A stretch of 50,459 nucleotides of DNA. It comes from a virus. Location of the stretch: the IMG/VR virus record IMGVR_UViG_3300021403_000016, positions 1 to 50,459 of that record, one strand, 5' to 3'. How positions within the stretch are numbered: the first letter of the stretch is position 1; each line of letters starts with the position of its first letter. Shown here piece after piece: positions 1 to 50,459 of this stretch. The notes under the pieces are model-generated. The model did no database searches. It was not told where the DNA came from and saw only the letters and a list, made by a program, of their open reading frames with translations. Made by a program: the position numbers and the translations under genes.

Positions 1-31
1 GTGGAATGTTCGTTGGAGTCGTGGAATAGTT

Positions 32-44
32 CACTACGGTAGTG
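32..44. repeat. Dispersed palindrome, copy 1 (CACTAC-G-GTAGTG)
   Basis: Perfect half-sites with a 1-nt spacer, in the non-coding left end. First member of the genome-wide family. Confidence 0.9.
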
Positions 45-116
45 GTCGTTGATGGTCACACATGCTCGCGCATGACGCGCGCACACTAACGTTAGCGAGT
101 GCTAGGAGTTCTGATA

Positions 117-137
117 TGGATGATATGTCATCATCCA
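117..137. promoter_or_regulatory. Inverted repeat TGGATGAT-N5-ATCATCCA
   Basis: Perfect 8-bp arms with a 5-nt spacer, overlapping the -10 region of the putative leftward promoter at 120-149. Position and symmetry suggest an operator; the binding protein is unknown. Confidence 0.4.
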
Positions 138-149
138 CATAATAAACAA
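120..149 (-). promoter_or_regulatory. Putative leftward promoter
   Basis: On the minus strand TTGTTT (144-149) and TATCAT (120-125) are 18 nt apart. If the molecule circularises, it would read into the replication operon starting at 50429. No gene lies immediately downstream within the linear window. Confidence 0.35.
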
Positions 150-248
150 TATCAATGGCTTAGCCTACCGCGGCGCTGCAAGCCTACTATCTGCCCTACG
201 TTTAGGAGGGTTCGCGAGCCCGTTTGCGGTCGCGTGAGCGCAGGCAAA

Positions 249-279
249 GAAAAACCCGCGAAGCTTTCGCCTCGCGGGC
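249..279 (-). terminator. Intrinsic terminator of the 302-1234 gene
   Basis: Read on the minus strand, a GC-rich hairpin (arms CCCGCGAGGCGAA and TTCGCGGG with a small mismatch, 255-278) is followed directly by a T run (plus-strand A run at 250-254). It lies 23 nt past the stop codon of the leftward gene. Confidence 0.8.
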
Positions 280-301
280 TTGTGAGTGTAGGTAGGTGAC
301 G

Positions 302-1234
302 CTACGGTACGAGGATATCGTCAGCCGCGTCGTTCTGCGCTTCTGCGCTTGGCTGCGTCACCGGCGCAGTGCGATGTGCACCTTGCGGGCGGCGCTCACG
401 GGCTTCGAGCTTGCGCTGGCGGGTTTGCACGTCACGCATACGCTTCAGCGATTTGGGGTCGAGTGCCGACAGGAAGCGGATAACCGTATCCCAGCGATCG
501 GACGGAAATTCCGCCGCGATGTCCTCGATCGTGTCCACAGCGCGCTTGATCGCTCTGGCAGCGCGGGTGGCATCCGTACGCTCATCGTGCACTACGACAT
601 CCGCCAGCAAGTGTGCGTCAACCGCAGCGGATGAACGCGCTTCACTGTCACTCGCACGGCTTGCTAGCAAGCCGGTTGATCCGACCACCATGTGCCATTT
701 GCGCTTGAATGCGTCACGCAATGGCGTGTCAACGTGCGGCCGCTCGATCTTCTCGCCGGCTTCCTTGGCGTCTTTCACCGCCTTGTCGGCAGCGGCGATC
801 TTCGCGCCTTCCGCGTCCCATAGGCGCTGCGCCTCGTCGAACGCATCCGCAACGTGCTCACGGGCTAGCGGGTGGATCACACGCTCGCATTCCTTCGCGA
901 ACTGCGTGAGAGTGCCGACGGTTTTGGGATCGTTGGCCTTGTAGGCGGCGATAGCCGCTTTCATGCCTTCCTTGGCATGATCCATGTCCCAATTGCCCTT
1001 GATCGCGAGATCGGCCAGTTCACGCATGAGCGCCTCTTTCACGCTCATGTCGTTGTCCGTTGCGCCCTTAAGCGCATCGCTCGCTTCCACCTTCGCGGTG
1101 TTCGCCAGCAAGCGCCGCTCGAACGTGTTCGTGAACGCCTTCATGACATCTGCGGTCACGCTATGCACCGCGTTCGCAACGACGGGCTTGGCGGTCGTGT
1201 TCGGCAGCGTCTTCGTGTTTGTGGGCTTAGGCAT
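302..1234 (-). CDS. Hypothetical protein, helical, 310 aa
   Basis: I do not recognise this family. The protein is charged and largely helical, with an Ala/Lys/Glu-rich central stretch likely to form a coiled coil and a basic C-terminal part (RQRKLEARERRPQG) before a low-complexity tail. An ATG at 1277-1279 is also open, but ATG 1234 is preferred because GGAGTG sits six bases upstream and the extra 15 residues look unconserved. It is a single leftward gene with its own terminator at 249-279. It has a palindrome copy 63 bp upstream (1297-1310). Its function is unknown; being an isolated leftward unit, it could be expressed independently. Confidence 0.8.
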   Translation of the reverse strand: MPKPTNTKTLPNTTAKPVVANAVHSVTADVMKAFTNTFERRLLANTAKVEASDALKGATDNDMSVKEALMRELADLAIKGNWDMDHAKEGMKAAIAAYKANDPKTVGTLTQFAKECERVIHPLAREHVADAFDEAQRLWDAEGAKIAAADKAVKDAKEAGEKIERPHVDTPLRDAFKRKWHMVVGSTGLLASRASDSEARSSAAVDAHLLADVVVHDERTDATRAARAIKRAVDTIEDIAAEFPSDRWDTVIRFLSALDPKSLKRMRDVQTRQRKLEARERRPQGAHRTAPVTQPSAEAQNDAADDILVP

Positions 1235-1569
1235 TTGTGCACTCCATGTGTAAGGGACGGGATGTCCACTATCGGCCACGATGATTTACCTGCCGCCACT
1301 ACCGGTAGTTCGGGGCTTTCGCCGACGGCCCAATCCCGCACGCATGCGTGCGCGATGGAAGCCCTCGGCCTCGGCTCGGCCCCCGGCCTATGCTGTCCAT
1401 GACCCCGGCATGGCCCGGTGCCGCCTCCCTAGTCACCCAGACGCGAGGCATCGGAATACCGTGTTAACCTTCGTTAATCTCACGAGCTTAATATTATAAT
1501 TTTTCCCCTTGCCGCGCGAGTCGCCAATCCGTAATCTCGCATTCACCCCCTAGTCACATCGCTCCCCCG
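1235..1569. other. Non-coding divergent intergenic region
   Basis: About 335 bp between the leftward 302-1234 gene and the rightward 1570 gene. It contains a palindrome copy (1297-1310) and an AT-rich stretch with TATAAT at 1495-1500 on the plus strand. I found no good -35 box at the right distance, so I do not call a promoter. No RNA gene was seen. Confidence 0.5.
1297..1310. repeat. Dispersed palindrome, copy 2 (CACTAC-CG-GTAGTT)
   Basis: One mismatch in the last base of the right half-site. Intergenic, upstream of the leftward 302-1234 gene. Confidence 0.85.
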
Positions 1570-2283
1570 ATGCCCGCACTAGAAACCGATGGCGAAGGAT
1601 TTTTACGTTTTGCCGCAGTATCTTGCACTGCGTTGGGCTCGCGTGGAGCCCGTTTGGACGACCTCACCTGGTTCTACCGGGGGTTACCCGGCCTCGGCGT
1701 CGCCACCGTCCTGCACCTGGGCCACGTCACCGGTGCGCCCCTGCCCGACCTGGCGGACAGATATCCCTCCGTCGAGGGCGTCGTTACCTTCGAGAACTGG
1801 AACACCGACGCTCCCCTCGCGGCCAGGGACATGCACGAGCGCAAGGACTGGATCGGCTGCGACGGTCGCTTCCAGATATTCCACGGTGCCTCGCGCCACC
1901 TACATCCCGTTCCACTGACACTGTTCCACGGCGCAGGTGACAAAACTCAGTCACTCGCGCAGCGCGTCCGGCGGCGCGAGTGGCAGTTCAGTGAAGGGTA
2001 CGACACCGACACCAGGTCGGAGATCATGCTGCTCGGGAGCCACCGCCGGATCGAGCACCGCTACTACCAGAACGCCCGAGGTGACCAAAGTTTCGCCGCC
2101 ACCGTCGGCATCTTCGAGGCCAAGCCGCGCTACCGCAACCCGCCCGACCCCTATGGCGGCACGATCGTCGAGGTCCAGCTCGGGCCTGACGGCACCCTGA
2201 GTTCCTGCGTCATTAGGTTCCGCGACATGTCGGGTGGCATGCCCGACGTGCGCCCAGTAGAGAGGTTACCCACCGCAGCATGA
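1570..2283 (+). CDS. Hypothetical protein, 237 aa
   Basis: An open frame with strong G/C preference at third codon positions from about 1650 on, so coding is well supported. The exact start is not. ATG 1570 has no clear Shine-Dalgarno sequence, and an ATG at 1589 opens a different frame that closes at 1918. The product is a soluble, mixed alpha/beta-looking protein (FENWNTD, RRREWQFSEGYD, YYQNARGDQSF) with no motif I can assign. It stands alone in the rightward accessory segment and is followed by a 50-residue ORF at 2336. Confidence 0.65.
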   Translation: MPALETDGEGFLRFAAVSCTALGSRGARLDDLTWFYRGLPGLGVATVLHLGHVTGAPLPDLADRYPSVEGVVTFENWNTDAPLAARDMHERKDWIGCDGRFQIFHGASRHLHPVPLTLFHGAGDKTQSLAQRVRRREWQFSEGYDTDTRSEIMLLGSHRRIEHRYYQNARGDQSFAATVGIFEAKPRYRNPPDPYGGTIVEVQLGPDGTLSSCVIRFRDMSGGMPDVRPVERLPTAA

Positions 2284-2335
2284 TGAGGCCGAAGACCGCC
2301 GTGGGCGGTCGAGGACCGAATGGGAGGATGACATC

Positions 2336-2488
2336 GTGAGTGACAGCCAGCGCCGCAAGTTGCGTGAACTGATCGAGTACCCCTGGTGCCGCCGCCCCCT
2401 TGCGATTATCGCGTGGACCTTAGACTACCGGGGGTACGTGCGGCATTCTGACGCATACAAACACGCTAAAGGTTTAAGCTTACTGTAA
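2336..2488 (+). CDS. Small hypothetical protein, 50 aa
   Basis: GTG start with GGGAGG eight bases upstream; stop TAA at 2486-2488. The peptide is basic and aromatic (SDSQRRKLRELIEYPWCRRP at the N-terminus, YRGYVRHSDAYKHAKG near the C-terminus). The ribosome site and codon use support translation, but no family is recognised. It sits between the 237-aa gene and the winged-helix-like gene, and AT-rich non-coding DNA follows it. Confidence 0.5.
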   Translation: MSDSQRRKLRELIEYPWCRRPLAIIAWTLDYRGYVRHSDAYKHAKGLSLL

Positions 2489-2637
2489 GCTTGACCGTTA
2501 AGTTGCAACATTTTGTATGTATCCCAATACTATAGCCGACTGAAAGCGCGGCTGGTCTACCCCGATCGGGCTAACGTCGTGGTTTTCAACGCTCCTGGAA
2601 CGTGTTGTTGTTTCTGTGGTTTATTACCGCGGATGAA

Positions 2638-2654
2638 AGTATGATCCTCATACT
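2638..2654. promoter_or_regulatory. 17-bp dyad operator candidate AGTATGA-TCC-TCATACT
   Basis: Perfect 7-bp arms around a 3-nt spacer, 30 bp upstream of the winged-helix-like gene start and overlapping a TATGAT sequence. Best copy of the second regulatory repeat family. Confidence 0.65.
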
Positions 2655-2683
2655 ACTAGCACGAGTGCGCCAGGAGCCGAGAC

Positions 2684-3091
2684 GTGAAACCCGCTACCGC
2701 CGACCTTCCCCGCGTCACAGCGGCGGAGGTCGATGCCGTCGTTGACTACCTTCAATCTTTCGAGAGGACGCAGCGCCGACCCGAGGCGACCGCGAAGCTC
2801 CTGGTGCTGGCGGTCAAGCTGCACCAGAAGCACGTCCCCTGGCCGTCGCGTCCCGCTGTCGCGGCGCATCTCGACGTGTCGCTGCCCCTCGTCGACGTGG
2901 CGATCTCGCAGCGCCGCGCGCAGGGGATCATCAAGGTCGTGATCGAGACCACGCAGGGTCATGTGCGCAAGCGCCCGTCGGTGATCACCCACCGCTACAT
3001 CGAGCCGTCCCCGTCCCTGGTCGAGGCTGTCGAGAAGGCCGCGACGCCGGCAGCCGGGCGCGCCCGCCGCAAGGTGACGCAGACCGCCTAG
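2684..3091 (+). CDS. Winged-helix-like DNA-binding protein, 135 aa
   Basis: GTG start with AGGAG eight to nine bases upstream. The central part (about residues 45-85; PSRPAVAAHLDVSLPLVDVA then QRRAQGIIKVVIE) has the pattern of a helix-turn-helix followed by a beta wing: a conserved 'AAHLDVS' turn, a recognition-helix-like segment and a VVIET strand. The tail is Ala/Arg/Lys-rich and basic (GRARRKVTQTA). The likely role is a transcriptional regulator or accessory DNA-binding factor. Its promoter region carries the only perfect copy of the 17-bp dyad, which suggests autoregulation; this is inferred. A terminator at 3228-3262 ends the transcript. Confidence 0.65.
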   Translation: MKPATADLPRVTAAEVDAVVDYLQSFERTQRRPEATAKLLVLAVKLHQKHVPWPSRPAVAAHLDVSLPLVDVAISQRRAQGIIKVVIETTQGHVRKRPSVITHRYIEPSPSLVEAVEKAATPAAGRARRKVTQTA

Positions 3092-3227
3092 GCCAAGGGC
3101 GGGATTTTTGGTAAGCTAGCCAGACTTAGGCACGGATTAGACGGCGAGTGCCGCAAAACCCCGTCAGTGGTGGGGCTGCAACGTACTCCATAGGCAGCCC
3201 GCGACCGCGATCTCCCCAATAAATTTG

Positions 3228-3262
3228 GGCCGCACTACGAGTAGTGGTGCGGCCTGATTTTT
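3228..3262 (+). terminator. Intrinsic terminator built around a palindrome copy
   Basis: The GGCCGCACTAC / GTAGTGGTGCGGCC stem has a 3-nt bulge and is followed by ATTTTTG. The upper stem is itself CACTAC-GA-GTAGTG, a perfect half-site pair of the dispersed repeat. Confidence 0.75.
3233..3246. repeat. Dispersed palindrome, copy 3 (CACTAC-GA-GTAGTG)
   Basis: Both half-sites are perfect with spacer GA rather than CG. Lies inside the terminator hairpin. Confidence 0.75.
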
Positions 3263-3276
3263 GTTAGGCTGGGGAT

Positions 3277-3741
3277 ATGGGTCAGCGGATGACATGCCCC
3301 GGCTGCGGCGCGGAGTTACGCCAGAACTGGCTTTGCCGGATCGTCGACGGGCGCGCGGTGCCGGACTTCCCGGTCGAGGACGACGAATTTTACTGTACCG
3401 TGTGCGGCGACGAGGTGCATGCCGGCGAGGTGCACGAGCCTGCGTTTGTCTATGTGGAGGGGCGCAGCAGCATTACGTTCCGCCCCAACCGTCGCGGGAT
3501 GAGCGCCGTGCTGGACAATAACATCCGGGCCGCGCGGCACTTTCTCCTGCTCGCGGAGGAGGGCGTCACGCTCGACGAGTGCATCCGGCGTATCGGCTAC
3601 GACGCGCCCTCGGTCATTTCTTCGGCTCGTGCTCCAGCGCGATCTGCATGCACTGGTCGAGCAGCTTCCCGACCATCGAGGTCCGCTGAGCGACCTGATC
3701 GTCGAGGAACCACATCACGATCCCCAGAAACAGGATGTTGA
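3277..3741 (+). CDS. Zinc-ribbon protein, up to 154 aa
   Basis: Starts at ATG 3277 just after the terminator. Two CxxC pairs, CPGC near residue 7 and CTVC near residue 46, form a typical zinc ribbon, followed by a globular part ending around GVTLDECIRRIGYDAPS. The last 40 residues (Ser/Arg/Pro-rich) lie antisense to the leftward holin-like gene 3614-3838 and look like shadow coding. The protein may therefore have been extended by loss of its original stop, or the two genes truly overlap tail to tail by 128 bp. The function is unknown; nucleic-acid binding is a reasonable guess. Confidence 0.65.
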   Translation: MGQRMTCPGCGAELRQNWLCRIVDGRAVPDFPVEDDEFYCTVCGDEVHAGEVHEPAFVYVEGRSSITFRPNRRGMSAVLDNNIRAARHFLLLAEEGVTLDECIRRIGYDAPSVISSARAPARSACTGRAASRPSRSAERPDRRGTTSRSPETGC

Positions 3742-3838
3742 TGATGCACAGCAGGAGAAATCCTGGGGGCAGCGCGGTGATCAGCGACTGCCCCAGCTTC
3801 GACACCGCGCCGGTCACGGTCGGGCGATCGTCGCTCAT
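3614..3838 (-). CDS. Small single-TM protein, holin candidate, 74 aa
   Basis: Starts at ATG 3838, overlapping the stop of the upstream gene as ATGA. It has one strong membrane segment (about residues 23-43, PPGFLLLCIINILFLGIVMWF) with a short N-terminal region and a charged helical C-terminus ending EHEPKK. It is the last gene of the leftward terminase cluster; in T7-like phages holin and spanin genes sit beside the terminase genes. Size and topology fit a small holin, but sequence alone cannot separate this from another small membrane protein. Confidence 0.6.
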   Translation of the reverse strand: MSDDRPTVTGAVSKLGQSLITALPPGFLLLCIINILFLGIVMWFLDDQVAQRTSMVGKLLDQCMQIALEHEPKK

Positions 3839-4086
3839 TGGTTGACATCCTGGGCACGCACAAGATCGTCCTTCAGGCATTCGAGGATGCCGATCATTTC
3901 CAGCCGGCTGTGGCGCTTGCCGCGCTCCATTGTGAACCACTCGCCGCTGCGCGCCTGGAAGCCCATCACGTAGACCGTGGCGAACTCGCCCTCGCGGGCG
4001 CGCCGCGCCAGGTCGTCGAGAAAGTCGGCGATGTGATCGGCGTCGGGCTTCGAGAGCGACACCACCTCCAGGTTACGGCCAGTCAT
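3835..4086 (-). CDS. Hypothetical protein, 83 aa
   Basis: A soluble alpha/beta small protein with good codon use and coupled junctions to both neighbours. Its start (4086) overlaps the end of the 37-aa membrane gene, and its TGA overlaps the ATG of the holin candidate. Features include a central VYVMGFQARSGEWFTMERG strand-rich stretch and a helical C-terminus (IGILECLKDDLVRAQ). No family is recognised. Position between two small membrane proteins suggests co-expression with the lysis or packaging set. Confidence 0.7.
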   Translation of the reverse strand: MTGRNLEVVSLSKPDADHIADFLDDLARRAREGEFATVYVMGFQARSGEWFTMERGKRHSRLEMIGILECLKDDLVRAQDVNQ

Positions 4087-4186
4087 CGTCGAACTCCTCG
4101 TCGTCGTGTTCGGGGTCGGCCCACAGCGCGATCGTCACCACCGTCAGCAGGATCACGTAGCCAAGGGCGAACCACAGCCAGGTCAT
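4073..4186 (-). CDS. Tiny single-TM protein, 37 aa
   Basis: ATG 4186 overlaps the TGA of the preceding gene (ATGA). Residues 2-22 form a membrane helix (TWLWFALGYVILLTVVTIALW), followed by an acidic cytoplasm-type tail (DPEHDDEEFDDDWP). Upstream in-frame codons exist, but the coupled start is much more likely. It belongs to the chain of small membrane proteins after the large terminase. A lysis or superinfection-related role is possible but not shown. Confidence 0.6.
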   Translation of the reverse strand: MTWLWFALGYVILLTVVTIALWADPEHDDEEFDDDWP

Positions 4187-4281
4187 CGCGGCGGGGGCCG
4201 CGAGACCGGCGTCAGGGTCACCCCCCAGCCGATCAGTACGGCGAAGAACAACCACGCCATCCAGTGCGGCGGGTCGAGCAT
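4183..4281 (-). CDS. Tiny single-TM protein, 32 aa
   Basis: Its ATG (4279-4281) shares a base with the TGA of the large terminase gene, and its own TGA overlaps the next ATG. The peptide is one membrane helix (WMAWLFFAVLIGWGVTLTPV) with a short Pro/Arg tail. The unbroken run of coupled junctions from the terminase into these minute genes argues that they are real. Function unknown. Confidence 0.55.
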   Translation of the reverse strand: MLDPPHWMAWLFFAVLIGWGVTLTPVSRPPPR

Positions 4282-5690
4282 CAGGTCCACCCGGCAGCCG
4301 AGGGCGTGTTGGCGTACGTCGCGTTCGGGTTGAAGTAGCGCCGCTCGCGCGCCATCACCCGCCCGGTGTAGTTGGACTGGGTGCCGAGGCAGAAATACTG
4401 GAGCGCGTCGGCGATGTCGGACCACGGGTGGTCCTTCTCGGGGAGATCGTCGAGCACTCCGTCCCGCCTTCTCCTGTACCTGTACTTATTGCCGAGAGCG
4501 GTCACCAGCGTCGGGCAGCCGTCCCTGCTGATCTGCAGCGCCGGCGCGCCCATGACCGTCTGCCTTAAAAATTTTTCGACGGCGAGCAGCCGCATGTCGA
4601 TGACGTTCGTGCTCGCCGGATACGCCAGGAAGCCCTCGTCGTGGAGGACATCAAACGGCGTCTCCTCACGGGTCTGTGATCGCTGCCGGCCCGCCGGGTC
4701 GCCCACCACGAAGACCCTTTTCCCGGCAAACGGCGGAGAGAATAATACCGGCTTCAGGTGTTCCTGAAGCATCTGGGTCAGCCCCATACCCTCGGTGACC
4801 ACCTCCTTCATGATGATCGCCCGGCCAAAGTTGTCGTGCTGGCCGATCACCGCGCAGGGCGTGCGCCCAAAGTCGAGCCCGACCATGATCGGGCGGTTGG
4901 GGTTGACCACCACCGCCATGTCCTTGACGTGCGTCTCGGCGTGGAAGGTCTTGCGGAAAACCGCGTGGCCGGCGTTCGACGAGCCCCACTGGCTCTCGAC
5001 GTGGACGCTCGCCCAGTCCACGTCCTTGTCGCCCATCAGCTCGTCGTAGTAGCCGTCGGGCAGGTTCTCGATGTTCTCGGCGTCGGGGCCGATCCCGCTC
5101 GGCTGGTGGTACAACCCCCATGACGGGTGCGGGTTGAGCACCATCCTGTCGTGGTACTGGCTGTCGACATCCCACGGGTTGGTGTCGGCGATGATCCCGC
5201 GATACCGCGCGCCGCCCAGCGCCTTCGACGGGTAGCGTCCGCACCGGCCCAGGAGCGGGCGGATGATGTCGAACGGCACCTCGCGTATCTCGTTGACCCA
5301 CGCGCCGGTGAGCTGCAGCGACAGCAGCCGCCGCACGTCTTCCTTGCTGTCGAGCGGCAGCAGCATCCAATCGCTGTGCACGCTGGTCCCGTCCGGCAGG
5401 TTGAGCCGCACCTGCAGGGTCGAGTCGGTGACGTAGTAGTGCACCGTCTCGCCGAGGTACTGCATCGCGTCGGCGAGCACGGTCTGGCGCAGTTGCTGCA
5501 GCGTGTTGCGGATCAGCGCCCACCGGGTGTAGCGCACGCCGTTGTGCGGCCATTGCTCGCACGAGCGGCGCAGCAGCTCCATGATGCAGCCCATCGACTT
5601 GCCGCTGCCCAGCGGGCCGACGATCACCCGGATGCGGTGATCGTCATCCAGCATGAAGTCCTGCACCGTCGGCGGCGGGGTGTAGAGCAT
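4281..5690 (-). CDS. Terminase large subunit, 469 aa
   Basis: ATPase-nuclease motor that packages DNA through the portal. Residues 25-32 (GPLGSGKS) are the Walker A motif and AWVNEI at about 130-135, with Glu134, is the Walker B region. The C-terminal RNase H-like nuclease is marked by acidic residues in GLDFGRTP (Asp273), VVGDPAG (Asp331) and WSDIADAL (Asp425/428). The start at 5690 overlaps the stop of the lipoprotein gene (TGATG); a longer frame to 5750 is open but would overlap that gene. Length is at the lower end for the family. It is transcribed away from the portal gene, which is unusual. Confidence 0.95.
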   Translation of the reverse strand: MLYTPPPTVQDFMLDDDHRIRVIVGPLGSGKSMGCIMELLRRSCEQWPHNGVRYTRWALIRNTLQQLRQTVLADAMQYLGETVHYYVTDSTLQVRLNLPDGTSVHSDWMLLPLDSKEDVRRLLSLQLTGAWVNEIREVPFDIIRPLLGRCGRYPSKALGGARYRGIIADTNPWDVDSQYHDRMVLNPHPSWGLYHQPSGIGPDAENIENLPDGYYDELMGDKDVDWASVHVESQWGSSNAGHAVFRKTFHAETHVKDMAVVVNPNRPIMVGLDFGRTPCAVIGQHDNFGRAIIMKEVVTEGMGLTQMLQEHLKPVLFSPPFAGKRVFVVGDPAGRQRSQTREETPFDVLHDEGFLAYPASTNVIDMRLLAVEKFLRQTVMGAPALQISRDGCPTLVTALGNKYRYRRRRDGVLDDLPEKDHPWSDIADALQYFCLGTQSNYTGRVMARERRYFNPNATYANTPSAAGWT

Positions 5691-6022
5691 CAGCGTGCTC
5701 TTCTCGTCGTGGACACGGGCGCGGGCTCCGCTGGCGTGACGGTCGCCCACGGGCAGGCGTTGACGTCGATCTCGGCGGTGCCGCCGCTATTGGCGAGGAC
5801 TGTCTCGACCGGCGACTGCAGCACCTGGCTGAGCAGCGCCTGGGCGGCGATCAGGCTTTCCTTGGATTGCGGGCACAGGGTGAGGACCATGCGGGCGACG
5901 CCGCCGTCGATCCCGCGTGCCACCGGTCGCGCCGCCGGGCTCAGCGTGTAGAGCCCGCCAAGGGTCTCGCCGAGATTGGCGCAGCCGGTGAGCAGCGCGA
6001 CCAGGACGAGGCTGCGCCACAT
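5690..6022 (-). CDS. Small lipoprotein, possible spanin-type, 110 aa
   Basis: The N-terminus is a short lipoprotein signal with lipobox LLTGC, so Cys14 would be lipidated. The mature part is helical with two further cysteines (TLCPQS, NACPWA) and a basic Thr/Arg end. It lies between small and large terminase and overlaps both (TGATG at each end). In T7-like genomes an outer-membrane spanin partner is found in this position, so a role in host outer-membrane disruption is plausible. There is no specific spanin motif, so this is inference from context and signal type. Confidence 0.65.
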   Translation of the reverse strand: MWRSLVLVALLTGCANLGETLGGLYTLSPAARPVARGIDGGVARMVLTLCPQSKESLIAAQALLSQVLQSPVETVLANSGGTAEIDVNACPWATVTPAEPAPVSTTRRAR

Positions 6023-6600
6023 CAGATGTCTTCCTCGACCTCGGCGTCCTCGCCACTACCGGTAGTGTCGTCGGTCGGTGGCGGGATCGAGTCGGCGTCG
6101 AGAACGGTGGTGCCGGTGATCTGCTGGGCGCGGCCCCCGGCGAAGTTGATCGTCAGGTTGAACGGCGCGCCGCCACCCTTCTCGGACTTCGCCGCCGCAG
6201 CCGGCGCGCCGTCGACGCCAGCGCCGCGCTGCATCTGCTTGAAGCCGTCGATCCGGTTGCCGATCGGGGTGCGCGGGTCGGCGACGAGCGCCGCGATCGG
6301 GATGATGAGCTGCTCGGTCGCGCGCAGGAACTTGGCGCGGATGCGCCCCTCGGTGGCTTCGTCGCTGAGAAACAACGCGCGCATCCTGCGCGCTTCCAGA
6401 ACTATCGAGGGATGCTGTCGCAAGTACTCGCGAAGCTGATACTTGTCTTTCAGCCCGTATCTACTGGCGATGACATCGCTGTTGTGCATGCCGGTTGCTA
6501 GATCGTACTGCAACCGCAAGATCAGCGCGTCGTCGAGCTGCGGGCTTTCACTGAGGACAAGAGAACCCGAGTTAGCGACCGGAGCGGGCAACATCTGCAT
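6022..6600 (-). CDS. Terminase small subunit-like protein, 192 aa
   Basis: DNA-recognition component of the packaging enzyme, inferred from position directly upstream of the large subunit and from a helix-turn-helix-like N-terminal half (about residues 22-70, with NSDVIASRYGL then YQLREYLRQHPSI). A long helical middle and an acidic, disordered tail (GEDAEVEEDI) follow. The palindrome copy at 6054 falls in this tail, encoding TTGS. The start has a weak ribosome site; a second ATG lies two codons inside. It diverges from the portal gene across a 75-bp promoter region. Confidence 0.75.
   Translation of the reverse strand: MQMLPAPVANSGSLVLSESPQLDDALILRLQYDLATGMHNSDVIASRYGLKDKYQLREYLRQHPSIVLEARRMRALFLSDEATEGRIRAKFLRATEQLIIPIAALVADPRTPIGNRIDGFKQMQRGAGVDGAPAAAAKSEKGGGAPFNLTINFAGGRAQQITGTTVLDADSIPPPTDDTTGSGEDAEVEEDI
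6054..6067. repeat. Dispersed palindrome, copy 4 (CACTAC-CG-GTAGTG)
   Basis: Perfect. Inside the small terminase gene, read as Thr-Thr-Gly-Ser in the disordered acidic tail. Confidence 0.95.
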
Positions 6601-6616
6601 TTGGTATCGCCGGCTA

Positions 6617-6644
6617 TTGCATACGCTAAATTTGATGGTATAGA
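6617..6644 (+). promoter_or_regulatory. Promoter of the structural operon
   Basis: TTGCAT (6617-6622), a 16-nt spacer and TATAGA (6639-6644), in an AT-rich gap between the divergent small terminase and portal genes. The dyad at 6645-6661 covers the expected transcription start. Confidence 0.55.
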
Positions 6645-6661
6645 ACTATGAAGTTCATATT
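6645..6661. promoter_or_regulatory. 17-bp dyad operator candidate ACTATGA-AGT-TCATATT
   Basis: Two base differences from the perfect copy at 2638, same 3-nt spacing. It directly follows the -10 box of the portal promoter, the classical position for a repressor site. Confidence 0.6.
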
Positions 6662-6675
6662 AAAAGGGCGGTGAT

Positions 6676-8868
6676 TTGCCCAACGCGCTGCCGATCCCTG
6701 GACCCAGAACACTCCCGCTCACGCGCGAGACCGGGCCGGGGTTCTTGCGCGTCGTCAGCCCGGCGCAGCTCGACGAGCAGGAGCAGGCGACGCTCGCCGC
6801 TCAGTCGCAGGCGCGGCGTCCGGTGCAGCCCCAGGATTTGGGGTCGTTCATCCGCGAGCGGTGGAATGCCATGCGCAACCACCGCAACTCGAACCGCAAT
6901 CCCTTGAACGAGCGCCTGTTGCGGGCGCAGCGCATGTTCGAGGGCCAGTACGATCCAAGCAAGCTGGCGGAAATCCGCAAGTTCGGCGGCAGCGAGGTCT
7001 ACAGCCGCATCGTCGCGGTGAAGTGCCGGGGCGCAACGTCCCTGCTCCGCGACGTGTATCTCGGGGCCGACCGCCCGTGGTCGATCGACCCGCAGCCCGA
7101 CCCGCCGGTGCCGCCGGAGATCATGACCTCGATCACCCAGCTCATCGCGTCCGAGGCGGCGCAGATGCACCAGCAGGGCGCGCCGCCCGAGTTCCAGGAT
7201 GTGCACGCGCGCTATGTCGGCCTGGTGCGCCAGGCCCAGCAGGCGGCGCGGCGCGTCGCGGTCGAGCAGGCCGAGGCGGCGTCGAACAAGGTCGAGGACA
7301 TCCTCGAAGCGGGGAATTTCTACGACGCGCTCGCCGAGTTCCTCGTCGACCTGGCGCTCTACCCGTTCGCGGTGATCAAAGGCCCGGTCGTGCGCATGGT
7401 GCCCAAACTGATATGGCAGGGGCGCAGTCCAGTAATGCAGACCGTTCCGCAACTATTCTGGGAACGGGTAGATCCATTTAATCTGTACTGGGACCCCGGC
7501 GCGTCAAAGATCGAGAACGCCGAGCTGATCGAGCGCAAGAAGCTGTCGCGCTCTGATCTCAACGATGTCTTGGGACTGCCTGGCTACAACGACGCCGCGA
7601 TACGCGGCGCGCTTGAGGACTATGCCCACGGGCTGCGCGACTGGCTCGACGCGCCCGATACCGAGCAGGCGCTCAACGTCGGGCGCGAAGCGCCGCAGCA
7701 GAACCGCTCGCAGCTCATCGACGCGATCGAGTACCACGGCAACGTCCAGGGGCGCACCCTGCTCAACGAGGGCGTCGACCCCGACCAGATCGACGATCCC
7801 GACAAGGACTACCTGGTGCAGTCGTGGGTGGTCGGGCGCTACACGATCAAGACCCAGCTCACCCCGAACCCGCGCAAGCGCCACCCCTACTACGTCACCT
7901 CGTTCGAGAAGGTGCCGGGGACGATCGCCGGGCACGGGCTGCCGGACATCCTCGAAGACATCCAGGAAGTCGCCAACGCCTCGCTGCGCGCGCTGGTCAA
8001 CAACATGTCGATCTCGTCGGGTCCGCAGGTCGTGATCAACACCGAGCTGCTCGACCCGACTGTTAACGAGGACCAGCTATACCCCTGGAAACGCTGGAAA
8101 GTTAATTCGGACCCGCTGGGCTCGACGCAGAAGCCGGTGGACTTCTTCCAGCCACAGTCCAACGCCCAGGAGCTGATGACGATCTACCAGGGGATGTCGT
8201 CCTTGGGCGACGACACCTCGGCGATCCCGCGCTACGTCACCGGCGAGAGTTTGTCGGGCGGCGCGGGTCGGACCGCTTCCGGGCTCAGCATGCTGATGGG
8301 CAACGCCCAGAAAGTATTGCAGACAGTCGCCGCAAACATAGACATCGACGTTGTTCGGGGAATACTTAGTTCCCTCTACGACATGATAATGCTTACCGAC
8401 CAGAGCGGCATTTTGTCTGGTGACGAGCAAATAAAAGTCAATGGTGTCGTGGTCGCCCTGCAAAAGGAGACCGAGCAGCAGAAGCAGCTCCAGTTCCTCC
8501 AGATCACCGGCAACCCGATCGACATGCAGATCGTCGGAATGACCGGTCGGGCGCGGGTGCTGCGCTCGTTGGCGCAGGCGCTGGGCCTGCCCGACGACAT
8601 CGTGCCGGACGACGACACGATCCAGGAGAAGGAACAGCAGCAACAGCAGATGCAGGCGGCGCAGATGATGGTTCAAGCCGCCGCCGGTGCCGCGAAGGCG
8701 GGCGGCGGTGGGCCTGGTGGACCTGGTGGTCCAGGTGCGCCCAACGCCCCCGCACTGCCTGGTCCAGGCGGACCGACGCAAGGGCAGGCCGGCAGCGGCT
8801 CGCCGGCAATCCCGCCGCCGTCGCTGTCGCAGGTCGCACCCCCGGTCAACACAGTCTCACCCCGGTAG
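6676..8868 (+). CDS. Portal protein (head-tail connector), 730 aa
   Basis: Forms the dodecameric ring at the packaging vertex. The sequence matches podovirus portal proteins in length and in features such as FNLYWDPGASKIENAELI, VGRYTIKTQLTPNPRKRHPYY and the INTELLDP region, with a Gln-rich coiled C-terminus and a Gly/Pro-rich tail (GGPGGPGGPGAP). The start is TTG 6676, the only start codon after the in-frame stop at 6661, with GGGCGGTG upstream. It is the first gene of the long rightward structural operon. Two stretches (about 7380-7500 and 8050-8460) are noticeably richer in A/T codons than the rest. Confidence 0.92.
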   Translation: MPNALPIPGPRTLPLTRETGPGFLRVVSPAQLDEQEQATLAAQSQARRPVQPQDLGSFIRERWNAMRNHRNSNRNPLNERLLRAQRMFEGQYDPSKLAEIRKFGGSEVYSRIVAVKCRGATSLLRDVYLGADRPWSIDPQPDPPVPPEIMTSITQLIASEAAQMHQQGAPPEFQDVHARYVGLVRQAQQAARRVAVEQAEAASNKVEDILEAGNFYDALAEFLVDLALYPFAVIKGPVVRMVPKLIWQGRSPVMQTVPQLFWERVDPFNLYWDPGASKIENAELIERKKLSRSDLNDVLGLPGYNDAAIRGALEDYAHGLRDWLDAPDTEQALNVGREAPQQNRSQLIDAIEYHGNVQGRTLLNEGVDPDQIDDPDKDYLVQSWVVGRYTIKTQLTPNPRKRHPYYVTSFEKVPGTIAGHGLPDILEDIQEVANASLRALVNNMSISSGPQVVINTELLDPTVNEDQLYPWKRWKVNSDPLGSTQKPVDFFQPQSNAQELMTIYQGMSSLGDDTSAIPRYVTGESLSGGAGRTASGLSMLMGNAQKVLQTVAANIDIDVVRGILSSLYDMIMLTDQSGILSGDEQIKVNGVVVALQKETEQQKQLQFLQITGNPIDMQIVGMTGRARVLRSLAQALGLPDDIVPDDDTIQEKEQQQQQMQAAQMMVQAAAGAAKAGGGGPGGPGGPGAPNAPALPGPGGPTQGQAGSGSPAIPPPSLSQVAPPVNTVSPR

Positions 8869-8878
8869 GAGAAGCTCG

Positions 8879-9082
8879 ATGGCAGATTTTGGCGACGACA
8901 AGGGGATCACCTCTAAGAGCATGGAGATGACCAAGGGCGGCAGCTCGTACACGAGCGGTCCGACCGGCAGCTCGCGCTCCTACCCCAAGGGCGGCAAGGG
9001 TCCAAGCGACAGCCAGGACGCGTCGCAGTTCAACCCGCAGCGCGCCAAGGTCAGCGATATCTACGTCGGTGGAGTCGACTGA
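8879..9082 (+). CDS. Small hypothetical structural-operon protein, 67 aa
   Basis: ATG 8879 with TAGGAG ten bases upstream; its TGA overlaps the next ATG (TGATG). The product is polar and Ser/Gly/Lys-rich (TKGGSSYTSG, YPKGGKGPSDSQDASQ) and probably disordered. Position between portal and scaffold suggests a head-associated or assembly role. No family is recognised. Confidence 0.7.
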   Translation: MADFGDDKGITSKSMEMTKGGSSYTSGPTGSSRSYPKGGKGPSDSQDASQFNPQRAKVSDIYVGGVD

Positions 9083-9447
9083 TGGTCGGCTTCCCCACGC
9101 CAAAGGCACCGTCGATCGGCGGCGGTGGCAGCGGTGGCCGCAACTACGGCGTCACGTCGCCAGCGGCGGCGACGCCAAAGCAACCGCCGACCTATGTCGC
9201 CGGTGCCTCACCGCCTTCGTCCCCGTCGGGCGGCGGCGTCCTCGGCATGTTCGGCCCGCCCAAGGACCCGCAGAAGTTCGGCCCGCGCAAGTCGATCACC
9301 CGCCAGGATTTGGGCTCGGTGGTTGGGCGGCGCGGACCCGGCATCTCGCAGGTCGCCGGCGGCGACCAGGACCTCCATTCCGTCGGGCGCTACGGCAAGA
9401 CCGCGCCGGGCGGTGGCGGGCTGAGCGGGCTGGGTGGAGGGTTCTAG
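9082..9447 (+). CDS. Gly-rich hypothetical protein, 121 aa
   Basis: Coupled to the previous gene by TGATG. It is low in complexity, with Gly/Ser/Pro-rich N- and C-termini (GGGGSGGRN, GGGGLSGLGGGF) around a short basic middle (DPQKFGPRKSITRQDLGS). It is predicted to be flexible. Similar short Gly-rich proteins occur between portal and scaffold in podovirus-like genomes; the function is unknown. Confidence 0.65.
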   Translation: MVGFPTPKAPSIGGGGSGGRNYGVTSPAAATPKQPPTYVAGASPPSSPSGGGVLGMFGPPKDPQKFGPRKSITRQDLGSVVGRRGPGISQVAGGDQDLHSVGRYGKTAPGGGGLSGLGGGF

Positions 9448-9711
9448 GTGTCGATCAACCTTGGCCCCGCCGCCTACGAGGCGATCACCAGTCTGAAGGG
9501 CAACACGGATTGGCGGCAGTTCGTGCATGCGCTCAACGAGCAGATGAGCGCCTTCATGCACCGGGCCGTCGAGGTGCCGCCCGCCGATCGCGAGGATGCG
9601 ACCGGCTACGCGCGCGCCATCCGCGACATCGCCGCGCACATCCAGTTGGTCGAGAACCCGACCGCCAACCGCAACCCTAAGCCACCAGTGAAGCCGAAGT
9701 CAGATGCCTGA
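9448..9711 (+). CDS. Hypothetical protein, 87 aa
   Basis: GTG start directly after the stop of the Gly-rich gene, overlapping the scaffold gene by 8 bp. Compact and mostly helical (NTDWRQFVHALNEQMSAFMH, ATGYARAIRDIAAHIQLVEN), with a Lys/Pro tail. No recognised family. The context points to head morphogenesis. Confidence 0.7.
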   Translation: MSINLGPAAYEAITSLKGNTDWRQFVHALNEQMSAFMHRAVEVPPADREDATGYARAIRDIAAHIQLVENPTANRNPKPPVKPKSDA

Positions 9712-10753
9712 AGCAGATGTCCTAGACGAGGTTGTAATCCCCGAGCAGGTCCGCCGTCAGGCGGCGCGTGCCGAGGAGCTGCAACGCGAGTTGGCGGCGG
9801 AGCGGGACGATGCTCGTGGGGACGAGGTTCCGCCGTCGACGGAGGTGGTGCCGCCGCAGCGCGACGACACTACGGTAGTGGACAGGGGAGGTTCACCTCC
9901 CGCCCCTGCCCCCGTAGCCGAGCCTGCGGCGGCACCACCGACCGCCGATTGGGAGCAGCGATACCTTACGCTGCAAGGCAAGTACAACAGCGAGACCGCC
10001 GGGCTGCGCGCCCAGGTCGCGGGCATGGAGCGGCTGCTGGCGACGATGCAGCAGCCGCCCCCCGCGCCGGCGTCGCCGGCAGCGCCTGCCAAGGTCAGCT
10101 TCGACCAGGGTGACGTCGATCTCTACGGCGAGGACTTCCTGCAGGCTGCGGCACGGGCTGCGGCGGCACAGTACCAGCCCGTCATCGACGAGCTGCGCGC
10201 CCACATCAGGACCCTCGAAGGGGGTCAGTCACAGATCGCCGCGACGACCGTCCGGGATCGCGTCTTTGACGCGCTCGACAAGGACCCCGAGCTGGACGGC
10301 TGGCGCGAATTGAACACCAACCCTGAGTTCATCCAGTGGCTGCAGGGGTTGGATGAGTACGCTGGAGTGCCACGCAATCAGATGCTCCAGCACGCCTACC
10401 AGAACGGCGACGCCATGCGCACTGGCAGGTTTTTCAAGAAGTACATGGACGAGCATACCGTACCTCCCCCTCCCCGTCCCGCTCAGACTGGCCGCGACGC
10501 CCGCCCGCAAAACGGAAACGGACGTTCGGCTCCAGCGCGTGGGACCAGGCTAGAGGACTTGGTGGTTCCGGGCCGAGCCGCAGGCGGCTCCGGCGGATCA
10601 GACGGCGCTCCGCAACCGCGTATCTGGTCACGACCCGAAATCTCACGCTTCTACCGGGACCGTACCGAGGGGAGATACCGAGGGCGGGAGCAGGAGTCTG
10701 ATGCTCTCGAACGGGACATCCTCGCGGCGGCGCAGGAAGGGCGTGTCGCTTAG
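9704..10753 (+). CDS. Scaffolding protein, 349 aa
   Basis: Directs capsid assembly and is lost from the mature head. The call rests on position immediately before the major capsid gene and on composition: an acidic, helical N-terminus (EQVRRQAARAEELQRELAAE), Pro/Ala-rich linkers, a coiled-coil middle (LQGKYNSETAGLRAQVAGME) and a basic helical C-terminus with ISRFYRDRTEGRYRGRE. This is typical of podovirus scaffolds. The palindrome copy at 9868 encodes TTVV in the first linker. Confidence 0.8.
   Translation: MPEADVLDEVVIPEQVRRQAARAEELQRELAAERDDARGDEVPPSTEVVPPQRDDTTVVDRGGSPPAPAPVAEPAAAPPTADWEQRYLTLQGKYNSETAGLRAQVAGMERLLATMQQPPPAPASPAAPAKVSFDQGDVDLYGEDFLQAAARAAAAQYQPVIDELRAHIRTLEGGQSQIAATTVRDRVFDALDKDPELDGWRELNTNPEFIQWLQGLDEYAGVPRNQMLQHAYQNGDAMRTGRFFKKYMDEHTVPPPPRPAQTGRDARPQNGNGRSAPARGTRLEDLVVPGRAAGGSGGSDGAPQPRIWSRPEISRFYRDRTEGRYRGREQESDALERDILAAAQEGRVA
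9868..9880. repeat. Dispersed palindrome, copy 5 (CACTAC-G-GTAGTG)
   Basis: Perfect half-sites. Inside the scaffold gene, read as Thr-Thr-Val-Val in a linker. Confidence 0.95.
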
Positions 10754-10766
10754 GAGGACACGTTAA

Positions 10767-11720
10767 ATGCCTATCACGCAGGGGACCCCGTATTCCGGGT
10801 CGGCTGCCAATCCTGCCTATTCGGGTGCGCCCGCCGGTGGCGTGTTCATCCCGGAAATCTGGAGCGGCAAGCTCATCGAGAAGTTCTACGCCGCGACGGT
10901 GCTGGCTGCCATCAGCAACACCGATTACGAGGGCGAGATCAAGAACATGGGCGACAAGGTGAAAATCCGCACCAAGCCCACGATCACGATCCGCGACTAC
11001 ACGCTCGACCAGCAATTGACGGTCGACCGTCCGTCGAGCACCGCAGTCGAGCTGACCATCGACTACGCCAAGTACTTCAACCTGGTGCTCGACGACATCA
11101 TGGAGCGCCAGAGCGACATGAACCTCATGTCGATGTGGGCGGATGACGCGGCGGAGCAGCTCAAGATCACCATCGACAGCAGCGTCCTCGGTGGCATCGA
11201 CAGCGGGATCGCGGCTGCGAACAAGGGTGCAACCGCCGGCAAGATCAGCGCCAACATCAATCTTGGTGCGACCGGCGCGCCGGTGATCCCGACCCCGACC
11301 GATGTGATCAACCACATCGTCGACATGGGTCAGACGCTCGACGAACAGAACATCCCGGAGACGGGACGGTGGCTTGTCATTCCGCCGTGGCTCGGCTCGA
11401 TGATCAAGAAGTCGGACTTGCGCCAGGCGTCGATCTCGGGCGATGGTGTCTCGCTGGCTCGTAACGGGCGGCTTGGCATGATCGACCGGTTCACGCTCTA
11501 CAGCTCGAACCTGCTGCCGGTGGTCACCGACACGACGCACTCCTGCACCAGGGTCTTCGCCGGCTTTAACGCGGGGCTCACCTTCGCCTCGCAGATCAGC
11601 CAGATGGAGACGCTGCGTTCCGAGAGCACCTTCGGCACGCTGCTGCGTGGCCTGCAGGTCTACGGCTACAAGGTCCTCGATGGGACCTGCCTGGTCGAGC
11701 TGTACTGCGCTCCGTCGTAA
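10767..11720 (+). CDS. Major capsid protein, 317 aa
   Basis: Main head subunit. The N-terminal pattern FIPEIWSGKLIEKFYAAT, then ISNTDYEGEIKNMGDKVKI and ERQSDMNLMSMWADDAAEQ, is characteristic of podovirus/P22-coat-like major capsid proteins with the HK97 fold. It follows the scaffold gene with AGGAGG about eight bases before ATG 10767. A terminator and a palindrome copy lie just downstream, which may raise capsid message level relative to later genes. Confidence 0.92.
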   Translation: MPITQGTPYSGSAANPAYSGAPAGGVFIPEIWSGKLIEKFYAATVLAAISNTDYEGEIKNMGDKVKIRTKPTITIRDYTLDQQLTVDRPSSTAVELTIDYAKYFNLVLDDIMERQSDMNLMSMWADDAAEQLKITIDSSVLGGIDSGIAAANKGATAGKISANINLGATGAPVIPTPTDVINHIVDMGQTLDEQNIPETGRWLVIPPWLGSMIKKSDLRQASISGDGVSLARNGRLGMIDRFTLYSSNLLPVVTDTTHSCTRVFAGFNAGLTFASQISQMETLRSESTFGTLLRGLQVYGYKVLDGTCLVELYCAPS

Positions 11721-11722
11721 GC

Positions 11723-11735
11723 CACTACCGTAGTG
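11723..11735. repeat. Dispersed palindrome, copy 6 (CACTAC-C-GTAGTG)
   Basis: Perfect half-sites in the gap after the capsid gene, starting 2 bp after its stop. Confidence 0.95.
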
Positions 11736-11736
11736 A

Positions 11737-11759
11737 GGGGGGCGACCCCCTCCCTTTTT
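11737..11759 (+). terminator. Terminator after the capsid gene
   Basis: GGGGG-GCGA-CCCCC hairpin (11737-11750) followed by TCCCTTTTT. It is probably partial, since the next gene starts 11 bp later in the same operon. Confidence 0.65.
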
Positions 11760-11769
11760 GGAGGTGCTT

Positions 11770-12135
11770 ATGGCGCGGACCGTCGGCAGCCTTCTTGCCG
11801 AGGCTAGGCAGTTGCTCAACGACACGATCCCGATATCGGGCGACTCCCGGTTCTCGGATGACGATCTCGTGTCCGCGCTCAACGATGGCGTGCTGCAGGT
11901 GCGCGCCAAGCGCCCGGACGCGTTCCTCGGTTACGGGCTGCGCAACACCGTGCCGATCTACGAGATGCCGGACGACTTGGACACCACGTTCCCGTTCGAC
12001 GACATGTTCTATTCGCCGCTGCTGTTCTACGTCGTGGGCCGCTCGGAGCTGACCGAGGACACCTTTAGCGACGACGGGCGGGCGGTGACGCTAATGACCA
12101 AGTTCACCGCGCAGTTGCTCAAGGTGCAGTCATGA
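11770..12135 (+). CDS. Head-tail adaptor-like protein, 121 aa
   Basis: ATG 11770 with GGAGGTG seven bases upstream; the frame is open four codons further but those cover the ribosome site. A helical protein beginning RTVGSLLAEARQLLNDTI, with RFSDDDLVSALNDGVLQVRA, matches the pattern of small phage adaptor proteins found after the capsid gene in podovirus-like phages. It likely forms a connector ring below the portal. ATGA overlap with the next gene. Confidence 0.7.
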   Translation: MARTVGSLLAEARQLLNDTIPISGDSRFSDDDLVSALNDGVLQVRAKRPDAFLGYGLRNTVPIYEMPDDLDTTFPFDDMFYSPLLFYVVGRSELTEDTFSDDGRAVTLMTKFTAQLLKVQS

Positions 12136-12767
12136 GCGCACCAAACTGCGACGCGAATGTCGACCCCGGCTATCTGTCGGCGGACCCCGGTCCCGACCGG
12201 CTGCTGGACAATCTGCAGGCGCTGGTGCCGGGGTTGACGCTCGACATGGCGAACCTGGTGTGCTGGAACGCGGTCGAGGATTTCTACATGAAGTCCACTT
12301 ACCGCCGCGAGCACGTCTACTGGCAGCTCGACGCCGGCGAGACGGTGCTACGCTTCGACCCCTACAACAGCGAGTGGCGGGTCAACCGTTTCCTCGCGTT
12401 CAAAGGGCTGGCTACTCCCAAGTTCGTGCCGCCCGGCACGGTCTACGACGTGGCATTTCCGGCGGCGACCAACGAGCGCAAGGGTGAGGCGCTGCTCGCG
12501 TTGAAGCCGGCGAGCATCAACACGAAGCTGCCTTACGACGTGTGGACGACCTACTGGGAGACCCTGCTCAACGGCGCGCTGTTCCGGCTCTATATGCAGC
12601 CGGGCAAGCCCTATTCGGACCTGCAGGCTGCGCAGGGGCACGCCAAGCTGTGGAAGTCGGGGATCAGCAGCGCGCGAGCCGACGCCCAGGCCGGGCACCT
12701 GCGCGACGCGCAGGCGTGGTCCTACCCCTACTTTGCGAGCGGGGGGCATCCTGATGGCCGTTGGTAA
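12132..12767 (+). CDS. Tail/connector protein, 211 aa
   Basis: Overlaps the adaptor gene by ATGA and the next gene by 14 bp. Features: VCWNAVEDFYMKSTYRREHV near residue 45, a beta-rich middle, then YWETLLNGALFRLYMQPGKP and a helical end. The order (adaptor, this protein, fibres, nozzle-type protein) suggests a tail-tube or connector component. I cannot match it to a named T7 gene product by sequence. Confidence 0.6.
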   Translation: MSAPNCDANVDPGYLSADPGPDRLLDNLQALVPGLTLDMANLVCWNAVEDFYMKSTYRREHVYWQLDAGETVLRFDPYNSEWRVNRFLAFKGLATPKFVPPGTVYDVAFPAATNERKGEALLALKPASINTKLPYDVWTTYWETLLNGALFRLYMQPGKPYSDLQAAQGHAKLWKSGISSARADAQAGHLRDAQAWSYPYFASGGHPDGRW

Positions 12768-13548
12768 CAACGACTACACCTTTACGGTCTACGCCAATTC
12801 GCTGAACCCGTTCGGCCCGGTCGGCAAGGAGAACCTCGACGTTCTTCGGCTGCGGTACGATTTCACCTGCTATCTCGACCCGAGCGAGGGGATCGACCTC
12901 ATCCAGTTTCCGACGATCGGTCTGCCCGCTACCGTCCAGGATGGCAGCAGCGGGTCGTGGCGGCAGGATTACCCGCCGGACGACTCCACTACCGGTAGTG
13001 TCCCACCGGCAGATACTTATCCGCTGGCGGTCGTCTCCCAGGCGATCGAGAGCCCGCAGATCGTCGACATCAGGCTCAATGCCGGGACACCTGGTTTCCA
13101 GTACGTGATGAGCTTCCTCATCGTCGGGTCGAGCAGCCGGCGCAGGAAGCAGGTGGACACGCTGATCAATGTCGAGCCGGCGCTCAACCCGGCGATGTCC
13201 GGGCCGGGTCAGCTCGACCCCGACATCGTGCCGCCGATTGTCGTCAGCGGGTCGATTGCGCTGCCGATGGGGTTCGACGGCCTCGTCATCATGGAGAATA
13301 CGAGCAGCCTCACCGGTCTCGTGGTTACCCTGCCGCCTAACCCGGAACTGGGTCAGGAGGTCGAATACATCGACAAGCTGGGGACCGACGGTGCGTGCCC
13401 GGTGACGTTCCGTGGCGACGGCGACGTGCCGATCGACGGCGACGGCAGTCTGACTTTTCTCAGCATAACCGCCTACGAGGCGCTCAGGTTTGTCTGGACG
13501 GGAACATACTGGCATCTCGAAAGCGTGCGCTTCGGCTTCCTGGCGTGA
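12754..13548 (+). CDS. Structural protein, probably tail, 264 aa
   Basis: ATG 12754 with a GGGGGG run eight bases upstream is preferred to an earlier in-frame start. It is beta-rich: the first half resembles a phage baseplate or tail domain (YTFTVYANSLNPFGP, VVSQAIESPQIVDIRLN) and the second half has a VVTLPPNPELGQEVEY stretch as in small fibre-like beta domains, ending EALRFVWTGTYWHLESV. It sits directly before the first tail fibre. The palindrome at 12987 encodes TTGS in a Pro/Asp loop. The exact role is unknown. Confidence 0.6.
   Translation: MAVGNNDYTFTVYANSLNPFGPVGKENLDVLRLRYDFTCYLDPSEGIDLIQFPTIGLPATVQDGSSGSWRQDYPPDDSTTGSVPPADTYPLAVVSQAIESPQIVDIRLNAGTPGFQYVMSFLIVGSSSRRRKQVDTLINVEPALNPAMSGPGQLDPDIVPPIVVSGSIALPMGFDGLVIMENTSSLTGLVVTLPPNPELGQEVEYIDKLGTDGACPVTFRGDGDVPIDGDGSLTFLSITAYEALRFVWTGTYWHLESVRFGFLA
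12987..13000. repeat. Dispersed palindrome, copy 7 (CACTAC-CG-GTAGTG)
   Basis: Perfect. Inside the tail gene, read as Thr-Thr-Gly-Ser. Confidence 0.95.
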
Positions 13549-13556
13549 GGTGAGCG

Positions 13557-15464
13557 ATGACCACCGTCCTTGAAACCGGGATAACCCTCAACCCCGCCAA
13601 CCAGATAGCCGAGCTTGCCGACGATACGGGTCTTGTCGTCAACACCCAGTACATCGTCGCGGGCACCTACTTCACCTACGACACGCGGTTTACCTTCCAG
13701 GGCAACCTCGACATCGTTCTGACCAAACCGCCTGTCGGGGTTCCTGCGGCGGGCACCATCGCCACCGTGGCGATCACGACGATCCCCGTGCCTGCCGTGG
13801 CTGTGCCGCCGGCTGTTTACCCCTACACGACGAAGAACCAGCTCACCGCACCGGGGCTCAACCACGACCTGGAGTTCAACCCCGGCGCGACACCGCCGAG
13901 CAGCCCGCTGGGTGGCGCGGGGATGTATAAGTATTGGGTCGACACCAGCACGACGCCGGCGACGCTGCGCCAGTGCGTCGTGGCGCGTGCCTCGGCGGCT
14001 TACGTGCCTGCCGAGTGGATCAGCGTCGCTACGATCGACGGCACGAATGGGTTTGTCGTCACCAACGCCGTGAAGAAAACCGGCGATACGATGTCGGGCG
14101 CGCTCAACATCACCGCCTCGGGAACATCGCTGACGACGACCGGGGGCGTTGCGGTTGGCGGGAACATCACGGTTGCGGCGCTCACCGCCAGCGGGGCGAT
14201 GAGCGCCGCCAACCTGACGACCAGCGGCAATATTCAGTGCAACGGCGCACTTGTCGTCGTTGCGGGTGCGTCCACCGGTAGCCTAACCGTGAACGGCGTT
14301 TTAGGGGTCACCAGCACAGCGCAGGTCAACGGCGCGCTCAACTGCTACGGTGGGGTCAACATCAACGCCGGGGGTCTGACAATCGGGTCCGGCGGCGCGA
14401 ATATCGGCGGTGGCGTCACCGTCGGCGCTTTGACGAACAACGGCAACGAGGTGGTGAACGGCCAGTTGATCGTCGGTTCCGGCGCTACGTTCAACGCCGG
14501 CGGGACCGCCATCGCCGCCAATAATGGCAACATCGTTTGCGGCGGCCAATTTCAAGGCGGCAGCCTCGCCATCAGCGGCGCTGCGCAAATCACCGGAGGT
14601 GGGGGTCTTACAGTCAGTGCCAGCCTGGCGGTTGGGAACCAACTGACCGTCGGGTCAACAGCCACCTTTAGCGGCGACGTTGCAATCCACGGCAGCTCTC
14701 TCGTCGTCGACCACGGTAACATGTCCTGCGCTGGGACGCTGACGGTCAGCAGCGGCACCGCTCTCCAGAACACCAGTTGTACGCAGCTTTACGCGTCATC
14801 CCAAGTGACGACGCCGATCGTCAACGGTGGTCCCGCCAATGCGGGCCTCCTGCAGATGTACGGCACCAACGAGAACATCTGCTTTCAGTGGGCGTCGGGG
14901 CAGGCCGGTGGGATCAATGGCGGCGTCGTCAATGCAATCATCGACGCCGGGGTCATCCAGCAAATTGTCAACACGAATAGCGGCGGCCCAGTAGCTCAGA
15001 TTTACTATCAGGCGGCGGGGCCAACGGGTTACGGCATCGCCTTCATCTCGAACAACGACACCGAATTCTTCCTCTACGCTGATACTTTCAGCAGCGACGC
15101 GCGGATCAAGGAGAAGATCGCCGACAGTAAGATCGACGCGCTCGCGGCGATCCTTGCGATCCCGGTGCGTCAGTTCGATTTCCCTAAGGAGGTGGTCCGC
15201 CACTACGCTTCAAAGCGTGGCGACGAGGATGAGCGCAAGGCGGCGATGAAGGCTGCCAAGGCGCATCATGTGCCGATCGGCCTCGTCGCGCAGGAGGTGT
15301 TGCCGCATGTGCCTGGCGCGGTCGTGGCGCGCCCGCGCCCCGCTGACGGCCCACTGCCCGATAGCATGTTGATGATCCACCACGACGAGTTCGTCCCCTA
15401 CCTCATCAAGGCGGTGCAGCAGTTGTCGGCGGAGCTTGCCGAGCTTAAACTACGAGCTTCATAG
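13557..15464 (+). CDS. Tail fibre with S74 chaperone domain, 635 aa
   Basis: Receptor-binding fibre. After a globular N-terminal part (residues 1-175) there is a long run of degenerate beta-repeats of the form 'GNITVAALTASGAMSAANLTT', typical of trimeric beta-helical shafts. The C-terminus, from SSDARIK (Ser513, Lys518) to EFVPYLIKAVQQL, is an intramolecular S74 chaperone that trimerises the fibre and then cleaves itself off with its Ser/Lys dyad. A second fibre at 18117 shares this layout, and the S74 domains are clearly homologous (IPVRQFDFPKEVVRHYA versus [17 protein letters not shown]). Confidence 0.9.
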   Translation: MTTVLETGITLNPANQIAELADDTGLVVNTQYIVAGTYFTYDTRFTFQGNLDIVLTKPPVGVPAAGTIATVAITTIPVPAVAVPPAVYPYTTKNQLTAPGLNHDLEFNPGATPPSSPLGGAGMYKYWVDTSTTPATLRQCVVARASAAYVPAEWISVATIDGTNGFVVTNAVKKTGDTMSGALNITASGTSLTTTGGVAVGGNITVAALTASGAMSAANLTTSGNIQCNGALVVVAGASTGSLTVNGVLGVTSTAQVNGALNCYGGVNINAGGLTIGSGGANIGGGVTVGALTNNGNEVVNGQLIVGSGATFNAGGTAIAANNGNIVCGGQFQGGSLAISGAAQITGGGGLTVSASLAVGNQLTVGSTATFSGDVAIHGSSLVVDHGNMSCAGTLTVSSGTALQNTSCTQLYASSQVTTPIVNGGPANAGLLQMYGTNENICFQWASGQAGGINGGVVNAIIDAGVIQQIVNTNSGGPVAQIYYQAAGPTGYGIAFISNNDTEFFLYADTFSSDARIKEKIADSKIDALAAILAIPVRQFDFPKEVVRHYASKRGDEDERKAAMKAAKAHHVPIGLVAQEVLPHVPGAVVARPRPADGPLPDSMLMIHHDEFVPYLIKAVQQLSAELAELKLRAS

Positions 15465-15476
15465 TAGGAGGTTGCC

Positions 15477-15737
15477 ATGCACGGTCAGATCGGCGGGCCT
15501 TACTACAAGGGTCCAGGCGGCGGGTCGAGGACCAACGACACCGGGGCCGACAACACGGTCAACAACTCGGGTGGGACCTGGGGTCACAGCGTGTCGCAGC
15601 GTCCGATCCCCGGTCCCGAGAGCACCGGCGGGCCGATCGCGCTCAAGAAGGCGCTCGAAAAGAAGGGCGGCGCGAGCGTCAACGGAGCCGGGCCAGGGCT
15701 GCCCAACAAGAACACCACTGCCGCCGGCAGCGTGTAA
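15477..15737 (+). CDS. Small Gly/Asn-rich protein, 86 aa
   Basis: ATG 15477 with TAGGAGG upstream. Polar and low complexity (GGPYYKGPGGGSRTNDTGAD, NNSGGTWGHSVSQRP), with a short Lys-rich helix (ALKKALEKKGG). Probably disordered and virion-associated; no family is recognised. Similar in style to the small proteins at 8879 and 9082. Confidence 0.7.
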   Translation: MHGQIGGPYYKGPGGGSRTNDTGADNTVNNSGGTWGHSVSQRPIPGPESTGGPIALKKALEKKGGASVNGAGPGLPNKNTTAAGSV

Positions 15738-15750
15738 CCAGGAGGACAGC

Positions 15751-16365
15751 ATGGCAGAATACCAGTACGCGTCCGATTACACTCCCGGCTACCCCCCGTC
15801 TTCAGGCGTGATCCGCGCCGACGGCAAGTGGGTCGCCTGCGCCGCCGACAGCCCGGATTGGGACGCCTACGTCGAGTGGGCGAAGACCGAGGGCAACGTC
15901 CCCGACCCCTACAAGCACCCCGACGCCGGCGGGGTGGCGATCGTCCTCGAAGAAGGCGAGGTGCCTGTGGGGGTGATGCTCGACTCCTTGCCGGCTGACC
16001 AGGGCGGCAACGTCTCCGATCCGCTGCCCGTGGTGGTCGACGTTCCCCAGATCAGTGGGACCCCTGCGGTTGGCGAGACCCTGACCGCGACGATGGGTAA
16101 CTGGGAACACGAGCCCGCCCTCTATGACGGTGCGTGGACGAGCGACGGCGTTGCGGTCGTCGGGTATGGCACGGAATACGTCGTCCAGCAGAGCGACGCC
16201 GGGCACACCTTGACCTGCGTCGTGACCGCGACCAACAGCGCCGGGGCGACCACCGCGCCGCCGTCAAACGAGATCGCGATCCCGGCGATGGAAGCGCCGC
16301 CGGTAGAGCCGCCACCGGAAACGCAGACCGAGAACCACCGTTCGAGCCGCCGTCACAGGGAGTAA
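15751..16365 (+). CDS. Ig-like domain structural protein, 204 aa
   Basis: ATG 15751 with AGGAGG eight bases upstream. The N-terminal half is unassigned. Residues about 95-175 (PQISGTPAVGETLTATMGNW to TLTCVVTATNSAGATTAPPS) form an immunoglobulin-like domain of the kind often displayed on phage virions, with a Pro/Glu-rich tail. Such domains commonly act as weak surface-adhesion modules. Its position between two fibre genes fits a decoration or tail accessory protein. Confidence 0.75.
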   Translation: MAEYQYASDYTPGYPPSSGVIRADGKWVACAADSPDWDAYVEWAKTEGNVPDPYKHPDAGGVAIVLEEGEVPVGVMLDSLPADQGGNVSDPLPVVVDVPQISGTPAVGETLTATMGNWEHEPALYDGAWTSDGVAVVGYGTEYVVQQSDAGHTLTCVVTATNSAGATTAPPSNEIAIPAMEAPPVEPPPETQTENHRSSRRHRE

Positions 16366-16368
16366 CCC

Positions 16369-18117
16369 TTGGTCGCCTGGGTGATCACCACGATGGGGGG
16401 CATGCTCCCCCGTACCGACGATCGCCTGATTGCCGACAACATGGCGGTGGAGTCGGTCAACGTCGACCTGACTTCGGGGCATCTCGCCGGGCTGCCCCAG
16501 CCTGAGTTCCTGATCGACCTGTCGGGTGAACTACCGGTAGTGGAGCGGGCTTACCGGCTGCCGGCGGACGATGTAAATCCCGAGACCTGGCTGCCGCTGC
16601 CGTCGCGCTATAGCTGCGTCGTGCGCTCGCCGCTGGCGAATGACGACCAGCACCGGGTCTACTGGACAAACCCCGGCGACCAGACGCCGTGGTGGAACAC
16701 CCATGCCGGGATCGCGGCGGGGACGCCGGCCTACAATCTGGGGATCGTCCAGCCGACGACGGCACCGACGATCGACAGCGTTTCTGGCGGAACGCCCGAG
16801 CCCGACGCTGACCCAATTGCCCGCAGCTATCTCTACACCTACGTCAATGCTTACGGTGAGGAGAGCGCGCCGTCGCCGGCGAGCGACACCGTGTCGGGTC
16901 CGCCGGATGCGACCTGGACGGTTTCGGGGTTTCCGACTGCGGTGCCGGCCAACCCGGCGGGGGTGAACTACCCGCCGGTCGTCGCTTACCGCGTCTACCG
17001 GACGATAACCAGCGCCACGACAGGGGCGCAGTTCTACTACGTCGCCGAGGTTCCGTTGCCCACCGGCAGCGATACTTACGTCGATAGCGTCGACGACCTG
17101 ACGATCGTCAACAACGAGATACTGGAGTCGACCAACTGGGGGAACCCGCCCGATTACCTCGACGGGCTGGTGGCGATGCCGGGCGGCTTTCTCTGCGGCT
17201 TTACCACGAACACGGTGCATTTCACCGAGCCGGACCACCCGCACACTTGGCCGTCGGTCTACGATCAGAGCGCGCATTACCTGATCGTCGCCCTCGCGGT
17301 GTGGCAGCAATACCTGATGGTGCTGACCCAAGGGTTCCCCTCGGCGGGCTCCGGCAACATGCCGAGCAATATCGTGATCACCCAGACCCAGGTGCCCGAG
17401 CCGTGCATCGCGCGCGGGTCGGTCGTGGTCGACATGTCGGGGGTCTTCTACGCCTCACAGAACGGGCTGATCCAGTTCACCGGCTACGGCATACAAAACA
17501 TCACCGAGCAAATCATGTCGAAGCTCGAATGGAACAACCGCTTTCACGCGCGCAACCTGGTGTCGGCGCGGCATCGCTCGCAGTACATGGCGGTCAACGA
17601 GACCGATGCCGGGTTCCTTATCGACTACGACGAGGTTCGCCTGGGGGTCGAGGAGCTGAGCACGCTCGAAGGCGTCGTGTGCATCTGGAACGACGAGTAC
17701 ACCGGCGACACGCTGATCTGTAGCGGCGGCAAGATTTACACCTGGGACGGACCCAATACGCCGCCGACGATCTATCGCTGGCGGTCGAAGCAGTTCTTCA
17801 CCCCGACGCCGCTGAGCCTCGGCGCGTGCCAGGTCGAGCTGGACCCCGAGGTGCTGACCGCGCCGTCGGACGATCCGATCCCGCTCGACAACGGCGACCC
17901 GCTGATGCAGTTGCCGGCGGGCGTCAACGCCCAGTTCCGCTACTACGCGGGGCCGCAACTGACGCTGATCACCACCCGCAACCTCACCAAGCAGATGGAG
18001 ATTTTCCGGCTGCCGAAAGGCTTTAAGGCGTTCGATCACCAGGCTGAGATCGTCGCGCGTGTGCCGGTGTCCTCGATCCAGCTCGCGCAGACGCTCGAAG
18101 ACTTGAAGACCGTCTGA
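16369..18117 (+). CDS. Tail nozzle/tubular-B-like protein, 582 aa
   Basis: TTG start shortly after the Ig-protein stop, with GGGAG upstream. The sequence reads as a beta-propeller-like tail protein: [20 protein letters not shown] at the start, [48 protein letters not shown] and [19 protein letters not shown]. Length and composition fit the podovirus tail tubular protein B/nozzle group rather than a fibre. Its TGA overlaps the ATG of the second fibre. The palindrome at 16529 encodes LPVV. Confidence 0.7.
16529..16542. repeat. Dispersed palindrome, copy 8 (AACTAC-CG-GTAGTG)
   Basis: One mismatch at the first base. In the nozzle-like gene, read as Leu-Pro-Val-Val, a reading frame not used by the other copies. 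Confidence 0.9.
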
Positions 18118-19898
18118 TGGCGACGGTTGCCCCGCCCCTTGGCACCCAGACGCCACGGGTCACCGCGACCCGCCCGATCACCAACCCGTTTACGCCGCCG
18201 ATCCCCGCGCCGACCACCGATGTCAACAATCTGCGGGCTTGCGTCGAGGCGATCAAAGCCAGCGTCGAGAGCTTGGTTGGGCAGCGCGGCGACGCCTCAA
18301 ACCGGGCGGTGACCTTCCGCGACCTGGTTGGCTACGGCGTGGTGAGCCCGTCGGCGTTGCAGAGCCCGAACGGGTCGGCGAACACTGGGGGCGGTGGAGC
18401 TAGCATAACTCTATCCGGCGACGTGACTGGTTCTGGCACGACGGCAATTTCCACTACGGTAGTGGGGCTGCGTGGCGTACCGATCTCGACGACGCCGCCG
18501 ACCGATCAACAGGTCCTCACCTATTCGGTTACGCACGGCAGGTGGGAGCCTGCCCCAGCACCGGCGGGTCCGCCCGGTCCGGCGGGTCCTACTGGTCCGG
18601 CGGGTCCAACCGGGCCGATCGGGGTGACAGGACCGGCAGGTGCGACCGGTGCGACTGGACCAGCCGGGCCGGCGGGTCCAACCGGGCCAACCGGCCCGCA
18701 AGGACCTGCAGGTACGGGTACGACTTACCAGGCTGGTCCTGGTCTTCACATCAACACCGGCACGACGCCGCCGACCATTGACGTCGCGACGCCCTACCTG
18801 CCGCTGACCGGCGGCACGCTCACCGGCGCACTGACGATCACGACGGGCACCAACCCGGCGCTACAGGTCAACGGTTTTGCGACTGTTACAGCAGGTCTGA
18901 CCGCTCAGCAATTCACCGCCACGGTTACCGCTGGCGGCACCGCGTTTGCGTCGGCGACCGGTGGTCTCAATGTGGGCGGGCCGGGTAACATCGGCGGTGC
19001 GCTCACTGTGAGTGGCGCGGCGACAATCAGCGGCGCTGGCGGGCTCACTGTCTCAAATAATCTGCAGGTCAACGGCAGCGCCGCTAACTTCGCGGGCAAT
19101 TCTGCGGTCGCGGCTCAGCTTACCGTCAGTGGCGGGATCAACGTCAACGGCGGCAACCTCATCGTCTCCCCCGGCGCCGCCACTGTCAACGGCAATGTCA
19201 CCACCAACAGCAACGTCGACGCGCGTGGTGGCTACATCTATGCGCAGCGGCTGAGCAGCCCCAGTACCAGTGCCGGGGCTGGCAACATCCAGGCTTACGG
19301 CACCGGCGACTTCTTCAATTTCCGCTGGTACGGGTCAAGCGGCGGCATAGGCGGCGGCAACGTCGCCGTCCGCATTGATGACAGCGTTGAGCAGCAGATT
19401 GTCATCACAAACCCCGCAGCGGGTGGCGGAGCGGTTGGCTACCTGTACATCCAGAGCGTTGGGCGCGGGCCGGTTGGCTGGGAGATGGTCAGCACGTCCA
19501 ATGATGGCACCGTGCTGGTCTATTTCGCCGACCTTGCGAGCGACGCGCGGCTCAAGGACAAGATCGTCGACACCGAGATCGACGCGCTCGCCGCGCTCAA
19601 GGCGATCCCGGTACGCAAGTTCGAGTTCCCCACCCACGTCGTGCGCCACTACGCCCGCAAGCGCGGCGAGACGGGTGACGAGGCTGAGCCGCACCCCGTG
19701 CCGATTGGCCTCGTTGCCCAAGAAGTGATGGCGCATGTGCCCGAGGCGGTGCGGGTGCGCGCCCCCTATGTCGGCTGGGTCGATCACGGCCCGGTGCCTC
19801 GCGACATGCACACCATCAAGCAGGACGAGTTCATCCCGTATTTGATCCGCGCCGTGCAGCAGCTTGAGGCGCGCCTCGCTGCCGTGGAGAACCGATGA
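18117..19898 (+). CDS. Tail fibre with collagen-like repeat and S74 chaperone, 593 aa
   Basis: The N-terminal 110 residues are globular. Residues about 151-200 are Gly-X-Y collagen-like triplets ([17 protein letters not shown]), a rod-forming segment common in phage fibres. Beta-repeat shaft sequences follow, then a C-terminal S74 auto-proteolytic chaperone from ASDARLK (Ser475, Lys480). It is a paralogue of the fibre at 13557 from about the shaft onwards, with a different attachment end, so the two probably sit at different places or bind different receptors. The palindrome at 18452 encodes TTVV just before the collagen segment. Confidence 0.9.
18452..18464. repeat. Dispersed palindrome, copy 9 (CACTAC-G-GTAGTG)
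   Basis: Perfect half-sites. Inside the second fibre gene, read as Thr-Thr-Val-Val. Confidence 0.95.
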
Positions 19899-20209
19899 CC
19901 GAGTACAGCGACCTCGCGCAGGTCCAGAAGCTCTACGCCGAGCAGCAGCAGGTCGAGGCGGCGATCGGCATCATCGATGCCGGCGGCACGCTGACGAGCT
20001 ATGTCGTCACCGCTCCACCGCCGCCGCCCTATGACCCCGACAGCGACACGCCCCCGGTGATGCCGCTGCCGCCGGTCAGCATCACGGTTACCGGCGAGGT
20101 CGCGCCCGAACTGATGGCGGCGCTGCGCGCTCAGCTCGTCACCCGATCGAACGCAATAAGCGAGGAGCTGGCTGCGCTGGGCGTCGCCGACACACCAACC
20201 AGAACATGA
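19895..20209 (+). CDS. Hypothetical protein, 104 aa
   Basis: ATGA overlap with the fibre stop. It has an N-terminal helix rich in Gln/Glu ([20 protein letters not shown]), a Pro-rich loop ([15 protein letters not shown]) and a C-terminal helical hairpin ([20 protein letters not shown]). Tight coupling to the fibre gene suggests a fibre assembly or attachment partner. Not recognised. Confidence 0.7.
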
Positions 20210-20220
20210 GGGAGAACGAG

Positions 20221-20460
20221 ATGGACGCACCGACGACGATCCCCGCCGAGACCCTATTGGCGGTGACGCTTCAGGCGCAGCAGTGGAACGTCATCTTCGC
20301 TGGGCTTGGCGAGCTGCAGCACAAGGTGTCGGCACCGATCGTGTCGGCGATGATGGAGCAAATCCAGGCGCAGACGGTGGCGCTCGCCACTAAGAGCAAC
20401 GGCGTCGACAAGCACCCGCAGGAGCTGGTCCCGATGCCAGATGTGGTGCGCAGTCAGTGA
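20221..20460 (+). CDS. Hypothetical protein, 79 aa
   Basis: ATG 20221 with GGGAGA eight bases upstream is preferred over ATG 20206, which overlaps the preceding stop. The sequence is helical (TLLAVTLQAQQWNVIFAGLG, SAMMEQIQAQTVALATKS). Small helical proteins of this kind follow fibre genes in many podovirus-like genomes. Function unknown. Its end overlaps the GTG start of the acetyltransferase-like gene. Confidence 0.7.
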   Translation: MDAPTTIPAETLLAVTLQAQQWNVIFAGLGELQHKVSAPIVSAMMEQIQAQTVALATKSNGVDKHPQELVPMPDVVRSQ

Positions 20461-20909
20461 GCCGCGACATCCGCATTGACGAGCCCGGCGCGGGTCAGTG
20501 GGTGATGGATCGGTGCGGCGGCGCGTTCAGCCCGCTGCACGACCACTCGTTCACGACCCACCGCGACGGTCAGATCATTGGCGGGTTTGTGTTGTGCCAG
20601 TATCTCGGTAATTCCATCACTGTCCACATGGCCGGCGACGACAAGTTCTGGTGCTCGCGCGACCTGTTGTGGCTGATCTTTCACTACGCGTTTGAGCAGC
20701 TTGGGTGCTATAAAGCCCTCGCCCCACTGCGTTCCGATCAGCATCGAGTGATCGCGATGGATACGCGTGCTGGGTGGAATTTGGAAGCGGTGGTTCGGGA
20801 CGCTTACGCGCCCGGTGTTCACATGCTGATCCTCGGCATGACTAAGGCGTCGTGCCCCTGGCTCAAGCACACGCCGCGCTCCTGGGTTCCCCGCGTGAAG
20901 GCTGCCTAA
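20457..20909 (+). CDS. GNAT-type acetyltransferase-like protein, 150 aa
   Basis: GTG start overlapping the previous stop (GTGA). The pattern IIGGFVLCQYLGNSITVHMA, then LLWLIFHYAFEQLGCYKALA and HRVIAMDTRAGWNLEAVVRDAYA, matches the core of phage GNAT proteins. In larger family members the helix after beta-4 binds acetyl-CoA. It is encoded between fibre and internal-protein genes, a location where such proteins recur in podovirus-like phages. The substrate is unknown; it may modify a host or virion protein. Confidence 0.7.
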   Translation: MSRDIRIDEPGAGQWVMDRCGGAFSPLHDHSFTTHRDGQIIGGFVLCQYLGNSITVHMAGDDKFWCSRDLLWLIFHYAFEQLGCYKALAPLRSDQHRVIAMDTRAGWNLEAVVRDAYAPGVHMLILGMTKASCPWLKHTPRSWVPRVKAA

Positions 20910-21992
20910 GTGGGCAAGTCGTCGCCCCCGCCCGCCCCCGACTACACGCCGGAGATCATGGCGTCGCAGCAGGCGTCGGCGTCCGACGCCCAGGCGGCGC
21001 AGATCAATGCCGGCGTCGCCGAGCAGCAGCTCGCCCAGCAGAACATCTACGCCGGTCGCGCCGCCGATCTTGGCGACAAGTACGCGCAGATGGCGTCGGA
21101 CCAGGCGGCGTTTGGCAAGCAGCAGTACGAGGACGTGCTGCCTTACCTGCAGTCCTATATGCAGTCGCAGCTCGATTACACCGGGGCAGCGCAGCAGAAC
21201 CAGGAGCAGCAGGCTGCGGCGGCGGCGCTCTCGAACCAACAGGCGCAGGATACCTACAACCGCTACCAGAGCGTGTACGCGCCTAAGGAAGATCAATTCG
21301 CCAACGAGGCGTTCAACTGGGCGAGCCCGGCCAGGATCGCGCAGACTTCGGCTGCGGCGGAGGGCGATGTCGCGACCTCGTTCCAGGCGCAGAAGGACTC
21401 GGCGACCCGCCAGCTTGCCAGTTACGGCATAGACCCGTCGCAGGGCTCGTTCCAGCGCGCCATGTCGGCGCTCGACATCTCGAAGGCGGCGGCGTCCGCT
21501 GCGGCGGGCACGATGACCGCGCAGCAGACCGCTGCGCAGGGCAAGCAGTACGAGCTGGCGGCGCTCCAGGTCGGTCAGAAGCTGCCCGCCCAGGCGATCG
21601 GCCAGGCGGGTCTCGGCCTGCAGCAGACCGCCTCGGGGCTTGGCGGCGCGTCGATCGGTGGCGGGGGCATTCAGGCGGCGGGTAATTTCCTGACTGCGGG
21701 CACCAATGCGATGGGCTCGCCCACGTCTTACGCGGCGCTCAACCCCTACACCAACCTGACCAGCGCCTACGGCACCGAGGGCGTTGGCCTGTACGGCACT
21801 CAGGCGAGCAATCTCGGCAACGTGAGCAGCGCGATCGGCGCGGGCACCGGGGCGCTCAACAGCATGTACAGCAGCCAGATGGCGAACTTCCAGGCGAACC
21901 AGGCACAGTCGCCGTGGGCGGCGCTCGGCAGCATTCTCGGAGCTGGGGCGAAGCTCGGGTCGGCGGCGATCGGTGCTGGGTTGTTCGGTTAA
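20910..21992 (+). CDS. Internal virion protein-like, 360 aa
   Basis: GTG start directly after the acetyltransferase stop. It is Ala/Gln-rich and helical with a Pro-rich start (GKSSPPPAPDYTPEIM), typical of podovirus core/ejection proteins (T7 gp14-like position). Motifs such as YGIDPSQGSFQRAMSALDIS and a Gly/Ala-rich C-terminus (GSILGAGAKLGSAAIGAGLF) are compatible with membrane insertion during DNA ejection. It is the first of four consecutive internal-protein genes. Confidence 0.75.
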   Translation: MGKSSPPPAPDYTPEIMASQQASASDAQAAQINAGVAEQQLAQQNIYAGRAADLGDKYAQMASDQAAFGKQQYEDVLPYLQSYMQSQLDYTGAAQQNQEQQAAAAALSNQQAQDTYNRYQSVYAPKEDQFANEAFNWASPARIAQTSAAAEGDVATSFQAQKDSATRQLASYGIDPSQGSFQRAMSALDISKAAASAAAGTMTAQQTAAQGKQYELAALQVGQKLPAQAIGQAGLGLQQTASGLGGASIGGGGIQAAGNFLTAGTNAMGSPTSYAALNPYTNLTSAYGTEGVGLYGTQASNLGNVSSAIGAGTGALNSMYSSQMANFQANQAQSPWAALGSILGAGAKLGSAAIGAGLFG

Positions 21993-22004
21993 CTACCGGT
22001 AGTG
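21991..22004. repeat. Dispersed palindrome, copy 10 (AACTAC-CG-GTAGTG)
   Basis: One mismatch at the first base. Overlaps the TAA of the internal-protein gene and lies 11 bp before the next ATG. Confidence 0.9.
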
Positions 22005-22014
22005 GAGCCGGAAT

Positions 22015-23223
22015 ATGGTTGATGGTCCTGCAATTTACGGCGCTGATCTTTACGCGAAGTCGCCGCTGGAAAAATTCGTCACCAACTTCGGGAAGTCCTT
22101 CTCGGCTACCGATGATGAGTTGGCGAAGGATACTGATCGGCAGTCGAAGGCTAGCGACCTCGAAAACAAGCTTATTGAAAATCGCCTCAAACGCCAGGCG
22201 ATGCTGGACCGAGAGCAGAAAATAGCGAGCGGTGAACTCAACCCGGACGGCACTCCGGTTGCGAAGATGCAAGGCGATAAGTCGGACCCTGGTTCGGCTA
22301 CTGGCTCGTCGGGTGGTGGCTCGTCGGGTGGTGGCTCGTCCGGCGGCGGTGGTTCGGGTGGCGGCGACGAGAGCATCGGCGGTGTTGGCGGTGCCGAAAA
22401 CTGGGAGACGCAGCACAACAATTTTGCTGGGATGCGCATTCCCGGCGTCAACGCAGGACCTAACTCTGGTGGCTTTCAGAGCTTTGACACACCTGAGCAG
22501 GGCGTTCAGGCGATCTCTAAACAGCTCGACCGCTACGCGTCTGGAGCGACTACCGGGCAGAAGCTGACGACACTTCGAGGGATTATCAACACCTGGGCAC
22601 CACCAAGTGAGAACGACACCAGCTCCCTGCTCAACCGCGCGACTAAGATTATGGGTGTTGGTCCTGACGATCAGCTCGACCTCTCAAACCCGGAGACCAA
22701 AGCGCGCCTCGTCGAGGCGATGATCCGCAACGAGCAGGGTGGTAACCTGCATCCCAACGCGGCGGCGGCGATACCCAAGGTTTTCGGGCTGCCGAATTGG
22801 CAGCCTACTGCGCCTAGCAGCAGCCAGACAGCGGCGATCGGCGGTAACCAGGCTGCGCCTGCGGCTCCGACCGGCGACCTGCCCGCTTCGGTGCCGCCCG
22901 CGCCGACCGGCAGAGAGGCTGCGCTTGGCGCGCCTATGCCCGCAGCGCCTGCGCTCGCACCCGTATCAGCCGCGCCTGCGCCTGCTCCGGCCCCGGCTGC
23001 TGCTTCCTCTCCCGCGTCGGGGTCAGCGGTTACGGTCACCGCACCACCTTCGTTTAATCCACCAGCTACATCGGCCCCGGCCCCCGCCCCCGCCACACCG
23101 GGAACGCCGACGACTCAGTACGTGCCGCAGCAACAATCGCCCATCGTGCAGTTGGTGCCACCGCCGCAGCAGTACGCGCTCGATCCGACGAATAGCGGGT
23201 TGTTCTCAGGGAACACGGGCTGA
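22015..23223 (+). CDS. Virion structural protein with Gly/Ser linker, 402 aa
   Basis: Helical, charged N-terminus, then a (GSSGGG)n linker (about residues 96-119), then a domain (135-245) with NNFAGMRIPG, FDTPEQGVQAISKQLDRYA, NTWAPPSENDT and KIMGVGPDDQLDL. This pattern is known from phage virion proteins annotated as P5-like/peptidoglycan-associated. The C-terminal 150 residues are Pro/Ala-rich and disordered. Stop and next start overlap (TGATG). The peptidoglycan role is inferred from the similarity pattern. Confidence 0.7.
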   Translation: MVDGPAIYGADLYAKSPLEKFVTNFGKSFSATDDELAKDTDRQSKASDLENKLIENRLKRQAMLDREQKIASGELNPDGTPVAKMQGDKSDPGSATGSSGGGSSGGGSSGGGGSGGGDESIGGVGGAENWETQHNNFAGMRIPGVNAGPNSGGFQSFDTPEQGVQAISKQLDRYASGATTGQKLTTLRGIINTWAPPSENDTSSLLNRATKIMGVGPDDQLDLSNPETKARLVEAMIRNEQGGNLHPNAAAAIPKVFGLPNWQPTAPSSSQTAAIGGNQAAPAAPTGDLPASVPPAPTGREAALGAPMPAAPALAPVSAAPAPAPAPAAASSPASGSAVTVTAPPSFNPPATSAPAPAPATPGTPTTQYVPQQQSPIVQLVPPPQQYALDPTNSGLFSGNTG

Positions 23224-26126
23224 TGCCGCCGCTCGACGACAACGGTCTGGAGTTTCAGTACCCGACGCCTGACCCCGCCACGGGGAACATGGCGATCGGT
23301 GGGGCGCTGTCGTCGCCACCGCCAACCCCGGACACGGCCCCGCCGCCGACGCCGCTAGCAGCTCTAGCGCCGCCGGAGACTGCGGACGCGCCCGACACCA
23401 CGCCGGCTGCGTCCCCCGCGCCCGCTCCCGCGCCGCCGACACCCGAAGCGCCACCGCCTGCGCCCGACGCGTTCGCTACGCCACCGCCGGCGCAGACGGT
23501 ACAGCGCATCATGGGGTCGGCGGGTGGGTCGAGCGGCGCGATCGGGACTAACGATTACGTTGACCATACCCCACGGCTCGAAGTTCCGTTCGACCGCTAC
23601 AAGTCGCTCGAACAGAGTGACCCGGCGCTCTACCAGGCGGTCAACCATGTCGCGGACGACGTGGGTATCCCGCGTGCCGATCTCGCGGCGCTGGTCTACG
23701 CCAATAGCGATAACAACCCCAACGCCAAGAACGGTAACCGCGTCGGCTACATGGGGCTGACGCCCGAGGACTTAAAGAAATATGCCCCTAGCGGGAAGGT
23801 AGACCCTGACGACCCGCTACAAAATCTGTGGATCGGGGCTGAGAAATATAAAGACCTCTCGCAGAAGTACGGGCGCGGCACGGCGGATGTGTTTGCCGCG
23901 TACTATGCCGGCGACAAGACTGTCGAGAACATGCAGCGTCGGCATCCCGACGAGCACCAGGTTGTTGCGCCCGAGGGCACCTTCGATTTCGTTAATAAGG
24001 TCGTGGGCCGCAACCCGCCAGGGACGCCGCCGACGCCGCCGCCAGGATATGCCGAGGCGCTGCAGGATACTGGTGGGCTTGAGGCGCTGCCGTCACGGGT
24101 GAACACTGGTCAGAGCCGTGAGCGTGGTGCGCCGTTGTGGGACGCGCCCGAGCAACCACCTGCACCGACAGGATGGGATCGACCGATAGGGAAGGTCCTC
24201 CTCGACCCGCAAACCTGGCGGGACTTCAACACGGCGACGAAGCCCTATAACCCCTACGAGAATGTCCAGCCGACGGTCTCTCAACCGCCAGCGGACTTCA
24301 AACCAGCCGCTCTGCCACCTGCGCCGCCCGGTGCTCCTACGCCTGCGCCCGGCGCACCGCAGCCGACGCTTGTCGCCGGGGGCCAGGCTCAGCCGCCGAT
24401 CACTCCGCCTTCGCTGCCCGCCCCAGCTATCACGTCCGACGCAAGTGCTGTACGCGCGCCGGTTACGCCGCCGGCTGCGCCGACGCCGGTTCCGACGACC
24501 AATCTCGACGATGCGAGTAAAGACCTCAAGCTGACGCCGGAGGAACAGTACCTCTACAAGCAGCACCTCGATAACCTCGCCGGCCCCGGCAAGGTTATGC
24601 AGCCAGACGGCAGCGTCTCGACGTTGCTGCAGGCCGTCGTCACCGGTCCCGACGGCAAGTTCTACAACGTCCCGACAGTATGGGACGGCAAGACCCACAC
24701 CCCGCAAGAAGCTCTGGCGCACGCCCAGGCAGATGGGCTGAGCAAGTACCCCTCGTACGCCACGGCAGAGGAAGCCGACGCACGCTACGAGCAGATGCAC
24801 GATTACATGGAGAAGGACACCGGGGCTTACCTGCAAGATCACCCCACCACTACCGGTACTTCCGCGCCGCCGGTGACGACGACGCCAGACACAAAGCCAG
24901 CGCCAGGACCACCGCCGGCGACCACGACGACGACCGCGCAGCAGCCGCCGATCACCAGCGTCGGCGGACCGTGGAACGGCAACATGACCGCGCAGGGTCT
25001 CGTCCGCGCCTATGCCAACGCCGGGGCGAACGGGCAGATGACCTACATGATGCAGAACGGGCCGCCGGGTGCGACGCCAGGGCAGAACATCGACAAGGCA
25101 GCCGCCCTCTACGAGGCGGCGATGCTCAACAACAACGACCCGCTCGCGGTGATGCACGCCCATGAATACGCCTTCCGCGTCCAGCACGAAGGCGCGGTGC
25201 AAAACGCGATGGCGGCGTACCGGGCGTGGAACCTGGGGGACCCCCAAGCCGCAGCGCAACTGATCGCGCGCATGCACATGTTTGTGAACGACGGAACGAC
25301 GGCGGGTATCCGGGTGATGGGCGACGGCCCGAATGCCCGTCTGCTCGTGCAGCGTTACGACCAGGACACCCACAAGCCGCTCGGCACGCCCTTCGAGATC
25401 ACTAAAGAGGGCGTGCTGGGGATGATCAACCAGCAGAGCGACCCGAAGTCTTACTTCGAGACCATCGACAACGAGAAGCGGACCAACGAGACGATCCGCC
25501 ACAACATGGAAGACGAGGCGCACAACCGCGCCGCGCTCGCCGAGACCGGCAAGTATCATACCGAGGATATCGCCGCGAAGCGCGAGGAGTCCCAGGCGCG
25601 GATACAGGCTGGGTTCGACATGCTGCGGACCCGCGACGCCGACGCGATGGCGCGGGTGCAGGCGCACATCGACGCCACACAGAAGGGCATGAGCGCGTCG
25701 CGGGTCAACGCGATCCAGACCGACGCCAAGAACGTTTACGGTGCCGACGCGGTAACCCCGCCAACCGATCTCGACGGGCAGGAGATGCTGGCAACGCCGC
25801 GCAGCCAGGCGCAGCAACTCTATGTCGGGCTGCAGCAGTACAACCAGGGCATCACCGGCCTGCAAGCTCAGAACATCGCGAAGAACCTGGTCGCGGCGCA
25901 GGACAACCCAAAGGTCGAGTACGTCATCAAGCCGGAGCTTGGCAACGACAACCGCCCGGTCCTCGACAAGAATGGTGGAGCGTGGTTCAGCGTCAGGGAT
26001 AAGAAGGGCAACCCGGTCGCCTACCTGCCCGAAGGCGTCATGCGCAACATTGCGCCAGGCATGGTCAGCGCCCTGCACGGTCAGGTGTCGGCACCTCCGA
26101 CAGTCCGCCCGGCGAGCGCGCCGTAA
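23223..26126 (+). CDS. Ejection protein with lytic-transglycosylase-like domain, 967 aa
   Basis: The layout is a Pro/Ala-rich N-terminus (1-110), an SLT-like domain (about 115-265), a Pro-rich linker, a second domain (about 437-540; EEQYLYKQHLDNLAGPGKV to YEQMHDYMEKDTGAYL) seen in several phage internal proteins, and a long helical C-terminal half. The SLT fold is clear from NSDNNPNA, GYMGLTP and DPLQNLWIGAEKYKDL...FAAYYAG. However, the catalytic Glu of the usual 'ES' is Asn161. The domain may be enzymatically dead, bind murein only, or use another residue. The gene overlaps the giant gene by one base. Confidence 0.8.
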   Translation: MPPLDDNGLEFQYPTPDPATGNMAIGGALSSPPPTPDTAPPPTPLAALAPPETADAPDTTPAASPAPAPAPPTPEAPPPAPDAFATPPPAQTVQRIMGSAGGSSGAIGTNDYVDHTPRLEVPFDRYKSLEQSDPALYQAVNHVADDVGIPRADLAALVYANSDNNPNAKNGNRVGYMGLTPEDLKKYAPSGKVDPDDPLQNLWIGAEKYKDLSQKYGRGTADVFAAYYAGDKTVENMQRRHPDEHQVVAPEGTFDFVNKVVGRNPPGTPPTPPPGYAEALQDTGGLEALPSRVNTGQSRERGAPLWDAPEQPPAPTGWDRPIGKVLLDPQTWRDFNTATKPYNPYENVQPTVSQPPADFKPAALPPAPPGAPTPAPGAPQPTLVAGGQAQPPITPPSLPAPAITSDASAVRAPVTPPAAPTPVPTTNLDDASKDLKLTPEEQYLYKQHLDNLAGPGKVMQPDGSVSTLLQAVVTGPDGKFYNVPTVWDGKTHTPQEALAHAQADGLSKYPSYATAEEADARYEQMHDYMEKDTGAYLQDHPTTTGTSAPPVTTTPDTKPAPGPPPATTTTTAQQPPITSVGGPWNGNMTAQGLVRAYANAGANGQMTYMMQNGPPGATPGQNIDKAAALYEAAMLNNNDPLAVMHAHEYAFRVQHEGAVQNAMAAYRAWNLGDPQAAAQLIARMHMFVNDGTTAGIRVMGDGPNARLLVQRYDQDTHKPLGTPFEITKEGVLGMINQQSDPKSYFETIDNEKRTNETIRHNMEDEAHNRAALAETGKYHTEDIAAKREESQARIQAGFDMLRTRDADAMARVQAHIDATQKGMSASRVNAIQTDAKNVYGADAVTPPTDLDGQEMLATPRSQAQQLYVGLQQYNQGITGLQAQNIAKNLVAAQDNPKVEYVIKPELGNDNRPVLDKNGGAWFSVRDKKGNPVAYLPEGVMRNIAPGMVSALHGQVSAPPTVRPASAP
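24848..24861. repeat. Dispersed palindrome, degenerate copy 11 (CACTAC-CG-GTACTT)
   Basis: Left half perfect, right half with two changes. In the ejection-protein gene, in a Thr-rich linker. Confidence 0.55.
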
Positions 26127-29100
26127 TGGGCTACCCGGCTTATCAGGACGACCCCGGCGGCAATCAGTACAACCCCGTCGAACAGGACGCGGCAGAGGCG
26201 CAGCAGGCGCGCGACATTGCAGCGTCGCGACCGCTACCGATGCAGGCGATCGGCGGCACCAACATTCAGGTGCCGTTGCAGCCCGGCGAGGATCAGGTTC
26301 TCCCGCCGTATCAAGCGCCGGCAGCACCCGCACCCGACGCCACGCAGCCACCGCCGGCAGCAGCTCCGACCCCAGACCAGACACCGGCTAAGCCCCCACC
26401 CCCGCCAGGTTGGGACGTGGACACCTGGAATAACGGGTTCACCCTCGGCAGACCCGAAGACGTGGCACCGCCCCCCGCTCCAAGCATTGGGGGTGCGGTG
26501 GTCGGTGGTTTGGAGCGCGCCGGGGCGGACATCCTCAACGAGGCTGGCGGGCTCGTCGGCACGACGTTGCGCAAGGTGGGTCAGTGGACCAGCCAGGAAT
26601 GGCTGCAAAAGGCCGGCGACGCGCTCGACGATTTCGATAAGCAGACCAAGAAAGCCGCCGACGATGCTAACCCGGTTGGCGATCTGAGCGTGAAGGACGC
26701 TTGGGACCAAGGCAAGATCATGCCGTGGATCGTCGACAAGGTGAGCGAGGGGACGGTCAACGTCGGCTCGCTGATCGCGCTGGGCACCGTCACTAAAGGC
26801 ATCGGCCCGGTCGTGTATGGCGCTCTCACCGGGGCCAACGACGAAGCCAAGAACCCTAACGCGACAGTCGCGTCGGTTCTCGAAGCCGGGGTCAAGGGCG
26901 GCGTCACGATGGGGATGCCGTCGGTCGTCGCGGCGACCACTGCGGGGATGGGCTTCTTTGTCAAGCTGCTCGCCCAAGCTGGCGAGTTTGGCGGTCTCGG
27001 CGCGCTGCAATCCTACGTCGATCCGCTCACTAATCTGCTGCGTACCGACGGTAAGTATGAGGCACCGACAGCCGGCCAGGTCGCGACCAATGTCGCGACC
27101 AGCGTGGCGATGTCTCCGGCGGCGGTGGTTGCCGGTAAGCTTCTCCACGGCGAGCCGGCTAAGCCCGGCGAGACTGGCGAGACCCAGAACCCCGTCAACG
27201 GCGGCGCGCCAGCGGAGGGGACCAGCGCGGCGACGGTGGACCCGGATGTCGCCGCTGCGACGCAGCTCGCGCTGCCGCCGCCGTCACCGGGGAACCGCCC
27301 GCCAGTGATCAACGTGCCGCCTACCGGTGCGGATCAGGTGTCGCGGGCGGACATCATCCCACCGCCCGAGGGCACGGTCGAGCGTCCGCCGTTGAAAACC
27401 GGCGACGCCGATACCGACGCCGCGCTGCGGCTCGCGCTGCCGCCGCCGTCCCCAGAGAACCGTCCGCCGACGATCAGCGTGCCGCCCACCGATGCGAGCC
27501 AGGTGTCCAGGTCGGACATCATTGCGCCACCCGAGGGCACGGTCGACCGCCCGCCGCTCACCCCGCCGACGCTTGCGCTGCCGCCGCCAACCGAGGCGAA
27601 CCGTCCCCCGGTGCAACCCGTGCGGCCTGGCGAGGGGCAGGTGTCGCCATCCGACATCGTGCCCCCGCAGCCCGGCACGGTCGATTACCCGACGCCACCG
27701 CGACCGCCTACCGACGGCGAGCCGCCCCCACCCGAGCGTCCGCCGACACCACCAACGCCGCCACCGATACCCGGCGGCGGGCAGGTAGCTGCCTACCGGA
27801 CCGAGCCCGACGACGCGACGCCTGGTCAGCATGTCGCGAAGGACGCACAAGGTAACGTCGTCGCGGTGGGCGACACACCCGAGCAGGCGCTGGCGTTTGC
27901 CCAGGCACGCGACGCGGCCAAGGGCGGAGGGGTAGCGACCGGCGAGGCGTCGCCGACGTTCACCAGTGTCGCGCCGCCGCCCGACGAGGATCAACGCCCC
28001 CGAGCAGCCGCCGGTGAGATACTAGCCGAGCCCGCCGCTGCCACTACCGGTAGTGAGCCTACCCCGCCGAAGTCAGCTCGCGATATACGCCGCGAGCAGA
28101 TGAAGCCCGCCGCCCAGGCGGTGCTCGCCAAGGCCAACCAGGAGCTTGCCGCCAAGCGCGCGGCTGGCGAGGAACCTGCGGCGGCGGGCAAGCCCGAGAC
28201 CCCGCCCGCGCTCGCGAGCCTTTTAAGAAAACGCGCGCCCGCGCAGGAGCCGGCGAAGGAAGAACCGGTCGAGCCCGCCGCGCTGCCCGCTAAGGAAACC
28301 CCACTGCAGCGGGCGGCGCGGATCAGGAAGGAGGTCGCCGAGGACTTGTCCGAGACTGCCGAGCCACCGGCGACTGCGGCGAAGGCGGCGCGCGGGATGG
28401 AGAACATCGCGGATGTCGCCGCGACCGAAGCGGAGAAAGCGCCGACCGTCACCGCGAAGCCGGCGGTCAGCGTCGCCGAGGCCGAGGGCCGCGAGCCGAG
28501 CGAGCTGAAGTCCGACCGGCGCGCCGCCTCGACGACGAGCCTCGAACTCAAGGCAGGCGACCTGCTGCACGATATGCTCGAACACCCCGACAAGATGAGC
28601 CCGGTCAAGGCGTACGACACTTATGGCGAGCCGTCGGGGACGGGCGGGCACCCGCGCAAGTTCGACACCCTGCTCCACTACCTCAAGGATCGCATCAGCC
28701 TCGCCAAGGACCCCAAGGCGCTCGACAACATTATCGCCCGTGCGAAGGTGATCAACGACGACCCGAAGCTGTCGACGCAGACCAAGCAGAAGGCAGCCGA
28801 GGGGTTTGCTAAAGAGATCGAGCGGATGGGGATCGAGCAGGACCGCCTGCCCGACCTCATCAGGATACACAAGGAGATACAGTCGCCGGCGTTGCGTCGG
28901 GCGGCGCGGGCGCGCGACGAGGCTAAAGCCGACAGCGACGCGGCGCTGGCGGAGATGGAGGAAGCTAATCGTCAGGAGGACACTAAGCGCACGCTGGGTT
29001 CACCCGACGCGCTGAGAGGGCGGCGGCAAGCTCTCACCGAGGAAAGCGAAAGCGTCAACCGGCCAAACTGGGAACTCACCGAGAGATCGGCGACGGATGG

Positions 29101-32100
29101 CGTCACGCACGACCTGCATGATCACCTCGACGCAATCATCGCCAACCCGTCTGCACGCGCGCTGACGCCGCACCTGGTCGAGCTGGCGCAAAGGCTAAAA
29201 GCGACAGTCGATCGCGGTGTCAACGTTGTCGGTTCACGCGACACCAACCGCTCCGCCGAGTACGACCCCGACCGCGACGAGATTTTCGTTCACCCAGACG
29301 CGGCGTCGCACGTCCGCGCCACGATCCACGAGGGCATCCACGCCGCCACCGTGCATTTCCTGCGCGATGTCGGCGACCGAGTACGTGCCGGGCTAGAGGT
29401 CGCCCCGAGGGACCGTCAGCTCTATGACGGGCTTACCTCGCTAGCGCGTGAAGTGCAGCGTGTTAAGTCGCAGGGTTCTGCCGAGGAGTTCGAGGCAGCC
29501 AACTATGCTTTGTCGAGCGAGGCAGGGCGACGCGGTGATTTCAGAGACCACGAAGAACTCATCACCCAGGCGCTGACCGACCCGCACCTGATGGACTTGC
29601 TGTCGCGCACCGACGCCAGCCCGCAATTCCTGCGTGACTTGCGCCGGCTGGGGCTGTCGCCGGAAGGTGCTCGCCCGAGCGTGTGGGATGGGTTGAAGAC
29701 CGTCATCGGGCGCATGCTGGGTCTTGGGTCGGATCGCGTCAGTGTCCTCGACGCGGCGCTGCGTCCGCTGACCGAAACTCTTGAGGCTGGCGGCGGGTAT
29801 CGCAGGCAGACGCTAAAAGAGTTTGGTGACTTGCCGCTGTCCTCGCCTGATCGACTAGGGTCCGAGGATCGTACCAACCCGAAGGACGACTTCCGCGCTC
29901 GCGTCGCCGCGATCGGCAACAAGGGCGTCCTGGGTGGCGGCGACAACGCCGCAGCCGACACGATGTTCGCCAAGGCACGGCGCGGCGCACCCGACGTGCA
30001 GCGCGGGCTCAACGCGGCTGGGCTGCTGTCGGGCACCACCGACCAGATCGTGCGCTGGAACAAGGACGTGGTGCCGGCGCTCGAAGACATCCGCGACGCT
30101 CGCGCTAAGGCGACAGCGGTGACGACCGAAGTGCATGGACAGTGGGGCGACCGGATCAAGTCCTGGGTTAAGCAGCTCAGCCGGGCCGGCGACGGGTTCA
30201 CCGACCTGCGCAACCGGGTATCCGAGGCGCAGGCTGACGTGATCGCGCGCGACTTCGACGCGGCAAATGCCCACCTGTCGGGTGACGATCTCACTCGCGC
30301 GCGCTCGCTCAAGGCTGAGTACGATAAGCTGCCCGAGGGCCAGAAGAACCTATTCGCCAACCTGACCGACTACGAGCGGGAGACCGGGTACGCCGAGCGG
30401 CAGGCTGCATTCGAGGACTTGGTGCAGCGCGCGGTGGGCGACCAGCCGATAACCGATGCCGAGCGCACCGAGCTGGGCCGGGTGGTGCGCAGCAAGGCGA
30501 AGCTCGACGAGCTGGTCAACGATCCCGACGCCTCGGACCTGGCGAAGACGCTGGGCGAGCGGTGGGAGTCGTCGCGGTCGATCGTGCAGGAAGCCGCGCG
30601 GATACAGAGCAAGGGGTGGATGCGCGGCAACTACACGCAGTTGCAGCGCCACGGCGACTACATCGTCACCATCGGCGACCCCAACGACGAGAACTACGGG
30701 GTGCGCTTCTTCGACCGTCGCGGGCAGGCTGAGGTGTTCCGCGAGCAATTCGCCAAAGACAACCCCGGTGTGGACATCTCGCCGGTTAAAGCCAAAGCCA
30801 CTACCAGTAGTAACCGCTACACCGAGTTCGTGCCGGACACCGCGCTGACCGATCTAAAGCGGACGATGGAGCAGCGCGGGATCGTCGGGGAGGACGCTGA
30901 CAAGTTCCTCGACGCCTTTGCCGGGATGATGTTGCAGCGTGGCGCGCAGTCGTCGCGCTGGAACGTGGCGCGGCGTAACGTCGCCGGTGCCTCGGCTGAC
31001 GGGGTGAGGAACCTGCAGCGCAACTTCGAGGCGCACGCCGCGCGTATGGGTCACTTCGCCACCGCCGCCGACGAGTACCGTGCCTACCAGCAGGCGGCGA
31101 AGCAGGTGCAGCAGATCGGTCAGGCGCGCAGCAAGGGTACGGCGCAGGAGATCGCCGAGTCCAAAGCGCGGCTCGACGCGGCAGAGGCACGCTACAAGGC
31201 TGGCGACCCTGAGTTTAGCCGAGCCGAGATCGAGGACCTGCGCCAGCAGCACGCGTGGCTGAGGAACCCGCCCACCTCGGCGCAGGCAATCCGCGCCGGC
31301 CAGGCGTTCGAGGAAATGAAGCTGCGCCGCACCCCGATCGACGGCGACAACACCTCGCGGTTCTTTGGCGCGTTCGCCCGGCGGTTCACCGGGATGAGCT
31401 TCGTGATGCAGCTCATGCGCCCGGCGCACATGCTGGTGCAGATGCTCGATGCGCACTCGAACGGGCTGTCGATCCTCGGCGGTGAGTACGGCGTGGGGCG
31501 GGCGTCGGCGGCGATGGCGCGGGCGATGATGCAGCTCGCGCCCGAGGGCATGCGCAGCGGCGGGCGAGCCATGCTGCACGCGGTCGGGGGTAAGCTCCAA
31601 CAGGCCGACTGGCAGATGTCGAAGGTGCTGGAGCAGCGCCTGATCGACAAGGGTATGCCTGCCGAGGAAGCGCGACCGTTTGTCCAGGCGTTGAATGACC
31701 GGGGTCTGATCGACGTGTCGCTGGAGCGCGAGCTGCAGCGCATGGCTCACCCCGGCGCGTTTAGCTTTGGCGGCGACGCCACGACCCGGATGGGTCACCT
31801 CGCTGGCAACACGATGGACCTGTTCGCGGTGGGTGAGCATTCGGTCGACGCGCTGAACCGGATGGTGATCGCCAAGGCTGGTTATGATTTGGCGAAGACG
31901 CGCAACGGCGGCAAGCTCAACGACGGCATCTCCGATCGAGAGGCGATCCGCGCCGCTGTCGAGCACGCCAGCGACGCGATGCCCAACTACAACCTGTGGA
32001 ACAAGCCGCGCCTCGCGACCGAGCGCGGCCCGCTGCACAACCCGCTGATCGCGGCGACCATGCAGTACAAAATCTACGGCATGCACCTCTACTCGGTGAT

Positions 32101-32998
32101 GGCGAACCTGGTGCGCCAGGCGGCGACCCGGCCCGAGGAACGCGCCTCGGCGCTGAAGACCCTGGCGCTGATGATGGCGACGCACTCGCTCCTGGTGGGC
32201 GCGACGGCGAACATGATGGGCGCGGCGGTCAACACCGTTACCGGGCTGTGGGACCTGCTCAGCGGCAAGAAGGGACCGCACAACTACGAAAACGACCTGC
32301 GCCGGGCGATGACCGATGCCTGGGGTCCGACGGCGAGCACGTTCCTCTCGCGCGGCGCGCTGGGCGTGGCGGGCATCGACCTGCACCGCAGCCTCAAGCT
32401 GTCGAACATGGTGGACCTGCCGGAGATCAAGACCTTCGATCGCGACGGTGTGGCCGGAGCCATCGCGACCATGCTGACCGGCGCGTCCGGCGAGGTGGCG
32501 GAGCAGTTCACCGACGCGGCGCACCAGTTGATGACCGGCAACTTCCAGCGCGGGCTGCAGGCGCTGACGCCGCGCATCGTCGGTGACATCGGCAAGGCGT
32601 ACCAGTTGAGCCACCAGGGGATGGTGGACAGCCGGGGCAACGTCATCGTGCCAGCCTCGCGCATCTCACCGTCCACGCCGGCGCTGCGCGGCCTCGGGTT
32701 CAACCCGATGGAGACCTCGCTCGACTACGACCGCCGCAGCGCCATCGAGGAACAGCAGAACGAGATGAACTACGCGCGGCAGCAGGCCGAGGACGCCTTT
32801 GTCCAGAACCGCGACATGTCGAAGGTGCGTGCCTACAACGCCGATCGCGGGCTCAACAAGGGCTACACCATCTCGATCCAGGACCTGCAGGAAGCTCTCA
32901 AGCGGTCGCAGGGGCGCGTCGCCGTGCCCGGCACCTACGGGCTGCAGATACCCAAAAAGCGTCTCCCCGGCGCGCTGGAAGCCGGGCGGTTCAGCTAG
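26126..32998 (+). CDS. Giant polyvalent DNA-ejection protein, 2290 aa
   Basis: Largest gene of the window. Order: Pro-rich start; Gly/Ala hydrophobic segments (about 200-300) that could insert in membranes; three tandem Pro-rich repeats (381-522); Ala/Glu-rich helices; a zincin-like motif HEGIH at 1068-1072 with a downstream HEELITQAL that may give a third ligand; long helical regions; and a C-terminal part (about 1745-2060, ARRFTGMSFVMQLMRPAHML) resembling the LPD38 domain of polyvalent phage proteins. Such proteins are carried in the capsid and delivered with the DNA. It is translated right after the SLT protein. Enzymatic activity is inferred only from the motif. Confidence 0.8.
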   Translation: MGYPAYQDDPGGNQYNPVEQDAAEAQQARDIAASRPLPMQAIGGTNIQVPLQPGEDQVLPPYQAPAAPAPDATQPPPAAAPTPDQTPAKPPPPPGWDVDTWNNGFTLGRPEDVAPPPAPSIGGAVVGGLERAGADILNEAGGLVGTTLRKVGQWTSQEWLQKAGDALDDFDKQTKKAADDANPVGDLSVKDAWDQGKIMPWIVDKVSEGTVNVGSLIALGTVTKGIGPVVYGALTGANDEAKNPNATVASVLEAGVKGGVTMGMPSVVAATTAGMGFFVKLLAQAGEFGGLGALQSYVDPLTNLLRTDGKYEAPTAGQVATNVATSVAMSPAAVVAGKLLHGEPAKPGETGETQNPVNGGAPAEGTSAATVDPDVAAATQLALPPPSPGNRPPVINVPPTGADQVSRADIIPPPEGTVERPPLKTGDADTDAALRLALPPPSPENRPPTISVPPTDASQVSRSDIIAPPEGTVDRPPLTPPTLALPPPTEANRPPVQPVRPGEGQVSPSDIVPPQPGTVDYPTPPRPPTDGEPPPPERPPTPPTPPPIPGGGQVAAYRTEPDDATPGQHVAKDAQGNVVAVGDTPEQALAFAQARDAAKGGGVATGEASPTFTSVAPPPDEDQRPRAAAGEILAEPAAATTGSEPTPPKSARDIRREQMKPAAQAVLAKANQELAAKRAAGEEPAAAGKPETPPALASLLRKRAPAQEPAKEEPVEPAALPAKETPLQRAARIRKEVAEDLSETAEPPATAAKAARGMENIADVAATEAEKAPTVTAKPAVSVAEAEGREPSELKSDRRAASTTSLELKAGDLLHDMLEHPDKMSPVKAYDTYGEPSGTGGHPRKFDTLLHYLKDRISLAKDPKALDNIIARAKVINDDPKLSTQTKQKAAEGFAKEIERMGIEQDRLPDLIRIHKEIQSPALRRAARARDEAKADSDAALAEMEEANRQEDTKRTLGSPDALRGRRQALTEESESVNRPNWELTERSATDGVTHDLHDHLDAIIANPSARALTPHLVELAQRLKATVDRGVNVVGSRDTNRSAEYDPDRDEIFVHPDAASHVRATIHEGIHAATVHFLRDVGDRVRAGLEVAPRDRQLYDGLTSLAREVQRVKSQGSAEEFEAANYALSSEAGRRGDFRDHEELITQALTDPHLMDLLSRTDASPQFLRDLRRLGLSPEGARPSVWDGLKTVIGRMLGLGSDRVSVLDAALRPLTETLEAGGGYRRQTLKEFGDLPLSSPDRLGSEDRTNPKDDFRARVAAIGNKGVLGGGDNAAADTMFAKARRGAPDVQRGLNAAGLLSGTTDQIVRWNKDVVPALEDIRDARAKATAVTTEVHGQWGDRIKSWVKQLSRAGDGFTDLRNRVSEAQADVIARDFDAANAHLSGDDLTRARSLKAEYDKLPEGQKNLFANLTDYERETGYAERQAAFEDLVQRAVGDQPITDAERTELGRVVRSKAKLDELVNDPDASDLAKTLGERWESSRSIVQEAARIQSKGWMRGNYTQLQRHGDYIVTIGDPNDENYGVRFFDRRGQAEVFREQFAKDNPGVDISPVKAKATTSSNRYTEFVPDTALTDLKRTMEQRGIVGEDADKFLDAFAGMMLQRGAQSSRWNVARRNVAGASADGVRNLQRNFEAHAARMGHFATAADEYRAYQQAAKQVQQIGQARSKGTAQEIAESKARLDAAEARYKAGDPEFSRAEIEDLRQQHAWLRNPPTSAQAIRAGQAFEEMKLRRTPIDGDNTSRFFGAFARRFTGMSFVMQLMRPAHMLVQMLDAHSNGLSILGGEYGVGRASAAMARAMMQLAPEGMRSGGRAMLHAVGGKLQQADWQMSKVLEQRLIDKGMPAEEARPFVQALNDRGLIDVSLERELQRMAHPGAFSFGGDATTRMGHLAGNTMDLFAVGEHSVDALNRMVIAKAGYDLAKTRNGGKLNDGISDREAIRAAVEHASDAMPNYNLWNKPRLATERGPLHNPLIAATMQYKIYGMHLYSVMANLVRQAATRPEERASALKTLALMMATHSLLVGATANMMGAAVNTVTGLWDLLSGKKGPHNYENDLRRAMTDAWGPTASTFLSRGALGVAGIDLHRSLKLSNMVDLPEIKTFDRDGVAGAIATMLTGASGEVAEQFTDAAHQLMTGNFQRGLQALTPRIVGDIGKAYQLSHQGMVDSRGNVIVPASRISPSTPALRGLGFNPMETSLDYDRRSAIEEQQNEMNYARQQAEDAFVQNRDMSKVRAYNADRGLNKGYTISIQDLQEALKRSQGRVAVPGTYGLQIPKKRLPGALEAGRFS
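27266..27691 (+). repeat. Three tandem Pro-rich repeats of about 43 codons
   Basis: Units at 27266-27394, 27431-27559 and 27572-27691, each LALPPP...NRPP...QVS..DI..P.GTV. They diverge at protein and DNA level, so this is an old duplication inside the giant gene, probably a flexible spacer. Confidence 0.8.
28042..28055. repeat. Dispersed palindrome, copy 12 (CACTAC-CG-GTAGTG)
   Basis: Perfect. Inside the giant gene, read as Thr-Thr-Gly-Ser in an Ala/Pro linker. Confidence 0.95.
30799..30812. repeat. Dispersed palindrome, copy 13 (CACTAC-CA-GTAGTA)
   Basis: One mismatch in the last base. Inside the giant gene, read as Thr-Thr-Ser-Ser. Confidence 0.75.
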
Positions 32999-33008
32999 GA
33001 GGACGATC

Positions 33009-33149
33009 ATGCGAGCGACACGACCTGCACCGGGTAAGGTATCGCGGCTCAACTATCCCAAGGCCGACGTGCAAGGCGGGCGGCTCAAGAACATTCCGCC
33101 GCCCAAGACTGAGAAGTCGGGCGAGGACGCCAAGAAGAAGGGCAAATGA
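33009..33149 (+). CDS. Small basic protein, 46 aa
   Basis: ATG 33009 with TAGGAGG eight bases upstream. Very basic, Lys-rich C-terminus (KTEKSGEDAKKKGK). Its TGA overlaps the ATG of the following 31-aa ORF. It is probably translated as part of the structural operon. Unknown function; a DNA-associated minor virion protein is conceivable. Confidence 0.6.
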   Translation: MRATRPAPGKVSRLNYPKADVQGGRLKNIPPPKTEKSGEDAKKKGK

Positions 33150-33241
33150 TCATCGCTGTAGAAGGGCGGTCGCGCCTTCGTCGCTGCTGGTCGCGGTTCA
33201 AAGGCCGGCTCGTGCGTTTCTGGAGGAAGAGGATTTTCTGA
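33146..33241 (+). CDS. Arg-rich mini-protein, 31 aa
   Basis: ATG 33146 overlaps the preceding TGA, and its TGA overlaps the next ATG (TGATG). The sequence after MIIAVEG is an Arg/Trp/Phe-rich amphipathic helix (SRLRRCWSRFKGRLVRFWRK), like membrane-active or nucleic-acid-binding cationic peptides. Both junctions are coupled, but the ribosome site for the next gene lies within it, so it might merely be leader sequence. Confidence 0.4.
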   Translation: MIIAVEGRSRLRRCWSRFKGRLVRFWRKRIF

Positions 33242-33420
33242 TGGCACCTGTCAAAAAGACCGGGAGCTTTAAGGGTAAGAGCAACGCGCTGGGCGAAGGC
33301 GGGCGCGCCGCGCAGCTCAAGGCGCGGGGCGTACCCGGTGGGGTGATCGGCAACCTGGCGCGCAAGGCACAGGCAGCGCCGGGGCAGAGGAACTACCACC
33401 GGGGCAGCAATCGAAAGTGA
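33241..33420 (+). CDS. Small basic Gly-rich protein, 59 aa
   Basis: ATG 33241 preceded by GGAGGAAGAGG. Basic and Gly-rich (KTGSFKGKSNALGEGGRAAQ, LKARGVPGGVIGNLARKAQA), ending NYHRGSNRK. Not recognised. It is the last clearly structural-operon-type gene before the membrane mini-proteins. Confidence 0.65.
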   Translation: MAPVKKTGSFKGKSNALGEGGRAAQLKARGVPGGVIGNLARKAQAAPGQRNYHRGSNRK

Positions 33421-33428
33421 GGCACGCG

Positions 33429-33590
33429 ATGATTATCGAAATCCTGTTCATCATGACGATGTTCCTGTGGTTCCTAAGCTCGCTGCCCTACCCGGCGCTG
33501 GCTCCGTACGCGCGGGTGCCCACCTATCTCGCGTTCGTCGCGGTGCTGCTCCTGGGGCTGTACCTGTTTGCCCCGGCGCTGCGCGGGTGA
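33429..33590 (+). CDS. Two-TM mini-protein, holin candidate, 53 aa
   Basis: ATG 33429. It has two hydrophobic segments, EILFIMTMFLWFLSSL (4-19) and YLAFVAVLLLGLYLFAPAL (33-51), separated by a Pro/Arg turn (PYARVP). Small two-helix proteins with such a turn are typical of class II-like holins. With the one-TM protein at 3614 this gives two holin candidates. No strong ribosome site is seen; the stop overlaps the next GTG (GTGA). Confidence 0.5.
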   Translation: MIIEILFIMTMFLWFLSSLPYPALAPYARVPTYLAFVAVLLLGLYLFAPALRG

Positions 33591-33781
33591 TCACTCGCGA
33601 AAATGTGAACGCCTTGCCCGACGACGGCTCCGAGGGTGAGGACATCGCCGATAGGTTGCGCGAGTTTGAGCTTGATCCGAGGAACTTTACTCGCGCCATG
33701 CGCGAGGCGAACCGATTGACCCTGCGTTCTAGCGGGTTAAATTCACGACGCCGATTGACTCGACTGGGCCTACGAGGCTAA
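33587..33781 (+). CDS. Hypothetical basic protein, 64 aa
   Basis: GTG start overlapping the TGA of the two-TM gene. Acidic N-terminal half (DDGSEGEDIADRLREFELD) and Arg-rich C-terminal half (RNFTRAMREANRLTLRSS, NSRRRLTRLGLRG). It may be a DNA- or RNA-binding small protein. The coding call rests on coupling and codon use only. Confidence 0.45.
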   Translation: MITRENVNALPDDGSEGEDIADRLREFELDPRNFTRAMREANRLTLRSSGLNSRRRLTRLGLRG

Positions 33782-33784
33782 TAC
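33755..33784 (+). promoter_or_regulatory. Putative promoter before the repressor segment
   Basis: TTGACT (33755-33760), an 18-nt spacer and TAATAC (33779-33784). It would read into the 47-aa ORF and possibly on to the XRE repressor. Confidence 0.5.
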
Positions 33785-33814
33785 TATAAGGAGTCAAGGC
33801 ATCGGGAGGTTCGC

Positions 33815-33958
33815 GTGGAGGTGTCGCCCCTGGCACTCCACTGTATCAATGTCACATCACCGCAGAACCTTGTTTCGCGGCATCGCCACCGGTTACCGGT
33901 GTGGGTGCGTATCTTAGTTGAGATCACCCTCATAGCCATCGTCGTTGCGTTGATCTGA
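33815..33958 (+). CDS. Small single-TM protein, 47 aa
   Basis: GTG start with GGGAGG eight bases upstream; stop TGA 33956-33958. The C-terminal 19 residues are a membrane helix (WVRILVEITLIAIVVALI) after a polar, His/Arg-containing N-terminus. It lies between a promoter-like sequence and the repressor gene. A lysogeny-expressed membrane peptide, for example for superinfection exclusion, is possible; this is inferred from position only. Confidence 0.45.
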   Translation: MEVSPLALHCINVTSPQNLVSRHRHRLPVWVRILVEITLIAIVVALI

Positions 33959-33962
33959 TGGT

Positions 33963-33976
33963 CACTACCGGTAGTG
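33963..33976. repeat. Dispersed palindrome, copy 14, at the repressor promoter (CACTAC-CG-GTAGTG)
   Basis: Perfect copy 46 bp upstream of the XRE gene start and covering the -35 position relative to TATAAT at 33994-33999 (17-nt spacing). Best-placed copy for an operator role. Confidence 0.95.
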
Positions 33977-33993
33977 GATTAGTTGAGTAATAA

Positions 33994-33999
33994 TATAAT
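33994..33999 (+). promoter_or_regulatory. -10 box of the XRE repressor gene
   Basis: TATAAT, 24 bp upstream of the GTG start. The matching -35 position falls on the palindrome copy 33963-33976 and is not a consensus TTGACA, which suggests control by a bound protein. Confidence 0.5.
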
Positions 34000-34022
34000 C
34001 GCGTAAACAGGGGAGGTGAACT

Positions 34023-34424
34023 GTGCCGCAGCGTCGGAAGACGGTGATGCGTGATGGCGCGCACCCGGTTGATATAGCGGTTGGAAACCGCATACGGGTA
34101 CAACGCATGATGAAGGGATGGAGCCAGGAGCGGCTTGCCGACTTCCTCGGACTGACATTCCAGCAGGTGCAGAAATACGAGCGCGGCATGAACCGTGTCA
34201 GCGCCTCGCGGCTCTACGAAATTTCACAAGCTTTCGACGTTCCGATACCCTGGTTCTTCGAGGGTGTCGTCACTAACCCATCCGACTTTGTGGACTGGAC
34301 GCAGGACGCCGCCGTCATGGAGATGGTGCGCCTCTTGACCACGTTTACTTCGGAGCAGCGGGCACGTCTGGTGTCCCTGCTGCGGAGCTTTGAGCCTGAT
34401 CCTGAGTGCGGCGCTGCGACTTGA
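34023..34424 (+). CDS. XRE-family repressor-like regulator, 133 aa
   Basis: GTG start with GGGAGG six to seven bases upstream. Residues about 22-83 are a classic Cro/cI-type helix-turn-helix (VGNRIRVQRMMKGWSQERLA, LGLTFQQVQKYERGMNRVSA, LYEISQAFDVPIPWFFEG), of a type common in alphaproteobacterial genomes and prophages. The C-terminal 50 residues are a short helical tail. It is the likeliest lysogeny repressor, transcribed toward the int-xis operon. Its 3' end overlaps the opposite gene 34345-34755 by 80 bp. A perfect palindrome copy overlaps its promoter. Confidence 0.85.
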   Translation: MPQRRKTVMRDGAHPVDIAVGNRIRVQRMMKGWSQERLADFLGLTFQQVQKYERGMNRVSASRLYEISQAFDVPIPWFFEGVVTNPSDFVDWTQDAAVMEMVRLLTTFTSEQRARLVSLLRSFEPDPECGAAT

Positions 34425-34755
34425 CGGCGTGAAACTCTCGGTAGTGCGCCGCCGGGTCGAGCGTCCGACGCCCGCAAGCGCGGCACAGCACGCCCTCGGG
34501 CTCCGCCGGCTTGAGCCACCGGGCCGGGTAGTTGCCCGTCCTGTAGCGGGTGCCGCTGCCGTTGTGGTTACCAAACGGCGCGCCTGAGGGTCCGTTGAAC
34601 GAGACCCGCATCGCGACCGCCTTGTTGAGGACCGAGGCAATCGAGCGGTCGAGCAGCCTCGCGGTCTCGCGTAGGCTGAAACCGCGCTCCTCGGCGTACC
34701 AGCGGAAGGTCTTCTCCTCCGCTGGCGTCCACCGACGCTGCGGGCCGCGCGGCAT
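34345..34755 (-). CDS. HTH and zinc-motif DNA-binding protein, 136 aa
   Basis: Its start directly abuts the excisionase stop. The N-terminal 50 residues look like a Myb/SANT or homeodomain-like helix-turn-helix (RWTPAEEKTFRWYAEERGFS, ETARLLDRSIASVLNKAVAM). A middle segment (GAPFGNHNGSGTRYRTGNYP) and a zinc-finger-like CRACG...HYREFH follow, then a disordered tail. The combination suggests a sequence-specific DNA-binding role in the lysogeny module. The end lies antisense to the repressor gene. Confidence 0.65.
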   Translation of the reverse strand: MPRGPQRRWTPAEEKTFRWYAEERGFSLRETARLLDRSIASVLNKAVAMRVSFNGPSGAPFGNHNGSGTRYRTGNYPARWLKPAEPEGVLCRACGRRTLDPAAHYREFHAVKSQRRTQDQAQSSAAGTPDVPAAPK

Positions 34756-34935
34756 TTACGCCGCGAGGCGTTGGATGTAATCGTCAGGCGACGTGGTGAT
34801 CAGCCGCCGCTTACCCGACTTGACCGAGGTGATGACGTGCCGGTTCAGCAGCACGTAGACGTAGCTCTTGGAGAGGCTGGTGATGTGCGCCCAGTCGCGA
34901 ACGGTCCAGGCGCGGATCGGGGGATCGGTTGCCAT
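34756..34935 (-). CDS. xis: Excisionase/AlpA-like small HTH protein, 59 aa
   Basis: ATG 34935 with GAGGG upstream is preferred to an in-frame ATG 30 bases earlier. A short MerR/AlpA-like helix-turn-helix (WTVRDWAHITSLSKSYVYVL, NRHVITSVKSGKRRLIT) occupies nearly the whole protein, the normal build of phage excisionases. It is located immediately downstream of the integrase on the same strand, separated by a 9-bp inverted repeat. Expected role: directionality factor for prophage excision. Confidence 0.7.
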   Translation of the reverse strand: MATDPPIRAWTVRDWAHITSLSKSYVYVLLNRHVITSVKSGKRRLITTSPDDYIQRLAA

Positions 34936-34952
34936 AGTATGACCCTCGTAAG
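34936..34952. promoter_or_regulatory. 17-bp dyad, partial copy AGTATGA-CCC-TCGTAAG
   Basis: One perfect arm and a weaker second arm, directly abutting the excisionase ATG and covering its ribosome site region. Confidence 0.45.
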
Positions 34953-34981
34953 TATGGGTGCGCATTCAACGACACCCATAC
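34952..34981. repeat. Inverted repeat GTATGGGTG-N12-CACCCATAC
   Basis: Perfect 9-bp arms between integrase and excisionase. No T run follows, so it is not an obvious terminator; it may be an RNA hairpin, an integrase arm site or part of attP. Confidence 0.55.
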
Positions 34982-34995
34982 CCCGAGGTCAACCT

Positions 34996-36195
34996 CTATC
35001 GACTACAGTAGTCGTCCCAGGCTTGCATCAGCTTGCGGCGCTCGTCGAGGATATCGCCCATGATGTACGCGGCCTCGGCCCCGACGTGTATCTTGTGAGC
35101 CATCGCGGTCTCGACGGTATCGCGATCGAAGACCCCCTTCATCTTGTCCCGCACCCAGGAGCGGAATGCTCCGCGCTGCCCGTGGATCGTCAGCGTGCGG
35201 TCGCCGCTCACCTCTTTCATGATGTCGAGCTGCGCATTGGTGTGCACCCGGTCTGCGGTGTCGCCGGGGAATACGTAGTCGTTGCGCCGCGTCTCCGCCA
35301 TCAGCTCGACAAGCGCAAAGGCCCGGTCGCTCAGCGGTATGCGGAACTCCCTTTTCGACTTCATCCTTTCCGCCGGGATCGTCCACACCCGCCCAGTCAT
35401 GTCGATCTCGCTCCACGTCGCGTCGCGCGTCATCTCCCTGCGGGCGGCAGTGAGGATGGTGAACTCGGTAGCCCGGTAGTAGTTGCCGTCACAGGCGCGC
35501 AGCCGCGCCATGAATGCGGGCATGGCCTCAACGTCGAGCCCCTTCTGATGCTTAACACTGTGCAGCGTCTTAATGCTCGGAAGCACGTTGTCGAGAGCGT
35601 CCTTCCACTGCGCCGGGTCGTCGGTGCGGTAACCCAGGTAGACGGCGTAGCGGAACGCCCTCGATAGCAGCTTCTGCACGATGTCCGCTGTGGGTGGCAT
35701 CGTCGTCCAAATTGGCCGCAAGACCTGGAGGACGTGCTCGCGCGTGATTGCGTTGACCCGCTTAGCACCGATCGTCGGGTAGACGTAAATCTCGAACTGG
35801 CTTGTTGACGCCCTCTGGTGTCGCCCTTTGAGGCGTTCCGCCAGGAAGGCTTTCGCACACGCCTCGAAGCTGGGCGCGGTCGGGCGCTCCTGCTCGCGGG
35901 CCTGTACCTGCTCTGCTTGTACGGCACGTCTATCGACGAGCGGATCGACCCGATCGACCTTGACCTGGTACAGTAGCTCGCTTGCGCGTCTGCGCGCCTG
36001 GGCTAGCGTGACGAGCTTAGCCGACCCGAGACCCATGTGGCGCGGCTTCCTGCCGCCACGCGGCGTGTAGCGAAATATCCATGAGCGCGCATTTGGACGT
36101 ACGTGTAGGTAGAGACCGCCGCCATCGCAGTAGACGCCGGTCGTTAAGGTCTCGACCTGGCGGACGGTAAGAGGTTTGGCTGCTGCTTTAGGCAC
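34996..36195 (-). CDS. int: Tyrosine integrase, P4-type, 399 aa
   Basis: Site-specific recombinase for prophage integration. The N-terminus has the DUF4102-type arm-binding pattern (DGGGLYLHVRPNARSWIFRY, GLGSAKLVTLAQAR). The catalytic domain shows Arg252 (LTAARREM), His338/Arg341 (IHGQRGAF), His367 (AMAHK) and Tyr377 (AAYIMGD). GTG 36195, with GGAG upstream and a typical VPKAAAKPLT start, is preferred; an ATG at 36285 is open but lies at the presumed transcription start. It is followed by xis. No tRNA fragment is seen nearby, so attP could not be placed. Confidence 0.95.
   Translation of the reverse strand: MPKAAAKPLTVRQVETLTTGVYCDGGGLYLHVRPNARSWIFRYTPRGGRKPRHMGLGSAKLVTLAQARRRASELLYQVKVDRVDPLVDRRAVQAEQVQAREQERPTAPSFEACAKAFLAERLKGRHQRASTSQFEIYVYPTIGAKRVNAITREHVLQVLRPIWTTMPPTADIVQKLLSRAFRYAVYLGYRTDDPAQWKDALDNVLPSIKTLHSVKHQKGLDVEAMPAFMARLRACDGNYYRATEFTILTAARREMTRDATWSEIDMTGRVWTIPAERMKSKREFRIPLSDRAFALVELMAETRRNDYVFPGDTADRVHTNAQLDIMKEVSGDRTLTIHGQRGAFRSWVRDKMKGVFDRDTVETAMAHKIHVGAEAAYIMGDILDERRKLMQAWDDYCSR
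35001..35013. repeat. Dispersed palindrome, degenerate copy 15 (GACTAC-A-GTAGTC)
   Basis: A perfect palindrome but with the outermost base pair changed. Covers the last codons of the integrase gene. Confidence 0.5.
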
Positions 36196-36292
36196 GAGTG
36201 AAACTCCACTGGCTAGGGGTAAACCCGTAAGCGATATGCTACGAGTGTCCCTACTATAAACCAGTGGACAGTGGTGGTCAACCATGATTTAT

Positions 36293-36309
36293 AGTATGAC
36301 GTTAGTACC
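36293..36309. promoter_or_regulatory. 17-bp dyad, partial copy AGTATGA-CGT-TAGTACC
   Basis: One perfect arm; overlaps the -10 box and expected start site of the integrase promoter. Confidence 0.4.
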
Positions 36310-36330
36310 CAATAAAGTGTGTTGTTTCAA
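36302..36330 (-). promoter_or_regulatory. Integrase promoter
   Basis: On the minus strand TTGAAA (36325-36330), a 17-nt spacer and TACTAA (36302-36307). AT-rich intergenic region 36286-36419, also containing the palindrome CAACGCGTTG. Confidence 0.5.
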
Positions 36331-36419
36331 CGCGTTGTTGGGTCAATGATAGACAGTCATATTATGATACTTACATTCCTGCCAACTATCCCTCTATGTA
36401 ACTTACTCAACAACTTAGG

Positions 36420-39359
36420 TCACGGGACTTGAGGCAACCCACTAACCGGACTACGAGGCCGCAAGGGCACTATCTTCTTGGCAGGTGAGGCACTACCGGT
36501 AGTGGCGACGAACTCAGGGTGCGCGTCGAGAAGGTGTGCCAGCTCAGGTCTCGTGATAGAAAACTGGACGAAGTGAACCCGAGGCGTGTAGTAGGCCGTG
36601 CCCCTACCAAGGGGTCCGCGATTTAGTTCCGCGCCCCACTCCTCGACCATCTGATCGAGCAGCTTGCTCTCGGGCTTTCCCTTTCTTGCACACCACAGGT
36701 GGAAGAACTCGCGGTCGATCCTGATCTCCCCGTCGGTAGCTGCGATGTGGAAGGCTGGCGTCTTCTGCCCAAACACTGCTGGGTATTTCGCCCGAGGTTC
36801 TTGTGAGATCAGGCGTTGGGGTCCGCCTCTTGAAAATCTCGCAGTGACCACGTAGGCGTCCATATGGTCTCTACAGAAATCATCGAGAGTTTTCGCAAGC
36901 GCATCTACTTTGTTTTTAGGCTCGAAATACTCGCGGCCTGTACGCGCCCGCAGAATAGCGGCACAGAGAACTTTGGTGATCGCCTTGGCGTCGAGATTAA
37001 TCAGTCCGAGATGCGTCGCCAGGACCGCGCCGACGATCACGCACGCAGAGGTCGCGGCGTAAAATCGCTCCTCGGCTTCATGCGGTGCCGTGAGGTCGAT
37101 CACTGTTTGCTTGGCCTTGGCGAGCATCCCCTCGATCCGTTGCGCATTCTGCGCGATGTAGCTCGCGTAGACCCGGCCAGCGTGCCCGAAATTCCCCTGC
37201 AGCTTCGCGACGATAATCGACGCCGACGCGTTGACCGGCATCTTGCGTTCGATCTCGATCTCCAGCACCCGTACGAGCGTCGCGCTCTTGTGCCCGTCCT
37301 GGGCCGCGACGAGTTCCGCGACGGAGTTGTTTGTCGCCAGCGGGAAGATCGTCGCCCAGTCCCCCGCCGGGCGCACCTTCACGTCCGCCGTCAGCCGCCC
37401 CTTGTCGCGTCCTTGCGTGAGCTTGTGCAACGTCGTGACCAACTGCGCCTGCTGGTCCTTGGTCGCGATCTTCGCCTCGTCCCAGTACACCGGAAGCGAT
37501 CGGATTTGGCCCAGCATCAGACCTTGGAAAGCGGATGTATCGTCGAGCTGGATCGTCGTCGATTTCGGATGACCCCACACCGCCGCGCCGACTTTGAAAG
37601 CCGACGACTTGCCGATGCCGCTTGGCCCAACAAAGGCGAGGCAGCCGCCGTCTTCGCCGGCGAGGGTCATCAGCGGCGCGCCGAACGACGCAGCGATGGC
37701 GGTGTGCAGCTCGGGCACATCGGCTGCGACAAACTTAGCCGCGCGCTTCCAGTCGGCAAGATCGCCATCGGGCGTATATCGCGACACGAGTTGCTGGTCT
37801 GAGCCAGGGGCTGGGGTCTCACTGCCGTCCGCTCCGTAGAAGGTGCCCGCGACAGCGAAGCCGGTATAAGTACTGCCGTCCATCGCCCAGCCGAAGCTCG
37901 GCAAGGGCTTGTTGCGTATCTGACAGGCTGCCAGGAGCTGGTCGATCCAAGCCATGATGAGGTCCATGAAGGGTTTGAAATTATAGAAGTGTAAGTCGAC
38001 GCCCTTTAGTGAAAACAGTTCGCGCCCGCTGCGCTGGTTCATCTCGTCGTGGAACACCGGTACGACGATCGGGACGCGATCGGACCGTGTGAAGGTGAAG
38101 GTGAGCCGGCGGCGGTTATCAACCTGTTCGAGGATCGGGTTTCCCACGTCGCCCTGCACGATGCGCGACCACTTGTTCTCATCCACCTGGTGCTCCAGCC
38201 AGCCCCCCTGCCGCCGGTAGCCGGGCGGCAAGTCGTTGGGGTTCACCTGGTTCGCGACCAAGCCAAGCTGGAATGGCGAGGTGATCTTGCCGTTGTGCGG
38301 GCACGCGGCGCAGACGCCGGGGCGCTCAGCGTCGAAGGTCGCGCACAGCGGCGCGCCGAATGATTTCTTGGCGTGCTCCGCCGCGACGAGATCGACCTCG
38401 GCGTCGGTCTTCGCCTGATCGTAGGTCGGGTGCAGGTGCCCGACATCGTGGCTCCAGGTGCGCGCGTCCTCGCAGAAGAAGGCGAGCGTCAGCAGGGCGC
38501 GCCAGAGCTGCCGCCCGTCGTGCTCGCCGTGCTCCTGGAGCGACTGCTGGACCTGGGCGCAGTTGTTCGCGATGAGGGCGAAGTCGCGTGGCCTGGCGCT
38601 CATCCCTGCCCGCGCGTTCGCCGCCATCGAGGTGGGCTTCTGAAACGCCGCGCTCGGCTTTGGCGCACTACGGTAGTGGGTCTGGGCTTGCAGCGTCGGC
38701 AAGAGGTCGGTGTAGTCGCCGCCGTCGATCAGCGAGAAGCACGGTGCCGGGTTGGCCCGGTCCTTGTAGTTGAAGGTTGCGACCGGGCGCAGGATGCGCG
38801 CGGCGTCCGCGACGACACCGATGTCGCCCTTAGCCCCGTGCGCGACCAGCGCCGCCTTGAGCGCCTCGGCATAGGGCTGCCACTGCGCCACGGGGAGCGC
38901 GTCGGTGAAGGTCCAGTAGAGGTGCACGCCGTAGCCCGACTTGACCCACACGTTGGGCAGCGGGATGCCGGTCGCCCGGCTGAAGTCCTTCGTCCAGTGC
39001 ACCACCTCGTTGATGTCGGCGAAGACCTTGCTCGGGTCCTTGCCGTCGCCGGCGCGCTTGATATCCGCGTCGAACCAGAACGATTTCAGCGCCTCGGCGT
39101 TTGCCTGGGTGCGCTCGCCACGATAAAATTGCCGCTGGCTTTTGGCGTTGGTGTGCAGCGTCGCTGTCTTGTAACTGGCGACGGCGTACCATACGTCCAT
39201 GCTGGCGATGTCGGATGCCCAGCGCGCAAAGGTTGCCGCGTCGGCAACATTGTTTCGAGGGAAGAACCGGTGACCGAGACCTTTGTCACCCTTGAACGCG
39301 ACAGCGAGGAAATTCCCCGGCGCGACCATACGATCTAGAAACTGCTCTAGGCTCATCAT
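36420..39359 (-). CDS. Primase-helicase with AEP and P-loop domains, 979 aa
   Basis: The N-terminal part (about 1-220) is an archaeo-eukaryotic primase-like domain: FWFDAD with Asp97/Asp99, and SGYGVHLYW with His146. A Cys/His cluster follows (Cys339, Cys350, Cys353 in CAACPHNG). The C-terminal half is a DUF927-like superfamily III type ATPase with Walker A GPSGIGKSS (578-586) and Walker B VYWDEAK (624-630). It probably primes and unwinds at the phage origin. It is the last gene of the leftward replication operon; GAGG precedes ATG 39359. Palindrome copies at 36491 (TTGS) and 38666 (HYRS) lie in linkers. Confidence 0.88.
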   Translation of the reverse strand: MMSLEQFLDRMVAPGNFLAVAFKGDKGLGHRFFPRNNVADAATFARWASDIASMDVWYAVASYKTATLHTNAKSQRQFYRGERTQANAEALKSFWFDADIKRAGDGKDPSKVFADINEVVHWTKDFSRATGIPLPNVWVKSGYGVHLYWTFTDALPVAQWQPYAEALKAALVAHGAKGDIGVVADAARILRPVATFNYKDRANPAPCFSLIDGGDYTDLLPTLQAQTHYRSAPKPSAAFQKPTSMAANARAGMSARPRDFALIANNCAQVQQSLQEHGEHDGRQLWRALLTLAFFCEDARTWSHDVGHLHPTYDQAKTDAEVDLVAAEHAKKSFGAPLCATFDAERPGVCAACPHNGKITSPFQLGLVANQVNPNDLPPGYRRQGGWLEHQVDENKWSRIVQGDVGNPILEQVDNRRRLTFTFTRSDRVPIVVPVFHDEMNQRSGRELFSLKGVDLHFYNFKPFMDLIMAWIDQLLAACQIRNKPLPSFGWAMDGSTYTGFAVAGTFYGADGSETPAPGSDQQLVSRYTPDGDLADWKRAAKFVAADVPELHTAIAASFGAPLMTLAGEDGGCLAFVGPSGIGKSSAFKVGAAVWGHPKSTTIQLDDTSAFQGLMLGQIRSLPVYWDEAKIATKDQQAQLVTTLHKLTQGRDKGRLTADVKVRPAGDWATIFPLATNNSVAELVAAQDGHKSATLVRVLEIEIERKMPVNASASIIVAKLQGNFGHAGRVYASYIAQNAQRIEGMLAKAKQTVIDLTAPHEAEERFYAATSACVIVGAVLATHLGLINLDAKAITKVLCAAILRARTGREYFEPKNKVDALAKTLDDFCRDHMDAYVVTARFSRGGPQRLISQEPRAKYPAVFGQKTPAFHIAATDGEIRIDREFFHLWCARKGKPESKLLDQMVEEWGAELNRGPLGRGTAYYTPRVHFVQFSITRPELAHLLDAHPEFVATTGSASPAKKIVPLRPRSPVSGLPQVP
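36491..36504. repeat. Dispersed palindrome, copy 16 (CACTAC-CG-GTAGTG)
   Basis: Perfect. In the C-terminal tail of the primase-helicase gene, read as Thr-Thr-Gly-Ser. Confidence 0.95.
38666..38678. repeat. Dispersed palindrome, copy 17 (CACTAC-G-GTAGTG)
   Basis: Perfect half-sites. In the linker after the primase domain, read as His-Tyr-Arg-Ser. Confidence 0.95.
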
Positions 39360-39378
39360 TCGGGCCTCGGCAGATACG

Positions 39379-39415
39379 AAGGGCGAGCGGCGGCAACCGC
39401 TCGCCCTTTAATTTT
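39379..39415 (+). terminator. Strong hairpin with T run on the plus strand
   Basis: Perfect 12-bp stem AAGGGCGAGCGG / CCGCTCGCCCTT with a 6-nt loop, followed by TTTAATTTT on the plus strand. All genes here are leftward, so it would stop antisense transcription; for the sense message it is an RNA stem between two replication genes. Confidence 0.7.
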
Positions 39416-39418
39416 GAA

Positions 39419-40537
39419 CTAGCCGGCGGCGTCTTGAAGCAGATCGTCGATCGCTTCCTCAAGATCGGGCGGCGCGGCGGCGGGCGTCTGGGTCGCGGAG
39501 GCGACCCGGCGCTGGCGGGTTGCAGCGGGTTTTGCTGCGGCTGGCGCTGCTTGCGGCGCAGTTCCGGCGGGCCGGGTTGCGGCGGCGAAGGGGTTCTTCA
39601 CTACCGTAGTGGCTGCCTCGGGCTCGGGCGGCGGCTCCGGCTCCGGTTCCGGCGCGGGCTCCGGCGGCGGGGGTTCCTGGATCGGCGGGGGCTCCGCTGC
39701 CGGCGTCGACGCGGCGCGTCGCAGGGGCGTGACCGTCGCGCTCTGCATCGCGGCGGGTGGCTTGCCGGCGATCTCACCGGCCGCCCCCGCTGCGGGAGCC
39801 GACTCGATAGGTCCCGCGTCGAACAGCATGCGCTCGATGAGCGGGTTCTGCATGACGTCGACCACCTGCTGCGCCTGATCGTCGTTGAGAAATCCCAGCG
39901 CCTCGAAGACGATCTTTGGGTACGCCACGTCGTAGTCGAAGCTGAGCTTGGTGCCGACCCACGGCACGTCGGCTCCCTTGCGGGTGAGGAAGTCGGCGTA
40001 GTTCGCCAGGTTGGGCAGGCTCGTCGGCGGGATGCGCAGCAGCATCGGACCGCCGAGGCTCTCGTTCTCGATGTCGAGCAACGGCACGATGGCGATGCGC
40101 CGGCTGTCCTGGCAAGACTTGGCCCGCTTGCCGGCCTCGGTGATCCGCGAGCCCCACTGGTTGTGCGGGCAGGTGCCGCAGGTGGCGTTCTGCTTTTTCG
40201 GCGCGGCGGCGTCGGGGGCAACGCCGTCGAGCGAGAAGCAGTCTGGCGCGCTGTCGTCGCCCTCGGTGTAGGATTTGGCGTAGTAGATTTTCGAGACCGA
40301 CGGCGCGACCCCGACGATCACCACCTCAAGCTCGGGGATCGGGCGGTTCTGGCCGTCCCGCAGCAAGGTCTCCTCCCCTCGATGCTTTAAGCGCCAGCTC
40401 CTCCCCTTGTAGCCGACGACCGCGAAGCTCGCCTGGACGCCAGCGCGGGCGGCGTCGAGCATGCCTGATCGTTGGCGGTTGGCGAAGGCGGCGGGGATGT
40501 TTCCGCTAGCGTCGAAGGGGACGAGATTGCCTTGCAT
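39419..40537 (-). CDS. Cys-cluster replication protein, 372 aa
   Basis: The first 240 residues are globular with CGTCPHNQWGS and a later KSCQD, a Cys/His cluster pattern found in phage replication-region proteins that lie next to DUF927/primase genes. The last 130 residues are Pro/Glu/Ala-rich and end in an acidic tip (PPDLEEAIDDLLQDAAG), as in single-strand DNA-binding proteins that recruit partners through an acidic tail. An ssDNA-binding role is therefore plausible but inferred. A palindrome copy (39599) encodes TTVV in the linker. The 17-bp dyad is just upstream. Confidence 0.65.
   Translation of the reverse strand: MQGNLVPFDASGNIPAAFANRQRSGMLDAARAGVQASFAVVGYKGRSWRLKHRGEETLLRDGQNRPIPELEVVIVGVAPSVSKIYYAKSYTEGDDSAPDCFSLDGVAPDAAAPKKQNATCGTCPHNQWGSRITEAGKRAKSCQDSRRIAIVPLLDIENESLGGPMLLRIPPTSLPNLANYADFLTRKGADVPWVGTKLSFDYDVAYPKIVFEALGFLNDDQAQQVVDVMQNPLIERMLFDAGPIESAPAAGAAGEIAGKPPAAMQSATVTPLRRAASTPAAEPPPIQEPPPPEPAPEPEPEPPPEPEAATTVVKNPFAAATRPAGTAPQAAPAAAKPAATRQRRVASATQTPAAAPPDLEEAIDDLLQDAAG
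39599..39611. repeat. Dispersed palindrome, copy 18 (CACTAC-C-GTAGTG)
   Basis: Perfect half-sites. Inside the Cys-cluster gene, read as Thr-Thr-Val-Val in the Pro/Glu linker. Confidence 0.95.
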
Positions 40538-40558
40538 GGGGGAGGTCCTATCGTTTGG

Positions 40559-40575
40559 GATACGAACCTCATATT
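40559..40575. promoter_or_regulatory. 17-bp dyad, variant GATACGA-ACC-TCATATT
   Basis: Twelve of 17 positions match the perfect copy. It covers the expected start site after a minus-strand TATAAT (40573-40578), upstream of the Cys-cluster gene. Confidence 0.45.
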
Positions 40576-40582
40576 ATAGCTC

Positions 40583-47490: not shown

Positions 47491-49385
47491 AGGTTCACCC
47501 CTCTCTCCGCGTCGTGAAGTGTCACGCCCCACCCGCCCTCGCTGGCGAGCGGCAGACCCTCGGCCCAGTCGGGCGTCACCGCGAACTCGTGCTCAAGCTC
47601 GATGTCGAGGTCCTCGGCTTCGCTCGCCGGCACGCAGTAGTCGAGGCTGTCATGGGTCGAGAGGAACGGGTGATGCCGGGTGTTCTGGTAGACCCGCACC
47701 GCGATGTCGGTGACGATGATCCGCGCCAGCGCCTGTGACACATTCTCCACGGTCTTCGCGCCGTAGAGTTTCTGCTGGCCGCCGTACGGGTCGTCGTAGC
47801 AAATCTCGATCTTGTTCTCACTACGGTAGTGACGGATGTTGGGGTAGCTGATCTTGAGCCCGCTGGGCAGGATGATGCTGTCGTGGTCGGGCTCGATCGG
47901 TATCCGGGCGAGCAGCTCCTGCGCGTCGCTCTCGCCGTGCCGGCCTATGCGCCTGCCGATGACGGCCCCCAGCACGCCGTCCATCGCCCGCCACAGCATC
48001 GGCACCTCGGCGTAGAAGGTGCGGTACTGGCGGACGATGCGGCTGGCTTCGAGGCTCTCGATGCGGTAGCTGATCCCGCCGTTGCCGATGAACAGCATGT
48101 GCTGGAACCGCGACGCGCCGCAGCCATAGCCGAGCCCGAGGATCGCGGTCTTGCCGACAAAGCGTTCCTTCACGTCGTCGCGGGTGACGTTGCGCCCGTA
48201 GACCAGGGACGCGAACTCGCTGTACACGTCGCGCCCGCCGGCGAAGGCGTCGAGCAAGGGCCAGCAGCACGCCAGCCAGGCGACCATGCGCGCCTCGATC
48301 TGGCTGGCGTCGCGATGCACGATGCGATACCGGGGCGGAGCCTTGATCGCCTTGCGGATCGTCGAGCCCCGGCGGAAGTTCTGCCAGTTTGTTCCACCGT
48401 CCCCTGATAGGCGATGGGTGCGCGCCCCTGAATACTTGAGCGGCACGACGCCCCAGCCCACGCCCTGCGTCGGCCAGCTTGTGCGCGCCAGCCGCAGCAG
48501 ATGCCGCGTGCGGGTTTCCTCGATGGTGGATTTGACCGACAGCCGCGCGGCGAGAAGTGTTTGCACCGCAATGGGTTGGGTCTCGTCGACGCAGAGTTCC
48601 TTAAAGGCCCAGTCATTTTTAGCGATGGCTGGAATAAGATCGCCAGTGGTTGGCGACCGCTTCATCGGCACCTCGACGCCGTAATCCCGCAAGAGCTGAG
48701 CGAACTTTGCGTTCGAGCTAAACACGCTCTTGTCGATCGTCGCCTCGATCTCGGCGAGCACCGCCGCCTTCTCGGCCTCAACCTCGTCGAGGTGTTGCTT
48801 CAGCACGGCTTCGTCGAGCAGCACCTGGGGCATGATGAACATGCGCAGCACCAGGTCGATGAGGCTCAGCTCCCTGGCGCTGAAGCAGCGGCGCATGAGG
48901 TGGAAGATGTCGTAGGCGTTGTCGTTGTCGCGCGCGCAGTAGACGCGGTAGGCGTGCAGCTCGTCGGGCATGAAGTCGCGCAGCCGCTTGCCGATCGCGC
49001 GCACCACCTCGTCGCCCTTGGGCGGCAGCCCGAGGTAGCCGCTGACCGCCTTGAGGCTGGAGCGCCCGATGTTCCAGTGCGTCGTCGCCCGTGCCATCGA
49101 CAGCGTGTCGAGGTACATCCTGGGCACGTAGCCAAAGCGCCACGCCAGGATCGCGCCGTCGAAGCGGGTGTTATGGCTGAGCCACGCGGCGCTCGACCAG
49201 TCGATCTCCGCCAAGGCAGCGGCGACCGCATCGCGCCCGACATGGGTGCGCGTCGGCCCGCTGCCCAGCTTGAGCCCGAGCATGATGGTCTCGAACCTGG
49301 GATCAAGGATGTACTCGACCTCGCTCATTTTCGAGAGCGAGTACTCCTTGTCGTAATAGGTCTCGAAGTCGCCGCTGACGATCAT
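47487..49385 (-). CDS. DNA polymerase I-type (family A), 632 aa
   Basis: Replicative phage polymerase. The 3'-5' exonuclease domain is at the start: GDFETYYD (Asp6, Glu8) and HNTRFD (Asp76). Polymerase motifs: A RDASQIEAR (Asp359); B R408-x3-K412-x7-Y420G, with Leu416 at the site equal to E. coli Pol I Phe762; C THDSLDY, with Asp579 followed by Ser where Glu is usual. No 5'-3' exonuclease domain. Length fits phage PolA proteins. The palindrome at 47819 encodes HYRS. The 17-bp dyad variant is immediately upstream. Confidence 0.95.
   Translation of the reverse strand: MIVSGDFETYYDKEYSLSKMSEVEYILDPRFETIMLGLKLGSGPTRTHVGRDAVAAALAEIDWSSAAWLSHNTRFDGAILAWRFGYVPRMYLDTLSMARATTHWNIGRSSLKAVSGYLGLPPKGDEVVRAIGKRLRDFMPDELHAYRVYCARDNDNAYDIFHLMRRCFSARELSLIDLVLRMFIMPQVLLDEAVLKQHLDEVEAEKAAVLAEIEATIDKSVFSSNAKFAQLLRDYGVEVPMKRSPTTGDLIPAIAKNDWAFKELCVDETQPIAVQTLLAARLSVKSTIEETRTRHLLRLARTSWPTQGVGWGVVPLKYSGARTHRLSGDGGTNWQNFRRGSTIRKAIKAPPRYRIVHRDASQIEARMVAWLACCWPLLDAFAGGRDVYSEFASLVYGRNVTRDDVKERFVGKTAILGLGYGCGASRFQHMLFIGNGGISYRIESLEASRIVRQYRTFYAEVPMLWRAMDGVLGAVIGRRIGRHGESDAQELLARIPIEPDHDSIILPSGLKISYPNIRHYRSENKIEICYDDPYGGQQKLYGAKTVENVSQALARIIVTDIAVRVYQNTRHHPFLSTHDSLDYCVPASEAEDLDIELEHEFAVTPDWAEGLPLASEGGWGVTLHDAERGVNL
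47819..47831. repeat. Dispersed palindrome, copy 21 (CACTAC-G-GTAGTG)
   Basis: Perfect half-sites. Inside the polymerase gene, read as His-Tyr-Arg-Ser. Confidence 0.95.
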
Positions 49386-49399
49386 CGGCGGACTGCCAT

Positions 49400-49416
49400 A
49401 CTATGATTTTTGTATT
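49400..49416. promoter_or_regulatory. 17-bp dyad, weak copy ACTATGA-TTT-TTGTATT
   Basis: One near-perfect arm and one weak arm with the same spacing, in the 32-bp gap before the polymerase start. Confidence 0.35.
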
Positions 49417-49417
49417 A

Positions 49418-50149
49418 TCAACCCGTGCCTTTCTCCCAGTCAACCACCTCAACGTCGACCTGGGCGTTTTCCGCCGGCGACGCCGGGATCATCCGCGCGC
49501 TGGCGAGCTTGCCGCCGATGACTTCGAGCTTCTCGATGTTGTCGAGATACCAGTCGTACGATCTGCCCTTCTCCGGCCAGTCGTATATCACGAGCTTGAC
49601 CGAGGGCAGGCTGCGCGCCCGCCGTGCCCACTGCTCGCCCATGTCGAGCAGCACGTTCAGGAAGTCGGGCCAGCGCGTGTAGATCGACGCCACGCTGTCG
49701 CCGCAATGGTCGTCGAGGAACTCCCGCACGATCCGCTTCATGTTCACCGCCATGCGGTGCTGGCGCACTGTCGGGTTGAGCCACTCGACAAAGCTCGCGC
49801 GCTTCTTCTCGTCCAGCGCGTCCAGGTTCAAGATCGTCATGTCGTTGTTCCGGTAGGGAAACTCCGGTCCCCTCAATTTACGGAACAGCAGCTTCGCGCT
49901 TACGGTGACACCATTCCCGCCAGGGAGCCACACGGTGAGATGACCCGTCGTCGGTATGTAGTAGCTACTGTTCCGCAGGTGTGCCAGCGCAGCACGATCG
50001 GCCTCGGTGGTCGTCGCCAGTTGCACGTCCCCATTGGTCAGCGGGCAGCCCGCGCGGTGCAGGTCGTAAGCGCGCACCAATAGCTTGTCGGCGTGGCTCT
50101 TGATCCGCTCCTTACCGTTCGATGTCAGCTTATAATTTGTCGTCGTCAT
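49418..50149 (-). CDS. Hypothetical protein, 243 aa
   Basis: Upstream neighbour of the polymerase, overlapping the first gene of the operon by 20 bp. Mixed fold: N-terminal helix and linker (KERIKSHADKLLVRAYDLHR), a strand-rich middle (TGHLTVWLPGGNGVTVSAKL), a helical part (NPTVRQHRMAVNMKRIVREF) and an acidic C-terminus (VDVEVVDWEKGTG). No domain is recognised. Operon position suggests a replication accessory role. Confidence 0.7.
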   Translation of the reverse strand: MTTTNYKLTSNGKERIKSHADKLLVRAYDLHRAGCPLTNGDVQLATTTEADRAALAHLRNSSYYIPTTGHLTVWLPGGNGVTVSAKLLFRKLRGPEFPYRNNDMTILNLDALDEKKRASFVEWLNPTVRQHRMAVNMKRIVREFLDDHCGDSVASIYTRWPDFLNVLLDMGEQWARRARSLPSVKLVIYDWPEKGRSYDWYLDNIEKLEVIGGKLASARMIPASPAENAQVDVEVVDWEKGTG

Positions 50150-50429
50150 CTTTTGGCTCCATAGTCTGGTTGCCCCTGGTCACCACAAAGAACCGGGGGT
50201 GGTTGGGGTGTAGTTCACAAGTGCACATGTAGTGACCGGACATCCCGTCGAGTGACATGTACAGCATCTCGACGGTAGCCAACCCGCCAGCAGCGCGGTT
50301 GGCGATCTCCTGGCCGATTACCTCGGCTGCCTCGTTCATCCATTGCTTCACTACGGTAGTGCAGTCGTCGCAGTGAAACTCCCACCACGGAGCGTCACCG
50401 GGTTCATGCACTCCTATGTCGAGTGTCAT
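50130..50429 (-). CDS. Hypothetical Cys/His-rich protein, 99 aa
   Basis: AGAGGTGA precedes ATG 50429. First gene of the leftward operon inside the window. HCDDCTTVVKQWMNEAAE near residue 19 and MCTCELHPNHPRFFVV near residue 69 give possible metal ligands, so a small zinc-binding fold is possible. The Thr-Thr-Val-Val after CDDC comes from the palindrome at 50349. Confidence 0.7.
   Translation of the reverse strand: MTLDIGVHEPGDAPWWEFHCDDCTTVVKQWMNEAAEVIGQEIANRAAGGLATVEMLYMSLDGMSGHYMCTCELHPNHPRFFVVTRGNQTMEPKDDDDKL
50349..50361. repeat. Dispersed palindrome, copy 22 (CACTAC-G-GTAGTG)
   Basis: Perfect half-sites. Inside the 99-aa gene, read as Thr-Thr-Val-Val. On a circular map it would be about 140 bp from copy 1. 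Confidence 0.95.
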
Positions 50430-50459
50430 ATGTCACCTCTCGCGATCAGCTTGCGCTTG

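Follow-up and report, generated by a model that had tools for sequence, protein, structure and literature searches.

The stretch of DNA analysed here (the window, 50,459 nucleotides at its full length) carries a dispersed array of the palindrome CACTAC-N1-2-GTAGTG that has counterparts of different sequence in related phages. The sites are real, phage-specific and symmetric. Most lineages space them evenly, lineages of different sequence keep them at the same places more often than chance, and they favour tandem gene junctions without a tie to promoter-like elements. Comparison of the sequences points to a selected array and to a putative dimeric reader of changing specificity. Through the sites this protein apparently reads the entire viral genome, given the 10 to 100 dispersed copies, the lineages' own versions and the above-chance use of matching places; the most likely function is in transcription roadblocks or genome organisation.

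All 22 palindromes of the original prediction were recovered at their positions (table 1) and in the same classes, 15 perfect, five with one mismatch and two with two mismatches. Sites with at most one mismatch number 20, compared with a mean of 0 in three order-1 resampled sequences, as had been expected of shuffled controls. Allowing two mismatches gives 22 sites against a mean of 2.0 in three such sequences, and the N1 form with up to three mismatches is at chance level in the window (16 observed, 12.35 expected). On the resampling result, 20 window sites are firm, whereas those at 24848 and 35001 could be chance. The spacing of the 22 sites (minimum 933, maximum 3814, CV 0.36) has a CV matched by none of 20,000 random placements; the claim that no gap exceeds about 4 kb is correct for all 22 but not for the 20 firm sites, whose largest gap is 6,051. 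By a first gene calling, 17 of the 22 overlap a called gene and five are intergenic, and by a second, 14 of the 20 firm sites lie entirely within genes. Sites do extend across the window, but the description of the array as genome-wide needs qualifying because the record looks like a fragment of its genome, relatives having several additional kb, including a MoxR-VWA block, between the window's two end genes.

Table 1. Array sites and candidate reader genes in the window (SEQ tokens stand for the sequences found in relatives)
Feature	Position	Strand	Remarks
Array site	32..44		N1, perfect; intergenic, record end
Array site	1297..1310		N2, 1 mismatch; upstream of g1 (start 1234, minus)
Array site	3233..3246		N2, perfect; intergenic; within longer hairpin followed by TTTTT
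Array site	6054..6067		N2, perfect; in g9; near the homologous place in G037: TTCCTTCCCGGTAGGGAA
Array site	9868..9880		N1, perfect; in g14
Array site	11723..11735		N1, perfect; between major capsid gene and g16; homologous place occupied in G031/G033 (TTACTCCCGGAGTAA) and G035
Array site	12987..13000		N2, perfect; in g18
Array site	16529..16542		N2, 1 mismatch; in g23
Array site	18452..18464		N1, perfect; in g24
Array site	21991..22004		N2, 1 mismatch; at g28 stop
Doubtful array site	24848..24861		N2, 2 mismatches, chance level
Array site	28042..28055		N2, perfect; in g31
Array site	30799..30812		N2, 1 mismatch; in g31
Array site	33963..33976		N2, perfect; centre 54 bp upstream of XRE gene start (34023)
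Doubtful array site	35001..35013		N1, 2 mismatches, chance level; integrase gene 3' end
Array site	36491..36504		N2, perfect; in g38; homologous place in G028: TTAGTACCGGTACTAA
Array site	38666..38678		N1, perfect; in g38; G028 and G030 have own motifs at homologous places
Array site	39599..39611		N1, perfect; in g39; homologous place in G048: GTTACCTCTGAAGGTAAC
Array site	41825..41837		N1, perfect; in g43
Array site	45356..45368		N1, 1 mismatch; overlap of g47/g48
Array site	47819..47831		N1, perfect; in PolA gene g51
Array site	50349..50361		N1, perfect; in g53
g3, winged-helix-like, candidate binder	2684..3091	+	Sequence reading, no Pfam match
g35, XRE-type HTH, candidate binder	34023..34424	+	Close homologue in G029 only (40 records)
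g45, ParB-like	42751..43650	-	PHROG 1033 ParB-like; in window and G029
g52, fast-evolving	49418..50149	-	No matching solved fold

The proposed conservation in related phages was borne out, a dispersed palindrome far above chance being present in 23 of the 29 contigs examined, namely the window, 26 capsid relatives, and G004 and G005, which were picked via the motif (among the matches listed of an exact 14-mer scan); with these two set aside, the array is present in 21 of 27. The capsid relatives come from 80 of 133 loci that were kept, longer stretches having been read for 26 contigs (G053 up to its last 1,619 bp and G044 up to its last 808 bp). The best 5-mer palindrome in the 23 array contigs has a log10 P of -10.8 to -94, a nominal value with about 13,000 word-and-gap choices behind each, and the arrays comprise 10 to 100 sites per contig, against at most 1.4 in sequence resampled from an order-1 Markov chain. 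Three borderline contigs, G026 (-10.0), G053 (-9.9) and G059 (-9.1), are outside the 23. The half-sites differ by lineage (CACTAC, TTACTAC, TTAGTAC, TCCCTAC, TGCTAC, TTACTCC and TTACC-type) and are near variants of one another; the exact site sequence is kept within a lineage and is different between lineages.

The array is phage-specific. CACTAC-N1-2-GTAGTG occurs three times in total in 40 Bradyrhizobium genomes, compared with 15 perfect copies within the window's 50 kb, in line with the predicted contrast to the host chromosome, although this is a test of likely hosts only. Capsid relatives in bacterial genomes numbered 47, at loci of 3 to 21 kb, and 43 of them gave no notable signal, the exceptions being L295 (log10 P -11.8), L306 (-41.4), L290 (-9.6) and L291 (-8.7, with 6-mers). 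Another, L289, has no array in its own 21 kb, and its whole contig scores -14.4 with 4-mers and only -8.7 with 5-mers, so Bradyrhizobium arrays are looser. Under the identical test a comparable array is absent from seven other phages (S6, LUZ7, At2, phiFa, KPP25, Rollin and Xp15), the nearest being phiFa with one 6-mer palindrome in four copies (log10 P -9.8).

Sites of differing sequence coincide at homologous places at about five times the expected frequency, inside genes too. Between lineages, 510 of 4,927 comparisons fell within 15 bp against 91.6 expected (sd 15.1, maximum 145, 200 shifts), and for sites more than 60 bp inside genes 69 of 2,466 fell within 6 bp against 13.8 (sd 3.6, maximum 25, 300 shifts), counts that are not independent because pairs were counted both ways, the genomes are related and the classes were set by the analyst from the motifs. 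In 17 of the 23 array contigs the sites are spaced more evenly than under a null preserving the coding share (nominal P < 0.05); even spacing was not seen under the same null in G002, G031, G033, G037, G044 and G045. In G031 and G044 the sites seem to be concentrated in the early and replication region. Across 681 sites, tandem gaps hold 238 (53.8 expected), divergent gaps 33 (10.5), convergent gaps nine (5.3) and coding sequence 393 (608.9). At 240 oriented sites there is no strong fixed distance to a -10, -35, T-tract or AGGAG, only weak bumps, which argues against promoter or terminator elements, and no clear flank asymmetry appears when sites are oriented by gene strand. Upstream of the XRE gene there is a site at 54 bp in the window and at 37 bp in G029, and a site precedes the start by no more than 200 bp in 11 of 13 counted homologues of g1.

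The explanation that we tentatively prefer is that the palindromes are sites of a dimeric, most likely phage-encoded DNA-binding protein with lineage-specific recognition that blocks or dampens transcription. Such a protein would act on the entire phage genome, each lineage having its own protein specificity, and site sequences would have changed while an above-chance share stayed in place. Bound to transcribed DNA every ∼0.6 to 3.6 kb, it may block or dampen RNA polymerase on any passing transcript, so that the genome would be silenced during lysogeny or some stage of infection, stoperator-like but in both directions, as the symmetry of the sites implies. That symmetry also counts against roadblocks, as a symmetric site cannot give the single-orientation action of stoperators. 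Counting further against this explanation, no binder was found among the XRE, winged-helix and ParB-like proteins, the 240 oriented sites keep no strong fixed distance to promoter-like elements, six array contigs do not show even spacing, and where spacing is even it would also suit genome organisation.

A protein loaded or anchored at the sites could coat, bridge or compact replicating phage DNA rather than act chiefly on transcription, as ParB, MatP and KorB organise other replicons. This is possible but somewhat unlikely; it fits the even spacing in 17 of 23 contigs, the 393 of 681 sites in coding sequence without a promoter link and the arrays in phages without a detected integrase, but coverage alone does not predict the preference for tandem over convergent gaps, G031 and G044 lack even spacing, and the expected partition proteins are rare (ParA in one of 20 records, no common ParB found by pattern scan). 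Hairpins acting in the transcript as terminators or masks of ribosome-binding sites are improbable: a few sites do lie in terminator-like hairpins (3233 in the window) and some overlap the ribosome-binding region in G033, G042, G043, G044 and G048, but most of the 240 oriented tandem sites lack a fixed TTTTT or AGGAG, many sites are within genes, and the exact sequence, beyond pairing, is kept per lineage and differs across lineages. Chance, codon bias or low-complexity sequence, which would suffice for the two-mismatch sites, can be practically dismissed for the array, being refuted for sites with at most one mismatch by counts, place conservation and spacing and contradicted by the seven other phages. 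Restriction avoidance was set aside because it predicts under-representation.

It is distinctly unlikely that the sites separate the phage's own from foreign or host DNA (in protection, phage exclusion or nuclease control) with MoxR-VWA as an ATP-driven part; the rapid change of specificity would then represent diverging immunity groups. MoxR and VWA clusters occur in 18 contigs, all array-bearing or borderline (G053 and G059), and in none of G026, G049, G055 and G056; among array contigs only the window and six shorter records lack them, the latter having no PolA either. The pair is present in the cultured Rhizobium phage RHph_TM27A, which has such an array, and in Planktothrix phage Pag-Yong1, which has its own, and DUF2201 matches 17 of the 18 virus records that are array-bearing or borderline, all but the window. 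Replication genes are also shared by KPP25, Rollin and Xp15, which have neither a MoxR-VWA match nor an array. Against this, S6, LUZ7, At2 and Thermus phiFa have the pair, and the 50 kb read of each shows no array comparable to these, and the link may reflect common descent of one phage family. A rather doubtful extension is a recognition code of evenly spaced 15-16 bp palindromes with a MoxR-VWA-linked reader in phages of such unrelated hosts as Rhizobiales and cyanobacteria, in which nearly all sites are rewritten upon specificity change; if true, the lineages would form self-recognition or exclusion groups.

The XRE, winged-helix and ParB-like proteins had been put forward as binders, and none is common to all motif-bearing phages. 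XRE g35 is unmatched in the same-motif contigs G001 to G005 (G003, G004 and G005 are fragments, and G003 plus G005 appear to make up the greater part of a single phage), and XRE HTH_3 matches occur in nine of 25 records, excluding G001 and G002, whose motif is identical to that of the window. The g3 family has members in 10 of 29 contigs, being absent from same-motif G002 (61 kb) and from fragments G003 and G005 and having a member in G026, where no clear array is seen. ParB-like g45 (25.3 bits against DUF6551, below the Pfam cut-off of 26.8) is confined to the window and G029, with another ParB-like protein in G031. The g52 product has a confident predicted structure (pLDDT 88) with no outstanding match among solved folds (best Foldseek E 0.69; best Z 3.8), and distant array carriers have remote homologues of it (hhalign 90%, E 1.6e-6) encoded between VWA and PolA; it was rejected as binder on a weak match (E 2e-4) in KPP25, a phage without an array. 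Also rejected were the replication genes, as the PolA, SSB-like, g40, SNF2 and PD-(D/E)XK profiles match KPP25, Rollin and Xp15, DUF927 and the large g31-like protein also match Rollin, and VRR also matches Rollin and Xp15, no array being found in the 50 kb read of these three. The middle gene cl23, also carried by Pag-Yong1, was not found in G042, G043, G044, G048 or RHph_TM27A. Among residues unique to G027 and G037, which both have the TCCCTAC half-site, no compared protein stands out.

The envisaged system for silencing, organising or segregating the genome stands insofar as the array is real, phage-specific, present in relatives and selected for place, but its segregation role is not supported, ParA (PF13614) occurring in G035 only of the 20 records. 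A ParB-like protein common to the same-motif phages was not found, a simple pattern scan matching the window, G029 and G031 only; a fourth match, in G055, looks unrelated. Nor is a prophage-only role supported: tyrosine integrases were found in six of 20 records and serine recombinases in none, and as no integrase of either type was detected in 14 of 20, lysogeny silencing does not explain all array phages. One Bradyrhizobium relative looks integrated, with an adjoining ORF reading like a serine recombinase.

The parS arrays and KorB operators of plasmids and the matS sites of MatP are likewise short palindromes, dispersed and acting on an entire replicon; the present arrays differ from them in having no common ParB (by pattern scan) and almost no ParA. 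The hairpin promoters of N4-like virion RNA polymerases are few, each tied to an early transcript; here there are 10-100 sites, late genes included, without a fixed flank, and g31 has no RNA polymerase match in PHROGs. The suggested parallel with L5 stoperators extends to the many dispersed sites and not to their form. As reported, Cluster A stoperators (L5, TipsytheTRex) are more than 20 genome-wide sites in short intergenic spaces; these 13-mers are asymmetric, follow the direction of transcription, bind a monomeric repressor and work in one orientation only (PMC9283540), and Cluster A immune specificities evolve (PMC6550527). On those descriptions both systems favour short intergenic gaps (here tandem, 238 versus 53.8), whereas the present arrays are symmetric and largely intragenic (393 of 681 coding), with no repressor identified.

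The nearest known parallel is the 17-bp repeat found in Cluster O mycobacteriophages, which in Corndog is TGTTCGG-N3-CCGAACA in 34 copies (PMC4351075). That paper describes a palindromic repeat, dispersed over intergenic and coding sequence and mostly off promoters, not in two named host genomes, in phages without integrase, and for which it gives no explanation as of 2015 (PMC4351075). The two are alike in dyad symmetry, dispersal in intergenic and coding sequence and rarity in bacterial chromosomes (here the 40 genomes of likely Bradyrhizobium hosts); they are unlike in sequence, spacer and host, TGTTCGG-N3-CCGAACA not being among the arrays found, and one sequence serves five close Cluster O genomes, whereas here sequences are lineage-specific with up to 100 sites per genome. 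No prior description for the window's phage family was found in the literature searched, which covered few subscription journals. This kind of array is now found in other phages, in many sequence versions and with place kept above chance as the sequence changes. The versions form a natural series that could identify the reading protein by covariation, and RHph_TM27A brings the question within bench reach. Should the array prove to silence or organise the genome, it would represent a general, little-known layer of phage control.

Pag-Yong1 carries the array GGTTCAG-N1-CTGAACC, with the same geometry, MoxR, VWA and the same middle gene as found here, but with a different site sequence and a cyanobacterial host. 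Its profile matches (E 0.01, 50 kb read) comprise only MoxR, VWA, the middle gene and a small HNH-like protein. The middle gene, cl23, is labelled DUF3150 in one annotated record.

Pattern searches with both spacers recovered in place all 22 of the CACTAC-N1-2-GTAGTG palindromes that the original prediction had listed for the window, in the same mismatch classes (15 perfect, five with one mismatch and two with two). Resampled window sequence yielded no sites at ≤1 mismatch and 2.0 at ≤2 (mean of three); the 20 sites with at most one mismatch are therefore firm, and chance may account for those at 24848 and 35001. All 22 sites together are more regularly spaced (CV 0.36) than all 20,000 random placements, and 17 overlap genes according to our own gene calls.

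The window, a 50,459-base virus record from IMG/VR, appears podovirus-like on our reading of its gene content, which includes an integrase, an XRE protein, a DUF927 primase-helicase-like protein, an SNF2 helicase, a PD-(D/E)XK nuclease and DNA polymerase A (PolA); a VRR nuclease match falls below Pfam's cut-off. Its first 25 kb had no near match among 50,697 phage records, a set from which near records are possibly absent, and over part of its length the major capsid gene shares 68% identity with its counterpart in the cultured Rhizobium phage RHph_TM27A. Relatives hold several kb between the genes matching the window's two ends, including a MoxR-like ATPase, a DUF2201 VWA protein and small genes, so the record looks incomplete there, and it probably represents part of a genome of roughly 60 kb.

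An exact 14-mer scan found several copies per contig among the matches listed; IMGVR_UViG_3300025934_000020, for instance, has 20 without a mismatch. Of 133 relatives identified through the capsid, 80 loci were kept, and close relatives without CACTAC sites bear other dispersed palindromes. We read 28 contigs over longer stretches, testing gapped palindromes against word counts. As anticipated, related phages carry such arrays, the sequence varying by lineage: dispersed palindromes are present in 23 of 29 contigs, window included (log10 P -10.8 to -94), two of which (G004 and G005) were selected via the motif itself. Three contigs are borderline (G026, -10.0; G053, -9.9; G059, -9.1), and this test found no array in G049, G055 or G056. 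Array contigs bear from 10 (G025) to 100 (G048) sites, compared with ≤1.4 in resampled sequence.

Half-site and spacer of the dispersed palindrome in each array-bearing contig
Palindrome	Contigs
CACTAC-N1-2	window, G001-G005, G025, G029
CACTAC-N1	G040
TTAGTAC-N2	G028
TTACTCC-N1	G031, G033
TTCCCTAC-N2	G037
TCCCTAC-N0-1	G027
TTACTAC-N1	G035
TGCTAC-N1	G030
GTTACCT-N4	G048
TTACC(C)-N4	G042, G043, G045, G051
TTACCTC-N1	G044
TTACTT-N3-4	G050

Elsewhere, the cultured phage RHph_TM27A, in connection with which the palindrome GTTACCTNNNNAGGTAAC is named, has GTTACC(T) palindromes (TTACC-N6-GGTAA 26 times, log10 P -50), and the first 50 kb of Planktothrix phage Pag-Yong1 has GGTTCAG-N1-CTGAACC (GTTCA-N3-TGAAC 22 times, log10 P -47). 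No comparable array was found in 50 kb of each of S6, LUZ7, At2, phiFa, KPP25, Rollin and Xp15, the best palindrome of phiFa being four copies of a GC-rich 6-mer (log10 P -9.8).

Site placement appears to be under selection: across lineages whose motifs differ, sites keep their place more often than expected by chance. When sites were transferred between lineages via protein alignments, 510 of 4,927 comparisons placed a site of the other lineage's own sequence no more than 15 bp away (expected 91.6, sd 15.1, maximum 145 in 200 shifts), an excess that is large even though the comparisons are not mutually independent. Because sites favour gene junctions, the test was repeated with sites lying over 60 bp from the gene ends, within coding sequence, and here 69 of 2,466 fell within 6 bp (expected 13.8, sd 3.6, maximum 25 in 300 shifts). 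At the junction behind the capsid gene, for example, the window has CACTACCGTAGTG and G031 and G033 have TTACTCCCGGAGTAA.

Relative to uniform placement, the 681 sites are depleted in coding sequence (393; 608.9 expected) and enriched in tandem gaps (238; 53.8) and divergent gaps (33; 10.5), with nine in convergent gaps (5.3) and eight at record edges (2.6). Spacing is more regular than a null preserving the coding share in 17 of the 23 array contigs (P<0.05), the exceptions being G002, G031, G033, G037, G044 and G045. Promoter-like and terminator-like elements showed no strong fixed offset relative to the sites. In G033, G042, G043, G044 and G048, some sites coincide with part of the ribosome-binding region, as TTACCCCCGGAGGTAAccGTG does in G043, and may thus themselves serve as Shine-Dalgarno sequences.

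From their symmetry, the sites are predicted to be bound by a dimeric protein, and the close similarity of half-sites between lineages suggests that related proteins read them. No tested gene family accounts for all array carriers. Each of the MoxR and VWA families is represented in 18 contigs, every one array-bearing or borderline, and neither was found in G049, G056, G055 or G026 (the last two records span 24 to 28 kb). Arrays without this pair occur in the window and in six records 16 to 35 kb long; those six also lack the neighbouring PolA. DUF2201 matches 22 of 28 records, including the array-less phages S6, LUZ7 and phiFa; the pair thus accompanies arrays but is insufficient alone. Possibly the binder lies outside the sampled genes, differs between lineages or is a host protein. 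Several phage records label the VWA/DUF2201 family 'HNH endonuclease'.

Ordinary operators are made less likely by the lack of a promoter link and by the number of sites within genes, an argument that the Cluster O mycobacteriophage authors also made for their own repeat (PMC4351075). The preference for tandem-gene junctions favours an action on transcription elongation or translation, and the even spacing favours coverage of the whole molecule. We tentatively place roadblock-type silencing first, at somewhat less than an even chance, and genome organisation second, as a rather unlikely reading. Lysogeny alone cannot be the reason for the arrays, since integrases occur in only six of 20 records.

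Palindromes of unknown function dispersed across a phage genome are a kind of repeat already known from Cluster O mycobacteriophages (PMC4351075). Our literature search, with most subscription journals outside its coverage, found no earlier description of the present arrays. New as far as searched are the occurrence of such arrays in Rhizobiales and cyanobacterial phages, motifs that differ from lineage to lineage at conserved places, the even spacing and the MoxR-VWA link.

The window's motif is rare in the genomes of likely hosts, occurring three times in 40 Bradyrhizobium genomes, in keeping with the original prediction. Relatives are present in two Bradyrhizobium genomes. One (8.7 Mb) has 25 copies of TTAC-N8-9-GTAA, 11 of them on a 60.6-kb phage contig; the other (7.9 Mb) has 33, six on the contig bearing the capsid gene and 15 in the opening 24 kb of another contig, 170 kb long, that starts with phage replication genes. 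In this second genome the phage element seems to be integrated beside a serine-recombinase-like ORF. A betaproteobacterial MAG locus (L295) is a likely additional array carrier, and the repeat of a Candidatus Magnetomicrobium contig (L306) looks to be of a different kind. In RHph_TM27A, PF00589 had no match, the gene EVB29_077 is probably misnamed, and a GC-rich 14-mer is what the annotation marks as attL/attR.

Coordinates of individual features in the window and related loci
Sequence	Position	Feature	Observation
window	1-300, 50430-50459	apparently incomplete ends	
window	26126-32998	2290-aa protein	family profile matches LUZ7 ORF annotated virion RNA polymerase (E 1.2e-10; LUZ7 ORF cut at 50 kb); last part matches DarB-like PHROG
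L220	9198-10538	VWA/DUF2201 family	PHROGs name 'HNH endonuclease'; Pfam finds DUF2201 domains
L282 (RHph_TM27A)	from 42248-45000 on	EVB29_077, annotated 'putative integrase'	in place of relatives' DUF927 primase-like gene
L295	1148, 3166, 6218, 8150, 9859	ACTAC-N1-GTAGT, five in 17 kb	adjoin capsid gene 61% identical to window's
L306	499-17846	GTGCG-N4-CGCAC, 18 in 20.9 kb	some tandem at 24-bp steps; contig also bears related capsid gene
G061:C166 (Bradyrhizobium sp. 139)	23435-25165	ORF resembling large serine recombinase (our own reading)	directly after phage primase-like gene; apparent border of integrated relative
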